Source: Asanoa ferruginea (GTDB lineage: Bacteria > Actinomycetota > Actinomycetes > Mycobacteriales > Micromonosporaceae). Taken from it: a stretch of DNA of 64,000 nt. Below, in pieces: positions 1 through 64,000 of the stretch. The notes under the pieces are model-generated. The model did not search any database, was not told where the DNA came from, and saw only the letters and a list, made by a program, of their open reading frames with translations. The stretch's first letter is position 1; each line of letters opens with the position of its first letter. The position numbers and the translations under genes were made by a program. Where the stretch lies: positions 4,526,001 to 4,590,000 of the forward strand of contig NZ_QUMQ01000001.1 of assembly GCF_003387075.1 (NCBI RefSeq), given 5' to 3'.

Positions 1-694
1 GGTTGAGCTCGAAGGTGAAGCCCTGCTCGAACCGGTAGCTGGTGTTGACGTCGACCGGGTCGATGCCGTTGAGCGCTTCCTTGGCGGCCCGGATCACCCG
101 GGGGTCCTTGGCGGCGATCTCGCGCGCCAGCGCCAGGGCGGCCGCGTCGAGCTCCTCGCGCGGCACGACCTCCACCACCGAGCCGAAGTCGAACAGCCGC
201 TGGGCGGTGATGGTCCGGCTCGTGTAGTACATCGTCCGCATCAGGTGCTGCGGCACCAGCCGGGACAGGTGCGTGGCGGCGCCGAGCGCGCCGCGGTCGA
301 CCTCGGGCACGCCGAAGTAGGCGTCATCGCTCGCGACGACCGAGTCGCAGTTGCCGACCAGGCCGACGCCACCGCCGAGGCAGAAGCCGTTGACGGCCGC
401 GATGACCGGAGTGGCGCACTCGTAGATGGCCTTGAACGCCGCGTGGCAGCCGCGGTTGGCCTCCAACAGCGCGGTGAAGCCCACCGAGCGCTGCATCTCC
501 TTGATGTCGACGCCGGCGTTGAAACCTCGGCCCTCCGCGCGCAGCACCACGACCCGGGCGCCGAGGTCGGTCGGTGCCGTGCGCACCGCGTCGGCGATGG
601 CGAACCAACCGGCCACCGGCACGGCGTTGACCGGTGGGAAGTCGACGGTCACGACGGCGATGTGGCTGTCGACCAACTCTGTGGAGACGGGCAT
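1..694 (-). CDS. Enoyl-CoA hydratase/isomerase family protein (C-terminus beyond window)
   Basis: Crotonase-fold enzyme expected to hydrate or isomerise an enoyl-CoA in a beta-oxidation-like route. The reading frame runs from ATG at 694 leftwards off the window edge, giving 231 residues. Visible crotonase features are the oxyanion-hole segments GFNAGVDIKEM and NGFCLGGGVGL, and the acidic catalytic segment FGVPEVDRGALG. The protein ends mid-helix (FEQGFTFEL), so about 20-40 residues are missing. It is divergent from the flavin reductase at 786, and the 91-bp gap holds a perfect palindrome. Family assignment is firm; the substrate is unknown. Confidence 0.9.
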   Translation of the reverse strand, partial: MPVSTELVDSHIAVVTVDFPPVNAVPVAGWFAIADAVRTAPTDLGARVVVLRAEGRGFNAGVDIKEMQRSVGFTALLEANRGCHAAFKAIYECATPVIAAVNGFCLGGGVGLVGNCDSVVASDDAYFGVPEVDRGALGAATHLSRLVPQHLMRTMYYTSRTITAQRLFDFGSVVEVVPREELDAAALALAREIAAKDPRVIRAAKEALNGIDPVDVNTSYRFEQGFTFELN

Positions 695-742
695 GAGCGG
701 TCCTAACGATTGCTCGTGGTGTTCTGAGATGCTAACACTTAC

Positions 743-758
743 TATCTTCTAGAAGATA
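743..758. promoter_or_regulatory. Perfect 16-bp palindrome, putative operator (site 1)
   Basis: TATCTTCTAGAAGATA is a perfect palindrome in the AT-rich gap between divergent genes starting at 694 (minus) and 786 (plus). Its core at 744-757 fits the ATCNTNNNNANGAT pattern found at six other promoters here. The position suggests a repressor site controlling both directions. Confidence 0.65.
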
Positions 759-785
759 AGACGTCAATGAACGGCAGGTGGTGCG

Positions 786-1274
786 GTGAGCGGGATCAGG
801 GCCACCGAGATCGAGGCCCTCCGGATGCGCGAGGTGCTGGGCCACTTCCCGTCCGGCGTGACCGTGGTGACCGGCGTCGACGGTGCCGGGCCGGCGGGGT
901 TCGCCTGCCAGTCGTTCCACGCGCTGTCGCTGGACCCACCCTTGGTGTGCTTCTGCGTCGGGCGGTCGTCGACCACGTGGCCGCGGATTCGCGCCGCCGG
1001 CCGGTTCGCCGTCAACATCCTGGGCATCGGGCACGAGGAGCTTTCCCGGACGTTCGCGCGCAGTGGCGGCGACAAGTTCGATGGCGTCGACTGGTCGCCC
1101 AGCCCGCTCGGCTCGCCGCTGCTCGCCGAGGCGGTCGCGTGGGTCGACTGCCGGATCAGCGCGGTCTACGACGGTGGCGACCACGAGATCGTCGTCGGCG
1201 CGGTGACCGCGCTGGAGGCGATCGGCGGCGAACCGCTCGTCTTCTTCCGGGGCGAATACCGGGCGCTGGCATGA
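786..1274 (+). CDS. Flavin reductase family protein (HsaB/HpaC-like)
   Basis: A 162-residue FMN-binding split-barrel protein, the family that reduces FMN/FAD with NAD(P)H and passes it to a partner monooxygenase. Typical features are FPSGVTVVTG near the N-terminus, the FHALSLDPPLVCF segment, FAVNIL, and GGDKFDGVDW. The start is GTG at 786. The stop overlaps the next SDR by ATGA, so the two are probably translationally coupled. A paralogue lies at 55659. No classical two-component monooxygenase large subunit is adjacent; the flavin-dependent enzymes of the island may be the clients. Confidence 0.88.
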   Translation: MSGIRATEIEALRMREVLGHFPSGVTVVTGVDGAGPAGFACQSFHALSLDPPLVCFCVGRSSTTWPRIRAAGRFAVNILGIGHEELSRTFARSGGDKFDGVDWSPSPLGSPLLAEAVAWVDCRISAVYDGGDHEIVVGAVTALEAIGGEPLVFFRGEYRALA

Positions 1275-2446
1275 GGTTGGCCGGCCGGGTCGCCGTCGTC
1301 AGCGGCGCCAGCCGCGGCATCGGTGCCGCCATCGCGGAGCGGCTCGCCGCCGAGGGTGCGACGGTCGCGATCGTGGCGCGCAGCCTGTCGTCGAGCACCG
1401 ACGGCCTGGCCGGGACGCTGGCCGACACCGCGGCCCGGATCGCCGCGCACGGGTGGCGGGCCGTGCCGGTCGCGGCCGACCTCACCGACCCGGCCGAGCG
1501 GGCCCGGGTCGTCGACACCGTGCTCGAGGCCTGCGGCCGGATCGACATCCTCGTCAACGCCGCGGGCCGGGCCGTGTTCGCACCGATGAGCGGGTTCACC
1601 GCCGAGGACGTGCTCGCTCAGGTACAGCAATACGTCGTCGCGCCCTACGAACTGACCCGCCTCGCGTTGCCCGCGTTGCGGGCCAACGGCGCCGGCTGGG
1701 TGGTCAACATCGGCTCGAACAGTGCCGCGATACCCGCCGGGCCGCCGTGGAGCGGCTACACCACCGATGGGGGAGCCGCGCTCTACGCCGGGCTGAAGGC
1801 CGCCGTCGTGCGGACCAGCGTGAGCCTCGCGGCCGAGTTGGCCCGTGACGGCATCTCGGTGAACGTGGTCGCGCCAGTCAGCGCCGTCCGCACGCCGGGG
1901 CTGGAAGCGCTGGGCATCCGGACGGACAACGTCGAACCCGTGGAGCACCTGGCGGAAGCGGTGGTCGACCTGGTCTCCGCCGATCCGAGGGCAGTGACCG
2001 GCAAGGTGGTGACCGCGCAGGGGCATCTGGCCGCGGTCGGCCGCAGCACCCGGTCGCTCGACGGGCGCAGCGTCATCGTCGAGCGCGGCGCGCCACCGGT
2101 GGCGGGTCCGCCGGTCTTCGTCGTCGACGAACTCATGCCCAGGCCGGGGCAAGCCCGCGAGGTGCTGGATCGCTACGCGGCCGAATACGTGCCGGGCGCC
2201 CGGGCCCGCGGGATGCGGCTGCGGCAGACCTTGGTGAGCCCGCCGACGCTGCTCGCCGACGGCAGCAACACGATCCAGGTGACCTGGGAGGTCGACGGCC
2301 TGGATGGCTGGTGGCGGGCCCGCGCCGGCGGCCGGGACGACGCCGTCATCGGGTTCTGGGACCGGCTCGCCCCGTGCCTGGAGTCGCGCAGCCGCCGGCA
2401 TTACGCGGCCGCTGACGACCTGGCCGCGCTCGAAGACGTGCGCTGA
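1271..2446 (+). CDS. Short-chain dehydrogenase with an extra C-terminal ferredoxin-like domain
   Basis: 391 residues, much longer than the usual ~250 of a classical SDR. The N-terminal ~250 residues carry GASRGIGAAIA (cofactor loop), NAAG, the catalytic Ser in NIGSNS and YAGLK (YxxxK), so an NAD(P)-dependent alcohol/ketone oxidoreductase is expected. The final ~130 residues are not SDR. They contain a PPVFVVDELMPRPG strand and an FWDRLAPCLESR helix that look like a dimeric alpha/beta-barrel (NIPSNAP/Dabb-type) domain. A separate Dabb-like protein follows immediately (TGATG, 1-nt overlap). The domain call for the tail is an inference. Confidence 0.85.
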   Translation: MRLAGRVAVVSGASRGIGAAIAERLAAEGATVAIVARSLSSSTDGLAGTLADTAARIAAHGWRAVPVAADLTDPAERARVVDTVLEACGRIDILVNAAGRAVFAPMSGFTAEDVLAQVQQYVVAPYELTRLALPALRANGAGWVVNIGSNSAAIPAGPPWSGYTTDGGAALYAGLKAAVVRTSVSLAAELARDGISVNVVAPVSAVRTPGLEALGIRTDNVEPVEHLAEAVVDLVSADPRAVTGKVVTAQGHLAAVGRSTRSLDGRSVIVERGAPPVAGPPVFVVDELMPRPGQAREVLDRYAAEYVPGARARGMRLRQTLVSPPTLLADGSNTIQVTWEVDGLDGWWRARAGGRDDAVIGFWDRLAPCLESRSRRHYAAADDLAALEDVR

Positions 2447-3072
2447 TGGCCGTCCGCCGCACAACACTGGTCGCGTTGGCGCCGGGTGCCGACGCCGCTG
2501 CGGTGGCCCGCGCGTTGGAACAACAGGGCGGCTGGGCCCGACCCACGCTGCCCGGGGTGGTCCGCGGCGGCGACGTGGTCTGGCGGGTCACCGGCGACGA
2601 CCAGGACGCCGCCATCCCGGACCGGCTGCCGGTGGCCGGCTTCACCTCGGCGACCTACCGCGACGGCCCGACCGGCACCCGCGACCTCGCCGGCAACGCA
2701 CCCGTGCACCGGAGCCTGCTGCTGCGGGTCGAGGCCGACCCGGCCACCACCGCGGCGTTCGAGGCCGAACTCTTCGCGATGGGCAAGCACATCCCGGTCA
2801 TGCGCGAGTGGCGGTTGAGCCGGGTCGTCGCGTCGCAGGGGCCGACGGCCTGGACCCACGTGTGGGAACAGGTCTTCCCGGACCTGCGGGCCCTCGAACA
2901 CGCCTACATGCGGCACCCCTACCACTGGGGGCACGTCGACCGGTGGTTCGACGGCGAGGCACCCCAGCGGATCGTCCGGCCCGGCTTCCGTCACACGTTC
3001 TGCCTGCTCGGCGATTCGAAGACCAGCGTCGGGAACCCGGCGTCCGCCTCCGCCGTCAAGTGGTCGACGTAG
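2446..3072 (+). CDS. Dabb/EthD-like dimeric alpha/beta-barrel protein
   Basis: 208 residues with no obvious cofactor site. It reads as two ferredoxin-like repeats: residues 1-80 with VVWRVTGDD, and 85-190 with LLLRVEADPATTAAFEAEL followed by EHAYMRHPYHWGHVDRWF. The second is the stress-responsive A/B-barrel (Dabb) pattern. Such proteins often act as small isomerases, cyclases or decarboxylases in polyketide and aromatic pathways. The start shares one base with the SDR stop. The 3' end overlaps the convergent monooxygenase gene by 82 bp, so the last ~20 residues are antisense to that gene and may not be conserved. Confidence 0.7.
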   Translation: MAVRRTTLVALAPGADAAAVARALEQQGGWARPTLPGVVRGGDVVWRVTGDDQDAAIPDRLPVAGFTSATYRDGPTGTRDLAGNAPVHRSLLLRVEADPATTAAFEAELFAMGKHIPVMREWRLSRVVASQGPTAWTHVWEQVFPDLRALEHAYMRHPYHWGHVDRWFDGEAPQRIVRPGFRHTFCLLGDSKTSVGNPASASAVKWST

Positions 3073-4604
3073 GCGCCCATCCCGCCGGCATAGGGCATGA
3101 ATCGCTCCTTCTTGCCCTCGATGTTCGAGCCCGTGTACCACGACTTGGCACGGGTGAACAGCGTCGCCTGCGCGGTCTCGTCGACGAGGTCGGTCCACTT
3201 CTCCGCGTCGTTGACCGTGACGTCGACCGCGGTGGCCGCACGCTCGCGGGTCGCCGCGACGACCTGGTAGACCCAGTCGATCTGCTGCTCGGCGCAGAGC
3301 ACCATATTGGACAGTGGGCCGCTGCTGCCGGGCCCGTTGAGCAGGAACAGGTTCGGGAAGCCCGGCACCACCAGGCCGAGGAAGGTGATCGGCCCGTCGG
3401 CCCAGGTGTCGGCGAGCGCGGCGCCGTCGAGGCCACGGATGTCCATCCGGGTCACGGCGCCGGTGAACGCGTCGAAGCCGGTGGCATAGATGAGCACGTC
3501 GAGCTCGGTCAGGCCGGTGGCGGTGCGGATGCCGGTTGGCTCGATCCGTTCGATCGGGTCGCGGCGGAGGTTGACCAGCCGCACGTGCTCCTGGTTGAAG
3601 ACCGCGTAGTAGCCCGAGTCGGTGCAGATCCGCTTGGCGCCGATGGGGTGGTCGTCGGGGATCAGGTCGTCGGCCGTCCGCGGGTCACGGACGATCTGCC
3701 GGATCTTCCCGTGCACGAACTCGCTGGCGACCCGGTTGGTGTCGGCGTCGACCATCTGGTCGGGGAACGACCGCGCGAAGAAGACACCGCCGTAGGTCCA
3801 GCGCTGCTCCAGCACCTGGTTGCGCTCCTCGGGCGAGATCGCCAGCGGGTGGAGCGGGTGTGGGTCGCGGGCCGGCGAACCGTAGAGCCCGCGCCGGGTG
3901 CGCACCCGGCGCTCGGCGTAGTGGGCCTTGACCTCAGCGAACTCCTCCGGCGGGAGCGGCTCGCTGACCGCGGGGATGCTGTAGTTGGCGGTGCGCTGGA
4001 AGACGGTCAGCGCGGCGGCCCGCTTGGCCACCTCGGGCACGGTCTGGATGCCGGAGGAACCGGTGCCGATCACACCGACCCGCTTGCCGTCGAGGGACAC
4101 GGGCTCGTGTGGCCACTCCGCGGTGAAGTAGACCTCGCCGGCGAACTCGTCGGCGCCGGGGATGGCGGGCCGGTTGGGCACCGACAGGCTTCCGGTGGCC
4201 AGGACGACGAACCGACCCCGCACCGACCGCCCGCCGGCGGTGGTCACGGTCCAGGCACCATCGGCGTAGCGGGCCGCGGTCACCCGCGAGTCGAAGCTGA
4301 AGAGCTCGTAGAGCCCGAACCGGCCGGCCGCGTGCCGCAGGTAGGAGAGGATCTCCGGCTGGGTCGCGAACCGCTCGCTCCAGGTCCACTCCTGCTGGAG
4401 CGCGTCGTCGAAGGAGAACGAGTAGTCGACGCTCTCGACGTCGCAGCGCGCGCCCGGGTAGCGGTTCCAGTACCAGGTGCCGCCGACGTCGTTGCCCGCC
4501 TCGAAGCCGTGCACCGTCAGGCCGTCCTGGCGGGCCTTGTAGGCGGCGTACATCCCGGCGAAGCCGGCGCCGATCACGACGACGTCGTAGTCATCCACGG
4601 TCAT
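2991..4604 (-). CDS. FAD-dependent monooxygenase, Baeyer-Villiger type
   Basis: 537-residue class B flavoprotein monooxygenase expected to insert oxygen next to a ketone using NADPH. It has an N-terminal FAD Rossmann motif (GAGFAG, residues ~12-17), the BVMO motif GGTWYWNRYPGARCD (~41-55) and a second NADPH Rossmann motif, GTGSSG. The fingerprint FxGxxxHxxxWP reads FAGEVYFTAEWP at 154-165, with Phe160 where the family normally has His. The ATG at 4604 overlaps the upstream NTF2-like gene by ATGA. Longer in-frame upstream starts lack flavoprotein homology and were not used. With nearby SDRs and an esterase it would complete an alcohol-ketone-ester-acid route. Confidence 0.88.
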   Translation of the reverse strand: MTVDDYDVVVIGAGFAGMYAAYKARQDGLTVHGFEAGNDVGGTWYWNRYPGARCDVESVDYSFSFDDALQQEWTWSERFATQPEILSYLRHAAGRFGLYELFSFDSRVTAARYADGAWTVTTAGGRSVRGRFVVLATGSLSVPNRPAIPGADEFAGEVYFTAEWPHEPVSLDGKRVGVIGTGSSGIQTVPEVAKRAAALTVFQRTANYSIPAVSEPLPPEEFAEVKAHYAERRVRTRRGLYGSPARDPHPLHPLAISPEERNQVLEQRWTYGGVFFARSFPDQMVDADTNRVASEFVHGKIRQIVRDPRTADDLIPDDHPIGAKRICTDSGYYAVFNQEHVRLVNLRRDPIERIEPTGIRTATGLTELDVLIYATGFDAFTGAVTRMDIRGLDGAALADTWADGPITFLGLVVPGFPNLFLLNGPGSSGPLSNMVLCAEQQIDWVYQVVAATRERAATAVDVTVNDAEKWTDLVDETAQATLFTRAKSWYTGSNIEGKKERFMPYAGGMGAYVDHLTAEADAGFPTLVFESPSRQNV

Positions 4605-5080
4605 GCGGTGGGAACTCCTTCTGCCGAGCGGCGGGTGGTGATCTCGCGAGGCCCGCGGGTGATGAACGGGTCGTAGCCGCGGACCCGGATCCGCCAGCCG
4701 TCGGCTGTGCGTACCCACTGGTCGTGGTATTCGCCCCACATCACGTAGAGCTGGCCCGCGTAGTCGAGGGCGCCTTCGTGGACGGCGTAGTAGTGCGCCC
4801 GGCTCTCGGCGCGGTCGCCGTCGACCGAGAGGCGGATGTTGGTGACGTTGTGGTGGGTGCGGCCGCAGAACGAGCCCGGTCCCAGGTTGTTGCGCATGTT
4901 GGCCAGCAGGTCGGCCCGGTTCTCGATGAGCTTCTTGCCCGGCACCGCGCGATAGTCGCCGACGGTGTCCTCGGTGAAGACACCGACCAGCAGGTCGAAC
5001 CGCTTGGTGTCGATGGCTTCGCAGTAGAGGTAGTAGGCCTGCTCGATCTCGTGCCGGTCAGTCAGGTAGCCCAGGTCCAT
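4601..5080 (-). CDS. SnoaL/NTF2-like protein
   Basis: 159-residue cone-shaped alpha+beta protein of the SnoaL_4 type. The N-terminal helix HEIEQAYYLYCEAIDTKRFDLL is followed by FTEDTVGDYR, and the last strand is GWRIRVRGYDPFITRG. Members act as ketosteroid-isomerase-like isomerases, cyclases or dehydratases, or as small subunits of oxygenases; catalytic residues cannot be fixed by eye. It is the first gene of a two-gene operon with the monooxygenase (4-nt overlap). A TTGACA box and palindromic operator lie upstream. Confidence 0.8.
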   Translation of the reverse strand: MDLGYLTDRHEIEQAYYLYCEAIDTKRFDLLVGVFTEDTVGDYRAVPGKKLIENRADLLANMRNNLGPGSFCGRTHHNVTNIRLSVDGDRAESRAHYYAVHEGALDYAGQLYVMWGEYHDQWVRTADGWRIRVRGYDPFITRGPREITTRRSAEGVPTA

Positions 5081-5109
5081 CCGCGTCCCGCCTTCGCCCT
5101 TGTGACTCC

Positions 5110-5138
5110 CATCATTTCAATGATAAAGATAATGTCAA
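5110..5138 (-). promoter_or_regulatory. Putative promoter for the NTF2/BVMO operon
   Basis: On the minus strand TTGACA (5138-5133) is followed after 17 nt by ATGATG. The -10 and the end of the spacer are covered by palindrome site 2, consistent with repression by steric block. Confidence 0.5.
5111..5124. promoter_or_regulatory. Palindromic operator (site 2)
   Basis: ATCATTTCAATGAT has 6-bp inverted arms with a 2-bp centre and matches ATCNTNNNNANGAT at every fixed position. It lies between divergent genes starting at 5080 and 5156. Confidence 0.65.
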
Positions 5139-5155
5139 CCAATCGGGAGGTACGC

Positions 5156-5662
5156 GTGGACGAGAACCGGCTGGCGACGCTCGAGAAACGGGTGGCCGCG
5201 CTGGAGGACGAGATCGCGATCGCCCGCCTGATGGCCTCCTACGGGCCTTCGGTCGACAGCCTCTCGGCCGACCTCGCCGCCGCGCTGTGGGCCGACGACG
5301 GCGACTACGACGCGGGCACCTGGGCGGGGATGGCTCCGGGCACGACCGGTGTCTTCCACGGCAGCGACGCGGTGCGGGAGATGGTGGCCACCGAACCGCA
5401 CCAGGGCTTCGTGCGCAGCGGCTGCGCGCACGTGGTCAGCGCCCCGCGAATCACCGTCGACGGCGACACGGCGGTCGCGGTCTGCTACGCGCAACTGTTG
5501 CGCCGCGACGAGGCGACCGACAGCTACCGGGTCTGGCGCATCACCGCCAACCGCTGGGAGTGGACCCGGACCCCGGCGGGCTGGAAGGTCGCCAACCGCA
5601 CCAACCGCCCACTCGACGGGAGCGAGGCCGCCCGCGACCTGTTCCGCGCCGCGCTGCGATGA
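5156..5662 (+). CDS. NTF2/SnoaL-like protein
   Basis: 168-residue NTF2-fold protein. It begins with a short charged helix (ENRLATLEKRVAALEDEIAI), then IARLMASYGPSVDSL and a final sheet GWKVANRTNRPLDGS. The GTG at 5156 is chosen because GGGAGG sits 5 nt upstream; an in-frame ATG at 5132 is possible but poorly spaced. It heads an operon with an SDR (ATGA overlap) and an esterase. The role is probably a small isomerase or dehydratase of the same pathway as the NTF2-like protein transcribed divergently; substrate unknown. Confidence 0.8.
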   Translation: MDENRLATLEKRVAALEDEIAIARLMASYGPSVDSLSADLAAALWADDGDYDAGTWAGMAPGTTGVFHGSDAVREMVATEPHQGFVRSGCAHVVSAPRITVDGDTAVAVCYAQLLRRDEATDSYRVWRITANRWEWTRTPAGWKVANRTNRPLDGSEAARDLFRAALR

Positions 5663-6426
5663 AGCTGGCCGGACGGGTCGCGGTCGTCACCGGTGCCGGG
5701 CGCGGCATCGGCCGGGCCCTTGCCGAGGCGCTGGCCGGCGAGGGCGCGTCGGTCGTCGTGTCGTCGCGCACCGCGACCGACCTCGCGGAGGTAACCGCGG
5801 CGATCGGCGGCGACGCGCGGGCCGTGGTCGCCGACGCGCTCGACCGCGACCAGGCGCGGGCACCGGTGCGCGCCGCCCTCGCGGCGTTCGGCCGGCTCGA
5901 CATCCTGGTCAACAACGTCGGTGGCCGCCCGGGTGACGGCGTCGACGCCGACCCGTGGCACGAGCACGACGACCTCTTCGACCGGCTGCTGACGCTCAAC
6001 CTGTCGTCGGCCTGGTGGACCACCAACGCGGCGTTGCCGGCGATGCGGGAGCGGGGCTACGGTCGCGTGATCAACATTGGGTCCGGGGTCGCCGACCGCG
6101 CCGGGGCGTCGATGGCCTACACCGCAGCCAAGCACGGCCTGGTCGGGCTGACCCGGTCGCTGGCGCTGGCGACCGGCACCCACGGCATCACCGTCAACTG
6201 CCTGTGCCCAGGCTGGACCCAGACCTCGGCCATCGACTGGGACGTCATCGGCGCCCGGTCCGGCATCTCCGGTGCGGAGGCGCGCGACCGCGTCACCGCG
6301 GACATCGCCCAGCGCCGGGTGCTCGACGCCGAAGAACTCGGCGCCGTCGCCGTGTTGCTCGCCTCCGACGCCGGTGCCGCCATCACCGGCCAGGTCTGGC
6401 ACGTCGACGGCGGCTGGCGTCTCTAA
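5659..6426 (+). CDS. SDR family oxidoreductase
   Basis: 255-residue classical SDR, NAD(P)-dependent. It has TGAGRGIGRALA (residues ~11-22), NNVGG, the catalytic Ser in INIGSG, YTAAK and the C-terminal GQVWHVDGGW. All catalytic elements are intact. It overlaps the preceding NTF2-like gene by ATGA. The likely role is oxidation of a secondary alcohol to the ketone used by the monooxygenase at 2991, but this is inference from context. Confidence 0.9.
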   Translation: MKLAGRVAVVTGAGRGIGRALAEALAGEGASVVVSSRTATDLAEVTAAIGGDARAVVADALDRDQARAPVRAALAAFGRLDILVNNVGGRPGDGVDADPWHEHDDLFDRLLTLNLSSAWWTTNAALPAMRERGYGRVINIGSGVADRAGASMAYTAAKHGLVGLTRSLALATGTHGITVNCLCPGWTQTSAIDWDVIGARSGISGAEARDRVTADIAQRRVLDAEELGAVAVLLASDAGAAITGQVWHVDGGWRL

Positions 6427-6445
6427 CCACAAAGGACGGACGAGG

Positions 6446-7384
6446 ATGCTCACCCCCGAAGCCCGCGCCATCGTCGACGCGATCCGGTCGGCGGCACCAC
6501 CACCCGAGCAGATCGGTCCGGCGGCGGCCCGCAAGGCGTCCGACGACCGGCGAGCCGCCCAGGTGCGCGAACTCGAGCCGATCGCGAAGGTCGAAGACCT
6601 GCTCGTGGGCGACGTGCCGGTGCGGATCTACCGCCCGGCGACCGGCACCGTCCTGTCCGGCACCGTTTTCGCCCACGGCGGCGGCTGGGTGCTCTGCGAC
6701 CTCGACTCGCACGACCCGCTCTGCCGCTCGATCGCCAACCGGGCGCGGACCGTGGTGGTGTCGGTCGACTACCGGCGCGCGCCCGAGGCGAGGTTCCCGG
6801 CTGCGATCGACGACGTCTACGCCGTGCTGTGCTGGGTCGCCGAGCACGCCGCCGACCTCGGCATCGACCCGGCCCGGCTCGCGGTGGCCGGCGACAGCGC
6901 CGGCGGCAACCTGGCCGCGGCCGCCGCCATTCGCGCCCGGGACACCGGCGGCCCGGCGCTGGCCGCCCAGTTGCTGCTCTACCCGGTGCTGGACGGTCGG
7001 ATGGACACCGACAGCTACCGACGCTTCGGACACGGCTTCGGGCTGGAGGCCACCTCGATGGCCTGGTACTGGGACCAGTACGTGCCCGATCAAGCGGACC
7101 GCTCCGACCCGCTCGCCGCACCGGCCCGCGCCGACCGCCTCGACGGGCTGCCGCCGGCGATCATCGCGGCCGCCGAGTGCGACCCGCTGTGCGACGAGGC
7201 CACCGCCTACGCGGAACGACTGGGCAACGCGTGGGTGCGCACCTACCCCAGCGGGTTCCACGGTTTCCTCAGCCTGCCGCCCGGGCTGCTCCCGGTCGCC
7301 GACGAGGCGCTCGCCGAGGTGACCTCGCGGCTCGGTCAGGCGCTGGCGCCGCCGTCGACGGACAGCACCGCGCCGTTGACGTAG
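6446..7384 (+). CDS. Alpha/beta hydrolase, hormone-sensitive-lipase (HSL) type
   Basis: 312-residue esterase/lactonase. It shows the HSL oxyanion motif HGGGW (~77), the nucleophile elbow GDSAGGN (~150), an acid in AAECDPLCDE (~245) and the catalytic His in SGFHGF (~270). The ATG at 6446 follows an AAGGA-rich leader. It would hydrolyse an ester, for example the product of the Baeyer-Villiger enzyme encoded divergently. The end overlaps the convergent SDR pseudogene by 49 bp. Confidence 0.88.
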   Translation: MLTPEARAIVDAIRSAAPPPEQIGPAAARKASDDRRAAQVRELEPIAKVEDLLVGDVPVRIYRPATGTVLSGTVFAHGGGWVLCDLDSHDPLCRSIANRARTVVVSVDYRRAPEARFPAAIDDVYAVLCWVAEHAADLGIDPARLAVAGDSAGGNLAAAAAIRARDTGGPALAAQLLLYPVLDGRMDTDSYRRFGHGFGLEATSMAWYWDQYVPDQADRSDPLAAPARADRLDGLPPAIIAAAECDPLCDEATAYAERLGNAWVRTYPSGFHGFLSLPPGLLPVADEALAEVTSRLGQALAPPSTDSTAPLT

Positions 7385-8059
7385 GAAGCCGCCGGCGACG
7401 CCAGGAACGCGATCGTCGCCGCGATCTCCTCGGCCGTGCCGACCCGGCCGTCGACGCCGCCGGGGCGCCGCTCCAGCGCCTCGTGCTTCGTGAACTCGAC
7501 CGTGCGCATCCCGCGGGCCAGATCGGTCGCCACGGAGCCGGGAGCGACGACGTTGACCCGGACCCCGTGCACCCCGTATTCCAGCGCCAGCGTGCGCATC
7601 AGGTTGATAAAGACCGCCCTTCGCGGCCGAGTACGCCGCCGCGTAGGGCCAGCCCCGCGTCCCGGCCAGCGAGGCGACCGCGACGATGCACCCGCCGGTC
7701 GCCTCGAGGTGCGGGAACGCGTCGCGCGCGAGCAGGAACGGCGCGCGCAGGTTGATCGCCTGCACCTGGTCCCACAGGTCCACGTCGATCGTCGTCGCCG
7801 GGCCGCTCTGGCCGATGCCCGCGACCAGGGCGACCACGTCGATCCGGCCCAGCGTCCGCGCGCACTCGGCCACCAGCCGGCCCGGGACCGCCGGGTCGGC
7901 GAGGTCCCCGACCGCGTAGGCATCGGCGCCCAGGCTGCGCAGGCCCCCCTCGTCGCGGTCGGTCGCGAAGACGCGATGACCCGAGGCGGCCAGCGCGACG
8001 GCCGTTGCCCGGCCGATCCCCGCGGCCGCCCCGGTCACCAGTGCGACAGGGCGGTTCAG
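7336..8059 (-). pseudogene. SDR with a frameshift and an apparent CTG start
   Basis: Two adjacent frames together make one SDR. The first part carries GAAAGIGRATA, AGIGQSG and AAYSAAKGG. The second, in another frame, carries NLMRTLALEYG, VRVNVVAPGSVATD and VNGAVLSVDGG. The switch falls at 7612-7619 in a G/C run; removing one base restores a 240-residue SDR with normal spacing after YSAAK. The only start in register is CTG at 8059, overlapping the stop of the binding-protein gene as CTGA where ATGA or GTGA is the local rule. It is either a pseudogene or an assembly error; it closes the long transporter operon. Confidence 0.72.
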
Positions 8060-9180
8060 CTCTTGCCCCAGAGCTTCTTGAACTGGGCCTGGTAGTCGGC
8101 GACGTACGCCGTGGCGTAGCCCTTGCCGGCCGGGATGTTCTCGCCCGTGTAGAGGTAGTAGTTGAGCGGTGCCTTGAGATCGGGCTCGACGCTCTCGCCC
8201 AGGAACGACCGGGCCAGCGTGTCGACCGTCAGCCACACCGTGGTCGCCCAGTCGGTGCTGTTGGAGACGGTGACCTGGCCCTTGCGCATGTAGTCGCGGA
8301 TCGCCTCGTCGGCGTTGAGCACCCCGATCGAGCCCTTGTAGCCCAGCGGCGCGAGCGCATCGGGAAGACCGAGTGCCAGCGATGCCACGGCCATCATGAT
8401 CGTGTTGGTGTCGGGGTGCGCCTGGACGTAGCCGGCGAGCTGCGACGCGGTCTTGGGCGTACCCATGTCGGTCGCGGCGAACTGGATCTTGTCGAGCTTG
8501 CAGTTGGGGCACAGTCGTTTGTATTCGTTGGAGAATCCGGTGAACCAGGCGTGCACCGACTCGAGGTCGGGCACGTCGACCGCGACCGTCTTGGCGTCGC
8601 TGCCGTGCTGCGCGAGCGTCCAGGCGGCCTGGATCTCACCGGCCCGGGTCACCTGCTCGACGCCCTGGAACAGCGCGGTGAGCCGGGGGTCGTTCTTGGC
8701 CAGCGACACCTCCACCACGGGGATCTTCATCGCCTTGAGCTGGTCGAGTTCCTGGCTGAAGTATTCGGGGCCGAACCCGACGCCGATCACCCCGTCGGGC
8801 TTGAGCCGCACCGCCTGCTCCCACCCGGCCTTGAGCTTCTCCGGGGTGAGCCCGACGTTGACGGAGACCAACTGCCAGCCGACCGCATCGAGGGCCTCCT
8901 TGAGGATCGCCTCGATCTCGACCGCGGAGGACAGGCCGGTGTTCATGTAGGCGATCCGCTTGCCGGTGGGGATCGTCCCCTTGATCGGCTCGGTGACGCC
9001 GATGCTGGTCGGCTGCTTGGTGTAGGTGCTCACGAGCTGTTGGGCCTGGGCCTTGATCTCGTCGCTGGTGCCCTGGCTGGCGTTGGCGGTCTCGTCCGAG
9101 GAGCCGCAAGCGGCCAGGCCGATGGCGACGCAGACGGCGAGCGCCGCTGCCGCGCCACGACGCCGGATACGGGTGCTCAT
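8056..9180 (-). CDS. Sugar-type ABC transporter substrate-binding lipoprotein
   Basis: 374-residue periplasmic-binding-protein fold (type I, Peripla_BP_4-like). It starts with a lipoprotein signal peptide, MSTRIRRRGAAAALAVCVAI then GLAACGSS, giving lipidation at about Cys26. Typical segments are RIAYMNTGLSSAVEIEAI and PDGVIGVGFGPEYF. It partners the permease at 9177 and the ATPase at 10270, with which it overlaps or abuts, so this is a CUT2 (ribose/simple sugar) uptake system. The actual ligand may be a non-sugar catabolite given the context. Confidence 0.88.
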   Translation of the reverse strand: MSTRIRRRGAAAALAVCVAIGLAACGSSDETANASQGTSDEIKAQAQQLVSTYTKQPTSIGVTEPIKGTIPTGKRIAYMNTGLSSAVEIEAILKEALDAVGWQLVSVNVGLTPEKLKAGWEQAVRLKPDGVIGVGFGPEYFSQELDQLKAMKIPVVEVSLAKNDPRLTALFQGVEQVTRAGEIQAAWTLAQHGSDAKTVAVDVPDLESVHAWFTGFSNEYKRLCPNCKLDKIQFAATDMGTPKTASQLAGYVQAHPDTNTIMMAVASLALGLPDALAPLGYKGSIGVLNADEAIRDYMRKGQVTVSNSTDWATTVWLTVDTLARSFLGESVEPDLKAPLNYYLYTGENIPAGKGYATAYVADYQAQFKKLWGKS

Positions 9181-10277
9181 TGTGGGTCCAATCTCTCGCT
9201 GGGAACGGGAGGCGACGGGCGACGGCGCCCGAAGAGCCGGGAAAGGGCACGGACCCGGGCCGGTGCACTGGGTGAGAAGCTCGCGACGGCCATCGCGAAC
9301 AGCAGCGCGACGCCGTTGAACACGTCGGACGACCAGATCGGGCCGCCGAGCAGCAGGATGCCGAACTGGCCGGTGCCCAGCAGCAGCGTGGCGACGATGG
9401 TTCCCCACACGTTGAACCGGCCGGAGCGAAACATGGTGGCGCCCAGGAACGCACCCGCGAAGGCGGGCAGCAGGTAGGGCGGGCCGGCGCCGGGGGAGTA
9501 GGCACCGATCCGGGCGGTCAGCATCACGCCGGCGACGGCCGCGAGGCCGCCGGTGCACACCAGGGTGAGGGTCTGGATCGCCTGGACGCGGACACCGGCG
9601 AGCCGGGCGGTGTCCCGGTCGAAGCCGATCGCGTACATGAAGCGCCCGGTCTTGGTCCATTCCAGCACGAAGCCGAAGACCAGCATCAGGACCAGCATCA
9701 CCAGGAACGGTTCCTGGAAACCGAAGACGGACTTACGCGCGACGTTCTCGCTGAACGAACCGCCGACGTTGTCGACGATGTAGAGGTTGCCGGAGATGGC
9801 CGTGGTCAGCGCCGCGATGATCGAGCCGGTCGCGAGGGTGGCGATGATCGGATCGAGGTTGAAGCCGACGATCGCGATCGCGTTCACCAGGCCCACCACG
9901 ACGCCCGCACCGATGCCGGCCAGCACCGCGATCCACCACGGCAGGCTGGTGTGTGCCATCACCCAGGCCGACAGGCAGGCGGCGAGGCCCATCGTGTAGC
10001 CGACCGAGATGTCGAACAGGCCGCACAGCATCGCGATGGTCACGGCAAGGGCGATGATCCCGCTGATGGCGTACGTGTTGGCGATGGTGCGCACGCTCGC
10101 GCCGGTGGGGAACGTGTGGGGCTGGGCGATCGCGAACACGACGATGATGAGGAGCCAGACGTAGACGCCGCCGAACTCCTTGGGTGACAGCAGTTGCTTG
10201 AGCCGGCCGCGCCGCTGCTCCTTGGTGAGGCGACCGTCGAACTCGACGGCCGGCACCTTTGTGGACACGTCAGACAC
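9177..10277 (-). CDS. CUT2-type ABC transporter permease (RbsC-like)
   Basis: 366-residue inner-membrane protein with about ten hydrophobic segments from VYVWLLIIVVFAIAQ to GVALLFAMAVASF. The family-typical first block is IANTYAISGIIALAVTIAMLCG then LFDISVGYTMGL; the EAA-like region is GRFMYAIGFDRDTARLAGV. It lies between the ATPase and the binding protein, overlapping the latter by 4 nt and the former by 8. One fused permease would act as homodimer, as is usual for this class. Confidence 0.88.
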   Translation of the reverse strand: MSDVSTKVPAVEFDGRLTKEQRRGRLKQLLSPKEFGGVYVWLLIIVVFAIAQPHTFPTGASVRTIANTYAISGIIALAVTIAMLCGLFDISVGYTMGLAACLSAWVMAHTSLPWWIAVLAGIGAGVVVGLVNAIAIVGFNLDPIIATLATGSIIAALTTAISGNLYIVDNVGGSFSENVARKSVFGFQEPFLVMLVLMLVFGFVLEWTKTGRFMYAIGFDRDTARLAGVRVQAIQTLTLVCTGGLAAVAGVMLTARIGAYSPGAGPPYLLPAFAGAFLGATMFRSGRFNVWGTIVATLLLGTGQFGILLLGGPIWSSDVFNGVALLFAMAVASFSPSAPARVRALSRLFGRRRPSPPVPSERLDPQ

Positions 10278-11820
10278 CTGATACCTCCGTCGACGCCATC
10301 AGGGCACCCAGCAACGCCGCTTCGGTCACGTCGTCGCCGCGCAACTCGGTGGCGATCCGCCCGTCGCGGATGACCAGGACCCGGTCGCAGACGCGGAGGA
10401 AGTCCTGGCTGTCCGACGAGGCCAGCAGGACGCCCATGCCCCGCTCGGCCTGGGCCCGGATCACCTGGTAGATCGCCTCCCGCGCGCCGACGTCGACGCC
10501 GGAGGTCGGCTCGTCCAGCAGCAGCGCCCGGGGCCCGGTCGCCAGCCACTTGGCCAGCACCACCTTCTGCTGGTTGCCGCCGCTGAGCTGAGCGAAGAGC
10601 GCCGCGCTGGGGTCGTGGTCGCGGCTGGTCCGGATGCTCAGCCGGCGGATCCACTGGTTGGCGGCGGCCGTCTCGGCCCGGCCGCTGATCCGCAGGAACC
10701 GCCGGAACGAGCCGAGGAACGGCAGCGTCAGGTTCTCGCGGAGGGTGAACTCGCGGACCGCGCTGCCCTTCTGCCGGTTGCCGGGCGCGAGCACCAGGCC
10801 GCGCTGCTGTGCCGAGGCCGGCGTCAACCGCCCGGTCAGCGCCGCGCCGCCGACCGCGATCTCGTCGTAGGTCGCTGGAACGGTGCCGACCAGGGCGTAG
10901 CAGAGCTCCTCGCGGCCCGAGCCGTCGAGGCCGGCGACGCCGACGACCTCGCCCGGCTCGACCGAGAGGTGCACGTCGCGCAGCAGGTCGGTGTGCAGGC
11001 CCTGGACGGCCAGGCTGGTGGCTATCGGCGCGGCGCCGCTGGTCTGCGGGCGGCCCGAGCCGAGGTGGCGTTCGAGCGCCACGGCGCCGCGTTCGCCGGT
11101 GATCAGCTCGACCAGCCGGGTGTGGTCCAGGTCGGCGACCGGGCCGGTGGTGACGTGCCGCCCGTCGCGCAGGACGGTGACCGTGTCGCCGATCCGGAAG
11201 ACCTCGTCGAGCCGGTGCGTCACGTAGACCACGCCGACGCCCTGGTCGCGCAGCGTGCGCAACAGCTCCATCAGGTGGTCGACCTCGGCGACCGGCAGCG
11301 CGGCGGTCGGCTCGTCGAGGAAGAGGAAGGTGAGCTCGGAGCCGGTCGGGTCGACCGCCCGGGCGATCGCGACGGCGGCCCGGTCGACCGCGCGGGCCAT
11401 CGACATCGGACGGTCGAGGTCGAGGTCGGCCCGGCCGATCCGGGCCAGCAGCCCGTGCACCCGGCGGCGTTCGGCGGCCCAGTCGATGGCCCGGCGCCGG
11501 GTGCGGTAGCCGATGCCGAGCGCCAGGTTCTCCAGCGCGGTCAGCTCGGGGATCACGCCGGCCTGCTGGTGCACGAACCGCATGCCGAGCCGGGCGCTCT
11601 CCTGCGGGCTGCCGCCGGCGAACGCGGTGCCGCCGACGGTGATCGCGCCGCCCGGATCGATCGTGTGGTAGCCGGAGAGCGCCTTGATCAGCGTCGACTT
11701 GCCGCAGCCGTTCTGGCCGAGGATGCAGTGGATGGTGCCCGGCTCGATGGTGAACGAGACGTTGTCGAGGGCCCGCTGGCCCGGGAACGTCTTGGAGATC
11801 CCGGTCAGGGTGATGGACAT
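10270..11820 (-). CDS. CUT2-type ABC transporter ATP-binding protein (RbsA/MglA-like, two NBDs)
   Basis: 516-residue protein with two fused nucleotide-binding domains. NBD1 has GQNGCGKST and LFLDEPTA, but its signature is degenerate. NBD2 has a degenerate Walker A (GLDGSGREE), an intact signature LSGGNQQK and LLLDEPTSGVD. This asymmetry is typical of the family. The ATG at 11820 is chosen: it follows the upstream stop by one base and has GGGAGG 9 nt upstream; a TTG at 11829 overlaps the upstream gene and is less likely. Sits between a peptide-type and a sugar-type system in one operon. Confidence 0.88.
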   Translation of the reverse strand: MSITLTGISKTFPGQRALDNVSFTIEPGTIHCILGQNGCGKSTLIKALSGYHTIDPGGAITVGGTAFAGGSPQESARLGMRFVHQQAGVIPELTALENLALGIGYRTRRRAIDWAAERRRVHGLLARIGRADLDLDRPMSMARAVDRAAVAIARAVDPTGSELTFLFLDEPTAALPVAEVDHLMELLRTLRDQGVGVVYVTHRLDEVFRIGDTVTVLRDGRHVTTGPVADLDHTRLVELITGERGAVALERHLGSGRPQTSGAAPIATSLAVQGLHTDLLRDVHLSVEPGEVVGVAGLDGSGREELCYALVGTVPATYDEIAVGGAALTGRLTPASAQQRGLVLAPGNRQKGSAVREFTLRENLTLPFLGSFRRFLRISGRAETAAANQWIRRLSIRTSRDHDPSAALFAQLSGGNQQKVVLAKWLATGPRALLLDEPTSGVDVGAREAIYQVIRAQAERGMGVLLASSDSQDFLRVCDRVLVIRDGRIATELRGDDVTEAALLGALMASTEVSGV

Positions 11821-11821
11821 G

Positions 11822-13441
11822 TCAGGCAACCTCCCTCGCTTCGCGCAGCGACCGGCCGGGGATCGCCTCCTGGAGCTCGACCGTGTATTGCTCGCGCGGC
11901 GCCGAGAACACCGTGTCGACCGGGCCGGTCTCGACGATCCGGCCGTGCCGCATCACCGTGACGTCGTCGCCGATCATGCGGACCACGCCCAGGTCGTGGG
12001 TGATGAACAGGTAGGTCAGGCCGAGCCGGTCCTGTAGCTCGGCGAGGAGCTGGATGATCTGGTACTGCACGCTGACGTCCAGCGCGGACACCGCCTCGTC
12101 GAGCACCAGGATCTCGGGCTCGGCGGCCAGCGCGCGGGCGATCGCCACCCGCTGGCGCTGCCCGCCGGACAGCTCGCTCGGCCGCCGCCGGGCCACCGAC
12201 GGGTCCAGGCCGACGGCGTCCAGCAGCTCGGCGACCCGGGCGGCACGCTCGCGCGCGGTGTCGCGTACCCGGAGGTTCTTGAGGGGTTCGTTGATGGATT
12301 TCTCGACGCTGTAGCGGGGATCGAGGGAGTTGCTCGGGTCCTGGAAGACGTATTGGAGCTGGCGGTGGAACCAGCGCTGCGATGCGCGCCGGGGTCTCTC
12401 GGGCACCGGCCGGCCGTTGACCACCACGGTCCCGGTGGTGGGCGCCGTCAGACCCGCGACCAGCCGGCCCAGGGTCGACTTGCCGGCCCCGGACTCGCCG
12501 ACGATGGCGTGCGTGCGGCCGCGGCGGACCCGCAGCGAGACACCGTCGACGGCGTGCACGTCGTGGTAGTGCTTGGCCACCGCGTCCAGCTCGATCACCG
12601 ACTCGTCGGTCTCCGGTGCGGCGCCGTCCGCGCCGCGCACCCGGGTGCTGGCCGCGGTCGGCGCGTGCGCCAGGAGCTGGCGGGTGTAGTCGCTGCGCGG
12701 ATCGCCCAGCACCCGGCCGGGGTCGCCGTCTTCGACGGTCGAGCCGTCGCGCAGCACCATGATCCGGTCGGAGCGGTCGGCGGCGACCCCGATGTCGTGG
12801 GTCACCAGCAGGATGCCCAGGCCCAGGGTGTCGCTGAGCATCTCGAGGTGGTCGAGGATCTGGCGCTGCACGCCGACGTCGAGGGCCGAGGTGGGCTCGT
12901 CGGCCAGCAGCATCGCGGGGTCGTTGGCCAGGGCGATCGCGATCAGCACCCGCTGGCGCATGCCGCCGGACAGCTCGTGGGGATACTGGTTGCGCAGCCG
13001 GTCGGGCTCGGGCAGGCCGGCCAGGCGCAGCTTCGCCTCCGCGATCCGCCACGCCTCCGCCGCCGACACCTTCTGGTGGATCCGCACCGCGTCGCAGACC
13101 TGGTGGCCGATCTTCTTGACCGGGTCGAGCGACGAACCCGGGTCCTGCGGGATGAGGCCGACGAAGGTGCCGCGCAGGGTCGCCAGCCGCTTGTCGGTCC
13201 AGCCGGTGATGTCGTTGCCGCCGAGCAGCACCTGCCCCTGTGTCACCCGGGCGGCCGGTGGCAGCAGGCCCAGCGCGGCGTTGAGCAGCGTGCTCTTGCC
13301 GGAACCGGACTCGCCCACGACCGTCACGGTCTGGCCGGGCAGCACGTCTATCGACACACCGCGCAGGGCGGGCTGTGACCTTCCGTGCCGGTCCTGGTAG
13401 GTCACGCCCAGGTCGCGCACGCTCAGCAGGGGACCGTCCAT
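11822..13441 (-). CDS. Peptide-type ABC transporter ATP-binding protein, fused DppD-DppF
   Basis: 539 residues with two complete NBDs: GESGSGKST/LSGGMRQR/LLADEPTSALD in the first half and GESGAGKST/LSGGQRQR/LVLDEAVSALD in the second. The linker at ~265-285 is Ala/Thr-rich. Fusion of the two ATPases into one chain is seen in GsiA-like transporters. Start ATG at 13441, 2 nt after the permease stop. It energises uptake through the permeases at 13444 and 14297 with the binding protein at 15231. Confidence 0.9.
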   Translation of the reverse strand: MDGPLLSVRDLGVTYQDRHGRSQPALRGVSIDVLPGQTVTVVGESGSGKSTLLNAALGLLPPAARVTQGQVLLGGNDITGWTDKRLATLRGTFVGLIPQDPGSSLDPVKKIGHQVCDAVRIHQKVSAAEAWRIAEAKLRLAGLPEPDRLRNQYPHELSGGMRQRVLIAIALANDPAMLLADEPTSALDVGVQRQILDHLEMLSDTLGLGILLVTHDIGVAADRSDRIMVLRDGSTVEDGDPGRVLGDPRSDYTRQLLAHAPTAASTRVRGADGAAPETDESVIELDAVAKHYHDVHAVDGVSLRVRRGRTHAIVGESGAGKSTLGRLVAGLTAPTTGTVVVNGRPVPERPRRASQRWFHRQLQYVFQDPSNSLDPRYSVEKSINEPLKNLRVRDTARERAARVAELLDAVGLDPSVARRRPSELSGGQRQRVAIARALAAEPEILVLDEAVSALDVSVQYQIIQLLAELQDRLGLTYLFITHDLGVVRMIGDDVTVMRHGRIVETGPVDTVFSAPREQYTVELQEAIPGRSLREAREVA

Positions 13442-13443
13442 GT

Positions 13444-14304
13444 CTACCTTCCCAGGGACTTGCTGATCCGGTTCGTCGCGACCACGACGATGACGATGAT
13501 CAGACCGGGCAACAGCGAGATCCACGGATAGGTGCTCAGGTAGTTGCGGCCCTCGGCGACGGCCAGGCCCCACTCGGGTTGCGGCGGGGGCGTGCCGAAA
13601 CCCAGGAAGCCCAGGCTCGCGACGGCCAGCAGGGCGCTGCCGCATTCGAGCGCGGCCAGCGCGAGGACCGTGGGCGCCGCGTTCGGCAGGACGTGGTTCC
13701 AGGCGGTACGCAGGAAGCCCGCGCCACTGCCGTAGGCGGCGGTGACGTAGTCGATGCTGGCCACCCGGATCACCTCCGAGCGCATCACCCGGGCGAACGG
13801 CGCGATCGAGGCGACACCCACCGCGATCGCGATGTTGGTCGTGCCGTAGCCGAGGGCAGCGACCACCGCCATCGCCAGCAGCAGGCCCGGGATCGCCAGC
13901 AGCACGGCGACCAGGCGCCCGATCACGGTGTCGACCAGGCCGCGGGCCAGGCCGGACAGCACGCCCAGGATCGAACCGACGATCAGGCCGAGGAGCACCG
14001 CCAGCAGGGTCGCCTTGACCGTCTCGGAGGTGCCGAAGATGGTGCGGGTCAACAGGTCCCGGCCGAGCTGGTCGGTGCCGAACGGATGGCTCAGGCTCGG
14101 CGCGGCGAACGAGTCGCCGCTGCCGATCTTCAGAGGGTCGCCGGTGGTGAAGGCGCCCGGCATCACCGTCCACAGTGCTACGACGGCGAGCACCAGCCAG
14201 GATGCCACCAGCGTGGGCCGGCGCAGGGTCCGGCGCAGAGTCGCCGTCCTGGTGGGCGCGCTGGGTGCCAGCTCCACCTCGGCTTCGGTGAACTGTTCAG
14301 GCAT
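13444..14304 (-). CDS. Peptide-type ABC transporter permease (DppC-like)
   Basis: 286-residue membrane protein with an N-terminal segment (LVASWLVLAVVALWTVMPGA), a periplasmic insert containing HPFGTDQLGRDLLTR (a hallmark of DppC/OppC), and five further membrane spans. The EAA loop is YVTAAYGSGAGFLRTAWNHV. It overlaps the DppB-like gene by 8 nt. It forms a heterodimer with the DppB-like protein. Confidence 0.9.
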   Translation of the reverse strand: MPEQFTEAEVELAPSAPTRTATLRRTLRRPTLVASWLVLAVVALWTVMPGAFTTGDPLKIGSGDSFAAPSLSHPFGTDQLGRDLLTRTIFGTSETVKATLLAVLLGLIVGSILGVLSGLARGLVDTVIGRLVAVLLAIPGLLLAMAVVAALGYGTTNIAIAVGVASIAPFARVMRSEVIRVASIDYVTAAYGSGAGFLRTAWNHVLPNAAPTVLALAALECGSALLAVASLGFLGFGTPPPQPEWGLAVAEGRNYLSTYPWISLLPGLIIVIVVVATNRISKSLGR

Positions 14305-15226
14305 GGCCGACCTTCACGCGGGGGTCGAGGATCGGGTAGACGACGTCGACGGCGAGGTTGACGAGCGAGAAGACGACCGCGCCGAGCACGACGATCGCCT
14401 GGATGAGTGCGATGTCCTGGTTGCGCACCGCGGTCTCGGTCAGCCGGCCGAGGCCCGTGCGGGAGAACACCGTCTCGACGATCACGGTGCCGGCGAGCAA
14501 CTGGCCGAACGTCAGGCCGGCGATGGTCAGCGCCGGCAGGCAGGCGTTCTTGAGCGCGTTGCGGCGCAGGATCCACATCGTCGACGCACCCTGGGCGCGC
14601 AGCACCGTCACGTAGGGCGCGGCCAGTTCCCGGCTCAGGTTGCGCACCAGCAACTGCGCGATCGGCGCGGCGACCGGCACGGCCAGCGTGATCGCGGGCA
14701 GCACCAGCGAGCTCGGCCCGTCCCCGCCGATCACCGGGAACCAGCCGAGCCGCATGGCGAACAGGTGGATCAGGAGCAGGCCGACCAGGAACACCGGCAC
14801 CGAGACGGCGACGGAGGGGATGGCCGAGGCGAGGCCGCCCAGCCGAGGGAACGCGGTCTGGACGCTGAGCAGTGCCACGCCCAGCGCCAGCAGCACGGCC
14901 AGGACCAGCGCGAGACCGGCGAGCAGCGTCGTGTTCGGCAGCACCGCCGAGATCATCGACCAGGCGTCCTGACCGGTCCGGTAGGAGACGCCGAAGTCGC
15001 CGTGCAGCATGCCGACGAGCTTGTCCGCGTATTGGTGCCAGACGCTGTGGTCGAGGCCGTAGAACTCGCGCAACCGCTCGACGGTCTCGGTGTTGTCACC
15101 GACCTGGGTGGGATCGACCATGAGCGAGGCGGCGTCGGAGGGCAGCACGTACAGGAGGAAGAAGCTGAGCGTGAACGCCAGCCACACCACGAGGACGTAC
15201 TGCCCAACCCTGCCAAGCAGACGCAT
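14297..15226 (-). CDS. Peptide-type ABC transporter permease (DppB-like)
   Basis: 309-residue permease starting MRLLGRVGQYVLVVWLAF, with the family insert GDFGVSYRTGQDAW and the EAA loop YVTVLRAQGASTMWILRRN. The ATG at 15226 gives the standard N-terminus; upstream in-frame codons lie inside the binding-protein gene. The spacing to the upstream stop is 4 nt. Confidence 0.9.
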   Translation of the reverse strand: MRLLGRVGQYVLVVWLAFTLSFFLLYVLPSDAASLMVDPTQVGDNTETVERLREFYGLDHSVWHQYADKLVGMLHGDFGVSYRTGQDAWSMISAVLPNTTLLAGLALVLAVLLALGVALLSVQTAFPRLGGLASAIPSVAVSVPVFLVGLLLIHLFAMRLGWFPVIGGDGPSSLVLPAITLAVPVAAPIAQLLVRNLSRELAAPYVTVLRAQGASTMWILRRNALKNACLPALTIAGLTFGQLLAGTVIVETVFSRTGLGRLTETAVRNQDIALIQAIVVLGAVVFSLVNLAVDVVYPILDPRVKVGHA

Positions 15227-15230
15227 CCGA

Positions 15231-16886
15231 CTACGCCGCCAGCCAGGCGTCGTAAAGGGACAGGCGGGAGAGGCTGTCGTACGCCAGTCCCTGCGCCTTC
15301 GGCGACGCCGCCGCCACCTGAGCGGTGGTGAAGATCGGCACCGAGAGCGCGTAGGTGCTGATGACCTCCTCCTGGACCTTCTTGACCGCTGCCATCCGGT
15401 CCGCGTCACCGAGCGGCGCGACCAGCGTGTCCATCAGGTCGGTGACCTGCTGCCGGATCGGCGTGTCCTGGTTGATCTTCAGGCGGTTGGCCGGTGCCAG
15501 CGGTGAGTAGAGGCTGCGCAGCCAGGACGGGTCGTTGCCGGTGCCCGCGTAGGCGTTGATGTTCCACCACGGGTCCGGGTCGGCGTCGCCGGCCAGCCAG
15601 TCGGCGGCCGACACCATCTTGATCTTCAGCTCGATGCCGACGTCGCGCAGGTTGGCCTGCACGAACTCGAGCGCCGGCTTGAAGATGACCAGGGACTGGT
15701 TGCCCTGCACCTCGAGGGACAGCTTCTGGCCGCCCTTCGCGCGGATGCCGTCGGGGCCGGGCACCCAGCCGGCGGCGTCGAGGATCTGCTTCGACTTGGC
15801 CGGGTCGTATTTCAGTTCGCTGCTCAGGTCGGCGTAGCCGGGGAAGACCTCCGGCACGATCGAGCTGGCGATCTTGTAGCTGTCGGTCAGCACGGCCTTG
15901 CGCAGCCCGTCACGGTCCCAGCCGTATTGGATGGCCTGCCGCACGGCGAGGTCGTTGCTCGGAGCCTTGTGCAGGTTGAAGTCGAGCGAGAAGGCGCGTC
16001 CCGGGATCGGCCGGGACAGGATCGTGGCGCCGCCGGCGGCGACGGCCTTCTCGTCGGTCGGGCTGACGTCGGTGATGGCGTCGGTCTCGCCGGATTGCAG
16101 CGCGCCCATCCGCACCCCCGACTCGGGGACGACGACGATCTTCACCGCGTCGAGGTAGGCCTCACCCTTGTGCGCGCGGCTCTCCGGCGCCCAGGCGTAG
16201 CCGGCCCGCTTCTTGAGGGTCGTGCTCTGCTGGTAGACGTGCTCGCCGATGGTGAACGGGCCGCTGGCGACCACGTTCTGCGGCTTGGCCCGCTCCTGGC
16301 GGCTCAGCTTGAGCATGGCCGCGCCGACGATGCCGAACGGTCGGCCGCTCAGCGCCGGCAGGAAACCGGTGTTGGTGGCGCTGAACTTCACGGTGATCTG
16401 GTCGGTGCCGGTCACCTCGGTCGAGACGTAGCCGTTGAGCAGGCCCTTCTGCGGTGGCACGCCGAGCGCGTCGTCGCCGAACGCCAGCATGTCGAGGTTG
16501 GCCTTGACCACCTCGGGCGTCAGCGCCGAGCCGTCGCTGAACGTCACGTCCGTCCGCAGCTTCAGCACGAACTCGGTGTAGGCGTCGTTCTTGGTCCAGG
16601 ACGTGGCGAGCCAGGGCTCGAGTGCCATCGTCTTCGGGTTCTGGTAGATCAGCTTGTCCGAGATGTTGTTCTTGATGAAGTCTTCGGAGAAGCTGCCGAT
16701 CGTCTGCGGGTCGAGGTCGGCGGGCGGGTCCTGGATGCCGATCGTCATGGTCCCGCCGGAGACCGGTGCGCCGACCGCGGCGCCGGCGTTCTTCGTCGCG
16801 CCGCCGGAACTGCACGCGGCCAGCGCGATCACCGCCGTCGCGGCGACAAGGATGGGAATCAAGCGTCTTCGTCCGTGCAGCCTCAC
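15231..16886 (-). CDS. Family 5 extracellular solute-binding lipoprotein
   Basis: 551 residues with a lipoprotein signal (MRLHGRRRLIPILVAATAVI then ALAACSS) and SBP_bac_5 features: LEPWLATSW, FVLKLRTDVTFSDGSALTPE, and AIQYGWDRDGLRKAVL. This class binds peptides, nickel or varied amphipathic ligands. It is the first gene of a nine-kilobase operon that continues through the permeases, both ATPases, the CUT2 system and an SDR. The promoter gap (16887-16971) contains operator site 3. Confidence 0.9.
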   Translation of the reverse strand: MRLHGRRRLIPILVAATAVIALAACSSGGATKNAGAAVGAPVSGGTMTIGIQDPPADLDPQTIGSFSEDFIKNNISDKLIYQNPKTMALEPWLATSWTKNDAYTEFVLKLRTDVTFSDGSALTPEVVKANLDMLAFGDDALGVPPQKGLLNGYVSTEVTGTDQITVKFSATNTGFLPALSGRPFGIVGAAMLKLSRQERAKPQNVVASGPFTIGEHVYQQSTTLKKRAGYAWAPESRAHKGEAYLDAVKIVVVPESGVRMGALQSGETDAITDVSPTDEKAVAAGGATILSRPIPGRAFSLDFNLHKAPSNDLAVRQAIQYGWDRDGLRKAVLTDSYKIASSIVPEVFPGYADLSSELKYDPAKSKQILDAAGWVPGPDGIRAKGGQKLSLEVQGNQSLVIFKPALEFVQANLRDVGIELKIKMVSAADWLAGDADPDPWWNINAYAGTGNDPSWLRSLYSPLAPANRLKINQDTPIRQQVTDLMDTLVAPLGDADRMAAVKKVQEEVISTYALSVPIFTTAQVAAASPKAQGLAYDSLSRLSLYDAWLAA

Positions 16887-16950
16887 TCGTGGAACCCCTC
16901 TTCTGCTAGGGCCGAGCCGGTGTTGTTCTTAATAAGCTTGAAAACATCTC

Positions 16951-16964
16951 ATCATTTACATGTA
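16951..16964. promoter_or_regulatory. Palindromic operator (site 3) in the transporter-operon promoter
   Basis: ATCATTTACATGTA matches the shared pattern except at its last two bases and overlaps the perfect palindrome TTACATGTAA (16956-16965). On the minus strand TTGACG (16975-16970) lies 17 nt before ATGAGA, so the site covers the spacer and -10 of the promoter for the gene starting at 16886. Confidence 0.5.
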
Positions 16965-16971
16965 ACCGACG

Positions 16972-19047
16972 TCAACGGTTGTCGACGCGGGCGACAAGTG
17001 CGGCGTCGACCAGCCGCACGCCCTGACCGTGCGGTAGCACGATCACCGGGTTGAGATCGATCTCCGCGATCGAGTCCTGCCAGGCCACCGCGGCGGCCGA
17101 CAGTCGTGACACGACGGTCGCCAGCGCCTCGACGTCGGCGGCCGGCTTGCCGCGCGCGCCGGCGAAGAGCGGCGCGATGTTGAGCTCGCGCACCATCGCG
17201 AGCGCTTCCGTCTCGTTGATCGGCGCCAGCCGCAGCGCGACGTCCCGGACCACCTCGGCGTAGATGCCGCCGGCACCGACCATGACGACCGGGCCGAAGA
17301 TCAGGTCGAGCGTGCAGCCGACGATCACCTCGACGCCGCTGGGCGCCATCGGCTGGACGATCGCCCGGTGCGGCACGCCCATCCCGTCGGCGACGGCGGC
17401 CACCGCTTCCCAGGCCGCGCCTACGGCGTCCGTGTCGGACAGGCCGAGGTGCACGCCGCCGACGTCGCTCTTGTGGATCAGCCCGTCGGCGCTCAGCTTC
17501 AGCGCGACCGGGAAACCGAGGTCCTGTGCGGCCGTGACCGCTTCGGCGGACGAGGTCACCTGCCGCCACGGCGCCAGCGGCAGGCCGGCGGACGCGAGCA
17601 ACTCGAACGTCGCCGCGTCGCTGGCCGCCGCCGCCGGGGTGGCGGTCGCCGGCACGGGTTCGGGCCGTGGTCCCGGCTCGGGCGCCCGCCAGGCCTCGCC
17701 GACCCGGGCCGCGGCGGCCAGCACCCGCGCGGCGCGGGCCGGGCTGGTCACGTAGGGGACCTCCAGCGCACCGAGCCGGGGCCGCAGGGCGGGGGTGGGC
17801 AGCCAGTGGCTGAAGCCGAGGATCGGCAGCGTGGTCGCCGCCGCGATCGAGGCGATCGACTCCTCGCTGACGTCGAGCAGCGGCATCAGCACCACGATGG
17901 CGTCGTACTCGCCGGAGTCGGACAGGGTCTTGACCACAGACGCGAACGCCTCGACCGAGATGCCGGACGCGGTCAGGTCGACCGGGTTGAGCACCGAGCC
18001 GAAGTCGGGCACAAACGCCTTGAGTTGGGCCCGCAGCTCTTCCGAGGCCGGCGCGAGCACCATGCCCGCGCGTTCGATGGTGTCGGCGAGCCAGGCACCG
18101 CCGCCGCCGGACTGGGTGACCACGGCGACCCGGTTGCCCGCCGGCACGCGGCCGCGGAGCAGGAAGGTGGCCAGGTCGAACATGTCTTCGATGTCGTGCA
18201 CCCGGACCATGCCGGCCGCCCGGAACGCGGCGTCGAACACCAGGTCGGCGCCGGCCATCGAGCCGGTGTGCGATTGGACCGCGCGGCCGCCGGCCTCGGT
18301 GGCACCGATCTTCGCGATGATGACCGGCTTGCCCGCCCGGGCCGCGCGCCGGCCGACCTCGACCAGGCGGTCGGCGCCGCGGATCGTCTCGGCGTACGCC
18401 ACGATCACTTTGGTGTTCGGGTCGTCGATCGCGTCTTCGACGAAGTCGACCAGCGTCAGGTCGGCCTCGTTGCCGGTGGAGACGAACGAGCTGACCCCCA
18501 GCCCCGACAGCGTCGCCCGGTTGAGAATCGACAGACCCATCCCGCCGCTCTGGCTGACGATGGCCAGCCCGCCGGTCTGCGGCCGGGACCGTCCGGGCAT
18601 ACCGACGCCGAAGCCGGCGGCCACCCCGTCGGACTGGTTGAGGAAGCCGAGCGAGTTGGGGCCGACCAGCCGCACCCCGCTGCGCCGGGCCACCTCGACC
18701 AGGTCCGCCTGTAGCGCGGCACCACCGGACACCTCGCCGAAGCCGGAGGTGAGCACGACCGCGAACGGGACACCGGCGGCGCCGCAGTCTTCGATGACGC
18801 CCGCGACCCGCGGCGCGGCGACGGCGACGACCACGAGGTCGATGCCGGCCGGCGCGTCCCGCACCGACGGGTAGGCCCGCAGCCCCTTCACCTCGGCGTG
18901 GGTCGGGTGGATCGGGTAGAGATCGCCGGTGTAGTCGTAGGACATCAGGGTGGCCAGCGCGTTGGTGCCGAGGGCGGTCGGGTTCTGCGAGGCCCCGACG
19001 ACGGCGATGGAACGGGGCCGGAGAAGCCGGTCGAGGTCGATGGTCAT
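16972..19047 (-). CDS. ADP-forming acyl-CoA synthetase (acetate-CoA ligase family)
   Basis: 691-residue fused synthetase. The N-terminal CoA-binding domain begins RPRSIAVVGAS, followed by succinyl-CoA-synthetase-like domains with the phosphohistidine motif QSHTGSMAG (~residue 250). A C-terminal ATP-grasp domain (from ~470) contains GFPVALKLSADGLIHKSDVGG. The reaction is acid + CoA + ATP to acyl-CoA + ADP + Pi, or the reverse. It is the last gene of the amidohydrolase-LIV-Ltp2 operon, 18 nt after the DUF35 gene, so it may activate an imported carboxylate or conserve energy from a CoA thioester. Confidence 0.88.
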   Translation of the reverse strand: MTIDLDRLLRPRSIAVVGASQNPTALGTNALATLMSYDYTGDLYPIHPTHAEVKGLRAYPSVRDAPAGIDLVVVAVAAPRVAGVIEDCGAAGVPFAVVLTSGFGEVSGGAALQADLVEVARRSGVRLVGPNSLGFLNQSDGVAAGFGVGMPGRSRPQTGGLAIVSQSGGMGLSILNRATLSGLGVSSFVSTGNEADLTLVDFVEDAIDDPNTKVIVAYAETIRGADRLVEVGRRAARAGKPVIIAKIGATEAGGRAVQSHTGSMAGADLVFDAAFRAAGMVRVHDIEDMFDLATFLLRGRVPAGNRVAVVTQSGGGGAWLADTIERAGMVLAPASEELRAQLKAFVPDFGSVLNPVDLTASGISVEAFASVVKTLSDSGEYDAIVVLMPLLDVSEESIASIAAATTLPILGFSHWLPTPALRPRLGALEVPYVTSPARAARVLAAAARVGEAWRAPEPGPRPEPVPATATPAAAASDAATFELLASAGLPLAPWRQVTSSAEAVTAAQDLGFPVALKLSADGLIHKSDVGGVHLGLSDTDAVGAAWEAVAAVADGMGVPHRAIVQPMAPSGVEVIVGCTLDLIFGPVVMVGAGGIYAEVVRDVALRLAPINETEALAMVRELNIAPLFAGARGKPAADVEALATVVSRLSAAAVAWQDSIAEIDLNPVIVLPHGQGVRLVDAALVARVDNR

Positions 19048-19065
19048 CTGCGCTCTCCTGTCGAG

Positions 19066-19470
19066 CTAGGGGGTGGTGAAGCTCAGCACCGTGCCCCAGC
19101 CCGGCCGGTCGGTGAAGCAGGCCGCCACCGGGAGGCCGATGCGGAGCCGGTCGGCCGGGATGCCGACGAAGTCGGCGAAGACCCGCAGCCCGGGCTGCTC
19201 GTCGAGGAGCACCCAGCCCACGGCGTACGGCGCGTGGTCGGCGAAGCCGGGCACGAAGACGCGGTGCACGACGGTGAACGTGTCGACGGTCCCGTTGCCA
19301 CCCGCCTCCTCGAACGCGAGGTCGTCTGAGCCGCAGCGGGGACACAGGAAGTCGGGGAAGTGGATCCAATGCCGGCAGTGGCGGCACCGCTGCAACTCCA
19401 GCCGGCCCTCCCGGGCGGCCTCCCAGTAGGGCGCGCTCAGCGCCGTCGGCTCGGGCACCGGGCGCGTCAC
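19066..19470 (-). CDS. DUF35 Zn-ribbon/OB-fold protein, partner of the Ltp2-like protein
   Basis: 134 residues. An N-terminal rubredoxin-like zinc ribbon has two CxxC pairs (CRHC and CPRC), followed by an OB-fold from ~45 (GTVDTFTVVHRVFVPGF). Such proteins bind acyl-CoA and form complexes with thiolase-like Ltp2 or with MaoC-type hydratases. The GTG at 19470 overlaps the stop of the Ltp2-like gene (GTGA), supporting a 1:1 complex. A second pair exists at 32319-33895. Confidence 0.88.
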   Translation of the reverse strand: MTRPVPEPTALSAPYWEAAREGRLELQRCRHCRHWIHFPDFLCPRCGSDDLAFEEAGGNGTVDTFTVVHRVFVPGFADHAPYAVGWVLLDEQPGLRVFADFVGIPADRLRIGLPVAACFTDRPGWGTVLSFTTP

Positions 19471-20603
19471 GCGTCGGCCCTCGCCAGGACGGCGGCGCTG
19501 CCGAAGCTGCCGCTGAAACCGGTGACGAGCGCCGTCGCCGCGTCGGGCACCTGCCGGTCGCCGGCCTCGTGCCGGAGCTGGCGGACCGCCTCCACGACGT
19601 TGTTGAAGCCGTGCACGTAGCCCTCGGAGAGCAGTCCGCCGTTGGTGTTGACCGGGACCCCGTCGCCGCCGCGGATCAGGTCGCCGCTGCCGCCGTGCCC
19701 GGCGAAGCCGAAGTCTTCGAGCTGCCCGAGCACCACCCAGGTGTAGGCGTCGTAGAGCTGGGCGAGGTCGATGTCGCGATGGGTCATCCCGGCGGATTTC
19801 CACAGCCGGTCGGCGATGTAGCGGGAGAACAGCGCCGAGACGTCGGTCGCTCTGTCCTGTATGGACGACCCTGGACCGCCGCCGCGGACCACCGCGCGGA
19901 TGGTGACCGGCGGGTGGGCACCCGACCGGGCCCGCTCGGCGCTGGTCACCACGATCGCGCAGGCGCCGTCGGTCTCCTGGCAGCAGTCCAGCCGGCGCAG
20001 CGGCTCGGCGACCCAGGGGCTGGCGTCGTAGGCGGCCCGGTCGAGCGGCTCACGCATCAGCGCACCGGGATTGGCGAGGGCGTGCGTGCGCATCCGGATG
20101 GCGACCGCGGCGAGGTCGTCGGCACCCATCCCGCGGTCGTGCAGGAAGCGCTGCGCCGACAGGGCGAAGAGCTGCGGCGGGCCGGCGAGGCCGTACTGGG
20201 CGTAGAAGTGCGCCTCGTCGGACAGGCCGACGGTGGTCTGGCCCATCCGCTTTCCGGTGCGGCCGTTGAGCGCGCGATAGACCACGACCACCTCGGCGGC
20301 GCCGGAGTCGACCAGCATCGCGGCCCGGCCGAGGATCGAGGCCGTGTGCTGGCCGCCGCCCCAGACGTCTTCCACCCAGCCGAACTCGTCGATGCCGAGC
20401 AGCCGGGCGAGCGCGACGGCCGAGATCGAGTCGCCGACCTGGTAGTCGATGATGGCGTCGACGTCGGCGACGGTCATCCCGGCGTCGGCGATGGCGGCCC
20501 GCACCGCGCGGGCAGCCAGCACGTCGACGGCCACCCCGGAGTTGCGGGTGATCTCCGTGCTGCCCACTCCCACAACGGCGGCCGTACGCGGAAATCCGCT
20601 CAC
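19467..20603 (-). CDS. Thiolase-fold protein of the Ltp2/SCP-x type, lacking the nucleophilic Cys
   Basis: 378 residues with the thiolase fold: FPRTAAVVGVGSTEI at the N-terminus, DCCQETDGACAIVV centrally and NTNGGLLSEGYVHGFNNVV near the C-terminus. The N-terminal ~120 residues contain no Cys, so the normal thiolytic nucleophile is absent. In characterised steroid Ltp2 proteins the same family, bound to DUF35, performs retro-aldol cleavage of a beta-hydroxyacyl-CoA. The adjoining DUF35 gene supports that reading. GTG start overlaps the LivF-type stop. Confidence 0.85.
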   Translation of the reverse strand: MSGFPRTAAVVGVGSTEITRNSGVAVDVLAARAVRAAIADAGMTVADVDAIIDYQVGDSISAVALARLLGIDEFGWVEDVWGGGQHTASILGRAAMLVDSGAAEVVVVYRALNGRTGKRMGQTTVGLSDEAHFYAQYGLAGPPQLFALSAQRFLHDRGMGADDLAAVAIRMRTHALANPGALMREPLDRAAYDASPWVAEPLRRLDCCQETDGACAIVVTSAERARSGAHPPVTIRAVVRGGGPGSSIQDRATDVSALFSRYIADRLWKSAGMTHRDIDLAQLYDAYTWVVLGQLEDFGFAGHGGSGDLIRGGDGVPVNTNGGLLSEGYVHGFNNVVEAVRQLRHEAGDRQVPDAATALVTGFSGSFGSAAVLARADA

Positions 20604-21310
20604 GAGGCCGCCACCCGCTGCCCGAGGTAGGCGTCCAGCAGCCCGGAGCGGTCCTCGATCTCCTGGCTGGTGCCCTGCATCCGGACCCGCCCCTCGGCCA
20701 TCACGTAGAGCCGGTCGGCCACCTCCAGCGCGACCCGGGTGTTCTGCTCGACGAGCAGCACCGAGGTGGTGGTCTTGATCCGGGTCAGCGCCTCGGCCAC
20801 CACGCCGACGTTGCGCGGTGACAGGCCCAGGCTCGGCTCGTCGAGCATGAGCAGCCGCGGCGCCGCCACCAGGGCCCGCCCGATGGCGACCATCTGCTGC
20901 TCGCCGCCGGAGAGCGACCAGCAACGGGTGCCGCGCAGCGCTTGCAGCTGGGGGAAGAGCTGGTAGATGTCGTCGACGGAGTAGGTCGGGGTGCGCTTGC
21001 CGCGCGCGGTGCAGCCCACCTGGAGGTTCTCGTGCACGGTGAGCTCGGCGAACAGCCGTCGGCCCTCGGGCACGTGCACCAGGCCGGTCCGGGCGAGCCG
21101 GTCGGCGGCCGTCCGCCCGACCGGCGTGCCGGCGAACTCGACGGTGCCGTCGTGCGCGACCAGGTTGGAGATGGCCTTGAGCGTGGAGGTCTTGCCGGCG
21201 CCGTTGGGGCCCAGCAACGCCACGCATTCGCCGTCGCCGACCGTCAGCGAGAGGTCGACCACCGCGGTGATCGCGTCGTAGTTCACGGAGAGGTTCTTGA
21301 CGTCAAGCAT
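20600..21310 (-). CDS. LIV-type ABC transporter ATP-binding protein (LivF-like)
   Basis: 236 residues with GPNGAGKTS, LSGGEQQM and LLMLDEPSLGLSP. The ATG at 21310 overlaps the LivG-type stop by 8 nt and gives the normal start (MLDVKNLSVNY); an upstream in-frame start is less likely. Works with the LivG-like ATPase and permeases to import an organic acid or amino-acid-like ligand. Confidence 0.9.
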   Translation of the reverse strand: MLDVKNLSVNYDAITAVVDLSLTVGDGECVALLGPNGAGKTSTLKAISNLVAHDGTVEFAGTPVGRTAADRLARTGLVHVPEGRRLFAELTVHENLQVGCTARGKRTPTYSVDDIYQLFPQLQALRGTRCWSLSGGEQQMVAIGRALVAAPRLLMLDEPSLGLSPRNVGVVAEALTRIKTTTSVLLVEQNTRVALEVADRLYVMAEGRVRMQGTSQEIEDRSGLLDAYLGQRVAAS

Positions 21311-22046
21311 GGTGCGGGACCCCAAGGTAGGCATCGATCACGTCGGGACGGGACAGGACCTCGGCCGGCGGGCCGTCGGCGACGAGCTTGCCGGCGGCGA
21401 GCACGGCCACCCGGGGGCAGAGCGCCGAGACGAAGTCCATCTTGTGTTCGACCAGCAGGATCGAGACGCCGGCGTCGTTGACCGTCTGCAAGGTATGGCT
21501 GAGCGCCTCGGTCTCGGCGCTGTTGAGGCCGGCGGCGGGCTCGTCGAGCAGGAGCACCTTCGGCCCGGTGGCGAGGGCGCGGGCCAGCGCGAGCGCCTGC
21601 TGCTGGCCGTAGGTGAGGATCGCGGCCGACTCCTCGGCCAGGTCGGCCAGGCCGACCGTGGTGAGAAACTCGAGCGCCGCGACCGTCCGCCGGTATTCGC
21701 CCCGCTGGAACCAGGTCGCCGGCCCGCGGGTCTCGGCGGCCCGCACGGCCAGCATCACGTTCTCGATCACCGAGAGCTTCGTGAACGTCTGCGGTGTCTG
21801 GTAGGTGCGGCTGATGCCGCGCCAGGCCGCTCCCTGCGGTGACCCGCTGCGCAGCCGTTGCCCGTCGATGACGATCGACCCGGTGGCCCGGACGATGCCG
21901 CTGATCGCGTTGATCAGCGTGCTCTTGCCCGAGCCGTTGGGCCCGATGATGCCCATCCGCGAGCCGCTGGCGAGCGTCAGGCTGACGCCCGCCACGGCAC
22001 GGACATTGCCGAACGACACGTGTACGTCGGTGAGCTCGAGCGTCAC
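21303..22046 (-). CDS. LIV-type ABC transporter ATP-binding protein (LivG-like)
   Basis: 247 residues with GPNGSGKST and LLLDEPAAGLN. The signature is TYGQQQAL rather than LSGGQ, as is common in LivG relatives of catabolic operons. The GTG at 22046 has AAGGAGG 7 nt upstream and overlaps the LivM stop by GTGA. Confidence 0.9.
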   Translation of the reverse strand: MTLELTDVHVSFGNVRAVAGVSLTLASGSRMGIIGPNGSGKSTLINAISGIVRATGSIVIDGQRLRSGSPQGAAWRGISRTYQTPQTFTKLSVIENVMLAVRAAETRGPATWFQRGEYRRTVAALEFLTTVGLADLAEESAAILTYGQQQALALARALATGPKVLLLDEPAAGLNSAETEALSHTLQTVNDAGVSILLVEHKMDFVSALCPRVAVLAAGKLVADGPPAEVLSRPDVIDAYLGVPHHA

Positions 22047-23089
22047 GATCCAACCTCCTTGCGGGAGCGCGCCTGTCCCAGTCGTTTTGTCAGCGGCCGC
22101 GCGAGGCCCATCAGGCCCTCGGGCAGCAGCACGATGGTGATGACGAGCACGGCGGCCAGGATGAGCTGCCGGTGGTCGGCCGCCGGCCGGATCAACTCGG
22201 GGAGCACGACCACGAACGCGGCGCCCAGCAGCGAGCCCCACATCGAGTGCATGCCGCCGACGATCACGACGACGAACAGGTTGATGCCGAGGTTGAGGTC
22301 GAAGCTCGGCGAGGAGATGAAGCCCTGGCTCTGCGCGTAGAGCGCGCCGGCGACGGCCGCGTAGCACGAGCCGATGACGAAGATGACCAGTTGGTTGCGG
22401 GTGTTGCGGATGCCGAGGCCGGCCGCGGTCAGCGGCTTGTCGCGGACGGCGATCGCCTCGCGGTACGTGGCCGAGGTGCGCAGCCGGTAGACGATCAGCA
22501 TGGCCACCACGAAGAACACGACGAACAGCCAGTAGTAGCCGGCCGGCGTGGTGACCTGGTGCCCGAAGATGGTCGGCGCGGTCAGCATCGAGGTGTTGCT
22601 CGCCGGGCCGGTGAACCATTCCCAGGCGCGGAACACGATGATGGTGACCGACGCCAGGCCCAGCGTGGCGATGCCGAAGTAGAAGTCCGACGCGCGCCAG
22701 AGCAACAGCTTGAAGACCGTCGCGAGGATGGCGCAGACGACGAGGGCGAACAGCACGCTGAGCCAGAAACCGTGGGTGCGGGCGGCATACGCGGCGCTGT
22801 AGGCACCGATGCCCATCGTCGCCGCGTGCGAGAACGCGAACTGCCCGGACAGGCCGAGGATCAGGTAGAAGCCGACGCCCGCGATCGCGTAGATCAGCAT
22901 CAGCCCGAGCACCGTGTATTGGTAGTCGTCGGCCGCGAACAACGGCAGGGCGCAGAGGATGGCGGTGACCACGGCGATCTGCACCAGCCGGAGATGGTCG
23001 CCGGTCCGGCGCCGGCGCCAGACCTGGTCGACGGACGGGGCCGAGCGGTCCGGGGGTGCGGCCGTCGCTTCTTTCTCAGACACGGACAC
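22043..23089 (-). CDS. LIV-type ABC transporter permease (LivM-like)
   Basis: 348-residue membrane protein, about ten spans, with a long charged N-terminus (~35 residues). The family block GLSGQFAFSHAATMGIGAY and the EAA-like loop REAIAVRDKPLTAAGLGI are clear. GTG at 23089 is used, with GTG at 23083 an alternative. It overlaps the LivH gene by 14 nt. Confidence 0.88.
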   Translation of the reverse strand: MSVSEKEATAAPPDRSAPSVDQVWRRRRTGDHLRLVQIAVVTAILCALPLFAADDYQYTVLGLMLIYAIAGVGFYLILGLSGQFAFSHAATMGIGAYSAAYAARTHGFWLSVLFALVVCAILATVFKLLLWRASDFYFGIATLGLASVTIIVFRAWEWFTGPASNTSMLTAPTIFGHQVTTPAGYYWLFVVFFVVAMLIVYRLRTSATYREAIAVRDKPLTAAGLGIRNTRNQLVIFVIGSCYAAVAGALYAQSQGFISSPSFDLNLGINLFVVVIVGGMHSMWGSLLGAAFVVVLPELIRPAADHRQLILAAVLVITIVLLPEGLMGLARPLTKRLGQARSRKEVGS

Positions 23090-23951
23090 GGGACTGGCTC
23101 CCTAGGACTCCGCGCGGCGCGATCGCCACGATGAGGATCATGAGGGCGAACGGGTACACCGCCTTGAACTGGTAGGCGACGTACTGCGTGCCGAGCTGTT
23201 CGACCAGCCCCAGCACGAGGGCGCCGACGATGACACCCGCGAACCGGCCGAAGCCGCCGATGACGGCCGCCGCGAACGCCGCGATCATCGCGGTGAAGCC
23301 GAAGTTGGTCTCCAGCGAGGCCCGCGGTGCCAGCATCAGCCCGGCGACCGCGGCGAGCGCGCCACCGAGGCCGAAGGCGAACATGCCGAACGCCTTGACC
23401 GGGATGCCTTGCAGCTGCGCGACTTCCGGGTCCAACGAGGCGGCCCGGAACTGCCGGCCGAGCTGGGTGCGATTGAACATCAGCGCCAGCAGCGTCACGC
23501 CGACGGCGGTCACCCCGATGATCACGAGGTCGTACGCCGCGATGTTGGCGCCGGCGATGTCGACCACCTTGCCCGGCAGCAGTGCCGGCAGCGTGCGGGT
23601 CTCGGTGCCGTAGAACTCCAGCAGGACGGCCGAGATGACCAGCCCGACGCCGAGGGTCGCGATGACCACCACGAGTTCGGGGCGGCTGCGCAGCGGCGCG
23701 TGCACGATGCGCTCGACGGCCACCCCGACGAAGAACATCAGCACCACCACGACGGGGTACGCGACCCACCAGTCCAGGCCGAACTGCACGGCGGTCAGGT
23801 AGCCGAGGTAGCCGCCGAGCGTGACGAGACCGCCCTGCGCGAAGTTGATGATGCCGGTCGCCTTGTAGGTGACGATGAAGCCCAGCGCGACCAGCGCCGA
23901 GATGGAACCCAGCGCCAGCCCGGAAACGAAGACGGTCACGAATGTGGCCAA
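23076..23951 (-). CDS. LIV-type ABC transporter permease (LivH-like)
   Basis: 291-residue permease with ATGIINFAQGGLVTLGGYL, the LivH hallmark, and QLGRQFRAASLDPEVAQLQG. There is no ATG near the expected N-terminus. TTG at 23951 is chosen because AAGGAGG lies 6-7 nt upstream and the next residues (ATFVTVFVSGLALG) start the first span. A long hairpin separates it from the binding-protein gene. Confidence 0.85.
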   Translation of the reverse strand: MATFVTVFVSGLALGSISALVALGFIVTYKATGIINFAQGGLVTLGGYLGYLTAVQFGLDWWVAYPVVVVLMFFVGVAVERIVHAPLRSRPELVVVIATLGVGLVISAVLLEFYGTETRTLPALLPGKVVDIAGANIAAYDLVIIGVTAVGVTLLALMFNRTQLGRQFRAASLDPEVAQLQGIPVKAFGMFAFGLGGALAAVAGLMLAPRASLETNFGFTAMIAAFAAAVIGGFGRFAGVIVGALVLGLVEQLGTQYVAYQFKAVYPFALMILIVAIAPRGVLGSQSRVRV

Positions 23952-23973
23952 CTCAAGCCCTCCTTGACTTGCA

Positions 23974-24018
23974 GACCGGTGCCGGGACCGCGGGGGTCGC
24001 CCGCGATCCCGGCCGGTC
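23974..24018. promoter_or_regulatory. Long GC hairpin between binding-protein and permease genes
   Basis: GACCGG...CCGGTC arms enclose CCGGGA/TCCCGG and a perfect inner stem CGCGGG-GGTCG-CCCGCG (23989-24005). The stem is about 19 bp with one 2-nt bulge and one mismatch. It begins 11 nt after the binding-protein stop and has no U-tract. It probably stabilises the upstream message or lowers permease expression. Confidence 0.6.
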
Positions 24019-24028
24019 GATCCGACTT

Positions 24029-25213
24029 CTACTTCTGGTTCTGGAAGTCGAAGGTCTGGACGGTCTTGGGCGTGCCGCTCTCGAAGCTGATGATCACTTC
24101 GGTGCCCGACATGAAGTGCTGCGCGTCGGTCTTGTAGGGGACGCAGATGCCGTCCTTGTAGTCGATCGACTCGAGCGCCTTGAGGCGGTCGTCGGGGCTG
24201 CTCGACGCCGCGTTCTCGTAGGCGGTCTTCAGCAGGTAGAAGCCGTCGTACACGGTGGCGGCGTTCGGGTCCGGCATGAAGTTGTACTTCGCCTGGAAGT
24301 CGGTCACCCACTTGGCCACCCGGTCGTTGGCCGGGTCGGCCATGTTGCACGGGGCGGCGCTGTACATCGTCTTGATCAGGTCGGGCGCGAGCTTCTGGAG
24401 GTAGACCTGCATGCCGGTCTGGCCGACGATGGTGGGGATCTTCAGGTTCTGCTGCTGGATCGCCTTGAGCACGGCGACGATGCCGGGCTGGTATTCGGTG
24501 GTGACGACGGCGTTCGCGTCCTTCATCGCCAGGATCTGGGTGGTGACGTCGGTCGAGTTCAGCGGGTTGGTGCGGGAGGCGATGATCTCGCCGCCGGCGG
24601 CGGTCGCGCCGTCCTTGGCCGCCTGCTCGTTGGTGCCCTTGGCGGCGTCGTCGCGCAGCACAGCGCCGAGCTTCTTGGCACCGAGCGTCTTGACGGCATA
24701 CTGGACGCCGGCGTTCACGGTCAGCTCACTGGGCGGTCCGACCCGGAACGACCAGACGCTCGCGCCCTTCGTCGAATTCGGGTCGTAGGCGGCCGCGTAG
24801 CCACCGCCGGTGAACAGCAGTGGGATCTTGGCCCGGTCGAGCAGCGGGCGCACGGCGAGCACCTGGTCCGGCACCGGCAGGCCGATGATCCCTTCCACCT
24901 TGTCGGCGATCGCCTTCTGGGTGGCCGTGATCGCGCCCTGGGTGGTGAAGTCGGAGTCGTACTGCTTCAGAACGATCTGGCGGCCGCCGATGCCGCCGGC
25001 CGCGTTGATCTCGCCGACGGCCATCTCGGCCGGGTTGACGAAGAGCTTCGGGTCCGACAGCGCGTTGGAGATCGCGACCATCAGGCCGATCGTGATCGGC
25101 TTCGAGCTGTCGCCGGTCCCGGCCGCGGCTTTGTCGCCGGAGTTGGAACCGCAGGCGGCGAGCGTCAGGGCGAGCCCCGCCGCGACGGCGCCACGAGCCC
25201 AGGTGAGCTTCAT
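24029..25213 (-). CDS. LIV-type ABC transporter substrate-binding lipoprotein
   Basis: 394 residues with a lipoprotein signal (MKLTWARGAVAAGLALTLAA then CGS). Peripla_BP_6 features include ITIGLMVAISNAL, AVGEINAAGGIGGRQIVLKQYDSD and the interdomain YDGFYLLKTAYENA. Related proteins bind branched amino acids, amides or aromatic acids. Located directly upstream of the matching permeases and 17 nt after the amidohydrolase gene. Confidence 0.9.
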   Translation of the reverse strand: MKLTWARGAVAAGLALTLAACGSNSGDKAAAGTGDSSKPITIGLMVAISNALSDPKLFVNPAEMAVGEINAAGGIGGRQIVLKQYDSDFTTQGAITATQKAIADKVEGIIGLPVPDQVLAVRPLLDRAKIPLLFTGGGYAAAYDPNSTKGASVWSFRVGPPSELTVNAGVQYAVKTLGAKKLGAVLRDDAAKGTNEQAAKDGATAAGGEIIASRTNPLNSTDVTTQILAMKDANAVVTTEYQPGIVAVLKAIQQQNLKIPTIVGQTGMQVYLQKLAPDLIKTMYSAAPCNMADPANDRVAKWVTDFQAKYNFMPDPNAATVYDGFYLLKTAYENAASSSPDDRLKALESIDYKDGICVPYKTDAQHFMSGTEVIISFESGTPKTVQTFDFQNQK

Positions 25214-25230
25214 ATTGGAATTCCTTCGGT

Positions 25231-26034
25231 TTAGAGGACGGCTGGTGCGAAGTTCCAAACCCGGGCCGCGGTCTCGCCGAAGACCTGATCGCGCTCGGGT
25301 GCGCCGAGGCGAAGGGCCTCGTCGATGGTGTTGATGGCGTAGGCGTAGGGGACGCCGGTTTCGAGCATGTTGGGCCAATCCGACCCGTAGATGACGCGGT
25401 CCGGCCCGTACGCGTCGACGACCGACCGGATGATCGGGTGGATGTCGCGGTGCGGGAACTCCTCGGCCGAGGCGTGCATCAGGGCCGACACCTTGCAGAC
25501 CACGTTGGGCAGCTCGGCGCAGGCCAGCAGCAACGCCAGCCGGTCGGGCGGATCCGCGCTGGTGATCAGGGCCATGTGGTCGATGACCACCGTGACGTCC
25601 GGCGACCGCAGCGCGCGTTCGCGGACCTGTTCGAGTTGATGCGGCAGCAGGATGACGTCGACCGGCACGCCGAGCCGGGCGGCCTCCTGCCACAACGGGT
25701 CGCCGCTCGCGCCGGCGAGCCACGGGGTGTCCTGCTCGGAGAAGGGCAGGACGCGTACGCCCTTGAAGCCCTGCCCGACAAGTTCCCGCAGCCGTTCCGG
25801 CCCGTCGGCGCTGACCGGGTCCACGACGCACACCCCGACCAGCCGGTCCGGATGCTCGGCGATGGCCCGGGCGGTGGCGGTGTGGTCGTAGCCGGAGTCC
25901 CGGCGGGAGTGGACGCAGACCGCTCCGAAGACACCGGCGCTGTCGAGCGTGGTCAACAGCTGCTCGGCGCTGCGCCCGGGAGACGTCGCATTGGCGTCCC
26001 AGACGTGGATCGCACCGTCGATGACGCGTCCCAT
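25231..26034 (-). CDS. Amidohydrolase-family TIM-barrel hydrolase, altered metal motif
   Basis: 267-residue amidohydrolase_2 protein (2-pyrone-4,6-dicarboxylate lactonase-like). Recognisable parts are the start VIDGAIHVWDA, VTVVIDHMAL, NVVCKVSAL and VIYGSDWPN. The usual first strand reads DxHxHxW; here the first His is Ala (DGAIHVW), so one metal ligand is missing. ATG 26034 follows GGGAGGG. It is first in an operon with a LIV transporter; operator site 4 lies 32 bp upstream. Hydrolysis of a lactone or amide is expected if activity remains. Confidence 0.83.
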   Translation of the reverse strand: MGRVIDGAIHVWDANATSPGRSAEQLLTTLDSAGVFGAVCVHSRRDSGYDHTATARAIAEHPDRLVGVCVVDPVSADGPERLRELVGQGFKGVRVLPFSEQDTPWLAGASGDPLWQEAARLGVPVDVILLPHQLEQVRERALRSPDVTVVIDHMALITSADPPDRLALLLACAELPNVVCKVSALMHASAEEFPHRDIHPIIRSVVDAYGPDRVIYGSDWPNMLETGVPYAYAINTIDEALRLGAPERDQVFGETAARVWNFAPAVL

Positions 26035-26065
26035 CGTCCCTCCCTGTCTTCGAGGTTTTAGCTCT

Positions 26066-26079
26066 ATCTTTATGAAGAT
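26066..26079. promoter_or_regulatory. Palindromic operator (site 4)
   Basis: ATCTTTATGAAGAT has 5-bp inverted arms (ATCTT/AAGAT) identical to those of site 1 and a 4-bp centre. It lies in the gap between divergent operons starting at 26034 and 26199. Confidence 0.62.
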
Positions 26080-26131
26080 TTGCCTGCACGCTAGGTTGTG
26101 ACTGCGAGCACAGTCAAGGTCGGCGTGGCCG

Positions 26132-26160
26132 TTGACACAAAGATGCTTAACATATATATG
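26132..26160 (+). promoter_or_regulatory. Putative promoter for the rightward operon
   Basis: TTGACA (26132-26137), 17 nt, TATATG (26155-26160), with the perfect palindrome CATATATATG (26151-26160) over the -10. It lies 39 bp before the reductase start at 26199. Confidence 0.55.
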
Positions 26161-26198
26161 AAAGGCTGGTCCAGCCTCGTCTGCACGAAGGAGCCCGC

Positions 26199-27122
26199 AT
26201 GGCGGCACGGGAGATGGTCGTGACGTCGAAGGTCGGTGCGGCCGACGGCGTGGTCGTGCTCGACCTCGCGGCCGCGGACGGGGGAGCGCTCCCGCGATGG
26301 GAACCCGGTGCCCACATCGACCTGATCCTCGGGCCCGGTCTCGAGCGGCAGTTCTCGCTCTGTGGCCAACCTGGCGCCCGGTTCTGGCGGATCGCGGTGC
26401 TGCGCGAGGAACCCGGGCGGGGTGGGTCGGCGTTCGTCCACGACCGGCTGGCCGTCGGTGACCGCGTGTCGGTGGGTGGGCCCCGGAACCACTTCCCGCT
26501 CGAGCCGGCCGACGACTATCTGTTCATCGCCGGCGGCATCGGGATCACCCCGCTGCTGCCCATGATCCGTGAGGTGGCCCGGGCCGGCAGCCCGTGGCGG
26601 CTGGTCTACGGCGGGCGGCGCAGCGCGGCGATGGCCTTCCTCGACGAGTTGCCGGCCGGGCGGGTCGACCTGTGGCCGCAGGACGAGCGCGGCCTGATCG
26701 ATCTTGACGGGCTGCTCGGTTCGCCGCGGGCCGGCTGCCGGGTCTACTGCTGCGGGCCGGAGTCGCTGATCGCGGCGGTCGAGGAGCGCAGCGCCGGGTG
26801 GTCGCTGCACACCGAACGGTTCCATCCCAAGGCGCACGTGCTCGACGGACCGAACACCAGCTTCGTGGTGCGGCTCGACTACAGCGAACTCGACGTGACC
26901 GTCGCGGCCGACCAAACGATCCTCCAGGCGGTCGAGGCAGCCGGTGTCCCGGTGGAGACCTCGTGCCGCGAGGGCACCTGCGGCACCTGCGAGACGACCG
27001 TGCTGGAAGGCATCCCGGACCACCGCGACTCGGTGCTCAGCGCCGAGGACCACGCGTCCAACGAAACGATGATGATCTGCTGCTCGCGCGCGCTGTCGCC
27101 GCGACTCGTGCTCGATCTGTGA
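26199..27122 (+). CDS. PDR/VanB-type oxygenase reductase (FMN + plant-type 2Fe-2S)
   Basis: 307-residue iron-sulfur flavoprotein reductase. An FMN-binding barrel contains RQFSLCG (~50), an NAD domain contains GGIGITPLLPM (~105) and YCCGPESL, and a C-terminal ferredoxin domain has CREGTCGTC with the fourth Cys 29 residues on. These transfer electrons from NADH to Rieske oxygenases. The only Rieske protein nearby (29496) lacks an oxygenase domain, so the electron acceptor is unclear. First gene of the operon. Confidence 0.9.
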   Translation: MAAREMVVTSKVGAADGVVVLDLAAADGGALPRWEPGAHIDLILGPGLERQFSLCGQPGARFWRIAVLREEPGRGGSAFVHDRLAVGDRVSVGGPRNHFPLEPADDYLFIAGGIGITPLLPMIREVARAGSPWRLVYGGRRSAAMAFLDELPAGRVDLWPQDERGLIDLDGLLGSPRAGCRVYCCGPESLIAAVEERSAGWSLHTERFHPKAHVLDGPNTSFVVRLDYSELDVTVAADQTILQAVEAAGVPVETSCREGTCGTCETTVLEGIPDHRDSVLSAEDHASNETMMICCSRALSPRLVLDL

Positions 27123-27134
27123 AGAAGGAGCGGC

Positions 27135-28352
27135 ATGCCAGCGTTCAAGTTCCAGGTGTCCAACCGGCTCGGCCCCTTCACGGTCGAGGACTACCGGCGG
27201 CTCGCCCGGCGGCGGATACCGGACATGGTCTGGGCCTACGTCGACTACGGCGCCGAGGACCTGGCGACGCTGGACGCCAACCGGTCGGCGTTCGCGCGGT
27301 ATGCCTTCCGGCGCCGGGTGCTGACCGGGAAGGAGGCGACGGACCTGTCCACCCGGGTGGCGGATACGGACCTGTCGTTGCCGTTGCTGCTCTCGCCGCT
27401 CGGCTCGGTCGGCCTGTCCCACTGGACCGGTGAGCGGGGCGTCGCACAGGCCGCTGAGCGCGCTGGCACGGTCTCGGTCGTCAGCACCGCGTCCACTTAC
27501 TCGTTCGAGGAGGTCGCCGCGGGGACCGAGCGTGACCACTTCTTCCAGCTCTACCCGTGGGCCGACCTTCAGACGGGCCGGCACGACCTGACCCTGTCGC
27601 TGATGGAACGGGCCGCTCGTGCGGGCTATCGGGCCATGTTCGTGACCGTCGACGTGGCGATGCCGGGCAACCGGGAGGCCGAGCGGCGGCTGGGCATGGG
27701 TCATCCGCCGGTGCTGACGCCCGGTCGCGTGTTCGACGCGGCGTTGAAACCGCGGTGGTGGGCCGCCTTCCTGCGGCACCGCCGGATGTCGCTGCGCAAC
27801 CTGATCGAGGAGAGTGGCGCGCGGGCCGCGGTGGCCTCGGTCGAGACCCAATACCGGATGATGCGCGCGGAGCTCAACTGGGACGACTTCGCCTGGCTGC
27901 GCGAGCACTGGAAGGGCCCGCTGTTCATCAAGGGCGTCGTCGATGCCCGCGACGCCGAGCGGGCGGTCGACCTCGGTGCCGACGGCGTCGTGGTGTCCAA
28001 CCACGGTGGCCGGCAACTCGACGGCGACGTCGCCGCGCTGGACGCGCTGCCGGCGATCGCGGCCCGGGTCGGTCAGCGCGCGGAGGTGCTGCTGGAGGGC
28101 GGCGTGCGGCGGGGCAGCGACGTGGTCAAGGCGCTCTGCCTGGGTGCCACGGCGGTCTGCGTCGGGCGGCCTTATGTCTATGGGCTCGGTGCGGCGGGAC
28201 CGGCCGGCGCCGAGCACGTCGTGCGGATCTTCCGCGAGGAGATCGCGCGGGTGATGACGCTGATGGGCGTCGACCGCCTGGCCGACCTGGACCCGTCCTG
28301 GCTCGTACCCGCGAACACGCCCGTTGCCTCTGAAAGTGAATCGTTGTTATGA
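27135..28352 (+). CDS. FMN-dependent alpha-hydroxy-acid oxidase/dehydrogenase (LldD-like)
   Basis: 405-residue TIM-barrel flavoprotein that oxidises an L-2-hydroxy acid to a 2-oxo acid. It shows FRRRVLTGKEATDLSTRV, the FMN/phosphate segments LLLSPLGSVGL and VVSTASTYSFEEVA, the catalytic SNHGGRQLDG (~290), and EVLLEGGVRRGSDVVKAL. Lies 12 nt after the reductase. Its last codons overlap operator site 5, which separates it from the amidohydrolase group. Confidence 0.88.
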   Translation: MPAFKFQVSNRLGPFTVEDYRRLARRRIPDMVWAYVDYGAEDLATLDANRSAFARYAFRRRVLTGKEATDLSTRVADTDLSLPLLLSPLGSVGLSHWTGERGVAQAAERAGTVSVVSTASTYSFEEVAAGTERDHFFQLYPWADLQTGRHDLTLSLMERAARAGYRAMFVTVDVAMPGNREAERRLGMGHPPVLTPGRVFDAALKPRWWAAFLRHRRMSLRNLIEESGARAAVASVETQYRMMRAELNWDDFAWLREHWKGPLFIKGVVDARDAERAVDLGADGVVVSNHGGRQLDGDVAALDALPAIAARVGQRAEVLLEGGVRRGSDVVKALCLGATAVCVGRPYVYGLGAAGPAGAEHVVRIFREEIARVMTLMGVDRLADLDPSWLVPANTPVASESESLL

Positions 28353-28353
28353 T
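28340..28353. promoter_or_regulatory. Palindromic operator (site 5), internal promoter region
   Basis: ATCGTTGTTATGAT matches all eight fixed positions of ATCNTNNNNANGAT. It overlaps the stop of the hydroxy-acid oxidase gene and lies 31 bp before the amidohydrolase start at 28384, suggesting an internal regulated promoter. Confidence 0.5.
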
Positions 28354-28383
28354 TGGAGTCTTACACTCGATGAGGAGGGCGCG

Positions 28384-29499
28384 ATGACGGAGCCGTTCCC
28401 GGTGATCGATACCGACGTCCACCCGCGCACCTTCGCCGCCGACCCGCGGATCGTGGCCCACCTTCCCGAGCGCTGGCAGCGCTACGTGGCCGAATACGGC
28501 CCGCTGCACCGGCCGCGCTCGGAACGGCCGCGGCACCGGGAGTTCGCCAGCCGCTGGGACGCCACGACGCCGGACGGCCAGCCGCCGGGCAGCGACCCTG
28601 AGTTCGCCGCCACGCAACTGCTGGATCGCTACGACATCAGCGGGGCGCTGGTCAACGACATCGCCGGGTTCGTGATGGCCGGCGCCGGCGGCCAGCCGGT
28701 CGAGTTGGCGTCGGCCTACTGCCGGGCGATGAACCTGCACCGGCGCGACCTCTGGCTGGCCAGTGACCCCCGGTGGTATGGGTCGATCACGATCCCCTAC
28801 GAGCTGCCCGAGGCGGCGGTCGAGGAGATCCGGTTCTGCAAAGAGGAGATGGGCGACTACAACAGTCGCTGGAAGCAGGTCTTCCTCGCGCCCGACAACC
28901 TGCGCCCGGCCGGCCACCCGAGCTACTGGCCGATCTACGAGGCCTGCGAGCACTACGGGCTGCCGGTGGCCTTCCACGTGCTGGCCGGGCACCGGATCAC
29001 GCCGTCCGGGTCGCCCAACTTCTACTTCGAAGAGCACTGCGACTTCGCGCTGTTCAACTTCCCGCTGATCGCGAGCCTGATCTTCGAAGGCGTCTTCGAA
29101 CGCTTCCCGCGGCTCAAGATCGTGCTGGTGGAGCTGGCCTGGTCGTGGGCGGTTCCGTTCGCCTGGCGGCTCGACCACGCCTACCGGATGAACCGGCGGG
29201 AGTTGTCGCTGCCCCGGCTGCCGTCGGAATACCTCGCCGACCACGTCTACTACACGACGCAGCCGATGGAGGAGCCGGAGAACGACGCCTGGTTCGACGA
29301 CATCCTGGCCCAGTTCGAAGACTCGGGGATGAGCCGCAACCTGATGTATTCGTCGGACTATCCGCACTGGGACTTCGACGAGCCGGGTGCGCTGCCCAAG
29401 ACCCTCACCGACGAGCAGCACCGGCGGATCCTCGGCCAGAACGCCAGCGACCTCTACGGGATCGACCTGCGGCCCGGCACGGGCTACACGCGGATGTGA
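28384..29499 (+). CDS. Amidohydrolase (ACMSD-like, putative decarboxylase or hydrolase)
   Basis: 371-residue amidohydrolase_2 TIM barrel. Metal-site elements are IDTDVHPR at the N-terminus (DxDxH in place of HxH, frequent in actinobacterial members), AFHVLAGHR centrally and MYSSDYPHWDFD near the C-terminus. The ATG at 28384 follows GAGGAGGG; an earlier in-frame ATG at 28324 lies inside the previous gene. Overlaps the Rieske gene by GTGA. Family members decarboxylate (ACMSD, LigW-like) or hydrate carboxylated rings; the substrate here is unknown. Confidence 0.87.
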   Translation: MTEPFPVIDTDVHPRTFAADPRIVAHLPERWQRYVAEYGPLHRPRSERPRHREFASRWDATTPDGQPPGSDPEFAATQLLDRYDISGALVNDIAGFVMAGAGGQPVELASAYCRAMNLHRRDLWLASDPRWYGSITIPYELPEAAVEEIRFCKEEMGDYNSRWKQVFLAPDNLRPAGHPSYWPIYEACEHYGLPVAFHVLAGHRITPSGSPNFYFEEHCDFALFNFPLIASLIFEGVFERFPRLKIVLVELAWSWAVPFAWRLDHAYRMNRRELSLPRLPSEYLADHVYYTTQPMEEPENDAWFDDILAQFEDSGMSRNLMYSSDYPHWDFDEPGALPKTLTDEQHRRILGQNASDLYGIDLRPGTGYTRM

Positions 29500-30035
29500 A
29501 AGGGCGCACGTCGTTGGCGAGTCGCAAGTTTGTGGTGGGCCGTGCCTCGGAACTGGCCGAGGGCGAGCGCATGATCGTAAACATCAACGGCCGGTCGATC
29601 GGCGTGTTCAACGTCGGCGGCACGTTCTACGGGCTGCCCAACCGGTGCCCACACAAGGGTGCCGAGCTGTGCCGCGGCGTGCTGGTCGGTGAGCTGTCCT
29701 CGCCGTCGCCCGGTGAGTTCGTCTACGACGCCGATCGCAAGTTCCTCACCTGCCCCTGGCACGGTTGGGAGTTCGACGTCGAGACCGGTCAGTCCTATTT
29801 CGACCCGGCGAACACCCGGGTGCGCACCTATCCGGTCGCGGTGCAGGATGCTCCCGCCGACCCCAACGAGCCCGGCGAGTACGTCCGCCTGGTCCAGGTC
29901 GGCTTCGAGTTGCGGGGCGACCAGGGCCGGGTGCCCGGCCCCTACGAGGTGGAGACGTTCGACGTCTCCGTCGAAGACGGGTATCTCATCGTCGATCTCG
30001 CGCCGGTCCGGCGTCGACGCGAAGGAGAGCAGTAG
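29496..30035 (+). CDS. Stand-alone Rieske 2Fe-2S protein with an extended cluster loop
   Basis: 179 residues. The cluster ligands are C51-P-H53 and C86-P-W-H89, separated by 32 residues instead of the usual 15-21; the extra residues (LVGELSSPSPGEFVYDADRK) form an insertion. No catalytic non-haem iron domain follows; the protein ends after DLAPVRRRREGEQ. It is sandwiched between two amidohydrolases (GTGA overlap upstream, 2 nt downstream). Possible electron donor is the reductase at 26199. The functional partner is not known. Confidence 0.88.
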   Translation: MKGRTSLASRKFVVGRASELAEGERMIVNINGRSIGVFNVGGTFYGLPNRCPHKGAELCRGVLVGELSSPSPGEFVYDADRKFLTCPWHGWEFDVETGQSYFDPANTRVRTYPVAVQDAPADPNEPGEYVRLVQVGFELRGDQGRVPGPYEVETFDVSVEDGYLIVDLAPVRRRREGEQ

Positions 30036-30037
30036 CC

Positions 30038-31111
30038 ATGCCGACCGCCGTGCGTGCGGTGCCGTGGGAGGGCCCGGTCGTCGACGTCGACGTCCACGCC
30101 AATGTCCCGTCGCTGACCGCGCTCTACCCGTATCTGCCGGACCTGTGGATCGACTGGTGCAAGGAGCGCGGCTATCGCGGTCCGGGCGCGGCCGCCGGCC
30201 ACTACCCGCCCAACTCGACCCGGGCCTGCGACCCGCGGTGGCGCCCGGCGAGCGGGGCGCCGGCGTCGAACGTCGGGTTGCTCCGCGAGCACGTGCTCGA
30301 CCCCTGGGACGTCGACCAGGCGATCCTCAACTGCTACTACGGGCTCGACGCGCTGCGCCACCCCGACTGGGCCGCCGCGCTGGTGCGGGCCCTCAACGAC
30401 TGGATCGTCGCCGAGTGGCTGGAGCCGGAGCCGCGGCTGCGGGCCTCACTGGTCATCCCGGCCCGCGACCCCGAGGCGATGATCGCGGAGATCCGCCGGG
30501 TCGGCGACCACCCCGGGTTCGTGCAGGTGCTGCTGCCCGTACGCAATGACGCCCTGTGGGGTCAGCGGGTCTACCACGACGTGTTGCGCGAGATCGCCGA
30601 CCGTGGCCTGGTCGCCGGCCTCCACTATGGAGGCACGACCGAGTCGCACCCGTCGACGACCGGGCCGACCTCGTGGCACGTCGAGGAATACGCCGCCGAG
30701 TGGCAGTCGTTCGCCGCGCAGCTCACCAGCCTGGTCAGCGAGGGCGTCTTCCAGAAGATCCCCGAGCTGCGGGTGTCGGTGCTGGAGGGCGGCTTCCTGT
30801 GGCTGCCGCTGTGGGGCTGGCGGATGAACAAGGAATGGAAGGGCCTGCGCCGCGAGGTGCCGTGGCTGACCGAGCCGCCGCTCGACATCATCCGCCGGCA
30901 CTTCCGCTTCTCGACCGCGCCGTTCGACGGTGGGCCGCCGCGGATGCTCGCGAAGTGCCTCGAGTGGCTGGGCTCCGACGACGTGTTGATGTGGGCGACC
31001 GACTATCCGCACGGCTACGACGAGAACGCGGGCGACCTCTTCGCCGCGCTGCCCGAGTCGATGCGCGGCAAGACCATGGCCGACAACGCGAGGTCATGGT
31101 ACCGGCTGTAA
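30038..31111 (+). CDS. Amidohydrolase (second ACMSD-like protein)
   Basis: 357-residue amidohydrolase_2 TIM barrel. N-terminal VVDVDVHANVPS gives DxDxH, with GLHYGGTTESHP centrally and LMWATDYPHGYDEN near the C-terminus. It resembles the product of 28384 in layout but diverges strongly, so the two are not a recent duplication. It may form a hetero-oligomer or act in sequence with that protein. The ATG at 30038 follows GAAGGAGAG. Overlaps the Nramp gene by 16 nt. Confidence 0.86.
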   Translation: MPTAVRAVPWEGPVVDVDVHANVPSLTALYPYLPDLWIDWCKERGYRGPGAAAGHYPPNSTRACDPRWRPASGAPASNVGLLREHVLDPWDVDQAILNCYYGLDALRHPDWAAALVRALNDWIVAEWLEPEPRLRASLVIPARDPEAMIAEIRRVGDHPGFVQVLLPVRNDALWGQRVYHDVLREIADRGLVAGLHYGGTTESHPSTTGPTSWHVEEYAAEWQSFAAQLTSLVSEGVFQKIPELRVSVLEGGFLWLPLWGWRMNKEWKGLRREVPWLTEPPLDIIRRHFRFSTAPFDGGPPRMLAKCLEWLGSDDVLMWATDYPHGYDENAGDLFAALPESMRGKTMADNARSWYRL

Positions 31112-32319
31112 CGGCGGCGCGGCTTGGCCGGATCACGTTGCTGGGCCCGGCTTTCGTGGCCGGAATCGCCTACGTCGACCCCGGGAACTTCGCCACCAAC
31201 ACGGCGGCCGGGGTCGACTACGGCTATCTCCTGCTCTGGGTGGTGGTGGCGGCCAACCTCGCGGCCATCCTGATCCAGTTGCTGTCGGCCAAGCTGGGCA
31301 TCGCCACCGGCAAGTCGCTGCCCCGGCTGTGCCGGGAACGGTTCAGCCGCCCGGTCACGCTGGGGCTGTGGGTCCAGGCCGAATTGGTCGCGATCGCCAC
31401 CGACCTCGCCGAGATCCTCGGTGGCGCCTTGGCGTTGCGCCTCCTGTTCGACCTGCCGGTCCTGGTCGGTGGCGTGGTCACCGCCGTCGTCTCGTTGCTG
31501 CTGCTGAGTCTGCGGAACCTGCGGCACTACGAGCGCGCCGTGCTCGCGCTGCTGGCCGTGATCGTCGTCGGGTTCCTGTGCTCGCTGATCACCGCCCGGC
31601 CGTCGCTGCCGTTGGCCGTGCACGGGCTGGTTCCGGCGTTCGACGGCCAGGCGAGCATGGTGCTGGCGGCCGGGATGCTCGGGGCGACGGTGATGCCGCA
31701 CGCGATCTACCTGCACTCGGCGCTCGTCGTCGACCGGTTCGGCGACCGGTTGGGCGACCCGGCCAGCCGGCACCGGCTGCTCCGCGCCTCCCGGGTCGAC
31801 GTGCTCACGGCGATGACCGTCGCAGGCGGGGTCAACCTGGCGATGCTGCTGGTCGCCGCGGCCGCGCTGGCGGGTTCGGGCGCGGACTCCCTCGACGCGG
31901 TGCATGCCGGCCTGGGTTCCGTGTTGGGTTCGGGCACGGCGCTGTTGTTCGCGCTGGCGTTGCTCGCCTCGGGGATCGCGTCGTCGTCCGTCGGCACGTA
32001 CGCCGGAGCGGTGATCCTGGAGGGTTTCGTGGGTCTGCGGGTCCACCCGCTCTTCCGCCGGCTCGCGACGCTGGCACCGGCCCTCGTCGTGCTCGCGCTC
32101 GGGTTGGAACCGACCCGGGCCCTGGTGCTGTCGCAGGTGGTGCTCAGCGTGGGCATCCCGTTCGCGCTCGTACCGCTGATCCTGCTGACCCGGGACCGCC
32201 GCGTGATGGGTGCGCTGACCAACAAGCGTTCTACCACCGCGACGGCCACGGTCGTCGCGGGTCTGGTCAGCGCGCTCAACGTCGTGCTGATCGGTTCGAC
32301 GGTGACTGGAGGAATGTGA
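31096..32319 (+). CDS. mntH: Nramp/MntH-type divalent metal transporter
   Basis: 407-residue membrane protein with about eleven spans. The TM1 metal motif DPGN (YVDPGNFATN) and the TM6 motif MPHAIYLHSAL are both present, so import of Mn2+ (or Fe2+) with protons is expected. The ATG at 31096 is inside the end of the amidohydrolase gene, and the stop shares a base with the next ATG, so it is embedded in the catabolic operon. Supply of metal to the two amidohydrolases is a reasonable inference. Confidence 0.87.
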   Translation: MVPAVTAARLGRITLLGPAFVAGIAYVDPGNFATNTAAGVDYGYLLLWVVVAANLAAILIQLLSAKLGIATGKSLPRLCRERFSRPVTLGLWVQAELVAIATDLAEILGGALALRLLFDLPVLVGGVVTAVVSLLLLSLRNLRHYERAVLALLAVIVVGFLCSLITARPSLPLAVHGLVPAFDGQASMVLAAGMLGATVMPHAIYLHSALVVDRFGDRLGDPASRHRLLRASRVDVLTAMTVAGGVNLAMLLVAAAALAGSGADSLDAVHAGLGSVLGSGTALLFALALLASGIASSSVGTYAGAVILEGFVGLRVHPLFRRLATLAPALVVLALGLEPTRALVLSQVVLSVGIPFALVPLILLTRDRRVMGALTNKRSTTATATVVAGLVSALNVVLIGSTVTGGM

Positions 32320-33482
32320 TGACGTTCGGTTGGGCCGGTGCGGCCGCGATCGTCGGTGTCGGGCAGACGGCGGCCTGGCGGGGGAGCGGACGCACGCCCC
32401 AGTCGCTCGCCGCGGAGGCCATCTCGGCTGCCCTTGACGACGCCGGGCTCGACGCTGGCGACCTCGACGGCGTGCACACCTACGTGCCGGGGGTGACCGC
32501 GGAGGAGGTGGCCACGGCCTTCGGCTTCCGCTCGCTGCGGCACGTCTCGGCGAAACCCATGGGCGGAGCGTTCCCGGTCGCCTCGCTCAAGGAGGCGGCC
32601 ATCGCGCTGGCCACCGGGGCGGCCAGCCACGTGCTGATCTTCGTGGCCTCGTCGCAGCGGGCCGGCCGGGCGGTGTTCCGGGCCCACCCCGGCATCCCCG
32701 GGCAGCAGTTCCGGACCCAGCTCGAACATCCCTACGGCTGGTCGCGACCCGCGCAGTGGTATGCCATGCTGGCCCGCCGCCACATGCACGAGTTCGGCAC
32801 GACCAAGCGCCAGTTGGCCGAGGTCGCGCTGACCATGCGGCGGCACGCCCAGCTCAACCCGACGGCCTACATGTATGGCCGCGAGCTGACCCTCGACGAC
32901 TACCTCGCGGCGCCGATGATCGCCGACCCCTACCAGAAGTTCGACTGCTGCCTGGAGACCGACGGCGGCTCCGCGGTGATCCTGACCTCCCCGGACCGAG
33001 CCGCCGATCTCAAGGCGCCGCCTGTTCTGGTCGCCGGCGTCGGCGAGGGCCACCCGGTCTCGGGAGACGACATCTCCAACCGTCCCGACTGGTTCGACAT
33101 CGGCCTGTCCCACGCGGCACCGCAGGCGTTCGAGACGGCCGGCACCCGACCGTCCGAGATGGACGCCGCCATGATCTACGACTGCTTCACCTTCGAGGTG
33201 ATCCAGCAGCTAGAAGAAGCCGGCTTCTGCGCCCGCGGCGAGGGCGGCCCGTTCGTCGAGAGCGGCGCCATCGGCCGCGACGGCAGCTTGCCGGTCAACA
33301 CCCACGGCGGCCTGCTGTCCGAAGGACATCTCGCCGGCATGAACCACATCGTCGAGGCCGTGCGGCAACTGCGCGGCGAGGCGGGGGAGCGGCAGCTGGC
33401 CCGGGCCGGCCAGATCGCCGTCACCGGCTGGGGCGATCTCGGCGACGGCGCACTGGCCGTATTGAGGGGGCCACAGGCATGA
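32319..33482 (+). CDS. Thiolase-fold protein, Ltp2-like, second copy
   Basis: 387 residues: AAIVGVGQTAAW, DCCLETDGGSAVILTS and NTHGGLLSEGHLAGMNHIVEA. No Cys occurs in the first ~120 residues, so the thiolytic nucleophile is missing, as in the copy at 19467. A retro-aldolase or aldol role in complex with the DUF35 protein at 33479 is more likely than thiolysis. ATGA overlap with the DUF35 gene. Confidence 0.85.
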   Translation: MTFGWAGAAAIVGVGQTAAWRGSGRTPQSLAAEAISAALDDAGLDAGDLDGVHTYVPGVTAEEVATAFGFRSLRHVSAKPMGGAFPVASLKEAAIALATGAASHVLIFVASSQRAGRAVFRAHPGIPGQQFRTQLEHPYGWSRPAQWYAMLARRHMHEFGTTKRQLAEVALTMRRHAQLNPTAYMYGRELTLDDYLAAPMIADPYQKFDCCLETDGGSAVILTSPDRAADLKAPPVLVAGVGEGHPVSGDDISNRPDWFDIGLSHAAPQAFETAGTRPSEMDAAMIYDCFTFEVIQQLEEAGFCARGEGGPFVESGAIGRDGSLPVNTHGGLLSEGHLAGMNHIVEAVRQLRGEAGERQLARAGQIAVTGWGDLGDGALAVLRGPQA

Positions 33483-33895
33483 CCGAACGTCCGCTTCCGG
33501 ATCCCGACTACGCCGACTTCGCGCCGTTCTGGGCGGGCACGCGGCGGGGCGAGCTGCTGGTGCCGACCTGCACCCGGTGCGCCCGGCGGGTGTGGCCGCC
33601 CAGGATGGCCTGCCCGTCGTGCGCCGGCCTTCGCTTCGACTGGCAGCCGATCGGCAACGAGGGCCACCTGTATAGCTGGACCACCATCGGCCGGGCGATG
33701 CTCGCGGGTTTCGAGGCCGAAGTCCCCTACACGGTGGTGATCGTCTCGGCGGCCGCCGACCCCCGGGTCCGCTTCGTTGGCCGGCTAGCCGACGGCTATG
33801 AGGTGCCGGTGATAGGCGCCCCGATGCTCGCTTCTTTCGTCCCGAACGGCGACGTCACCCTTGTCAACTGGTTGCCCCGAGGAGGTCGCGCATGA
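33479..33895 (+). CDS. DUF35 Zn-ribbon/OB-fold protein, second copy
   Basis: 138 residues with zinc-ribbon pairs CTRC and CPSC (~31-49) and an OB-fold from ~58 (GHLYSWTTIGRAML). Its overlap with the Ltp2-like gene and with the downstream cyclase gene (both 4 nt) supports a co-translated complex. Acyl-CoA binding is expected from the family. Confidence 0.87.
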   Translation: MTERPLPDPDYADFAPFWAGTRRGELLVPTCTRCARRVWPPRMACPSCAGLRFDWQPIGNEGHLYSWTTIGRAMLAGFEAEVPYTVVIVSAAADPRVRFVGRLADGYEVPVIGAPMLASFVPNGDVTLVNWLPRGGRA

Positions 33896-34854
33896 CTCTG
33901 CCCACCGAGGCCGAGGTCCTGTCCTGGTTCGAGAAGCTGTCGAACTGGGGCCGGTGGGGCCCGGACGACCGGCTCGGCACACTCAACCTGATTACCGCGT
34001 CGACCCGAGTGGCGGCGTCCCGCCTGGTCTCGGAGGGTCACGTGGTCTCGCTGGCCTGGGACGTCGACACGACGCCACAGCGCGACCAAACTTACGGCCC
34101 ACCGCGCCGTTTCTTCGTGACCACCGGCCAGGGCCTGGCCGACGAGCACCGGATCGACCCGCACGGCAACCCCGACAACCGGATGAACGGTGCCCTCGAA
34201 TACCTCGGGTACGTCTTCCACGGCTATTCGGTAACCCACCTGGACGCGCTGTCCCACGTCTTCTGGGACCGCAAGATGTACAACGGCGTGCCGGCCGAGT
34301 TGGTCTCGTCGTCCCACGGCGCCACGGCTCACGACGTCACGGCGGTGAAGGGCGGGGTTATCACCCGAGGCATCCTGGTAGACGTCCCCGCGTTCCGCGG
34401 CGTCGACTGGCTGGAGCCAGGCGACCCGGTCACGGCAACCGAGGTCCGAGCGATCCTGGCCGCACAGGGCACCGAGGTGCACTCGGGCGACGCGTTGCTG
34501 CTGCGCACGGGCTACGGGAAACGGCGCGCCATGCAGGGCCCCGACGACGTCCGGGCGCTGGGGCGGGCTGGTTGGCACGCGTCATGCGCGCCGCTGTTCC
34601 ACGAGTTGGGCGTCTCGCTGATCGGTGCCGACACGGCCCAGGACGTGGTGCCCTCGGGCTACGACAGCGTGGTCATCCCGGTGCACACCCTCGGCCTGGT
34701 GGCGATGGGCCTCTACATGATTGACAACATGAACCTCGAAGAGCTGAGCGCCAAATGCGCGTCAGCGGGCCGCCACACCTTCGAACTGGTCGTCTCAACA
34801 ATCCCATTCCTCGGCGCGACCGGCAGCCCAGTCAACCCCCTGGCGGTGTTCTAG
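33892..34854 (+). CDS. Cyclase-family (kynurenine-formamidase-like) metal hydrolase
   Basis: 320 residues. The metal motif of the family, HxGTHxDxxxH, appears as HGYSVTHLDALSH (~108-120). Other features are GGVITRGILVDVP, HSGDALLLRTGY and GADTAQDVVPSG. Members hydrolyse amides, lactones or isatin. It ends the 8.6-kb rightward operon; hairpins follow within 130 bp. Confidence 0.86.
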   Translation: MTLPTEAEVLSWFEKLSNWGRWGPDDRLGTLNLITASTRVAASRLVSEGHVVSLAWDVDTTPQRDQTYGPPRRFFVTTGQGLADEHRIDPHGNPDNRMNGALEYLGYVFHGYSVTHLDALSHVFWDRKMYNGVPAELVSSSHGATAHDVTAVKGGVITRGILVDVPAFRGVDWLEPGDPVTATEVRAILAAQGTEVHSGDALLLRTGYGKRRAMQGPDDVRALGRAGWHASCAPLFHELGVSLIGADTAQDVVPSGYDSVVIPVHTLGLVAMGLYMIDNMNLEELSAKCASAGRHTFELVVSTIPFLGATGSPVNPLAVF

Positions 34855-34899
34855 TCTCCTGCGCACTGTTCCGGCGCCCGCGCCGCCGGCGAACCCACG

Positions 34900-34913
34900 C
34901 CGTCTGCAGACGG
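34900..34913. repeat. 14-bp perfect palindrome
   Basis: CCGTCTGCAGACGG, 46 bp after the cyclase stop. It could contribute to transcription termination. Confidence 0.45.
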
Positions 34914-34956
34914 GCGAGCCCGCGCCGGGCGGGTGGTCGGGCACAGCCGCTTGTAG

Positions 34957-34980
34957 GCCACGACGGCATGTCGTCGTGGC
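34957..34980 (+). terminator. Hairpin downstream of the cyclase gene
   Basis: Arms GCCACGACG (34957-34965) and CGTCGTGGC (34972-34980) with a 6-nt loop. There is no T-tract, as is common for actinomycete terminators. Confidence 0.45.
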
Positions 34981-35017
34981 GGCGTGTCGTGCGGGTGAGG
35001 GGGTGCCCTTCGCGTTC

Positions 35018-35055
35018 TACATGTTCTTTCATGTGAGTACATAAAAGAACATGTA
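35018..35055. repeat. 38-bp inverted repeat, copy A of a palindrome family
   Basis: Perfect 12-bp arms TACATGTTCTTT and AAAGAACATGTA, with four further inner pairs after one mismatch. It is about 80 percent identical to the palindrome at 49681-49730. AT-rich within very GC-rich DNA. It lies between convergent transcription units, so a bidirectional terminator is possible. Confidence 0.75.
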
Positions 35056-35196
35056 AGCGCGGGCAGGGACCGTGCCCGGTCGCGACGCCCCGGACCGGCG
35101 GTGACGGGCTTAGGCCGGAATCGGACCGGCGGCCGAGCCACCGAAGGGGGCCTGGACGGTAGCCGACCGGAACGCGGCCACGGGGGGCATCGGTTC

Positions 35197-35280
35197 GGCC
35201 TGCGTCGGCCTGCGTCGGCCTGCGTCGGCCGGCGTCGGCCTGCGTCGGCCGGCGTCGGCCTGCGTCGCCCGACGTGGGCC
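35197..35280. repeat. 10-bp tandem repeats
   Basis: About eight units of TGCGTCGGCC, alternating with GGCGTCGGCC toward the right end. Confidence 0.8.
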
Positions 35281-35575
35281 CGCGCCGCCGCCGGGCTTGG
35301 CTGCGCCGGGCTCGGCTGCGCCGCGCCGGGCTGCGCCGCGCCGGGCTGCGCCGCGCCGGGCTGCGCTGCGCCGGGCTGCGCTGCGCCGCGCCGGGCTGCG
35401 CTGCGCCGCGCCGGGCCGGGCTGCGCCCGGCTACGCCGCGCCGGGCCGGGCTGCGCCGGGCTACGCCGCGCCGGGCCGGGCTACGCCGGGCTACGCCGGG
35501 CTGCGCCGGGCCGGGCTGCGCTGCGCCGGGCTGGGCTGAGCCGGGCAGGGCCGGGCTGCGCGGCGCCGGGCCGTG
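35281..35575. repeat. Pentamer-based GC tandem repeat
   Basis: Variants of CCGGG, CTGCG and CCGCG are joined into 10- and 15-bp higher-order units such as CTGCGCCGCGCCGGG. It follows directly on the 10-bp array. Confidence 0.75.
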
Positions 35576-35608
35576 TGGCTCGGTCGCGGGGATGCCGGCC
35601 GCGGTCGC

Positions 35609-36553
35609 TCAGGTGTGTCGGGCTGGGGCGCGGTTGGCCGACGGCGTTGCCTCGCGGAATGCGGTCACGAGGGGAACGAGCCAGGTCCTTGGTCGGTCGG
35701 CGAGGCGTGGGTCGAGTGCCGAGAGCATGAGGTCGGTGACGCCGGTGGCGATCAGACCGGGCACCGGTGCCACGGTTGCTGCCGGGTCGGGGCGGTCGTC
35801 GGGGCCGAAGACCACCCCTAGGCGGCCGGTCACTCGCAGGTCGGGTCGGTCGAAACCGGCTGCTGCGAGCGCGTCGCGCATCCGGGCCGGTGCGGTTGGG
35901 TCGTCGGCGTCGCGGCCCCAGCGGATCCAGCCTGTGCCGAAGCGGCCTAGCCGGCGCACCACGGCGGGGTTGATCGTGCCGCTTACCCACACCGGGATTC
36001 CGGCCGGTTTGGGCATCTGGTGGATGCCGGCGAACGACAGCTCGGGCGCCTCGTAGGCCGCGATCGGTTCGCGCCACAGGGTCTGGCATACCTCCAGGGT
36101 GTGGTCGAGCAGGCGGCCCCGGCGGCCGAACGGCAACCCGGCGGCCTCGTATTCGGCCTGCTGCCAACCGACGCCGACACCCAGGTCGAAGCGGCCGCCG
36201 GAGAGGGCGTCGAGCGTTGCCGCTGACTTGGCCAGGACCACTGGGCGGCGTAGGGCGGCCATCAGGATGTTCGTGCGGAGCCGGATCCGCGACGTCATGC
36301 CGGCCAGGACCGACAGGGTTGTCATCGGTTCTAGCCAGTGGCCGTCAGGGCCCGTCGGCTGCCGGCCGCCCTCGACCCCGCCTAGAGCGGGCTTGGCGTA
36401 GTCGTCCAGCCGCTCGCCGAAAGCGACATGGTCCGACACCGTGACCCGGTCGGCGCCGGCCTCGTCCGCTGCCTTGGCCAGGTCGAAGAGGTGTTGCCAG
36501 CCGCCCGGGTCGGTGGCCGCGAAGGACGGTAGGCCGATCGACAGCTCGATCAT
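35609..36553 (-). CDS. LLM-class F420-dependent oxidoreductase
   Basis: 314-residue luciferase-like TIM barrel. VTVSDHVAF, TNILMAALRRPVVLAKSAATLD and GGRFDLGVGVGWQQAEYEAAG are typical of the F420-using branch, though FMN cannot be excluded. The ATG at 36553 overlaps the NTF2-like stop (ATGA). Expected to perform a hydride transfer or oxygenation on a pathway intermediate. Confidence 0.85.
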   Translation of the reverse strand: MIELSIGLPSFAATDPGGWQHLFDLAKAADEAGADRVTVSDHVAFGERLDDYAKPALGGVEGGRQPTGPDGHWLEPMTTLSVLAGMTSRIRLRTNILMAALRRPVVLAKSAATLDALSGGRFDLGVGVGWQQAEYEAAGLPFGRRGRLLDHTLEVCQTLWREPIAAYEAPELSFAGIHQMPKPAGIPVWVSGTINPAVVRRLGRFGTGWIRWGRDADDPTAPARMRDALAAAGFDRPDLRVTGRLGVVFGPDDRPDPAATVAPVPGLIATGVTDLMLSALDPRLADRPRTWLVPLVTAFREATPSANRAPARHT

Positions 36554-37008
36554 GAGCGCACCTGGTCGATCGCGCGGGTTTCGGTCCAGTGGCAGATTCC
36601 CACCCGTTCGGCAATCAGCCAATCGCCGCCTGGGGCGCGGCGGTAGGTGTCGGTATATCTGATGTGCATGACGTGGTCGACGCCGCCGTGTGGAGTGGAT
36701 TCGACATGATGCGCGATGCAGTAGGTCGTGCCGGTGGCCGTGTCGCCGTCCACGTCGTAACCGCTCTGGCCTAGCAGGTGCAGCGTGGTCGCGTAGCGCG
36801 ACCGCACGTTGGCCGGCACCGCGCGCAATGCCTCGGTGCCGTCGAGGCGCACCGACGGGTCGAGGCCGTCGCCCGGCCGGAACATCCGTAGCCGCGCATC
36901 CGGGAGGAAAGCGGACGCGAAGGACGCGCCGTCGCCGTCGTCTACCGCGAACGCGTAGCGGACCGAGAGTTCGCGCAACGCCAGGTATTCATGCATCTGC
37001 GTAGCCAC
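36550..37008 (-). CDS. SnoaL/NTF2-like protein
   Basis: 152 residues, third NTF2-like protein in the window. Features are LALRELSVRYAFAVDDGD, FLPDARLRMF and a last strand GDWLIAERVGICHWTETR. Start GTG at 37008; ATG at 36996 is a good alternative. It forms a two-gene operon with the F420-type enzyme. The divergent gap to 37147 contains a KstR2-like palindrome. Confidence 0.78.
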   Translation of the reverse strand: MATQMHEYLALRELSVRYAFAVDDGDGASFASAFLPDARLRMFRPGDGLDPSVRLDGTEALRAVPANVRSRYATTLHLLGQSGYDVDGDTATGTTYCIAHHVESTPHGGVDHVMHIRYTDTYRRAPGGDWLIAERVGICHWTETRAIDQVRS

Positions 37009-37035
37009 ACCCTTGTCTTAGCAGGGTTCTCGTAC

Positions 37036-37053
37036 ACCAAGCAAGTGCTTGGT
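37036..37053. promoter_or_regulatory. KstR2-like 18-bp operator
   Basis: ACCAAGCA-AG-TGCTTGGT has perfect 8-bp arms. Bases 37040-37053 fit AnCAAGnnCTTGnT, the published KstR2 (TetR-family) consensus for steroid C/D-ring genes. It lies between divergent genes starting at 37008 and 37147. Another TetR protein could use the same sequence. Confidence 0.6.
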
Positions 37054-37146
37054 CGTTTCCGGCGCGAGTCGTTTCCTGTCAAGTCTTTACAGGATTAGCA
37101 GGATCGACTTAGGGTTCAGCTCGAGGCAAGCCTACGGAGGCACGGA

Positions 37147-38088
37147 ATGTGGGCACAGACGATCCTCGGTCCCTTCACCTGTGCGCGGATAGAGGTCGAG
37201 ACGCCGGGCGACGCGGATGTCGCCGACGGCCAGGTGCTCCTGCGCGTGCTCGCCGCCGGCATCTGTGGCAGCGACCTGCCGATGTTTCGCAGCGGCTCCG
37301 ACACGCCGATCGCGGGCTACCCGCTGCACGAGGTGGCCGGCGAGGTGGTGATCAGCCGCGACCCGACGCTGCCCGTCGGCGCCAAGGTGGTCGGCTGGGC
37401 CACCGCGCACAACGCGGCCGCCGAATATGCCGTGGTCGACGGTTCCGGGCTGCTGGCCTACGACGAGACACTCAAGCCCGTCGAGGCGATCGTGCTGCAA
37501 CCGCTGGCCTGTGTCATCGCCGCGGTGCGGGAGCAACTTTCAGCGGTCGCAGGCGCCACGGTCGCCGTACTCGGGCTCGGTCCGATCGGAATGCTCTTCG
37601 CACACGTGCTCAAAAACAGCGGCGCCCGCTCGGTCACCGGCGTCGACCGGGTCGACCGGTCCGACCTCGCCGCCGCGTTCGGCCTCGACGAGGTCGTCAC
37701 GATGTCGGGTGCCCGCTGGGTCGCCGGTCTGGGTGAGACGCGGCCCGAGATCGTGGTCGAGGCGGTCGGCCATCAGGTCGGCACGTTCGACGACGCCATC
37801 CGTGCGGTCGCCGACCGGGGTCGGGTGCTCTACTACGGCATCCCGGACGACGCGGTCTACCCGCTGCCGATGGAGGTCTTCCTCCGCAAGAACGCCACGC
37901 TGTCGGCGGGCTACACCCGCGACAAGCGCACGGCGCTGGCGGCGGCCGCGGCCTACCTCGACGCGCACCCGGATCTCGCCGGCCGCTATGTCACCCACGT
38001 CCGGCCGATGGACGACCTGCAAGGCGCGTTCGAGCTCGCGAACCGGCCGGCGAAGAGCCAACTCAAGATCGTCCTGGTCACGGAATGA
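37147..38088 (+). CDS. Medium-chain (zinc-type) alcohol dehydrogenase family protein
   Basis: 313 residues, shorter than the usual ~350 because the structural-zinc lobe is missing. AAGICGSDLPMF supplies the first catalytic-zinc Cys; the usual GHE is LHE (YPLHEVAGEVV). The Rossmann motif is GLGPIGML. Start ATG 37147 has GGAGG 6 nt upstream. First gene of the P450 operon; it overlaps the following frame by ATGA. Likely oxidises an alcohol made by the P450 or supplies its ketone substrate. Confidence 0.85.
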   Translation: MWAQTILGPFTCARIEVETPGDADVADGQVLLRVLAAGICGSDLPMFRSGSDTPIAGYPLHEVAGEVVISRDPTLPVGAKVVGWATAHNAAAEYAVVDGSGLLAYDETLKPVEAIVLQPLACVIAAVREQLSAVAGATVAVLGLGPIGMLFAHVLKNSGARSVTGVDRVDRSDLAAAFGLDEVVTMSGARWVAGLGETRPEIVVEAVGHQVGTFDDAIRAVADRGRVLYYGIPDDAVYPLPMEVFLRKNATLSAGYTRDKRTALAAAAAYLDAHPDLAGRYVTHVRPMDDLQGAFELANRPAKSQLKIVLVTE

Positions 38089-38123
38089 CCGGCCGGGGAG
38101 CAGAGCAGACCAAGGAACGCACG

Positions 38124-38330
38124 ATGAAGGACGGCACCATGAACGTGACGGTCGACTGGAACCTCTGCGACGGCAACGGCAACTGCACCGCCGAGGCGCC
38201 CGAGGTGTTCGCGCTCAACGACGACGACGAACTCGACGTGCTGCTCACCGAGCCGGGCGAGGAACTGCGGGCCGGCGTCGAGATGGCCGCGGCCGCGTGC
38301 CCCAAGCGGGCCATCACGATCGAGGGCTGA
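38124..38330 (+). CDS. 3Fe-4S ferredoxin
   Basis: 68 residues with CDGNGNC (C-x5-C) and a distal CPKRAI, the pattern of single-cluster P450 ferredoxins. ATG 38124 is preceded by AAGGA with 7-nt spacing; ATG 38139 would also give a complete protein, and 38085 would overlap the ADH stop. Carries electrons from the reductase at 38330 to the P450 at 39532. Confidence 0.87.
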   Translation: MKDGTMNVTVDWNLCDGNGNCTAEAPEVFALNDDDELDVLLTEPGEELRAGVEMAAAACPKRAITIEG

Positions 38331-39535
38331 TGGAGCGGGTGGCCGTCGTCGGCGCCTCCCTGGCCGGCCTGGAGGCGGCCAAGGAACTGCGCCGCGCCGG
38401 GTTCACCGGCGAACTCGTCGTGTTCGGCAAGGAGCCGCACCGCCCCTACGACCGGCCGCCGCTGTCGAAGGAACTGCTGGCCGGAAAGTGGCCGACCGAG
38501 AACGTGACGCTCGCGCTCGACACCGCGGTCGACGCCGACTGGCGCTGCGGCGTGCCGGTGACCCGGCTGGACGCCGGCCGGCGAATCCTCGAGGCCGGCG
38601 GCGTCGCAGAGAAGTTCGACGGCATCGTGATCGCCACCGGCGCCACCGCACTGCGGCCCGGCTCGCTGGGCGCCGGGCTGACCGGGGTGCACACCCTGCG
38701 TACCGTCGAAGATTGCCTCGCCCTGGCAGCAGACCTGCGTGCCGCGCCCGGGCGGGTGCTGGTCGTCGGCGGCGGCTTCATCGGGGCCGAGGTGGCCTCC
38801 ACCTGCCGGGCCCTCGGGCTCCCGGTGACGGTGGTCGAGGGTCTGGCCGCGCCGATGGTACGGGCGTTGGGGCCGGAGGTCGGCGGCCTGCTCGCCAAGG
38901 TGCACCGCGACCACGGCGTCGACCTGCGGCTCGGCACGACGGTGTTCCGCCTGGAGGGCGGTGCCCGGGTGGAGCGGGCGGTGCTCAGCGACGGCAGCAC
39001 GCTCGACGTCGACGTGGTCGTGCTGGCCGTCGGCGTCCGGCCGGCGACCGACTGGCTCGACGACTCCGGCCTGACGCTCGACGGAGACGGGGGAGTGGTC
39101 TGCGACGAGACCTGCCTGGCCGTTCCCGGGATCGTCGCCGCCGGTGACGTCGCGGTCTGGCCGAACCGGCTCTTCGGCGCGGCCCGGCGGGTCGAGCACT
39201 GGGACAACGCGATCCGCCAGGGCAAGCACGCGGCGCGGCGGCTGCTCGCCGGCGACGACCCGGCCGGCCAACTGCCCTACGAGCCGGTGCCGTGGGTGTG
39301 GTCCGACCAGTTCGACTGCAAGCTTCAGGTGGTCGGGTCGCCCGCGCCCCACGACGAGTTCCGGTTGGTCGCCGGCGGCGTGGGCGAGCGCAGGTTCACC
39401 GGCGTCTACCGGCGCGGCGACACGCTGGTCGCCGTCGTCGCCCTCAACTCTCCGCGCAGCATCGTCACGGGCCGCCGCCTGATCCAGGGCCGCACCCCGT
39501 GGCACGAAGCGACTATCCAGTTAGGACCAAGATGA
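38330..39535 (+). CDS. FAD-dependent ferredoxin reductase
   Basis: 401-residue reductase with two dinucleotide motifs, GASLAG near the N-terminus and GGGFIGAEVAS (~145). RPYDRPPLSKELL and the FAD-binding VPGIVAAGDVAVWP are classical for the putidaredoxin-reductase class. The start shares a base with the ferredoxin stop, and the stop overlaps the P450 start by ATGA. Confidence 0.92.
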   Translation: MERVAVVGASLAGLEAAKELRRAGFTGELVVFGKEPHRPYDRPPLSKELLAGKWPTENVTLALDTAVDADWRCGVPVTRLDAGRRILEAGGVAEKFDGIVIATGATALRPGSLGAGLTGVHTLRTVEDCLALAADLRAAPGRVLVVGGGFIGAEVASTCRALGLPVTVVEGLAAPMVRALGPEVGGLLAKVHRDHGVDLRLGTTVFRLEGGARVERAVLSDGSTLDVDVVVLAVGVRPATDWLDDSGLTLDGDGGVVCDETCLAVPGIVAAGDVAVWPNRLFGAARRVEHWDNAIRQGKHAARRLLAGDDPAGQLPYEPVPWVWSDQFDCKLQVVGSPAPHDEFRLVAGGVGERRFTGVYRRGDTLVAVVALNSPRSIVTGRRLIQGRTPWHEATIQLGPR

Positions 39536-40788
39536 GCCTCACCACCGAGCCGGCGCGGGCCGAGTTCGGCTACGACCCGTTCTCACCGGAGGTCATGGCC
39601 GACCCGTTGCCGTTCTACCGGCACCTGCGCGAGCACCAGCCGATCTACTACATGCCGGAATACGACATGTTCGCGCTGTCCCGCTTCGACGACGTCATGG
39701 AGATGCTGTCGGTCACCGACGGCACCTTCGTGCCCACCGACGGGACGCTGCCCGACCCCGGTGCGTTGCGCCGCCACAACAACGGCACGGTCATCGCGCC
39801 GACGACCGCGGAGCCGCTGCCGCCGTACTCCATGTTCGGTCCGCCTGTTCATGAGATCCTCCGCCAGGCGCATGTCGGGCCGCTGCGCGCCGGTGCGGTG
39901 CGGCGGCTCGCCGACTTCATCCGCGAGCAGGCCAACGAACGGCTCGACCTGTTGCTGCCGCGCGGGCGGTTCGACCTCACCCAGCACTACGGCGGGATCG
40001 TCGCCGCGGCCGTGCAGTGCCACCTGTTCCGGATCCCGCTGTCCGAGGCGAAGTATCTGCTCGACACGGTCAACGCCGGCTCGCTCACCGACGAGGACCC
40101 GCAGTCGGAGCGCAGCCTCAACCGCTATCGGCCGCTCGTCGAGTTGGTCGAGGGCATCGTCCGGCAGCGTCGCAAGCAGGGTGCCGACGGGACCTTCCCG
40201 CTCGTCGACGGCCTGCTGACGCTCGAACTCGACGGGCGCAAGCTGAACAACACCGAGATCGCCCAGACGTTGATCGTGGTCATCATCGGCGGGTCGGAAA
40301 CGGTCCCGAAGGTGGTCGCACATGGGCTGTGGGAACTGCAACGACACCCGGACCAGATGGCAGCGGTACGCGCGGACCTGAAGACCAACGTGCCGATCGC
40401 GTTCAAGGAGATGGTCCGGCTCTGCGGGCCCGCACAGTGGTTCGCCCGCACCGTGCAGCGCCCGACCTCGATCGGCGGCCAGGCGATGAACACCGGGCAG
40501 CGGGTGATCTTCCTGATCCCGTCGGCGGCCCGCGACGAACGCGAATACGGCCCGGACTCGGAGGAGTTCCGGTGGAACCGCGAGATCAAGCGGTGGGTCA
40601 ACTTCGCCTGGGGCAACCAGTTCTGTACGGGCTACCACCTTGCCCTACTGGAGGGCGGCATCCTCGTCGAGGAGTTCCTCCGGCGGGTTCCCGAGTTTGA
40701 AGTGCAGGAGGCTGACGCCGTGCGTCTTCCGTCGTTCTTCCAGTGGGGCTGGAACGAGCTCCCGGTCACCGTTCCGGTCGAGGACTGA
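39532..40788 (+). CDS. Cytochrome P450
   Basis: 418 residues. The I-helix is IIGGSETVP, the K-helix ExxR is EMVR, and the haem loop is FAWGNQFCTGYHLA. The loop has the required Phe, Gly, Cys and Gly but carries Gln where His or Arg usually binds a haem propionate. Its electron partners are encoded immediately upstream. Hydroxylation of a lipophilic catabolic substrate is the likely role. Confidence 0.92.
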   Translation: MSLTTEPARAEFGYDPFSPEVMADPLPFYRHLREHQPIYYMPEYDMFALSRFDDVMEMLSVTDGTFVPTDGTLPDPGALRRHNNGTVIAPTTAEPLPPYSMFGPPVHEILRQAHVGPLRAGAVRRLADFIREQANERLDLLLPRGRFDLTQHYGGIVAAAVQCHLFRIPLSEAKYLLDTVNAGSLTDEDPQSERSLNRYRPLVELVEGIVRQRRKQGADGTFPLVDGLLTLELDGRKLNNTEIAQTLIVVIIGGSETVPKVVAHGLWELQRHPDQMAAVRADLKTNVPIAFKEMVRLCGPAQWFARTVQRPTSIGGQAMNTGQRVIFLIPSAARDEREYGPDSEEFRWNREIKRWVNFAWGNQFCTGYHLALLEGGILVEEFLRRVPEFEVQEADAVRLPSFFQWGWNELPVTVPVED

Positions 40789-40793
40789 GCGCG

Positions 40794-41780
40794 ATGGTGA
40801 CGAGGTTCGGCGCCGGTCAGTTGCGCTACGAACTGGTCGAGGGCTGGGAACGACTCCCGGCGGGCTGGAGCCACCCCGATGTCGCGGGGGTGTGCACCGA
40901 CGTGGACGGCAACGTCTACCTCTACGCCCGCGGCGACCACCCGGTGATCGTCTACGACCGCGACGGAAAGTTCCTCGGCTCGTGGGGCGAGGGCCGGTTC
41001 AGCTACCGCACCCACGGCATGCACATGGGCCGCGACGGGCTGATGTATCTGGTCGACGACCTCGGCGGGTCGGTCGGCCGCCACGGCCTCGACGGCACGC
41101 TGCTCCAGGCGTTCGGCCCGGCCGGCATCACGACCGACACGGGCTATTCCGACGACCACCGCGTGGTGGAGCGGGCCGGTGCGCCCTATAACCGGCCCAC
41201 CAACGTTGCGCTGGCGCCGTCGGGCGACGTCTACGTCTCCGACGGCTACGGCAACTGCCGGGTGCACCACTTCACCGGCGACGGCGACCTGCTCGGCTCG
41301 TGGGGTTCGCCGGGCGGCGGCGCGTCGGAGTTCCGCACGCCGCACAGCGTCTGGGTGCACGACGACGGCCGGGTTTTCGTCTGCGACCGGCAGAACGAGC
41401 GCATCCAGATCTTCGACCCGGCGGGCAATTATCTGGCCGAGTGGTCAGACGTGCAGCGCCCGCAGGACATCTTCATGGGCGACGACGGCCTGGTGTACGT
41501 GGTCGAGTTGTCCTGGCACCGAGGCGAGGTGGCACCGCGGCGCGGAACGATCGACGCCTACATCCCCGGCCGGTTGTCCATCCTGGACGGTGACGGGAAC
41601 GTGCTGGTGCGGTGGCAAGAGCCTGACCTGGAACAGCCCGACGCGATCCTCGCGCCGCACGGCGTCTGGGTCGACGACGCGGGGTCGATCTACATCGCCC
41701 ACGCCACCAACACGGTCGCCGTCGGCCTCGGCCTGGTCGGGCCCGACGCGCTCACGTTCCAGAAGTTCGCCCGGGTCTGA
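40794..41780 (+). CDS. NHL/SMP-30-type beta-propeller protein
   Basis: 328 residues with at least five repeats of the type GVCTDVDGNVYLYARGDHPV, NVALAPSGDVYVSDGYGN and SVWVHDDGRVFVCDRQNE. Such propellers are often lactonases or peptidylglycine-lyase-like enzymes. There is no signal peptide, so it is cytoplasmic. Lies between the P450 and the phosphotriesterase-family gene, so a lactonase role is plausible but unproven. Confidence 0.82.
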   Translation: MVTRFGAGQLRYELVEGWERLPAGWSHPDVAGVCTDVDGNVYLYARGDHPVIVYDRDGKFLGSWGEGRFSYRTHGMHMGRDGLMYLVDDLGGSVGRHGLDGTLLQAFGPAGITTDTGYSDDHRVVERAGAPYNRPTNVALAPSGDVYVSDGYGNCRVHHFTGDGDLLGSWGSPGGGASEFRTPHSVWVHDDGRVFVCDRQNERIQIFDPAGNYLAEWSDVQRPQDIFMGDDGLVYVVELSWHRGEVAPRRGTIDAYIPGRLSILDGDGNVLVRWQEPDLEQPDAILAPHGVWVDDAGSIYIAHATNTVAVGLGLVGPDALTFQKFARV

Positions 41781-41789
41781 GGGGTCTCC

Positions 41790-42773
41790 ATGGTTTACAC
41801 AGTGCGCGGGCCGGTCGACGGTGCCGACCTCGGCTTCACGCTGATGCACGAGCACGTCATCTTCCGGGATACGGAGTTTTCGAAGGACTATCCCGACCTG
41901 AGCTGGCAGCCCGACCGGGCGGCCGCGCTGAACCGGGCGGTCACCGGGCTGCGGGCGGCGGTCGACGCGGGCGTGCGGACCATCGTCGACTGCACCGCGT
42001 TCTTCCACGGGCGTGACCTCGACTTCGTGCGCGAGGTCAACGAGCGGGTCGACGTCAACATCGTGGTCGCCACGGGAATCTATACGTTCGACTATCTACC
42101 AAACATGATCGCGCGGCGCACGCTGCGCGGCCCGGACGACCGCGACATCCTGACCGAGATGTTCGTCCGCGACATCACCGGGGGGATCGGCGACTCCGGC
42201 ATCCGGGCGCAGATCATCAAGGTGGCGACCGACCTCGAGGGCATCACGCCCAACAACGGGCGCATCCTGCGGGCGGCCGCCCGGGCCCACCGGGAGACCG
42301 GCGCCCCGATCACCACCCACACCCAGCCGCTGAAGCGCAACGGCCTGGACCAGCAGCGCCTCTTCGCCTCCGAAGGCGTCGACCTGTCCCGGGTGGTCAT
42401 CGGCCACAGCGGCGACACCACCGACCTCGACTATCTGATGGCATTGATGGACGGCGGCTCGACGACCGGTCACGACCGCTTCGGCCTCTACCTGCCGGGC
42501 TGGGCCAGCCTGCCGGAGCGGGTCGAGACCATCGCGACGCTGTGCGAACGCGGCTACTCCGACCGCATCGTGCTGTCACACGACTCGATCCTGCACAACG
42601 ACCGCAATGACTACGCGAGCCCGCGGATGGAGCCCCTGCCGGACTGGCGGATGACCCACGTGCCGGCCGACGTGGTGCCGCTGCTGCGCGAGCGGGGTGT
42701 GTCGGAGGCCGACCTGGCGAACCTGACCGTCAACGTGCCGCGCCGCATCCTGGAGGCCGGGCCGGCCTACTAG
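41790..42773 (+). CDS. Phosphotriesterase-family metal hydrolase (lactonase-like)
   Basis: 327-residue TIM barrel with the full binuclear metal set: MHEHV, the bridging Lys in IIKVATD, His in TTHTQP and IGHSGD, and Asp in LSHDS. Family members hydrolyse lactones or esters. Final gene of the P450 operon. The sequence around its stop codon is duplicated downstream. Confidence 0.88.
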   Translation: MVYTVRGPVDGADLGFTLMHEHVIFRDTEFSKDYPDLSWQPDRAAALNRAVTGLRAAVDAGVRTIVDCTAFFHGRDLDFVREVNERVDVNIVVATGIYTFDYLPNMIARRTLRGPDDRDILTEMFVRDITGGIGDSGIRAQIIKVATDLEGITPNNGRILRAAARAHRETGAPITTHTQPLKRNGLDQQRLFASEGVDLSRVVIGHSGDTTDLDYLMALMDGGSTTGHDRFGLYLPGWASLPERVETIATLCERGYSDRIVLSHDSILHNDRNDYASPRMEPLPDWRMTHVPADVVPLLRERGVSEADLANLTVNVPRRILEAGPAY

Positions 42774-42885
42774 GCCGGGTCGGGGCGGGCATGGCCAGCC
42801 GCCCTCGGCCGCAGTCGGGGGTGGGCTGGCCGGCCTACTAAGAGCCGGGGTCGGGGGCGGGTAATGGCCGGCCGCCCTCGACCCC
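42773..42885. terminator. Two GC hairpins between convergent operons, from a duplicated 3' end
   Basis: Copy 1 has GGGCGG (42783-42788) pairing with CCGCCC (42799-42804). Copy 2 is a 14-bp stem from 42847 to 42885 with one G-T pair. Segments 42760-42807 and 42828-42880 are imperfect direct repeats that both begin with GGCCGGCCTACTA, the last codons and stop of the hydrolase gene. A bidirectional terminator is likely. Confidence 0.65.
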
Positions 42886-42886
42886 C

Positions 42887-43942
42887 TCAATAGCGGGGAA
42901 TGAGGCCCTCGGCTGCCAGCAGACTCAACTTCTCGGTGACGGTCTCGATGCTGTCCCGGAAGCCGTCGAAGCCCGCACCGCGGATCTTCAGCGTGCTCAC
43001 GTAGGCGTTGTGGTCCCGGCGGGTGTGGCCGTCGAGGACCTCCCACGAGACCAGGTCGGCCATCACCGGGTTGGCCAGCCCGTGCTTCCGCGCGATCTCC
43101 GCCCAGAGCGCCTGCCGCGCCGGCATGACCTCGGCCAGCCGCACTGGCCGCGGCGGACCGACCGGCATCTTGAAGTGCTCGGCGATGACCGGCCAGAGCG
43201 ACCCCCAGTCGGTAGCGTCGCCGTTGGAGACGTTGAAGATCTCGTTGCCGGACCCCGGCCGGTTCAGGCACCAGTCGATCGCCTCGCCCAGCAGGTGGTT
43301 GTCGACGAGCTGCCACACGGGGTGGTCGTGGGTGCCCGGGAAGTGCAGCGCCGACCCGGTCTCCTTGAGCACCGTCGCATAGACCGCGACCGAGCCGAGG
43401 ATGTTGATGGCACACTTCTCCGCCACGCCGACCACGGCCGTAGGCCGCAGGATCGTCCATCTCCAGGCGGCGTCGCGAGTCCGGAGCAGGTCCTCCTGGG
43501 CCCAGTAGAAGTTGACCACCGGCGGCCGCGGGTCCGACTCGCGGGCCGGCAACGGGAACCGGCCGAGCGTCGTGCCGTAGGCCTTCGTGCCCTGGAGCAC
43601 CAGCACGTCGCGGAGCCGGGGCGCCGCCGCTTCCAGCACGTCGAGCAACGCCGCCAGCATCGAGCGGTTGCGGTCGACATGTGCGTCGGTGTTCCAGCCC
43701 GCCACCACGTTGCCGGGGTCGTCGGAGACCGCCGCGTAGACCAGTTGCTCCACATCGGCCAGTCGCGGTGCGAGCGCTGCCACCTGGTCCGGTCGGGTCA
43801 GGTCGACCGGGAGATGCGTGACGTTGGCCTGTGCGGCCGGGGCGCGCCGGCCCAGCGCGAGGATCCGCACGTCTCGGCCCGCCATCCGCTCCAGGTACCC
43901 GCGCCCCACGATGCCGGTCGCGCCGGCTAGCGCGATGGTCAC
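42887..43942 (-). CDS. Extended SDR resembling PRISE (progesterone 5beta-reductase/iridoid synthase-like)
   Basis: 351 residues. The N-terminal GATGIVGRG binds NADP. The rest matches the PRISE pattern: AAVSDDPGNVVAGWNTDAHV, VLQGTKAYGTTLG (Lys in the TKxYG segment) and NFYWAQEDLL with the catalytic-type Tyr. PRISE enzymes reduce enones 1,4 with NADPH, including delta4-3-ketosteroids. The GTG at 43942 overlaps the permease stop. It is the last gene of the second LIV operon. Assignment to PRISE rather than a general epimerase is inference. Confidence 0.75.
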   Translation of the reverse strand: MTIALAGATGIVGRGYLERMAGRDVRILALGRRAPAAQANVTHLPVDLTRPDQVAALAPRLADVEQLVYAAVSDDPGNVVAGWNTDAHVDRNRSMLAALLDVLEAAAPRLRDVLVLQGTKAYGTTLGRFPLPARESDPRPPVVNFYWAQEDLLRTRDAAWRWTILRPTAVVGVAEKCAINILGSVAVYATVLKETGSALHFPGTHDHPVWQLVDNHLLGEAIDWCLNRPGSGNEIFNVSNGDATDWGSLWPVIAEHFKMPVGPPRPVRLAEVMPARQALWAEIARKHGLANPVMADLVSWEVLDGHTRRDHNAYVSTLKIRGAGFDGFRDSIETVTEKLSLLAAEGLIPRY

Positions 43943-44988
43943 TTCCGACGAGCCTGGATCTTGCGGGCTCCCTCGCTCACCAGCCTGACCAGGCCGCCCG
44001 GTGCGCCGACGATGAAGGCGATGACTAGGACGGCGTACGCGATGACGCCGTATTTGGCGCCGTTGAGCGACGCCTGCTGGGCGCCGAGGACCGCGGAGAC
44101 GAGGTGCTGCATCGCGAACGGCAGTGCCGTGAAGATGGCGGCACCGAGGGCGGCGCCCCAGACGCTGTCGAGGCCGCCGACCATCACCATCGCCAGGTAT
44201 TGCATCGCCAGCGTCAGCGTGAACTGCTCGCTGGACACCTGACCCACCAGGAAACCGGTGAGCGCGCCCTGGGCACCGAACAGGAACGAGGTGATCGCGA
44301 AGATCATCATCTTGTAGCCGGTCACCGGGATCGCCTGCGTGCTCGCGATCTGCTCCTGGTCGCGGATCAACCGCAGCGCCCGGCCGGTGCGTCCGGCGCC
44401 GAGCAGGCTCACCAACGCGAGCGCGAGCAGCACGACGCCGAGCAGCAGCCACGCCCACTGGTGTTGGACCTGGACCGTCGTGCCGAACAGCGGCGGCAGG
44501 TTGAAGCCGATGACGCCGACGCCGGGGGTGCGTTGCTGGTATTGGTCGACCACGAAGATGACTACAAAGTGGACGCTGATGGTGCCGAGCCCAAGCGCCA
44601 GGCCGCGCAGCCGGATCGCGGGCAGGGAGACGATCAGGCCGAGCACCGCCGCCAGCAGGCCGCCGCCGAGCACGCACGCGACGAACGGCAGGCCCATCCG
44701 GTCGAACCACACGCCGCCGAACGCGCCCGCGGCGAGGAAGCCGGCGCTGCCGACCGAGACCAGGCCGGTGGTGCCCATCAACAGGTTCATCGCCAACGCG
44801 CCGACGCAGGTCAGCAGGAACGTGTTGTAGAGGAAGATGTTGTAGTCGAACTGGGTCGAGGTCACGACGGCGGTGACCGCGAGCAGCGTGACAGCGAGGA
44901 ACAGGCTGCTGCGCATCCGCAGATGCCACGGCTTGACCCGAGGTCCGGTCGCTGCCTTCGATGCCGTCTCGACGGTGGACGCGGTCAT
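43939..44988 (-). CDS. LIV-type ABC transporter permease (LivM-like), second system
   Basis: 349-residue membrane protein with GTTGLVSVGSAGFLAAGAF and the EAA-like RALRLIRDQEQIASTQAI. ATG 44988 overlaps the LivH stop (ATGA). Confidence 0.89.
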   Translation of the reverse strand: MTASTVETASKAATGPRVKPWHLRMRSSLFLAVTLLAVTAVVTSTQFDYNIFLYNTFLLTCVGALAMNLLMGTTGLVSVGSAGFLAAGAFGGVWFDRMGLPFVACVLGGGLLAAVLGLIVSLPAIRLRGLALGLGTISVHFVVIFVVDQYQQRTPGVGVIGFNLPPLFGTTVQVQHQWAWLLLGVVLLALALVSLLGAGRTGRALRLIRDQEQIASTQAIPVTGYKMMIFAITSFLFGAQGALTGFLVGQVSSEQFTLTLAMQYLAMVMVGGLDSVWGAALGAAIFTALPFAMQHLVSAVLGAQQASLNGAKYGVIAYAVLVIAFIVGAPGGLVRLVSEGARKIQARRK

Positions 44989-45860
44989 ACCTTCAACACC
45001 TCCCGGGTGCCGAACAGGCCCTGCGGCAACGCGAGCAGCAGAACGAGAAGGATCGAGTAGGTCACCACGTTCACGTATTCGCCGCCGAGGTAGACGGTGA
45101 TGAAGCCCTGCACGACGCCGATCGCCAGGCCGCCGATGATCGCGCCCTCGAAGCTGTCGAGGCCGCCGAGCACCAGCGCCGGCACTGCTACCAGAGCCAT
45201 CCCGCTCATCGAGCCGTCGACGATCGTGGACGAGCCGTAGAGCACGCCGGCGATCGCCGCGAGCACGCCACCGATGACCCACGCGCCGACGTACACCCGG
45301 CGCACTTGAATTCCGCCCTGTGCCGCCAGAACCGGATCCTGGCCGGCCGCGCGGACCTGCACGCCGAGCCGGGAGAACCGCAGGACGATGATGAACACGA
45401 CCGACAGCAGGATGCCGATGGCGCCGACGACCAGCGAGCTCCACCCGACCTTGACGCCGAACAGGTCGACGACACCGTGCGGCATGGCCGGGATCGAGAT
45501 GTTGTAGGACGGCTGGTCGAAGATCAACGACATCGCCGCGTCGAGGCCGACCCCGAGCACCAGCGTGGCCACGAACGCCACCCAGTGCGGCTGGCCGACG
45601 GTGCGCGACAGGATCAGCTTGTAGACCACGGCCGACAGCACGCCTGACGCGATCAGCGCGAGAGCCAGGCCGAGCACGAACGAGCCGGGGCGCTTGAGCT
45701 GCCAGTCGGCCAGCACGAACGCGGCGAGCAGCATGAACTGCCCGTGCGCCAGGTTGAACGTGCCGGTGGTCCGATAGATCAAGACCATGCCCAGAGCGAT
45801 CAGGGAGTACGTGGCGCCGAGCGGGAGTCCGCCGAAGATGGCGAGAAGGACGTTGTTCAT
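44985..45860 (-). CDS. LIV-type ABC transporter permease (LivH-like), second system
   Basis: 291 residues with TTGTFNLAHGQFMLLAAF and GVQVRAAGQDPVLAAQGG. Eight or so membrane spans. Overlaps LivG by 4 nt and LivM by 4 nt. Confidence 0.89.
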   Translation of the reverse strand: MNNVLLAIFGGLPLGATYSLIALGMVLIYRTTGTFNLAHGQFMLLAAFVLADWQLKRPGSFVLGLALALIASGVLSAVVYKLILSRTVGQPHWVAFVATLVLGVGLDAAMSLIFDQPSYNISIPAMPHGVVDLFGVKVGWSSLVVGAIGILLSVVFIIVLRFSRLGVQVRAAGQDPVLAAQGGIQVRRVYVGAWVIGGVLAAIAGVLYGSSTIVDGSMSGMALVAVPALVLGGLDSFEGAIIGGLAIGVVQGFITVYLGGEYVNVVTYSILLVLLLALPQGLFGTREVLKV

Positions 45861-46639
45861 CGTTTTGTTCCCACCAGGCTGGCCTGGAACTCGGCCGAGT
45901 CGAGGACATCATGTGTGGCCCCGTCGGCGATCACCTCGCCGGCCTGGAGGCCGATCACCCGGGTGGCGGCGTCGCGGACCAGGTCCATGTGGTGCTCGAC
46001 CATCAGGATGGTCATCGTGCCGGGCTCCATCAGGCGGCGCAGCACGTCGGCCATCGCCGCGTGCTCGCTGCGGCCCAGGCCCGAGGTGGGTTCGTCGAGC
46101 AGCAGCAGTTTCGGTTCGGCCATCAGGGCGCGGGCGATGTCGACGAGCTTGCGCTGGGCGTACGCGATCTCGCTGGTCGGTGTGTCGGCGATGCCGCCGA
46201 GGCCGAAGAAGTCGAGCGAGGTGCGGGCCTGTAGCTCGCGCGCGCGTTCGCTGCGGGCCACCTTGCGCCACCGGACGAGCTGGTCGACCACGCGGTAGTC
46301 GCGGATGCCGAACGCTCCGGCCATCACGTTCTCGACCACCGACATGCGGTCGACCAGCGGCGGGTTCTGGAAGCTGCGGCCGATGCCCGCGACGGCGCGG
46401 CGGTGCGGTGACAGCTCCTGCAGCGGCTGGCCGGCGAAGCGGATGTCGCCGACGGTCTGCCTCCGGACCAGGCCGGAGATCGCGTTGAGCAGGGTGCTCT
46501 TGCCGGCTCCGTTGGGGCCGACGACGGCGACCAGCTCTTGGGGTTTGATCTTGCTGCTTACGCCTGTGACGGCCTTGACCCCGCCGAACGTAACGGTGAG
46601 GTCGGCGATCTCGAGGATCGGGGCTTCACTCGCCGACAT
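45857..46639 (-). CDS. LIV-type ABC transporter ATP-binding protein (LivG-like), second system
   Basis: 260 residues with GPNGAGKST, FQNPPL and LLLDEPTSGLG. The signature reads AYAQRKLVD, departing from LSGGQ in the same way as other LivG proteins of catabolic operons. It overlaps the LivF gene by 14 nt. Confidence 0.88.
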   Translation of the reverse strand: MSASEAPILEIADLTVTFGGVKAVTGVSSKIKPQELVAVVGPNGAGKSTLLNAISGLVRRQTVGDIRFAGQPLQELSPHRRAVAGIGRSFQNPPLVDRMSVVENVMAGAFGIRDYRVVDQLVRWRKVARSERARELQARTSLDFFGLGGIADTPTSEIAYAQRKLVDIARALMAEPKLLLLDEPTSGLGRSEHAAMADVLRRLMEPGTMTILMVEHHMDLVRDAATRVIGLQAGEVIADGATHDVLDSAEFQASLVGTKR

Positions 46640-47360
46640 AGCCCGCCACCAGTAGTTCGTTGCCGATGAAGTCGGAGCTCGGGCCGGCGGCCCAGACCTG
46701 GCCGGCCTTGAGCAGCACGCAGTGTTGCGCCACCTCGAGCGTGTTGCCGGTGCTCTCGTCGACGAGCAGCACGGCGCTGCCGGTCGACGCGATCCGCTGC
46801 ACGGCCTCGAAGAGCGGCTCGTGCAGGCTGGGGTGCAGACCGAGGGTCATCTCGTCGATGATCAGCAGCTTCGGGTCGACCATCAGGGCCCGGCCGATCG
46901 CCAGCATCTGCTGCTGACCGCCGCTGAGCCGGCCGGCCAATTTTTTCTTCACCTCGCCGAGGACCGGGAAGAGGTCGAAGATCAACGCCTCCACCTCCGC
47001 CCGCCGGTCGCCCGTCACCATCCCTTTGCCGAGGGCCTCCAGGTTCTCCTGGACCGACAGGTTCGCAAAGATCTTGCGCCGCTCCGGCACCGCGAACAAG
47101 CCCAGGCGGGAGACGTTGTGCGGCTCCTGGTTGGTGATGTTCTTGCCGCGGAAGGTGACGTCGCCCTGGATGACCCGGGCGCCTTCGGAACGGAGGAAAC
47201 CGCTGATCCCGCGTACGGTCGTCGTCTTGCCGGCACCGGCCGCGCCCAGGATGGCGACGATCTGGCCTTTCCGCACCTCGAAGCTCACGCCCTGCACACC
47301 GAGCGCGCCGTTGCGGTAGCGGACGGTGAGATCCGCTACCGCGAGCAGTGTGTCCGCCAT
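46626..47360 (-). CDS. LIV-type ABC transporter ATP-binding protein (LivF-like), second system
   Basis: 244 residues with GAAGAGKTT, LSGGQQQM and LLIIDEMTLGLHP (Met where Pro is usual in the Walker B). Gene order here is K-F-G-H-M, unlike K-H-M-G-F in the system at 20600-25213, so the two are not a simple duplication. Confidence 0.88.
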   Translation of the reverse strand: MADTLLAVADLTVRYRNGALGVQGVSFEVRKGQIVAILGAAGAGKTTTVRGISGFLRSEGARVIQGDVTFRGKNITNQEPHNVSRLGLFAVPERRKIFANLSVQENLEALGKGMVTGDRRAEVEALIFDLFPVLGEVKKKLAGRLSGGQQQMLAIGRALMVDPKLLIIDEMTLGLHPSLHEPLFEAVQRIASTGSAVLLVDESTGNTLEVAQHCVLLKAGQVWAAGPSSDFIGNELLVAGYVGE

Positions 47361-47365
47361 GCGGG

Positions 47366-48574
47366 TCAGTCGACCATCGAGATCGGTTGGCCGAGCGCGG
47401 CGGGCTTGCCGGAGGCCTTGTCCCAGCCGAAGAACTGGAGAGCCTGGAGCAGCACGTGGTTGTCGGCGGTGAACCCGGAGGCGCCGAAGCCGAGATCGCC
47501 GGGTGCGGTCACCTTGCTCGCCTTGGCCATCGCCGCGGGCAGCGCTTTGGCGTCGCAGTTGGTGCCGCAGGCTTCGAGGCCGGCCTTGAGCGCGTAGGCG
47601 AGCATGTAGCCCTTGGAGAAGTAGACGCCGGCCTTGGCCGAGTCGAGGTGGCCGTACTTCTCGGCCGCCGCCCAGACCTGGTCACCCTCGACCGGTGTCT
47701 TCCACTCGCGCGGGCCGCGATAGTCGCCACCCTCGTCGGAGGTCTTCTTCAGCGTCGCGTCGTCGTTGGCGGCGGTGCCACCGAAGATCGCCCCGGTGTA
47801 GCCCGCGTCGTGCAGGGCAGCCACCTCGATCGCGGTGTTGGTGGTGCTGTCATTGATCATCATCGCGTCCGGCTTGTTCTGCATGATCTGGCCGGCCTGG
47901 CTGGTGAACGACGAGATCGTCGGCTCGTTCTTCAGGTAGTTGCTGACCCGCCCACCGGCGGCCTCGACCAGCTTCTTCAGCCCGTCGGCGTAGGCAACCG
48001 AGGTGGCCGCGTTGTTGACCACGATGGCGATGTTCTTGCCGGAGAGAGTGCCGAGCTCCTGCTCGATCGCGTTGGCGTAGGCCTTGGCCGCGACCGGGCT
48101 GCTCACGGTCGCGCTGAAGTAGTAGGGCTTCGGCGGCACCGCCTGCCCGTCGTCGTTGGGCACGGCGAGGGTGGTGGTGCCGGCACCGGCGAGCACGCTG
48201 GCGACACTGGCGAGCTCGGTCGAGGCGGTGCTGACCAGGATGGCGACCGGCGCCTGCCCAACCGCTTGCCGGGCGGCAACCTGAGCACCCTGCGGCGTCG
48301 ACTGCGCGTCGATCGGGTTGTTGAGCTTGATCTGCCGCCCGTTAACGCCACCGGCATCATTGATCGCGGCGATGGCAGTCTGGAACCCACCGACGCCGTG
48401 CGAGACAAATGGGGCGAACGGCCCAGAGATATCAGCGAAAAGACTCACGGTGTACGGCTCGGAGCCGCCGCCCGGGCCACTGTCCGCACCGGGTGCGGCC
48501 CGTCCGCACCCGGCGAGCACGGTGGCGCACACGGCCGCGGTAACGACCGCAAGCACCCGACGGTTTCTCGTCAT
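47366..48574 (-). CDS. LIV-type ABC transporter substrate-binding lipoprotein, second system
   Basis: 402 residues with lipobox LAGC after MTRNRRVLAVVTAAVCATV, then Peripla_BP_6 features (FADISGPFAPF and AIAAINDAGGVNGRQIKL). ATG 48574 has GGAGG 6 nt upstream. An earlier in-frame start lacks a ribosome site. The upstream gap holds an AT-rich inverted repeat. Confidence 0.9.
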   Translation of the reverse strand: MTRNRRVLAVVTAAVCATVLAGCGRAAPGADSGPGGGSEPYTVSLFADISGPFAPFVSHGVGGFQTAIAAINDAGGVNGRQIKLNNPIDAQSTPQGAQVAARQAVGQAPVAILVSTASTELASVASVLAGAGTTTLAVPNDDGQAVPPKPYYFSATVSSPVAAKAYANAIEQELGTLSGKNIAIVVNNAATSVAYADGLKKLVEAAGGRVSNYLKNEPTISSFTSQAGQIMQNKPDAMMINDSTTNTAIEVAALHDAGYTGAIFGGTAANDDATLKKTSDEGGDYRGPREWKTPVEGDQVWAAAEKYGHLDSAKAGVYFSKGYMLAYALKAGLEACGTNCDAKALPAAMAKASKVTAPGDLGFGASGFTADNHVLLQALQFFGWDKASGKPAALGQPISMVD

Positions 48575-48657
48575 GTCGAACCTCCGCAACACCGCGCCTG
48601 CGCAGCGCGTGTGACCATGATCACGAGAGCGTAATCGAAGTTGGGTGGCGATACAAC

Positions 48658-48682
48658 AATCATTTTTCTCAGCACAATGATT
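48658..48682. promoter_or_regulatory. Inverted repeat AATCATT-N11-AATGATT
   Basis: Perfect 7-bp arms at 48658-48664 and 48676-48682. The half-site ATCATT is the same as in the 14-bp operators, but the spacing is 11 instead of 2. It lies 84 bp upstream of the binding-protein start. Confidence 0.45.
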
Positions 48683-49309
48683 TAAAGATTAGGGCGTGGC
48701 CTTGAGGTCGCCGCGAACCCGGTGCCGCCGCACGGTTCCTGTCTGTCGTGTGGCCCGATCGCGGGGCGTTGCCTGGACTTCGTGGCGGTTCCGGCAGGGG
48801 TTCGCCGCTGCTGCCAACGACCCGAGCCGCCGGCGTGGGTCGCAACGCCTGGCGACGTGGCGCGATCTGGGGCTTTCGCCGGGGTGCGATGGGGCGTTCG
48901 GCGGCGCTTGACCGGTTTTGCGCTCGAGTACCGCTCAGCGCAACGCCGCCGGCGAGTCGCGTCCGGACAATCGTTTGGCGTATGGCTGCCTGATCAACGC
49001 AAACAACGAGCATTCGGCCGGAAAGAGCCGCCGTTGCCGAGGGGCCGGTGGCTGAGGCGCCGGCGGGCCGCCATACGCGGCGGACCTGCTCCGCATCCCG
49101 AACGCCGCCGACTTGTGCGCGTGCCGCCGCTACGAACCAAACCCCCTGTGTCACAACGAACTGGCGCCCGCGTCGGGCACCCCCGCGCGAACGAGCTCGG
49201 ACGCGAAGCCCGAACAACCGATGTCCGTTTCGCGGATCTCTTGCCGGATCGCCGGGGCGGGCAGCGCGCAGATCGCAGCACGCTGGCCACGGCATAGACC
49301 ACCCCACAC

Positions 49310-49562
49310 ACGCGGCGATCGGGGGCGGCCCATCTGGCGGCTTCAACCGCCTAACGCTCGCGGGAATCTGGGCTGGCACGTCTGGCGGCATCGACCGCGC
49401 GACGCACGCGGTGATCTGGGGCTGGCGGCTTAAGCCGTGCAGCGCACGCGGTGGTCTGAGCTGCGCATCTGGGGGTATCGGCCGCACGACGCACGCGGCG
49501 ATCTAGGGCGGCGCATCTGGCGGCTTCAACCGCCCCACACACGCGATCTGGGCGGCGCATCT
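49310..49562. repeat. Degenerate 48-bp minisatellite, about six units
   Basis: Units start at ACGCGG or TCGCGG at 49310, 49358, 49406, 49446, 49493 and 49541 (last one shortened), spaced 48, 48, 40, 47 and 48 bp. Each carries a GATCTGGGGC and a CATCTGGCGGCTTCAACCG-like segment. Confidence 0.75.
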
Positions 49563-49680
49563 GCAAGATTGATCTCTGCTTCTACAGATCTACCGCCCCG
49601 GGCGGAGGTCCCAGGCCGGCGCAAACCTCCCGCGCTCGACCTTTGCCCGATCTGACCGGGCCCGACGGGGGGTGTCGCTC

Positions 49681-49730
49681 CAGCCGTACATGTTTCTTCA
49701 TGTAGGTACATGAAGAAACATGTACGGCTG
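49681..49730. repeat. 50-bp perfect palindrome, copy B of the palindrome family
   Basis: Arms 49681-49704 and 49707-49730 are perfectly complementary over 24 bp with GG as the spacer. The core CATGTTTCTTCATGTA resembles the 38-bp element at 35018. Located in a divergent, not convergent, intergenic gap. Confidence 0.85.
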
Positions 49731-49806
49731 AACGAAGACACCCGACCCCGTCGCGACCCGCCAGCCGCGACCAGATCACGACGCCACCACCGAGCCCGGT
49801 CGGTGC

Positions 49807-49886
49807 GGCCCGGTGGCCTTGCGGCCCGGTGGCCTTGCGGCCCGGTGGCCTTGCGGCCCGGTGGCCTTGCGGCCCGGTGGCCTTGC
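49807..49886. repeat. 16-bp tandem repeat, five perfect copies
   Basis: GGCCCGGTGGCCTTGC is repeated without change, followed by partial copies ending at about 49906. Confidence 0.88.
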
Positions 49887-50095
49887 GGCCCTGCGGCCCT
49901 GCGGCCGAGAGCGTTGACCGACTCCGCGGAAGCCTGCGCTAATCGGGGGCGCCTGGCCCGGCGTGCGGCCGCTTCGTCGATGTGTCGGGGTCCGCGACCG
50001 GGGTCTGCGCCAAGGGTCTTTTCTTCTAATGATTACATTGACTCACCGTTGGGGGGCAGCGTAGCGTCGCCAGCGATCGGCTTGGAAGGAGCGTG

Positions 50096-50278
50096 ATGGG
50101 GCGGCGCGTCATCATGGCCGGCGGGGGAGCGCGATCGGTTGCTGTCGTGGTGGGAAGCGGGTCGTGGCAACGCGGTTTGGCTGTCTCCGTGGCCGATCTC
50201 CCGGTGGACAGGGGCTACGGCGCCCGCCTCCGCGGTCCAAGGCAGTCAAGACTCGCGCGCGAGCGCGCGCTCACGTGA
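50096..50278 (+). CDS. Short frame with a good start signal, possible FAD-domain remnant
   Basis: 60 codons. ATG at 50096 has AAGGAG 4 nt upstream and a possible promoter TTGACT (50038-50043), 18 nt, TAGCGT. The segment VAVVVGSGSWQRGLAVSVA loosely resembles the N-terminal FAD motif of KstD/fumarate-reductase flavoproteins (VVVGSGxxGLAAA) with an insertion, then homology stops. It may be a truncated flavoprotein remnant or a chance frame. Three overlapping palindromes (50253-50278) cover its end. Confidence 0.3.
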   Translation: MGRRVIMAGGGARSVAVVVGSGSWQRGLAVSVADLPVDRGYGARLRGPRQSRLARERALT

Positions 50279-50293
50279 AGTGGATGTGGCTGA

Positions 50294-51064
50294 ATGACTA
50301 ACTCGAGCAGCGGACTGGATGTCGATGTCTCCGGCAGCGGTCCCGACCTGATGCTGCTGCACGGACTGGACGGGACGCTCTTCAGCCAACCGTTCCGGGA
50401 CGGGCTCGCCAAGCGCTTCACCGTGCACGTTCCCGCGCTTCCCGGCTGGACCGGCAACCGTGACCCGCGCTACCGCAGCGTCGACGACCTGGCCTACGCC
50501 CTGCTCGACGCGGTCGAGGCGGTCGGTCGGCCGGTGCACCTGGTCGGTTGCTCGATCGGCGGGTGGCTCGCCGCCGAGGTCGCCACCAAATCGTGCCAAC
50601 ACCTCGCGTCCGTGACATTGGTTTCTCCGGTTGGCATCCGGCGCGCGGAGCCGACGCAGCGGTCCTATCTGGACCTGTTCGCCGCCGCGCCGCAGACCGT
50701 CGCCGCCGGGATGTATGGCGACGCTGCCAAGGCGCCCGACCTCAGCGGCTTCGCGCCGGCCCAGTTCCTTGAGCTCGCCCAGGCCAATGAAGCGGTCGCC
50801 TTCTACGCGTGGGAACCATACCTGCACAATCCCTCGCTGCTCGACCGCCTGCACCGCATCTCGGTGCCGACGTTGCTGGTTCGCGGCGCGGAAGACGGGT
50901 TCATCCTCCAGCCGGACCATTTCGACCTCATCCGGGAACGCCTCGCGTCGTGTCGCACCGAAGTGATCCCCGATGTCGGCCACCGGGTCGAAGAACAGGC
51001 CGCCGACCGTTTGGCTGAGCTCGTCGCCGAGTTCACCGACCAGCTCACGACGAAGGACAGCTGA
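50294..51064 (+). CDS. Alpha/beta hydrolase
   Basis: 256 residues. It has oxyanion segment LLHGLDGT, nucleophile elbow GCSIGGW (~97), acid in RGAEDGFI (~205) and His in VGHRVEEQ (~235). Compatible with a meta-cleavage-product hydrolase or lactonase. Starts a four-gene operon; its stop shares a base with the next ATG. Confidence 0.87.
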   Translation: MTNSSSGLDVDVSGSGPDLMLLHGLDGTLFSQPFRDGLAKRFTVHVPALPGWTGNRDPRYRSVDDLAYALLDAVEAVGRPVHLVGCSIGGWLAAEVATKSCQHLASVTLVSPVGIRRAEPTQRSYLDLFAAAPQTVAAGMYGDAAKAPDLSGFAPAQFLELAQANEAVAFYAWEPYLHNPSLLDRLHRISVPTLLVRGAEDGFILQPDHFDLIRERLASCRTEVIPDVGHRVEEQAADRLAELVAEFTDQLTTKDS

Positions 51065-52257
51065 TGTTTCGCGCTTGGACGTTCACCGAAATGCCCTACC
51101 CGCATCTCCCGCCGGAGAACACCTACGAGTCGCTGCGGGTCGACTTTCCCAGCTCAATCTACGATCCCGAGGTCGGCTACCAGCTCTACAAGACCTACTT
51201 CGACCTCTACAAGGCGGCCGACGAGCTGGGTCTCGACATCATGCTCAACGAGCACCACGCGACCGCGACCTGTGTCGCCCCGGCGGTGCCGTTGACGCTG
51301 GCCGCACTCGCGCGCGACACCAGGAATGCCCGGCTGCTGGCCCTGGGCAACCCGATCGCCAACCGCAACACGCCCGTACGCGTCGCCGAAGAGATGGCGA
51401 TGATCGATGTTATGTCGCACGGGCGGCTCGACGTCGGGTTCGTGCGTGGAGTCCCGTACGAGATCTCGCCTGGGAATGTGCAGCCCGTCGAGATGAAGGA
51501 GCGGTTCTGGGAGGGTGCCGACCTGATCCTCAAGGCCTGGCAGACCCACGACGGCCCGTTCAACTGGGAAGGCCGCTACTACCACCACCGCCAGGTCAAC
51601 GTCTGGCCGCGCGTCTACCAGGACCCGCACCCGCCGGTCTGGGTCGCCACCCAGAGCACCGGCACCTCCCGCGAGACGGCCGAGCGCGGCTTCAACCTCG
51701 GCACGATCCTGGCCGGCGCCGACGGCGCCCTCGAGTTGTTCAAGGCCTACCGTGACCGCGCGGCCGAAGACGGCCTGGCCGTCACGCCGCGCGAGCGGCT
51801 CGGCTACGTGGCGCTGGTCTTCGTCGGTGACACTGACGAGGCGGGCTTCGAGGGCGCGCGGAAGCTGCGCTGGTATCTGGAGCACAACAAGATCGCGCCG
51901 CAGTTCATGAACGTGCCCGGCTATATCGACGCCCGGGTGCGCGCGCGGATCCTCCAGAACGAGGCGAGCGGCAAGCCGTTGGTGAGCCCGATCGAGCACC
52001 TGGTGACCGCGCCGCTGGAGCAGATGCTCGACGAGGGCTATGTTTTCGCCGGCAACCCCGACACCGTCTACGCCCAGCTCGAACGGTTCTACCGGCGGGT
52101 CGGCGGGTTCGGCAACTTCATCATGATGGTCCAGAGTGGAACGATGGGCTACGACCTCGTCGAGCACAGCATGGAGCTGTTCGCCCGCGAGGTGCTGCCC
52201 CGCTTCCGGGAAAACGTCTACGACGTCGACACGCCGGTGGCCGCGGCGGCCGCGTGA
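51064..52257 (+). CDS. LLM-class flavin-dependent oxidoreductase
   Basis: 397-residue luciferase-like protein. Typical parts are LNEHHATATCVAPAVPL, VAEEMAMIDVMSHGRLDVGF and PPVWVATQSTGTSRETAERG. The C-terminus is long and rich in Ala. It probably uses reduced FMN, possibly from a flavin reductase of the island. It overlaps the thioesterase by GTGA. Confidence 0.86.
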   Translation: MFRAWTFTEMPYPHLPPENTYESLRVDFPSSIYDPEVGYQLYKTYFDLYKAADELGLDIMLNEHHATATCVAPAVPLTLAALARDTRNARLLALGNPIANRNTPVRVAEEMAMIDVMSHGRLDVGFVRGVPYEISPGNVQPVEMKERFWEGADLILKAWQTHDGPFNWEGRYYHHRQVNVWPRVYQDPHPPVWVATQSTGTSRETAERGFNLGTILAGADGALELFKAYRDRAAEDGLAVTPRERLGYVALVFVGDTDEAGFEGARKLRWYLEHNKIAPQFMNVPGYIDARVRARILQNEASGKPLVSPIEHLVTAPLEQMLDEGYVFAGNPDTVYAQLERFYRRVGGFGNFIMMVQSGTMGYDLVEHSMELFAREVLPRFRENVYDVDTPVAAAAA

Positions 52258-52670
52258 GTGACCGCGTGGCGGCCGTCCGGGTGACCCGCCTGACCTACGC
52301 CGACTGCGATCCGGCCGGCATCGTCTACTACGCCGCCTGGTTCGTCGCCATGGAGCGTGTCCTGACCGAGTGGTTCCTCGGTGTCGGGTTCCGCTTCGAT
52401 CGCATGGCCGACGAGCTGGGCGGCGCGGTCGTCACCCGTTCGACGTGGTGTGAATACCTGGCACCCGCAGCGGTGTACGACGAGATCGCGGTCGAGCTGA
52501 CCGTGGTGAAGGTCGGCACCACCTCGTACACGCTGGGTTTTGAGATGGTCCGGCTCGGTGACGCGGTGGTTGTCGCGCGATCGGGGCTGGTGGGTGTCTT
52601 CGTGGCCGGCGGGCGGGCAGCGCCCCTCCCGCTGGCGCTGCGCGACGCCTTGCTGGGAGGCATGGCATGA
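52254..52670 (+). CDS. 4HBT-type acyl-CoA thioesterase
   Basis: 138-residue hot-dog fold protein. YADCDPAGIVYYAAWFVAME is the 4-hydroxybenzoyl-CoA thioesterase motif with its catalytic Asp. Starts with GTG at 52254. Releases an acid from a pathway CoA thioester. Confidence 0.87.
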   Translation: MSDRVAAVRVTRLTYADCDPAGIVYYAAWFVAMERVLTEWFLGVGFRFDRMADELGGAVVTRSTWCEYLAPAAVYDEIAVELTVVKVGTTSYTLGFEMVRLGDAVVVARSGLVGVFVAGGRAAPLPLALRDALLGGMA

Positions 52671-52951
52671 GACTCGTGCTCAGCGAAGACGCGGGCGCGA
52701 CCCTGGTCGAACGCGAGCAGTTCACGGCGTTCGCCGTCGAGGTGCGCGGCACGGTCGACCTCGACGCGTTCGGTGTGTTGCCGGCCGACAACGGTGAGGT
52801 GCTGGTGCCGGCCGGCTGGGTCGAGAGCCTGGCGAGCGACGCGGGCGCCGACTGGGTCAGCGCGTTCCGCGACATGCTCCGCGCCAGCGAGCCCTATGGC
52901 TGGTATGACAGTCAGACGGGGCTGGTCCGCGCGCACATCGCGACACGCTGA
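52667..52951 (+). CDS. Small protein of unknown function
   Basis: 94 residues, ATGA overlap with the thioesterase gene. Acidic, no membrane segment, no Cys. Blocks such as FGVLPADNGEVLVPAGWVES and SEPYGWYDSQTGLV suggest a compact globular domain. I do not recognise it. Its stop abuts the convergent regulator gene's stop with no spacer. A partner of the thioesterase or LLM enzyme is a guess from position. Confidence 0.7.
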   Translation: MRLVLSEDAGATLVEREQFTAFAVEVRGTVDLDAFGVLPADNGEVLVPAGWVESLASDAGADWVSAFRDMLRASEPYGWYDSQTGLVRAHIATR

Positions 52952-53758
52952 CTATTCAGACCCGCCCGCGTTGGGGTTGCCCATGATCGCGTGCATCGCG
53001 GCCGCGTCGACCCGGCGACCGGCGTCTTCCGGCCGCAGGAACCGGGCCGGATCGAAGTGGGTCTCGGTCAACCGCATGGCGAGGGCCGAGTCACCGTCAG
53101 CGATCGCCTCGGTGATCCGCAGGTGCTGCTCGTGGTTTTTCAGCCGGTGGGCGCGCGACGGGAAGCTGCCGTTGCGGGTGGCGTTTTCGGCCCACGAGTT
53201 GACGTCGACCAGCCACAGCGACTCGAGCGAACCGGCCAGCAGCCGGAGCGTGTCGTTGCCGCACAGCTCGACGAGGCTCGAATGGAAGTCGGAGGTCGCG
53301 CGGACGAAGCCCATCGGGTCGTCCATAGCCTTCTCGGCCGCGGTGTTGTGCTTGCGGAGTTGCGGGACCACCTTGCGGGCCCGGTCCTTGCGGCTGGCGC
53401 AGAGCCCGGCCGAGGTGGCCTCGAGCTGACCCATGGCGACGCCGACGTCGTCGAGAGTGACGCCGCGGGATTCGAGAACCATGGCCATCGCGTACGCCAC
53501 GTGGCGTGCTTCCGGCCGGTGGACCACCGCGCCGCCGACGTTGCCACGCCGCACCGTGATGAGGCCTTCGGCCTCGAGGATCCGCATGGCTTCGCGGATC
53601 GACGGGCGGCTGACCCGGAACTCGGCAACCAGGGCGTCCTGGTTGGGTAGCAGTTGACCGTCGCGCCATTCGCCGTCGAGGATGCGTTGCCGGATCACGC
53701 CGGCGACCATCTCGCCGAGCTTGGGTTGCCGCAGTTGCGCACGAACGTCCGCTACCAT
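52952..53758 (-). CDS. FadR/GntR-family transcriptional regulator (FCD domain)
   Basis: 268 residues. The winged helix-turn-helix at ~25-85 contains LVAEFRVSRPSIREAMRILEAEGLITVRRG. The FCD effector domain contains three His-bearing helices (DFHSSLVEL, HEQHLRITEAIADGD, ETHFDPARF) that usually bind a metal and an organic acid. It is the only transcription factor in the window and so the local candidate for binding the shared palindromes. Its start overlaps a small inverted repeat, ATCG-ATTC-CGAT (53757-53768). Confidence 0.9.
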   Translation of the reverse strand: MVADVRAQLRQPKLGEMVAGVIRQRILDGEWRDGQLLPNQDALVAEFRVSRPSIREAMRILEAEGLITVRRGNVGGAVVHRPEARHVAYAMAMVLESRGVTLDDVGVAMGQLEATSAGLCASRKDRARKVVPQLRKHNTAAEKAMDDPMGFVRATSDFHSSLVELCGNDTLRLLAGSLESLWLVDVNSWAENATRNGSFPSRAHRLKNHEQHLRITEAIADGDSALAMRLTETHFDPARFLRPEDAGRRVDAAAMHAIMGNPNAGGSE

Positions 53759-53859
53759 CGATTCCGATCGCTCTACTTCAGGAGTGGAAGGCTCTCCGGT
53801 CAGAACCGGGTCGACGCCTTCGGTGAAGGGTTAATCATCACCATCAGTTAGCCTACACG

Positions 53860-53875
53860 AAGAGTTACGACTCTT
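53860..53875. terminator. Inverted repeat at the acyl-CoA synthetase stop
   Basis: AAGAGT-TACG-ACTCTT spans the TAA stop at 53865-53867. It is a short hairpin that could end the minus-strand transcript. Confidence 0.35.
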
Positions 53876-55565
53876 GCGTACTCATCTGCGCCGATCGACG
53901 CTGATCGAGCAGATCCTTTGCTGATCTTGATTTGAGCTGGCCCTTGGCCACCTTGCCGCCCGACGCGCGCGGCAACGAGTCCAACACGATCAGGTATTCC
54001 GGGAAATCCGACTTGGAGGCGCCGCGGCGCAACAAGTGATCTTGCAGGCTGTGCAGATCGAGCTGGCGGCCCGGGTTCAGCTCGACGTAGACGCAGACCC
54101 GTTCGCCGAACACCTCGTCGGGCACGGCGACGGCCGCGGCCAGCACCACGGCCGGATGCGTGGCGACCTCCTCCTCGACGCGAGCGGCACTGATGTTCTT
54201 GCCACCGCGGATGATGAAGTCTGACGTGCGCCCGGTCACGGTCAGATATCCCGCGTCGTCGATCGTGACGATGTCGCCCATCAGCATCCAGCCGTCTTCG
54301 GTGTAGAGCTCGGCGTTGGCGGTGTCGTCGTCGAGATAACCCAGGCACAGCGCGGGCCCGTGCCCCGCGGGCTGACCCGCGCCCGACGCGGTGACGTCGG
54401 CGTCACCGTCGAAGAGCCGAACATTCATCTCGGGTACGACGCGCCCGGCCGTCGTCATCCGCTGCTCGAACGAGTCCGACAGCGTGGTTCCGGTCAGCAG
54501 GCCGGTTTCGTTGGAGCCGAAGAACTGGAGCACCGATGCGCCGGTCACCTCTTCGAAGCGGCGCGCCCGCGTCGGCGGCACCGCCTCGCCACCGGTGAAC
54601 ATCGCGCGCAGGCTGCTCAGGTCGCGCCGCTCGGCGTCGGGGCTGTTGAGCATCATGATGAACTGCGTGCTGACGCAAGTCACCACCGTCGCCCGGTAGG
54701 TCTCGATGAGCTCGAGCGCCTCGTCGGCGTCGAACCGCTCGCGCAGCACCGTCGGCGCGCCGAGGATCGTCGGGGTGAAGTGTGCGGTCCAGAGGCCGAA
54801 GCCGAACGGGGCGGGCACGCCGCTGAGGAAGACGTCGCTCGACGTGAGGTGCCCGTTCTCGGCGGCCTTCTGGTGGAAGTAGAACCAGCGGTTCTGGTTG
54901 TGCATCACGCACTTGGGCATCCCGGTGGTGCCCGACGTCGAGTTGAGCATGAAGAGGTCGTCCGGCCCCATGGCCCGCTCGGCCGGCGCCGGTGCGAGCC
55001 CCGCGGGGTCGACAAGCTGACCGTCCACAACGTACGGCCGGCCGGCCGGCGCCCCGTCGAGCACCGGCACGACGACGTGGTGCGCCAACGTGGGCACCTC
55101 GACCCGCAGCGTCTCGAAGAGGTCGGCCATGTCGCGGCCGCGATGCGTCGCCATCGTGACCAGGGTCGTGGCCGACGTCTTCCCGAGGAGATAGGCCAGC
55201 TCGCGGTCGCCGGCGCGGGCGCCGATGCCGACCACGGTCAGCCCGGCCTTCTCGGCGGCGACGAACGTGACGTGCACGGTGGCGCCGTCCGGCAGCCAGA
55301 CCGCGAGCCGGGAGCCCTCGGGCAGTCCCGCGGCGACCAGCACGGCGGCCAGCTCGGAGGAGAGCGCGTCGTACTGCGACCAGGTCGTGGTGCCGTGGTC
55401 GGCGTGGAACGCCGGCGCGTCGGGCCGGGTCGCGGCGTGGCCGGCGATCACCTGGGCGAGGGTCTGTTCACCCCACCAGCCCTCGGCGCGGAACCGCTTC
55501 GCCAGGTGGCTCGGCACGGCGTCGCGGAAGTCGTCGACCGTGACCCTGGCGGCATAGTGCGTCAT
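53865..55565 (-). CDS. AMP-forming acyl-CoA synthetase (class I adenylate-forming)
   Basis: 566 residues. The P-loop motif is STSGTTGMPK (~210), followed by GSNETG, the hinge region YLTVTGRTSDFIIRGGKNIS and the catalytic Lys in PRASGGKVAKGQLK. Converts an acid, CoA and ATP to acyl-CoA and AMP. It is monocistronic, divergent from the flavin-reductase operon, with operator site 6 between them. Confidence 0.92.
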   Translation of the reverse strand: MTHYAARVTVDDFRDAVPSHLAKRFRAEGWWGEQTLAQVIAGHAATRPDAPAFHADHGTTTWSQYDALSSELAAVLVAAGLPEGSRLAVWLPDGATVHVTFVAAEKAGLTVVGIGARAGDRELAYLLGKTSATTLVTMATHRGRDMADLFETLRVEVPTLAHHVVVPVLDGAPAGRPYVVDGQLVDPAGLAPAPAERAMGPDDLFMLNSTSGTTGMPKCVMHNQNRWFYFHQKAAENGHLTSSDVFLSGVPAPFGFGLWTAHFTPTILGAPTVLRERFDADEALELIETYRATVVTCVSTQFIMMLNSPDAERRDLSSLRAMFTGGEAVPPTRARRFEEVTGASVLQFFGSNETGLLTGTTLSDSFEQRMTTAGRVVPEMNVRLFDGDADVTASGAGQPAGHGPALCLGYLDDDTANAELYTEDGWMLMGDIVTIDDAGYLTVTGRTSDFIIRGGKNISAARVEEEVATHPAVVLAAAVAVPDEVFGERVCVYVELNPGRQLDLHSLQDHLLRRGASKSDFPEYLIVLDSLPRASGGKVAKGQLKSRSAKDLLDQRRSAQMSTQES

Positions 55566-55581
55566 GTTCGACCCCTCTCGG

Positions 55582-55611
55582 TTGTCAGGTTCGGCGCTGC
55601 TGGCCTATCAT
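55582..55611 (+). promoter_or_regulatory. Putative promoter of the flavin-reductase operon
   Basis: TTGTCA (55582-55587), 18 nt, TATCAT (55606-55611). Operator site 6 begins inside the -10. Confidence 0.45.
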
Positions 55612-55620
55612 ATAAACGAT
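55607..55620. promoter_or_regulatory. Palindromic operator (site 6)
   Basis: ATCATATAAACGAT matches all fixed positions of ATCNTNNNNANGAT and 12 of 14 bases of ATCATTTAAATGAT. Lies between divergent genes starting at 55565 and 55659. Confidence 0.6.
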
Positions 55621-55658
55621 TAGAGTACAGAGTCGAGTCGTACGCGAGGAGGCCGGGA

Positions 55659-56174
55659 GTGGTGGTGGCGACGAGCGACCCGCCGTTGTACGACGCGTTC
55701 CGCGAGGCGATGGCCGAGGTCTGCGGTCCCGTCACGATCGTCACGACGATGGAGGACGGCCGCCCGCACGGCACGACGGTCAGCGCGTTCACCTCGCTGT
55801 CGCTCGACCCGCCGATGGTGAGCGTGGCGCTTGACCGCCGGTCCGACCTGCTGGCGATGGTGCAGCGCACCGGCCGGCTCGCGGTCAACGTGCTCAGCGC
55901 CGACCAGGAGCTGCTGGCCCGCCGGTTCGCCCGCAAGGGTGCCGACAAGTTCGACGGCGTGGCGTGGACGGCCGACGACGGGCTGCCCCGGCTGCCCGGT
56001 GCCATCGCGTGGCTGCGCTGCACGGTGCTGCCCGTCATCGACGGCGGCGACCATGTGATCGCGCTCGCCCGGGTCGACCAGGTGATCACGCTCCCGGGTC
56101 AACCGCTGACCTACCACCGGCGGCGGTTCGGCACCCACGTGGCGCTCCGCGACGACCTGGCGGTCGACGCGTGA
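55659..56174 (+). CDS. Flavin reductase family protein, second copy
   Basis: 171 residues, FMN-binding split barrel: CGPVTIVTT, SAFTSLSLDPPMVSVAL, LAVNVL and KGADKFDGVAW. The GTG at 55659 has GAGGAGG 6 nt upstream; GTG at 55662 and 55665 are alternatives. It overlaps the LLM gene by GTGA, so it may reduce flavin for that enzyme. Confidence 0.87.
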   Translation: MVVATSDPPLYDAFREAMAEVCGPVTIVTTMEDGRPHGTTVSAFTSLSLDPPMVSVALDRRSDLLAMVQRTGRLAVNVLSADQELLARRFARKGADKFDGVAWTADDGLPRLPGAIAWLRCTVLPVIDGGDHVIALARVDQVITLPGQPLTYHRRRFGTHVALRDDLAVDA

Positions 56175-57160
56175 CGACCACGCCGTCCTTCGGGCTCTTC
56201 ACCGACCTGCGCAACCCCGAGCCGTGGAAGCAGCCCTGGCCGGCCTTCCTGCGCGAGTCGGTCGAGCTGATCGAACGCGCCGAGCGGCTCGGCGCGGGCG
56301 CGGTGTGGGTGACCGAGCACCATCTCTTCCCCGACGGGCACCTGAGCCAGCCGCTGGCCTGGCTGTCGGCGTTGGCCGCGCGGACCAGCACGATCCGGCT
56401 GGGCACCGGCATCCTCGTCGCGCCGCTGCGCCACCCGCGCCACGTGGCCGAGCAGGCCGCCCTGGTCGACGCGCTCAGCGGCGGACGGCTGGAACTCGGC
56501 CTCGGACCGGGCTACGCGGCGCCGGAGTTCGCGGCTTTCGGTGCGGATGTCGAGACGCGGTTCGCCGAGACCGAGGCGGCGCTGCGGGCGATCCGCGAGC
56601 TCTGGCGCTCGGGCCGGATCGGCCCGGAGCCGGTGCAGGTCGACCCGCCGCTGTGGCTGGGCTACCAGGGGCCGCGCAACGCCCGCCGGGCCGGGCGTCT
56701 GGGCGCCGGTCTGCTGACCCTCAACCGGGGCAGCCTCGAGCCCTATCTCGGCGGGTTGGCCGAGGGCGGCTTCCCCGCCACCGACGCGCGGATGGGTGGC
56801 ACCGTCGATCTGGTGGTGGCTCGGGACCCCGAGCGCGCCTGGGACCGGATCAAGCCCCATTACCAACACCAACTCGACACGTACGCCCGCGCGCACGGCG
56901 GTGCGGCCGGGGCCGATGTCGTTGTCGGCAGCCGGCTCGCCAGCGAGCGGAGCCCCACCGTGTCGGTGCGGCTCTCCGTGGTCGACGTCGACGAGGCGGT
57001 TGCCATCGTCGCCCACCGCATCGCCGGCCTGCCGGTGCGGCACGTCTACACCTGGGCCCGCATCGCCGGCATGCCGTTGGACATGGTCGACGAGCACGTC
57101 GAGCTGTGGCTGACGGAGGTGGCGCCGCGGGTGCGCAAGCTTCTGGGTGACGCTCGATGA
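56171..57160 (+). CDS. LLM-class flavin-dependent oxidoreductase
   Basis: 329-residue luciferase-like protein: VWVTEHHLFPDG, IRLGTGILVAPLRHPRHVAEQ and GGRLELGLGPGYAAPEFAAFG. Coupling with the flavin reductase suggests a two-component FMNH2-dependent monooxygenase. Start GTG 56171, stop overlapping the next ATG. Confidence 0.87.
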   Translation: MTTTPSFGLFTDLRNPEPWKQPWPAFLRESVELIERAERLGAGAVWVTEHHLFPDGHLSQPLAWLSALAARTSTIRLGTGILVAPLRHPRHVAEQAALVDALSGGRLELGLGPGYAAPEFAAFGADVETRFAETEAALRAIRELWRSGRIGPEPVQVDPPLWLGYQGPRNARRAGRLGAGLLTLNRGSLEPYLGGLAEGGFPATDARMGGTVDLVVARDPERAWDRIKPHYQHQLDTYARAHGGAAGADVVVGSRLASERSPTVSVRLSVVDVDEAVAIVAHRIAGLPVRHVYTWARIAGMPLDMVDEHVELWLTEVAPRVRKLLGDAR

Positions 57161-57933
57161 ACCGCCCGGCCGGCGCGTTCCTCTCGTTCGCCACTATCCA
57201 TGATGGATTGCATCAGCAATACAATGCGTGGCATCAGCTCGACCACCGCCCCGAGAACCTGGCGCTCGACGGAGTGCTGGCCGGGGAGCGTTGGGTGCGC
57301 ACCCCGGCGTGCGCGGCCGCCTATCCGGTGGCCGACCCGACTCTCGCGCGGACCCACTACGTCAACTCCTACTGGTTCCGGGCTCCCGTCGCGGCGTCGG
57401 TGCGGGAATGGCAGGAGCTGGCCGAGGTCTCGTTCCAGCAGGGGCGGCGGCCAGACGTGCGGATCGCGACCCGCCCGATGATGGGGATGTTCAGCCCGGT
57501 CACCGGCCTGGCGTCCGGCGTCTCACCGCTCGCGCTCCTGCATCGGCCCAATCGCGGAGTGGTGCTCTCGGTGCTGAAGCTGACCCGCCCGCGGGCGCCG
57601 GAGACCGAGGCCTGGCTCGCGGACCGCGAAGCCGAGATGGGCGAGCGCCTGCGGGTCGACGGCGTCGCCGGGGTGTGGAGCCTGTCCAGCGTGAGCACGT
57701 CGGTGGATCCCTCTTTCCAGGCCCGGTCGGGGAGCATGACGTTCGACCCGACACCCACCGACGCCGGCTATCTGCGCGCGGAGCTGACCTTCCTCGACGG
57801 CGACCCGCTGCCGGTCACCGGCCGCATCCCGGCCCTGGCGCCGGACCGGGTCGCGCCCGATCCGGCGTACGCCGAGGATCTGTTCACCAGTCTTTTGCTC
57901 CCGATCGTGCCCTGGCACTGGGACTGGTTCTAA
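57157..57933 (+). CDS. EthD-like dimeric alpha/beta-barrel protein
   Basis: 258 residues. The N-terminal half has YNAWHQLDHRPENLALDG, recalling the EthD/Dabb pattern; the second half (GVVLSVLKLTRPRAPETEAW) looks like a repeat of the fold. No signal peptide. Function unknown; it follows the LLM enzyme with a 4-nt overlap and probably acts on its product. The C-terminus (IVPWHWDWF) is Trp-rich. Confidence 0.65.
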   Translation: MNRPAGAFLSFATIHDGLHQQYNAWHQLDHRPENLALDGVLAGERWVRTPACAAAYPVADPTLARTHYVNSYWFRAPVAASVREWQELAEVSFQQGRRPDVRIATRPMMGMFSPVTGLASGVSPLALLHRPNRGVVLSVLKLTRPRAPETEAWLADREAEMGERLRVDGVAGVWSLSSVSTSVDPSFQARSGSMTFDPTPTDAGYLRAELTFLDGDPLPVTGRIPALAPDRVAPDPAYAEDLFTSLLLPIVPWHWDWF

Positions 57934-59147
57934 GCCGTCAGGTCGTGGCCCATCCGCGCGACCTTCGTCGCCATGTAGGTCGCCCGCTCGGGCCGGGACT
58001 CGGCGACCAGCGGCACCCGCTCGACGACCTCGAGGCCGAAACCGTCGAGTCCGGCCCGCTTCGCCGGGTTGTTGGTGAGCAGCCGCAGCCGGCGCAGGCC
58101 CAGATCGCGCAGGATCGCCGCGCCGACACCGTAGTCGCGCGCGTCCGCCGGCAGTCCGAGGGCCAGGTTGGCGTCCACTGTGTCGTACCCGGCATCCTGG
58201 AGTTGATAGGCCTGTAGCTTGTGACTCAGGCCAATGCCGCGCCCCTCGTGCCCGCGAAGATAGATCACCGCGCCGTGGCCGGCAGCGTCGATCATGTCCA
58301 TCGCGGTGTGCAACTGGGCGCCGCAGTCACAGCGCCGCGACGCGAAGACGTCTCCGGTGAGGCACTCGGAATGCATCCGCACCAGCGCGGCCGGCTGGCT
58401 CGCCGGGTCGCCCTTGACCAGCGCGACACTCTGCACACCATCCACAACGGACTCGTAACCGTAGATCTCCCAATCGCCGTGGTCACTGGGCAGTCGGGTC
58501 ACCGCGACCCGGCGGATGAGCGACTCGCTCTTGCGCCGGTAGGCGATCAGGTCCGCGATGCTGGTGATGAGCAGCCCGAAGCGGTCGCCGAAGCGGCGCA
58601 GGTCGTCGAGGCGCATCATCGTGCCGTCGTCGTTCATCACTTCGCAGATGACACCGGCGGCGGTCCGGCCGGCCAGCCGGGCGAGGTCGGCCGACGCCTC
58701 GGTGTGTCCGGCGCGGACCAACACACCGCCGGGGGTGGCCCGGAGCGTGAACACGTGACCGGGCCGGCGGAAATCCTCGGCCTGCGCCAGCGGATCGACG
58801 GCGTGCCGGATGGTCGCCGCGCGTTCGAACGCGCTGATCCCCGACACGCCGGGCACATCGAGGTCGATCGACACGCCGAAGTGGGTCTCGGCGTGGATGC
58901 CGGCCTGCGGGTCCATCGCGCCGATGGCGAGGTGGTCGAGCTGCCCGCCGTCGAGCGACAGGCAGACCAGCCCGCGGCCGTGCGTCACCATGAAGTTGAT
59001 GATCTCGGGAGTCACCAGGTCGGCCGCGACGACCAGATCGCCTTCGTTCTCGCGGTCCTCGTCGTCGACCACGACCACGATCTCGCCGCGGCCGATGGCG
59101 TCGATCACGTCACTGACGGGCGCGAAGCCCCCCGCGGGTCGGGTCAC
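57930..59147 (-). CDS. ribBA: Bifunctional DHBP synthase/GTP cyclohydrolase II (RibBA)
   Basis: 405 residues catalysing two entry steps of riboflavin synthesis. The DHBP synthase part has DDEDRENEGD, RPGHVF, RAGHTEAS and ICEVMN, with all catalytic acids and the His intact. The cyclohydrolase II part (from ~205) has the zinc ligands in CLTGDVFASRRCDCG and the RGHEGRGIGL loop. GTG 59147 overlaps the upstream dehydrogenase stop. It is last in a catabolic operon, not in a riboflavin cluster, and no FMN riboswitch is seen. Extra flavin supply for the island's flavoenzymes is a reasonable inference. Confidence 0.93.
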   Translation of the reverse strand: MTRPAGGFAPVSDVIDAIGRGEIVVVVDDEDRENEGDLVVAADLVTPEIINFMVTHGRGLVCLSLDGGQLDHLAIGAMDPQAGIHAETHFGVSIDLDVPGVSGISAFERAATIRHAVDPLAQAEDFRRPGHVFTLRATPGGVLVRAGHTEASADLARLAGRTAAGVICEVMNDDGTMMRLDDLRRFGDRFGLLITSIADLIAYRRKSESLIRRVAVTRLPSDHGDWEIYGYESVVDGVQSVALVKGDPASQPAALVRMHSECLTGDVFASRRCDCGAQLHTAMDMIDAAGHGAVIYLRGHEGRGIGLSHKLQAYQLQDAGYDTVDANLALGLPADARDYGVGAAILRDLGLRRLRLLTNNPAKRAGLDGFGLEVVERVPLVAESRPERATYMATKVARMGHDLTA

Positions 59148-59926
59148 TGCCCGAGCGCGGTGCGGCCCGCGCGCAGCCGGTCGAGGATGTCGACCGCGCC
59201 GTTGAGGTCGACCACCGGGAGGGTGCCGATCTGCGACCGGAACAGGTCGACGTCTTTGGAGAGCAGGTCGATCGACGGGTTGAGGAACGCCTCGCCCATC
59301 CAGCTTCCGCCCGAGCTGGTCCGCAGCACCTCGCGGAGCAGTTGGGGCCGCATGCCGGCCTGTTCGGCCAACACCATCATCTCGGCGTACGACACGGCGG
59401 TGTAAGCGGCCGACACGTTGTTGAGCAGCTTGGCCAGCGTGGGCTGGCCGAACTCGTCGAGCTTCACGCTGACCGCGCCGAGATCGGCGAACATGTCGGC
59501 CTCGCGGTCGTCGTGGTTGCCGGCCAGCATCAGCGTCAGCGTGCCGGCCCGGGCGCCACCGGCACCGCCGGAGACCGGCATCTCGATGAGCCGCCACGGC
59601 CGGTCGTCATACCGGCCGAGCCCCCGCGCGTAGTCGAGGTCGAGCGTGGTCGACACCAACACGCCGGCCCCCTCGGGCAGCGGCACGCTGTCGAGCGTCT
59701 TGAGCACCGACTCGGCCTGGTCGGTGAGGCGGACGACGACGAGCACGTGCGCGACCTCCGCCCACGGCACCTCGTGCAGCGACGTCACCGCCTCGAGGCC
59801 GGTCAGCTCCTGCCACTCGGCGCGCCGCTCCGGCGACAGGTCGACGCCGATCACCTCGCGGCCCTGGGCGACGAGCCGCTGTGCCATCGCGATGCCGATG
59901 TTTCCGAGACCCACAACTACCTTCAC
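59144..59926 (-). CDS. NAD(P)-dependent 3-hydroxyisobutyrate dehydrogenase-like protein
   Basis: 260 residues of the 6-phosphogluconate/beta-hydroxyacid dehydrogenase superfamily. It has GLGNIGIAMAQRL at the N-terminus, the substrate motif MPVSGGAGGARAG (~120) and the catalytic Lys in TLAKLLNN (~175). Slightly shorter than the usual ~290. GTG start overlaps the RibB-like stop, and its own stop overlaps RibBA. Confidence 0.86.
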   Translation of the reverse strand: MKVVVGLGNIGIAMAQRLVAQGREVIGVDLSPERRAEWQELTGLEAVTSLHEVPWAEVAHVLVVVRLTDQAESVLKTLDSVPLPEGAGVLVSTTLDLDYARGLGRYDDRPWRLIEMPVSGGAGGARAGTLTLMLAGNHDDREADMFADLGAVSVKLDEFGQPTLAKLLNNVSAAYTAVSYAEMMVLAEQAGMRPQLLREVLRTSSGGSWMGEAFLNPSIDLLSKDVDLFRSQIGTLPVVDLNGAVDILDRLRAGRTALGQ

Positions 59927-60879
59927 GCTACGACCTTTCGGGGATGGATCGGCTGCGCGGCAGCCAGATCGGCGGCGACGAGACAAGCCAGGTGCGGCGA
60001 CACCGTCGTCGGGTGTTCACCGCAGGCGGCCGGAGGAGCGCCGGCCGCGGAGACGAGCACGACCGCGCCGCGCCCGCGACCGTCGAACTCGTCGATCGCG
60101 GCGTCGAGCGCGTCCCGGCAGGGCCCGGCGATCCGCAAGGTGTGGCCGGCCGGGCAATAGGGCAACACCGAAACCTCGAACTCGTCGTGTACGCGGTGCG
60201 CGTCCCGCGCGGTGACCACCAGATCCAGGCGGTGGTGGGCCAGCCGGACGATCCGGTGCCCCGTCCAGGGCTCGGCGGCCCAGCCTCGCGCGCGGCGTTG
60301 CGCCCGCAGCACATCGGCGATGTCGAGGCAGATCGTGCCGGTCTCCCGCGCGAACTCTTCGAGCTGCGTGGCCGTGGCCATCGCGCCGTCCTCGGCGAGG
60401 ACACCGGCGAGCGCGACGCCTTGGCCGAGCCCGGCGATCTCGACGAGGTGCTGGAGCGCCTCGCTGAGCCAGTAGCGGCCGATGTCGCCGGTGTCGTCGA
60501 TCGCGTTGGGCAGCACGTGTCCCGGTGTGCGCAGGTGCTCCCGGGTGGTGCGCGGATCGAGGATGGTCCGGATGGTCTGCGCGCGGTCGGCGGCGGAGAC
60601 ACCGGTGGTCACCGAGCCGCGGGCGTCGACGGCGACCAGGATGCCCTTCTGCAGCACGCCCGCGCCGTGTTGGCGGCCGATGCCGAGGTGCTCGAGCTGC
60701 GGCCGCGGCGCGCCGGCGTAGACGATGCCGCGGCAGCGGGTGACCAGGAAGTTGACCGACTCGGGGGTGATCGCGCGGCCCGCGTAGCCGGCGATCCCGA
60801 GATCGCTGACCCGGTCGGTGAGCACGACGTGGCAGCCGGCCCGGAGCCGGTCGACCGCCTCGGCGATGGCGCGGTTCAC
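59923..60879 (-). CDS. RibB/RibBA-like protein lacking catalytic residues
   Basis: 318 residues aligning end to end with RibBA by eye: TPESVNFLVTRCRGIVYAG, TTGVSAADRAQTIRTILDP and RTPGHVLPN. The three catalytic regions are changed. DDEDRENEGD reads LTDRVSDLGI, the GHTEA His segment reads DDTGDIGRY, and ICE reads LAG. The second half is a shrunken GTP-cyclohydrolase-like region without the zinc Cys cluster. DHBP synthase chemistry is therefore unlikely; a new ligand or a structural role is possible. GTGA overlaps on both sides. Confidence 0.75.
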   Translation of the reverse strand: MNRAIAEAVDRLRAGCHVVLTDRVSDLGIAGYAGRAITPESVNFLVTRCRGIVYAGAPRPQLEHLGIGRQHGAGVLQKGILVAVDARGSVTTGVSAADRAQTIRTILDPRTTREHLRTPGHVLPNAIDDTGDIGRYWLSEALQHLVEIAGLGQGVALAGVLAEDGAMATATQLEEFARETGTICLDIADVLRAQRRARGWAAEPWTGHRIVRLAHHRLDLVVTARDAHRVHDEFEVSVLPYCPAGHTLRIAGPCRDALDAAIDEFDGRGRGAVVLVSAAGAPPAACGEHPTTVSPHLACLVAADLAAAQPIHPRKVVA

Positions 60880-62516
60880 GCGTCGCCGCCGAGGGTGAGC
60901 CAGGAGGCCGGCCCGGTCCGCACCGTCGATGTTCCTTTGCGCATCGTGTCGGATGCGGAGTCGGTTATCCACCGGCGGTGCTTCGGCCATGAGGTGTGGC
61001 TCAGCATCAGTCCGAGTTGGGAGCCCTTGGCGAACCGCCACGCGATGGGACCGAGGGCGATCTGCGCTGCCGCGTTGCCGGCCTGGTCGGCGGCCCGCGC
61101 TGGTGTGCTGGTGGCGCCGTCGGCGACCAGCATGACCCGGCCGTCCGGGCCGCGCTCGACCAGGCGGGCCACCCAGCGGACGCCGGGGCCGGCCTCGGTG
61201 GCGATTGTGCATCGCACATTGCCGGCGATGTCGAGTGCATCGGCGAGCGGATCGCCGAACCAGCTCAACACGTCGGGTCGGCCCAGCAATGACCGTTGGT
61301 CGCGCGGCCCCGCGTTGGCGGCGACTTCGAGACCGGGAAGGAACGTCGTGCCACCGAGCGTGGGTGTGGGGTCCGCTTCGTCGTAGTCGAGCGGGGTGAC
61401 ACCCGGCTCACCCGCGGCGTCCGAGAGCGTCCCGTCGGCGCCGAGGAAGAGCCGAAGCGGGTCCTGGGGCGGCGGCCAGCTACCCGACATCCAGCCCCGG
61501 CCGTGGTGGAACCAGGTGGCCGCCGATCGTGGGCTGTCATCCGTGCTGCGGAGCCAGCGGTCGAACCAGTCGAGTTGCCGGTCGGTGAGACCGATCGCCG
61601 CTCCCGAGGCGGCTGGCCCGAAGTCGAACTCGGGGAAGACGCCCGGGTTGGCGCCGCCGTGCGGCCACGGACCGACGATCAGCTCACGCGGCCCGGCGCC
61701 CGGTCCGGCGGCCAGGATCGTGCCTCGCAGGAAGAGGTCGAACCAGCCGGCGATCACGAGCGCGGGCACGGCGACGTCGGCGGCAGGCCGACAGACCGCG
61801 GCGAGCTCGGCCATCGCCGCCGCCCGGCGTTCGTCGTCGAGCCAGGCGGCCAGCCACGACGGCAGACTGCCCCGCCCCACCCGATCGCCGTCGTCGCGGT
61901 TGGCGTCGGCGAGCCGCTCGGTGCGGTGGACGGCGCGCTGACCGAGGCGGGCGCCGTCGGGCGGTGGCAGGTCGGCTCGATCGCGTTCGTAGAGGACGGC
62001 ATCGGCGAGTTCGGGGTCGCCGACGAGGTGGCGCAGTGACCAGAAGGCGAGAAAGCCCCACTCCAGGGCCGAATCGCCGCCGAACCAGTCGCGGGCCGGG
62101 TTGGCGCCCGAGAACATCGGTGCGATGGCGCGCAGGCCGTCGGGGCGCAACGCGGCCGTCTGCCATTGCAGGAACGCCGAGTAGGAGCGGCCGAACATGC
62201 CGAGATTCCCGTCGGACCACGGCTGCGCGGTGATCCAGCGCAGCGTGTCGACGCCGTCGGCGGCCTCGTTGACAAAGGGCGTGAACTCGCCGTCCGACGA
62301 GAACCGGCCGCGGCAGTCCTGCGTGACGACCGCGTAGCCGCGGCGCACGGCGCGGGTCGTGTCGAGGGCTCCGTCGCGGATCGCGGGCGCGTTCTTGTCG
62401 TAGGGAACGCGCTGGAGCAGCGTCGGGAAGGGCCCGGCACCGGCAGGTAGCTGCACGTCGGCCCGCAGCACCGTGCCGTCGGACATCGGGACCGGGACGT
62501 CGAAGGAGACCTGCAT
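60876..62516 (-). CDS. CocE/NonD family hydrolase
   Basis: 546 residues. N-terminal alpha/beta-hydrolase with TLLQRVPYDKNA, nucleophile elbow GRSYSAF (~110), AGWFDLF and GPWPHGG (catalytic His). A C-terminal jelly-roll (from ~350) is typical of cocaine esterase and X-Pro dipeptidyl peptidases. No signal peptide. First gene of the RibBA operon, with a clear promoter and operator upstream. Confidence 0.9.
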   Translation of the reverse strand: MQVSFDVPVPMSDGTVLRADVQLPAGAGPFPTLLQRVPYDKNAPAIRDGALDTTRAVRRGYAVVTQDCRGRFSSDGEFTPFVNEAADGVDTLRWITAQPWSDGNLGMFGRSYSAFLQWQTAALRPDGLRAIAPMFSGANPARDWFGGDSALEWGFLAFWSLRHLVGDPELADAVLYERDRADLPPPDGARLGQRAVHRTERLADANRDDGDRVGRGSLPSWLAAWLDDERRAAAMAELAAVCRPAADVAVPALVIAGWFDLFLRGTILAAGPGAGPRELIVGPWPHGGANPGVFPEFDFGPAASGAAIGLTDRQLDWFDRWLRSTDDSPRSAATWFHHGRGWMSGSWPPPQDPLRLFLGADGTLSDAAGEPGVTPLDYDEADPTPTLGGTTFLPGLEVAANAGPRDQRSLLGRPDVLSWFGDPLADALDIAGNVRCTIATEAGPGVRWVARLVERGPDGRVMLVADGATSTPARAADQAGNAAAQIALGPIAWRFAKGSQLGLMLSHTSWPKHRRWITDSASDTMRKGTSTVRTGPASWLTLGGDA

Positions 62517-62524
62517 GCGCGAAC

Positions 62525-62552
62525 TCTATATCATTTAAATGAAAGGACTCAA
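62525..62552 (-). promoter_or_regulatory. Putative promoter of the CocE-RibBA operon
   Basis: On the minus strand TTGAGT (62552-62547) is followed after 16 nt by TATAGA (62530-62525). The palindrome of site 7 occupies most of the spacer, a classic repressor arrangement. Confidence 0.6.
62530..62543. promoter_or_regulatory. Palindromic operator (site 7)
   Basis: ATCATTTAAATGAA contains the perfect palindrome TCATTTAAATGA (62531-62542) and differs from the shared pattern only in its last base. Confidence 0.65.
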
Positions 62553-63148
62553 CGGGTCTCGTGCCACGGCTTGGACCGCTCGGCGTAGGCACCGACCCGC
62601 GGGCGCGGCGACGGCTCCTCCCGCAGCGGCGTCACCTCGCGCAGGCCGGCCAGGCTGCGTCGGGCGAGTTCGGCGTAGACGTCCTGGCCGGTGCGCATCC
62701 AGTCGCCCATGCTGGGGTCCAACGGCTTCACCACGGCCGGGTTGCCGACGGCCAGCGAGTTGGGCGGCACCTGGGTGCCCGTGCGCACGAAACTGCACGC
62801 GCCGACGAGGGAGCCGGCCCCGATGACGGCGCCGTCCATCACCACCGCGTTCATCCCGATCAGCGACCGCGTCCCGATCGTGCAGCCGTGCAGCACGACA
62901 CCGTGCCCGATGTGGCTGAACTCCTCGAGCACCGCGTCGGCGCCGGGAAACGCGTGCACGACACAGGTGTCCTGGACGTTGGAGTAGGCGCCGACGACGA
63001 TCCGCCCGAAGTCGCCGCGCAGGCTGGCCGACGGGCCGATGTAGCAGCCGGCGCCGATGCTGACGTCGCCGATGACGGTGGCCGACGGGTGCACGTAGGC
63101 GTCCGGAGCGACGATCGGAACGACATCGTCGATCTCATAAAATGTCAT
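62549..63148 (-). CDS. Gamma-class carbonic anhydrase-like protein (PaaY-type hexapeptide repeat)
   Basis: 199-residue left-handed beta-helix with repeats such as ATVIGDVSIGAGCYIGPSAS. Metal-ligand His candidates are in CVVHAFPG and HIGHGVVLHGC. In phenylacetate degradation PaaY of this family acts as a thioesterase/CoA-salvage or scavenging protein. ATGA overlap with the upstream SDR. The C-terminal ~45 residues are charged and extend past the helix. Confidence 0.85.
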   Translation of the reverse strand: MTFYEIDDVVPIVAPDAYVHPSATVIGDVSIGAGCYIGPSASLRGDFGRIVVGAYSNVQDTCVVHAFPGADAVLEEFSHIGHGVVLHGCTIGTRSLIGMNAVVMDGAVIGAGSLVGACSFVRTGTQVPPNSLAVGNPAVVKPLDPSMGDWMRTGQDVYAELARRSLAGLREVTPLREEPSPRPRVGAYAERSKPWHETR

Positions 63149-63900
63149 ATCACGTACCCACCGTTGGGGCTGATGACCTGGCCCGTGATGAACCCGGCCG
63201 CCTCGGAGGCCAGGAACGCGACGAGCGGCGCTATGTCGCCCGGATCGCCCACCCGCCCGAGGGGTGTCGCCGCCAGCGCCCGGGGCAGGAACTCCGACGG
63301 AAAGTCGTCGGCCTCGGTCAGCCGCGAGCGCACGAAGCCCGGCGCGACCGAGTTGACGGTCACCCCGTAAGGCCCGAGCTCCTTGGCCACCGCCTTGGTG
63401 AGCCCGACGATCCCGGCCTTGGCCGCGCTGTAGTGACTGTGCAGCGGCGACCCGGTCAGCGCCGCGACCGAGCTCATGTTGATGATCCGCCCGTACCCGT
63501 TGGTCACCATCGCGTCGACGACGGCCTTGGTGCAGGTGAAGGTCCCGGTGAGGTGGACGGCGATCATCTTGTCCCAGGTCTCCCGGGACAGCTCCAGAAA
63601 CGGCGTGTAGCGGGCATGCCCGGCGTTGTTGACCAGGATGTCGGCGCTCCGGCCGAACCGCTCGACCAGCGCGGCGACCGCCTGCTCGACGGCGGCCGCG
63701 TCACTGACGTCGGCGGCGAGCGCGAGCGCGGTCCCACCGCCGCTGTTGATCCCGCGGGCCACCGATTCCGCCGCCAGCCGGTCGAGGTCGAGCACCGCCA
63801 CGGCGGCTCCCCGCGCGGCGAACTGCCGCGCCACCTCCGCCCCGATGCCGGATCCACCGCCGGTCACCAGCGCGGTCCGGCCCTCCAGGTCATGGGTCAT
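63145..63900 (-). CDS. SDR family oxidoreductase
   Basis: 251-residue classical SDR: TGGGSGIGAEVA, NNAGH, catalytic Ser in NMSSVAAL, YSAAK and GQVISPNGGY. All catalytic elements are present. First gene of a two-gene operon with the carbonic-anhydrase-like protein. Only about five bases separate its start from the expected transcription start. Confidence 0.9.
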   Translation of the reverse strand: MTHDLEGRTALVTGGGSGIGAEVARQFAARGAAVAVLDLDRLAAESVARGINSGGGTALALAADVSDAAAVEQAVAALVERFGRSADILVNNAGHARYTPFLELSRETWDKMIAVHLTGTFTCTKAVVDAMVTNGYGRIINMSSVAALTGSPLHSHYSAAKAGIVGLTKAVAKELGPYGVTVNSVAPGFVRSRLTEADDFPSEFLPRALAATPLGRVGDPGDIAPLVAFLASEAAGFITGQVISPNGGYVI

Positions 63901-63908
63901 GAAGGCAA

Positions 63909-63922
63909 ATCTATTATATGTT
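63909..63922 (-). promoter_or_regulatory. -10 box and weak operator-like site
   Basis: ATCTATTATATGTT shares 10 of 14 bases with ATCATTTAAATGAT. On the minus strand it contains a perfect TATAAT (63918-63913), so the mRNA for the SDR at 63900 would be almost leaderless. Confidence 0.4.
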
Positions 63923-64000
63923 AGAGATATTACTCAAGAGTACGCCTGGGGCCTTGATGTCGATCTATGGACCGCTCTAAAGTCCTAACACGTTAAGACA

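Follow-up and report, generated by a model that had tools for sequence, protein, structure and literature searches.

Palindromes before the operons of a 63-kb catabolic gene island in Asanoa ferruginea are predicted operators of a local GntR/FCD regulator

The window analysed here, a 64-kb stretch of the 9.07-Mb genome of Asanoa ferruginea, carries a 63-kb gene island whose genes span transport, oxygenation and CoA chemistry, as the original prediction had it. At least nine AT-rich palindromes precede genes of this island. The GntR/FCD protein of 52952-53758 (reverse strand) is predicted to bind them as operators and would, as a local repressor, hold about a dozen promoters shut until a pathway intermediate releases them. 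The probability of this reading is estimated at about 0.85. The strict form of the palindrome is confined to the island, and palindromes of this type co-occur with homologues of the protein in other genomes. A literature search, covering titles and abstracts in part, found no description of this operator or of this branch of regulators.

Seven palindromes fitting the 14-bp pattern ATCNTNNNNANGAT, two of them mismatched at the final base or bases, had been reported from the sequence, and all the coordinates proved correct. The fit is exact at 744, 5111, 26066, 28340 and 55607, while site 62530 has one mismatch at the last base and site 16951 has two at the last two bases. The accompanying assumption that such sites are rare by chance holds for the window, where seven exact matches compare with a mean of 0.13 and a maximum of 2 in dinucleotide shuffles of the window, but not for the whole genome, where the 14-bp pattern occurs at 123 places (3 for the reversed control), with mostly GC-rich centres among the matches listed. 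Two of the seven exact matches in the window, 18308 and 55737, fall within genes, do not belong to the claimed set and have poor matrix scores (12.0 bits and below 10 bits, respectively). The 16-bp strict motif WATCNTNNNNANGATW, which is the 14-bp pattern with one flanking A/T on each side, the W positions having been picked after the sites were known, occurs at four places in 9.07 Mb, all of them inside the window. The 14-bp pattern by itself is unspecific, and the specificity is supplied by the flanking A/T. Alignment of the window palindromes gives the consensus TATCATTTAAATGATA, with C/G as the invariant letters. A sequence-only covariance model (R1) was too weak, recovering three sites, on both strands, with E values of 0.06 to 0.21.

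A matrix built from the seven sites revealed two further strong sites in the window, at 26149 (24.1 bits) and 63909 (20.0 bits), both above the maximum of 15.1 bits in a 400-kb control from the same genome; the count of "at least seven" thus rises to at least nine. With a nine-site matrix, the 15 best places in the window (at least 12.2 bits, several overlapping) all lie outside called genes, site 28340 being counted there although it overlaps a gene end, and the top coding place reaches 12.0 bits. In the 400-kb control, six places reach 12 bits and one reaches 14 bits (15.2), and none is comparable to the nine strong sites. In leave-one-out scoring of the original seven, six outscore every place in the control, 28340 narrowly (16.4 versus 16.1 bits); the weakest, 16951, scores 14.7 and is exceeded by one control place (maximum 16.0). 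At a threshold of 20 bits, the 5,586 bp of called intergenic DNA contain eight places, compared with a mean of 0.01 and a maximum of 1 in 200 two-base-block shuffles. The observation is genuine and stronger than first claimed.

As had been proposed, the candidate operators lie upstream of operons or between divergent genes. Site ATCTTCTAGAAGAT (744-757) lies between an enoyl-CoA hydratase gene (2-694, -) and a flavin reductase gene (786, +), and ATCATTTCAATGAT (5111-5124) separates the SnoaL/flavin monooxygenase (2991-5080, -) and SnoaL/SDR/hydrolase (5156-7384, +) operons. A peptide-type ABC transporter operon (15231-16832, -, and onward) is preceded by ATCATTTACATGTA (16951-16964). Site ATCTTTATGAAGAT (26066-26079) is upstream of an amidohydrolase gene (25231-26034, -) followed downstream by ABC, thiolase/OB-fold and acyl-CoA ligase genes, and the newly found AACATATATATGAA (26149-26162) overlaps the likely -10 element of the gene starting at 26199 (+). 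The amidohydrolase/Rieske operon at 28384 (+) has ATCGTTGTTATGAT (28340-28353) upstream, overlapping the last codons of the preceding gene, 27135-28352. Site ATCATATAAACGAT (55607-55620) lies between the acyl-CoA ligase (53865-55565, -) and flavin reductase/luciferase-like monooxygenase (55659, +) operons, ATCATTTAAATGAA (62530-62543) is upstream of an S15-peptidase/ribB-like operon (60876-62516, -), and ATCTATTATATGTT (63909-63922), also new, is upstream of an SDR gene (63145-63900, -). The distance from site to start codon is roughly 8 to 51 bases, and 118 bases for 16951. Two more places may be weak operators. One, at 48677-48690, precedes a branched-chain-type ABC operon (42887-48574, -); its 15.3 bits about equal the top score of the 400-kb control, and another weak place lies beside it at 48668. 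The other, at 50020-50033, precedes the 50294 (+) operon and, at 13.1 bits, does not stand out from the control. The nine-site matrix finds no site of at least 10 bits in the divergent promoter 36997-37146, and the best place in the regulator's own promoter scores 9.3 bits; control of the island by the palindromes is therefore not total.

The expected overlap of several sites with a spacer or -10 element was seen in 11 of the 12 proposed -35/-10 pairs, which were assigned with weights set by the analyst in stretches selected around the sites. At most 5% of shuffles were as good in eight of the 12; the weak pairs are those of 744 (both strands), 5111 (+) and 16951. Since most sites lie in or beside the likely -35/-10 region and close to the start codon, a bound protein would most likely block RNA polymerase. 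A dimer of the GntR/FCD protein would sit on each palindrome, and nine strong sites, some of them between divergent genes, would keep about a dozen promoters blocked. The inducer is probably a pathway acid or an acyl-CoA thioester from the catabolism of the island, which would occupy the FCD domain and so free the promoters together. In cholesterol catabolism, KstR is likewise one repressor with many operators across one large catabolic region; KstR is of the TetR type and has another operator.

The protein encoded at 52952-53758 has an N-terminal GntR winged helix-turn-helix (PF00392, E 3.5e-17, residues 16-73) and a C-terminal FCD ligand domain (PF07729, E 7.4e-17, residues 108-236), a domain make-up common to the FadR subfamily (PdhR, LldR, GlcC, NanR), and among PDB chains it resembles NanR, PdhR and other GntR-family members in sequence. 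Its matches to 18 NCBIfam families all score under the respective curated cut-offs, the best being 86.3 bits with the NanR model against a cut-off of 260, and these scores do not identify it with NanR, GlcC, PdhR or LldR. It is the sole DNA-binding regulator found by Pfam in the window, where 61 of the 62 called genes were scanned, and the only own-genome match at E <= 1e-30 is the protein itself (six of 71 first-look candidates scored). Arginine is the commonest, not universal, residue at the main base contact in the FadR subfamily; here the position aligned with the arginine of NanR and PdhR is Asp41, and in 93 homologues this column contains Glu in 39, Asp in 34 and Arg in none.

According to PMC4494728, operators of the FadR subfamily are AT-rich palindromes, often between divergent operons, a pattern that the predicted island operators would share, and usually consist of TKGT/ACMA boxes, with published exceptions. 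The predicted island operator, with its ATC..GAT core, departs from this consensus. So do the operators of BioR (TTATMKATAA) and NanR (TGGTATAW repeats) (PMC4494728), which differ from the island sites in sequence or symmetry. The same source infers Asp-C contacts at HTH position 28, and C/G are the letters that do not vary among the window palindromes.

The nomination of this FadR-type protein as the one regulator of the island gains support from comparative genomics. Among 92 distinct homologues (repeats removed, three from plasmids), a set less selected than the 18 loci mentioned below, a site of at least 18 bits lies within 1.5 kb of 24 of the 72 with Asp/Glu at the key contact position; 48 of the 72 have none within this distance. 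The same score was reached in 1 of 20 other homologues, 1 of 72 shuffled sequences, 4 of 481 windows from other loci and 0 of 120 own-genome windows. At 18 wider homologue loci, a biased set picked partly after matches were known, 13 have such a site, compared with 3 of 79 control loci of flavin-monooxygenase relatives, which show no site pattern. A motif-blind palindrome search upstream of the 92 homologues returned 14 loci, six of them AT-rich perfect palindromes of 18-22 bp, all with a ATCNTTNNAANGAT-type core, e.g., TGCTATCTTGTACAAGATAGCA; these six belong to one genus (g27) and two types, and so represent about two independent cases. In 63 homologue-bearing genomes, 21 of 22 T..A-centred places and 11 of 53 places with other centres lie within 100 kb of a homologue, among the matches listed. 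Of 64 homologue-bearing genomes, 11 contain the refined pattern WATCNTTNNAANGATW, versus 11 of 333 others (Fisher p 1.4e-4, optimistic as the genomes are related); each of the latter eleven, which lack a close homologue, has one match. The refined pattern has no match in the genome of A. ferruginea, which indicates that the window sites are more degenerate than those of its relatives. Site clusters associated with homologues are found in several families of the order, and one alphaproteobacterial (sphingomonad) plasmid homologue has a palindrome alongside; around two further plasmid homologues, no place reaches 18 bits.

Orthologous promoters agree in part with the conservation expected at the outset. 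In one related genome (G174) with a partly orthologous island, sites precede several of the same genes, but the promoters do not match those of the window one to one: the counterpart of the 50294 (+) operon has a strong site of 29.7 bits where the window's own is only weak, and the homologue of 35609 has a site, whereas the 35609 operon of the window has none. Among 41 genomes (A. ferruginea and 40 relatives), 21 contain between one and seven strict-motif matches, and no cluster like that of the window was found. The most matches (seven) and the closest pair seen (19 kb) belong to G018. Another genome, G022, has a strong match upstream of a chitinase-like gene. Two matches with AT-richer centres, in G005 and G022, both outside the homologue-bearing genomes, have no regulator homologue in the 12 and 20 kb inspected, respectively, the former match being only 71 bases from a contig end.

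Could the palindromes be nothing more than AT-rich DNA of the kind seen in promoters, with a -10 type or sigma-factor consensus in common, picked by eye? Their overlap with likely -10 elements and the many genomic places of the 14-bp pattern fit such a view, but in 20 control stretches of the A. ferruginea genome, each 20 kb long, nothing reaches the strong-site score, and the two-fold symmetry recurs beside the regulator in other genomes. The strict-motif count, the 400-kb control and the survival of six of the seven sites in leave-one-out scoring largely refute this explanation, which is left with a negligible probability.

It is improbable that the sites serve another regulator whose gene lies beyond the window (MarR, TetR or a distant GntR), the FCD link being coincidental. 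The lack of a strong site at the promoter of the 52952-53758 gene is in favour of this, as is a regulator survey confined to 61 of the 62 called genes of the window; on the other hand, the motif-blind palindromes directly upstream of FCD homologues carry the core of these sites, and sites cluster at homologues across several families and on an alphaproteobacterial plasmid. Somewhat less improbable, yet still unlikely, is activation by the FCD protein from these sites, or activation together with repression. The weak -35/-10 pairs leave room for some sites to be placed differently with respect to the real promoter, but in 11 of the 12 pairs the protein would cover the spacer or -10 element, where it would block polymerase, and FadR-subfamily proteins are mostly repressors. 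Repression by the 52952-53758 protein is accordingly retained as the favoured reading.

A broader interpretation, at slightly less than even odds, is that the protein belongs to an unnamed, widespread FCD branch, represented in Actinobacteria and by at least one plasmid-borne member in a sphingomonad, in which recognition of G by Arg has been swapped for that of C by Asp/Glu, and which reads ATCNTTNNAANGAT and governs catabolic islands from many promoters. The change of Arg to Asp/Glu, together with a changed operator, would amount to a natural experiment on the GntR recognition code, and the pairing of motif and homologue offers a means of locating comparable islands in other genomes and fixing their limits. 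For A. ferruginea itself, a 63-kb set of degradation genes can now be tested as a single regulon whose regulator gene and operator are named, and a compound that induces one of its promoters would point to what the island degrades.

The original prediction named seven AT-rich palindromes spread over 62 kb of the GC-rich window (G+C of 70.4%; G000:C1:4526001-4590000, on the single 9.07-Mb contig of the genome), and all seven were found, starting at 744, 5111, 16951, 26066, 28340, 55607 and 62530. The claim that such sites are rare by chance held for the window, where the 14-bp pattern occurs seven times versus 0.13 expected from shuffled windows, but not for the bare pattern genome-wide: it has 123 places in the own genome (three for the reversed control) and is therefore a poor identifier alone. 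A flanked form selected after the sites had been seen, WATCNTNNNNANGATW, has four places in the genome, all inside the window, and the relaxed pattern WWWCNTNNNNANGWWW has 17, including six in the window (reversed control, five). A symmetric matrix built from the seven sites gave nine window places of at least 20 bits, adding 26149 and 63909, while the top score in a 400-kb own-genome control (200 kb of flanks and 200 kb spread) was 15.1 bits. Six of the seven sites held in leave-one-out scoring; 28340 cleared the control narrowly and 16951 was just within its range. With a nine-site matrix, the top 15 window places (at least 12.2 bits, some overlapping) were all outside called genes, counting 28340, which overlaps a gene end; the highest score within coding sequence was 12.0 bits. 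The observation is confirmed and extended.

The predicted regulator of these sites, the FadR-type protein encoded at 52952-53758 (minus strand), carries GntR and FCD domains; it matches 18 NCBIfam families, in each case below the cut-off. At E <= 1e-30 its sole match in the own genome is itself (six of 71 first-look candidates scored), and homologues are present in 64 genomes, its own among them, out of 397 from the order. When 310 bases around the start of each of 92 homologues were searched without using the motif, 14 loci showed perfect palindromes 14 bp or longer (15% versus 5.6% in shuffles). Six loci are AT-rich and all six contain the window's core (TGCTATCTTGTACAAGATAGCA three times; CAATCCTTATAAGGATTG type, 18-22 bp, three times), representing about two independent cases because all come from one genus (g27); the palindromes of the other eight are GC-rich and unrelated. 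A looser search brings in further families, such as CCATCATCATAATGATGG next to homologues of family f10. Of the 72 homologues whose contact-column residue is Asp or Glu, 24 have a site within 1.5 kb that scores 18 bits or more with the window's matrix and the remaining 48 have none, compared with 1/20 other homologues and 1/72 shuffled; at the same 18 bits, control windows gave 4/481 and own-genome windows 0/120. The palindromes beside homologues in other genomes thus support the original interpretation, including the candidate regulator. Two remoter homologues (L198 and L195, 37% identical) lie near other palindromes, TATACCTCTAAAGGTATA and TATACATCTAGATGTATC, perhaps a related operator type.

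The whole-genome figures, which are inflated by close relatives, place 21 of 22 T..A-centre places and 11 of 53 other-centre places, among the matches listed, within 100 kb of a homologue. Assuming one set of 397 genomes behind both surveys, the stricter form WATCNTTNNAANGATW is present in 11/64 homologue-bearing genomes versus 11/333 others; of the 25 places in the homologue-bearing group, 24 by our count are within 100 kb of a homologue. It has no place in the own genome, so the sites there are a looser version. A 30.0-bit match upstream of a chitinase-like gene in G022, the genome of a relative (L149:9971-9984), has no regulator homologue in the 20 kb examined, and is probably due to chance or to another regulator.

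G174, of the same order, shares many island genes as orthologues (identities of 70% for luciferase-like 51064, 62% for 56171, 61% for 55659, and 63% over 44% aligned for 59144) and has two regulator homologues. These are 55% and 48% identical, and the matched stretch of the less similar one is interrupted by one stop codon. The sites of G174 lie upstream of the 50351 orthologue (29.7 bits), between the orthologues of 4601 and 55659 (16 bits), upstream of the 35609 homologue (20.2 bits) and just downstream of one regulator gene (24.8 bits). Sites thus precede several island-gene orthologues, but one-to-one matching fails: the correspondence is loose, since a weak place of 13.1 bits is all that precedes the window's 50294 operon in the matrix scan, and none precedes its 35609 operon. 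On a Novosphingobium plasmid, a homologue with 48% identity is surrounded by three places that score 20 bits or more between annotated genes, one of which runs two bases into a gene end; the loci of two other plasmid homologues, from Mycobacterium branderi and Rhodococcus sp. USK13, have no site above 17.0 bits.

Asp41 of the candidate regulator aligns with Arg in NanR and PdhR, and none of 93 homologues has Arg in this column (E 39, D 34, A 15, P 3, K 1, L 1). According to PMC4494728, Arg at helix-turn-helix position 28 prefers G, and Asp-C contacts are inferred. Position 28 is probably this column, going by the numbering of that paper's table and the FadR sequence. The invariant letters across the nine window operators are C and G; an Asp/Glu-for-Arg change in recognition is possible, with a provisional residue-to-base register. 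In the FCD domain, His159, His212 and His234 are conserved columns, and a Thr lies four residues before His159, in what we take to be the place of the usual metal-binding Asp; the metal site may be altered.

Distances between site and called start codon are about 8 to 51 bases, except for 16951 (118). As predicted for several of them, the sites cover the spacer or -10 in 11 of 12 proposed -35/-10 pairs, although the stretches searched were picked around sites, which biases toward overlap; the exception is 26066 on the minus strand, where the site follows the proposed -10. For eight pairs, no more than 5% of shuffles did as well. Such positions of the sites suit a repressor role, judging from predicted promoters. 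The matrix scan found no place of at least 10 bits in the promoter region 36997-37146, and no strong operator at the regulator's own promoter (53711-53864; best, 9.3 bits). Several homologues elsewhere, unlike this regulator, have a strong operator at their own promoter.

The Pfam scan, covering 61 of 62 called genes, found near the sites enoyl-CoA hydratase, flavin reductases, SDRs, SnoaL proteins, a flavin monooxygenase, several types of ABC transporters, NDP-forming and AMP-forming acyl-CoA ligases, thiolases with OB-fold partners, amidohydrolases, a Rieske protein, luciferase-like monooxygenases and ribB-like proteins. Among consecutive amidohydrolase and thiolase genes lies one for an Nramp-type metal transporter (31156-32319), and a ribB-annotated gene is also found near the regulator homologue of Novosphingobium plasmid pABRDHK22. 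By its predicted domains, the gene set around the sites is a catabolic island, in which the ribB-like (DHBP synthase) genes at 57930-59147 and 59923-60879 may supply flavin for flavin-dependent oxygenases.
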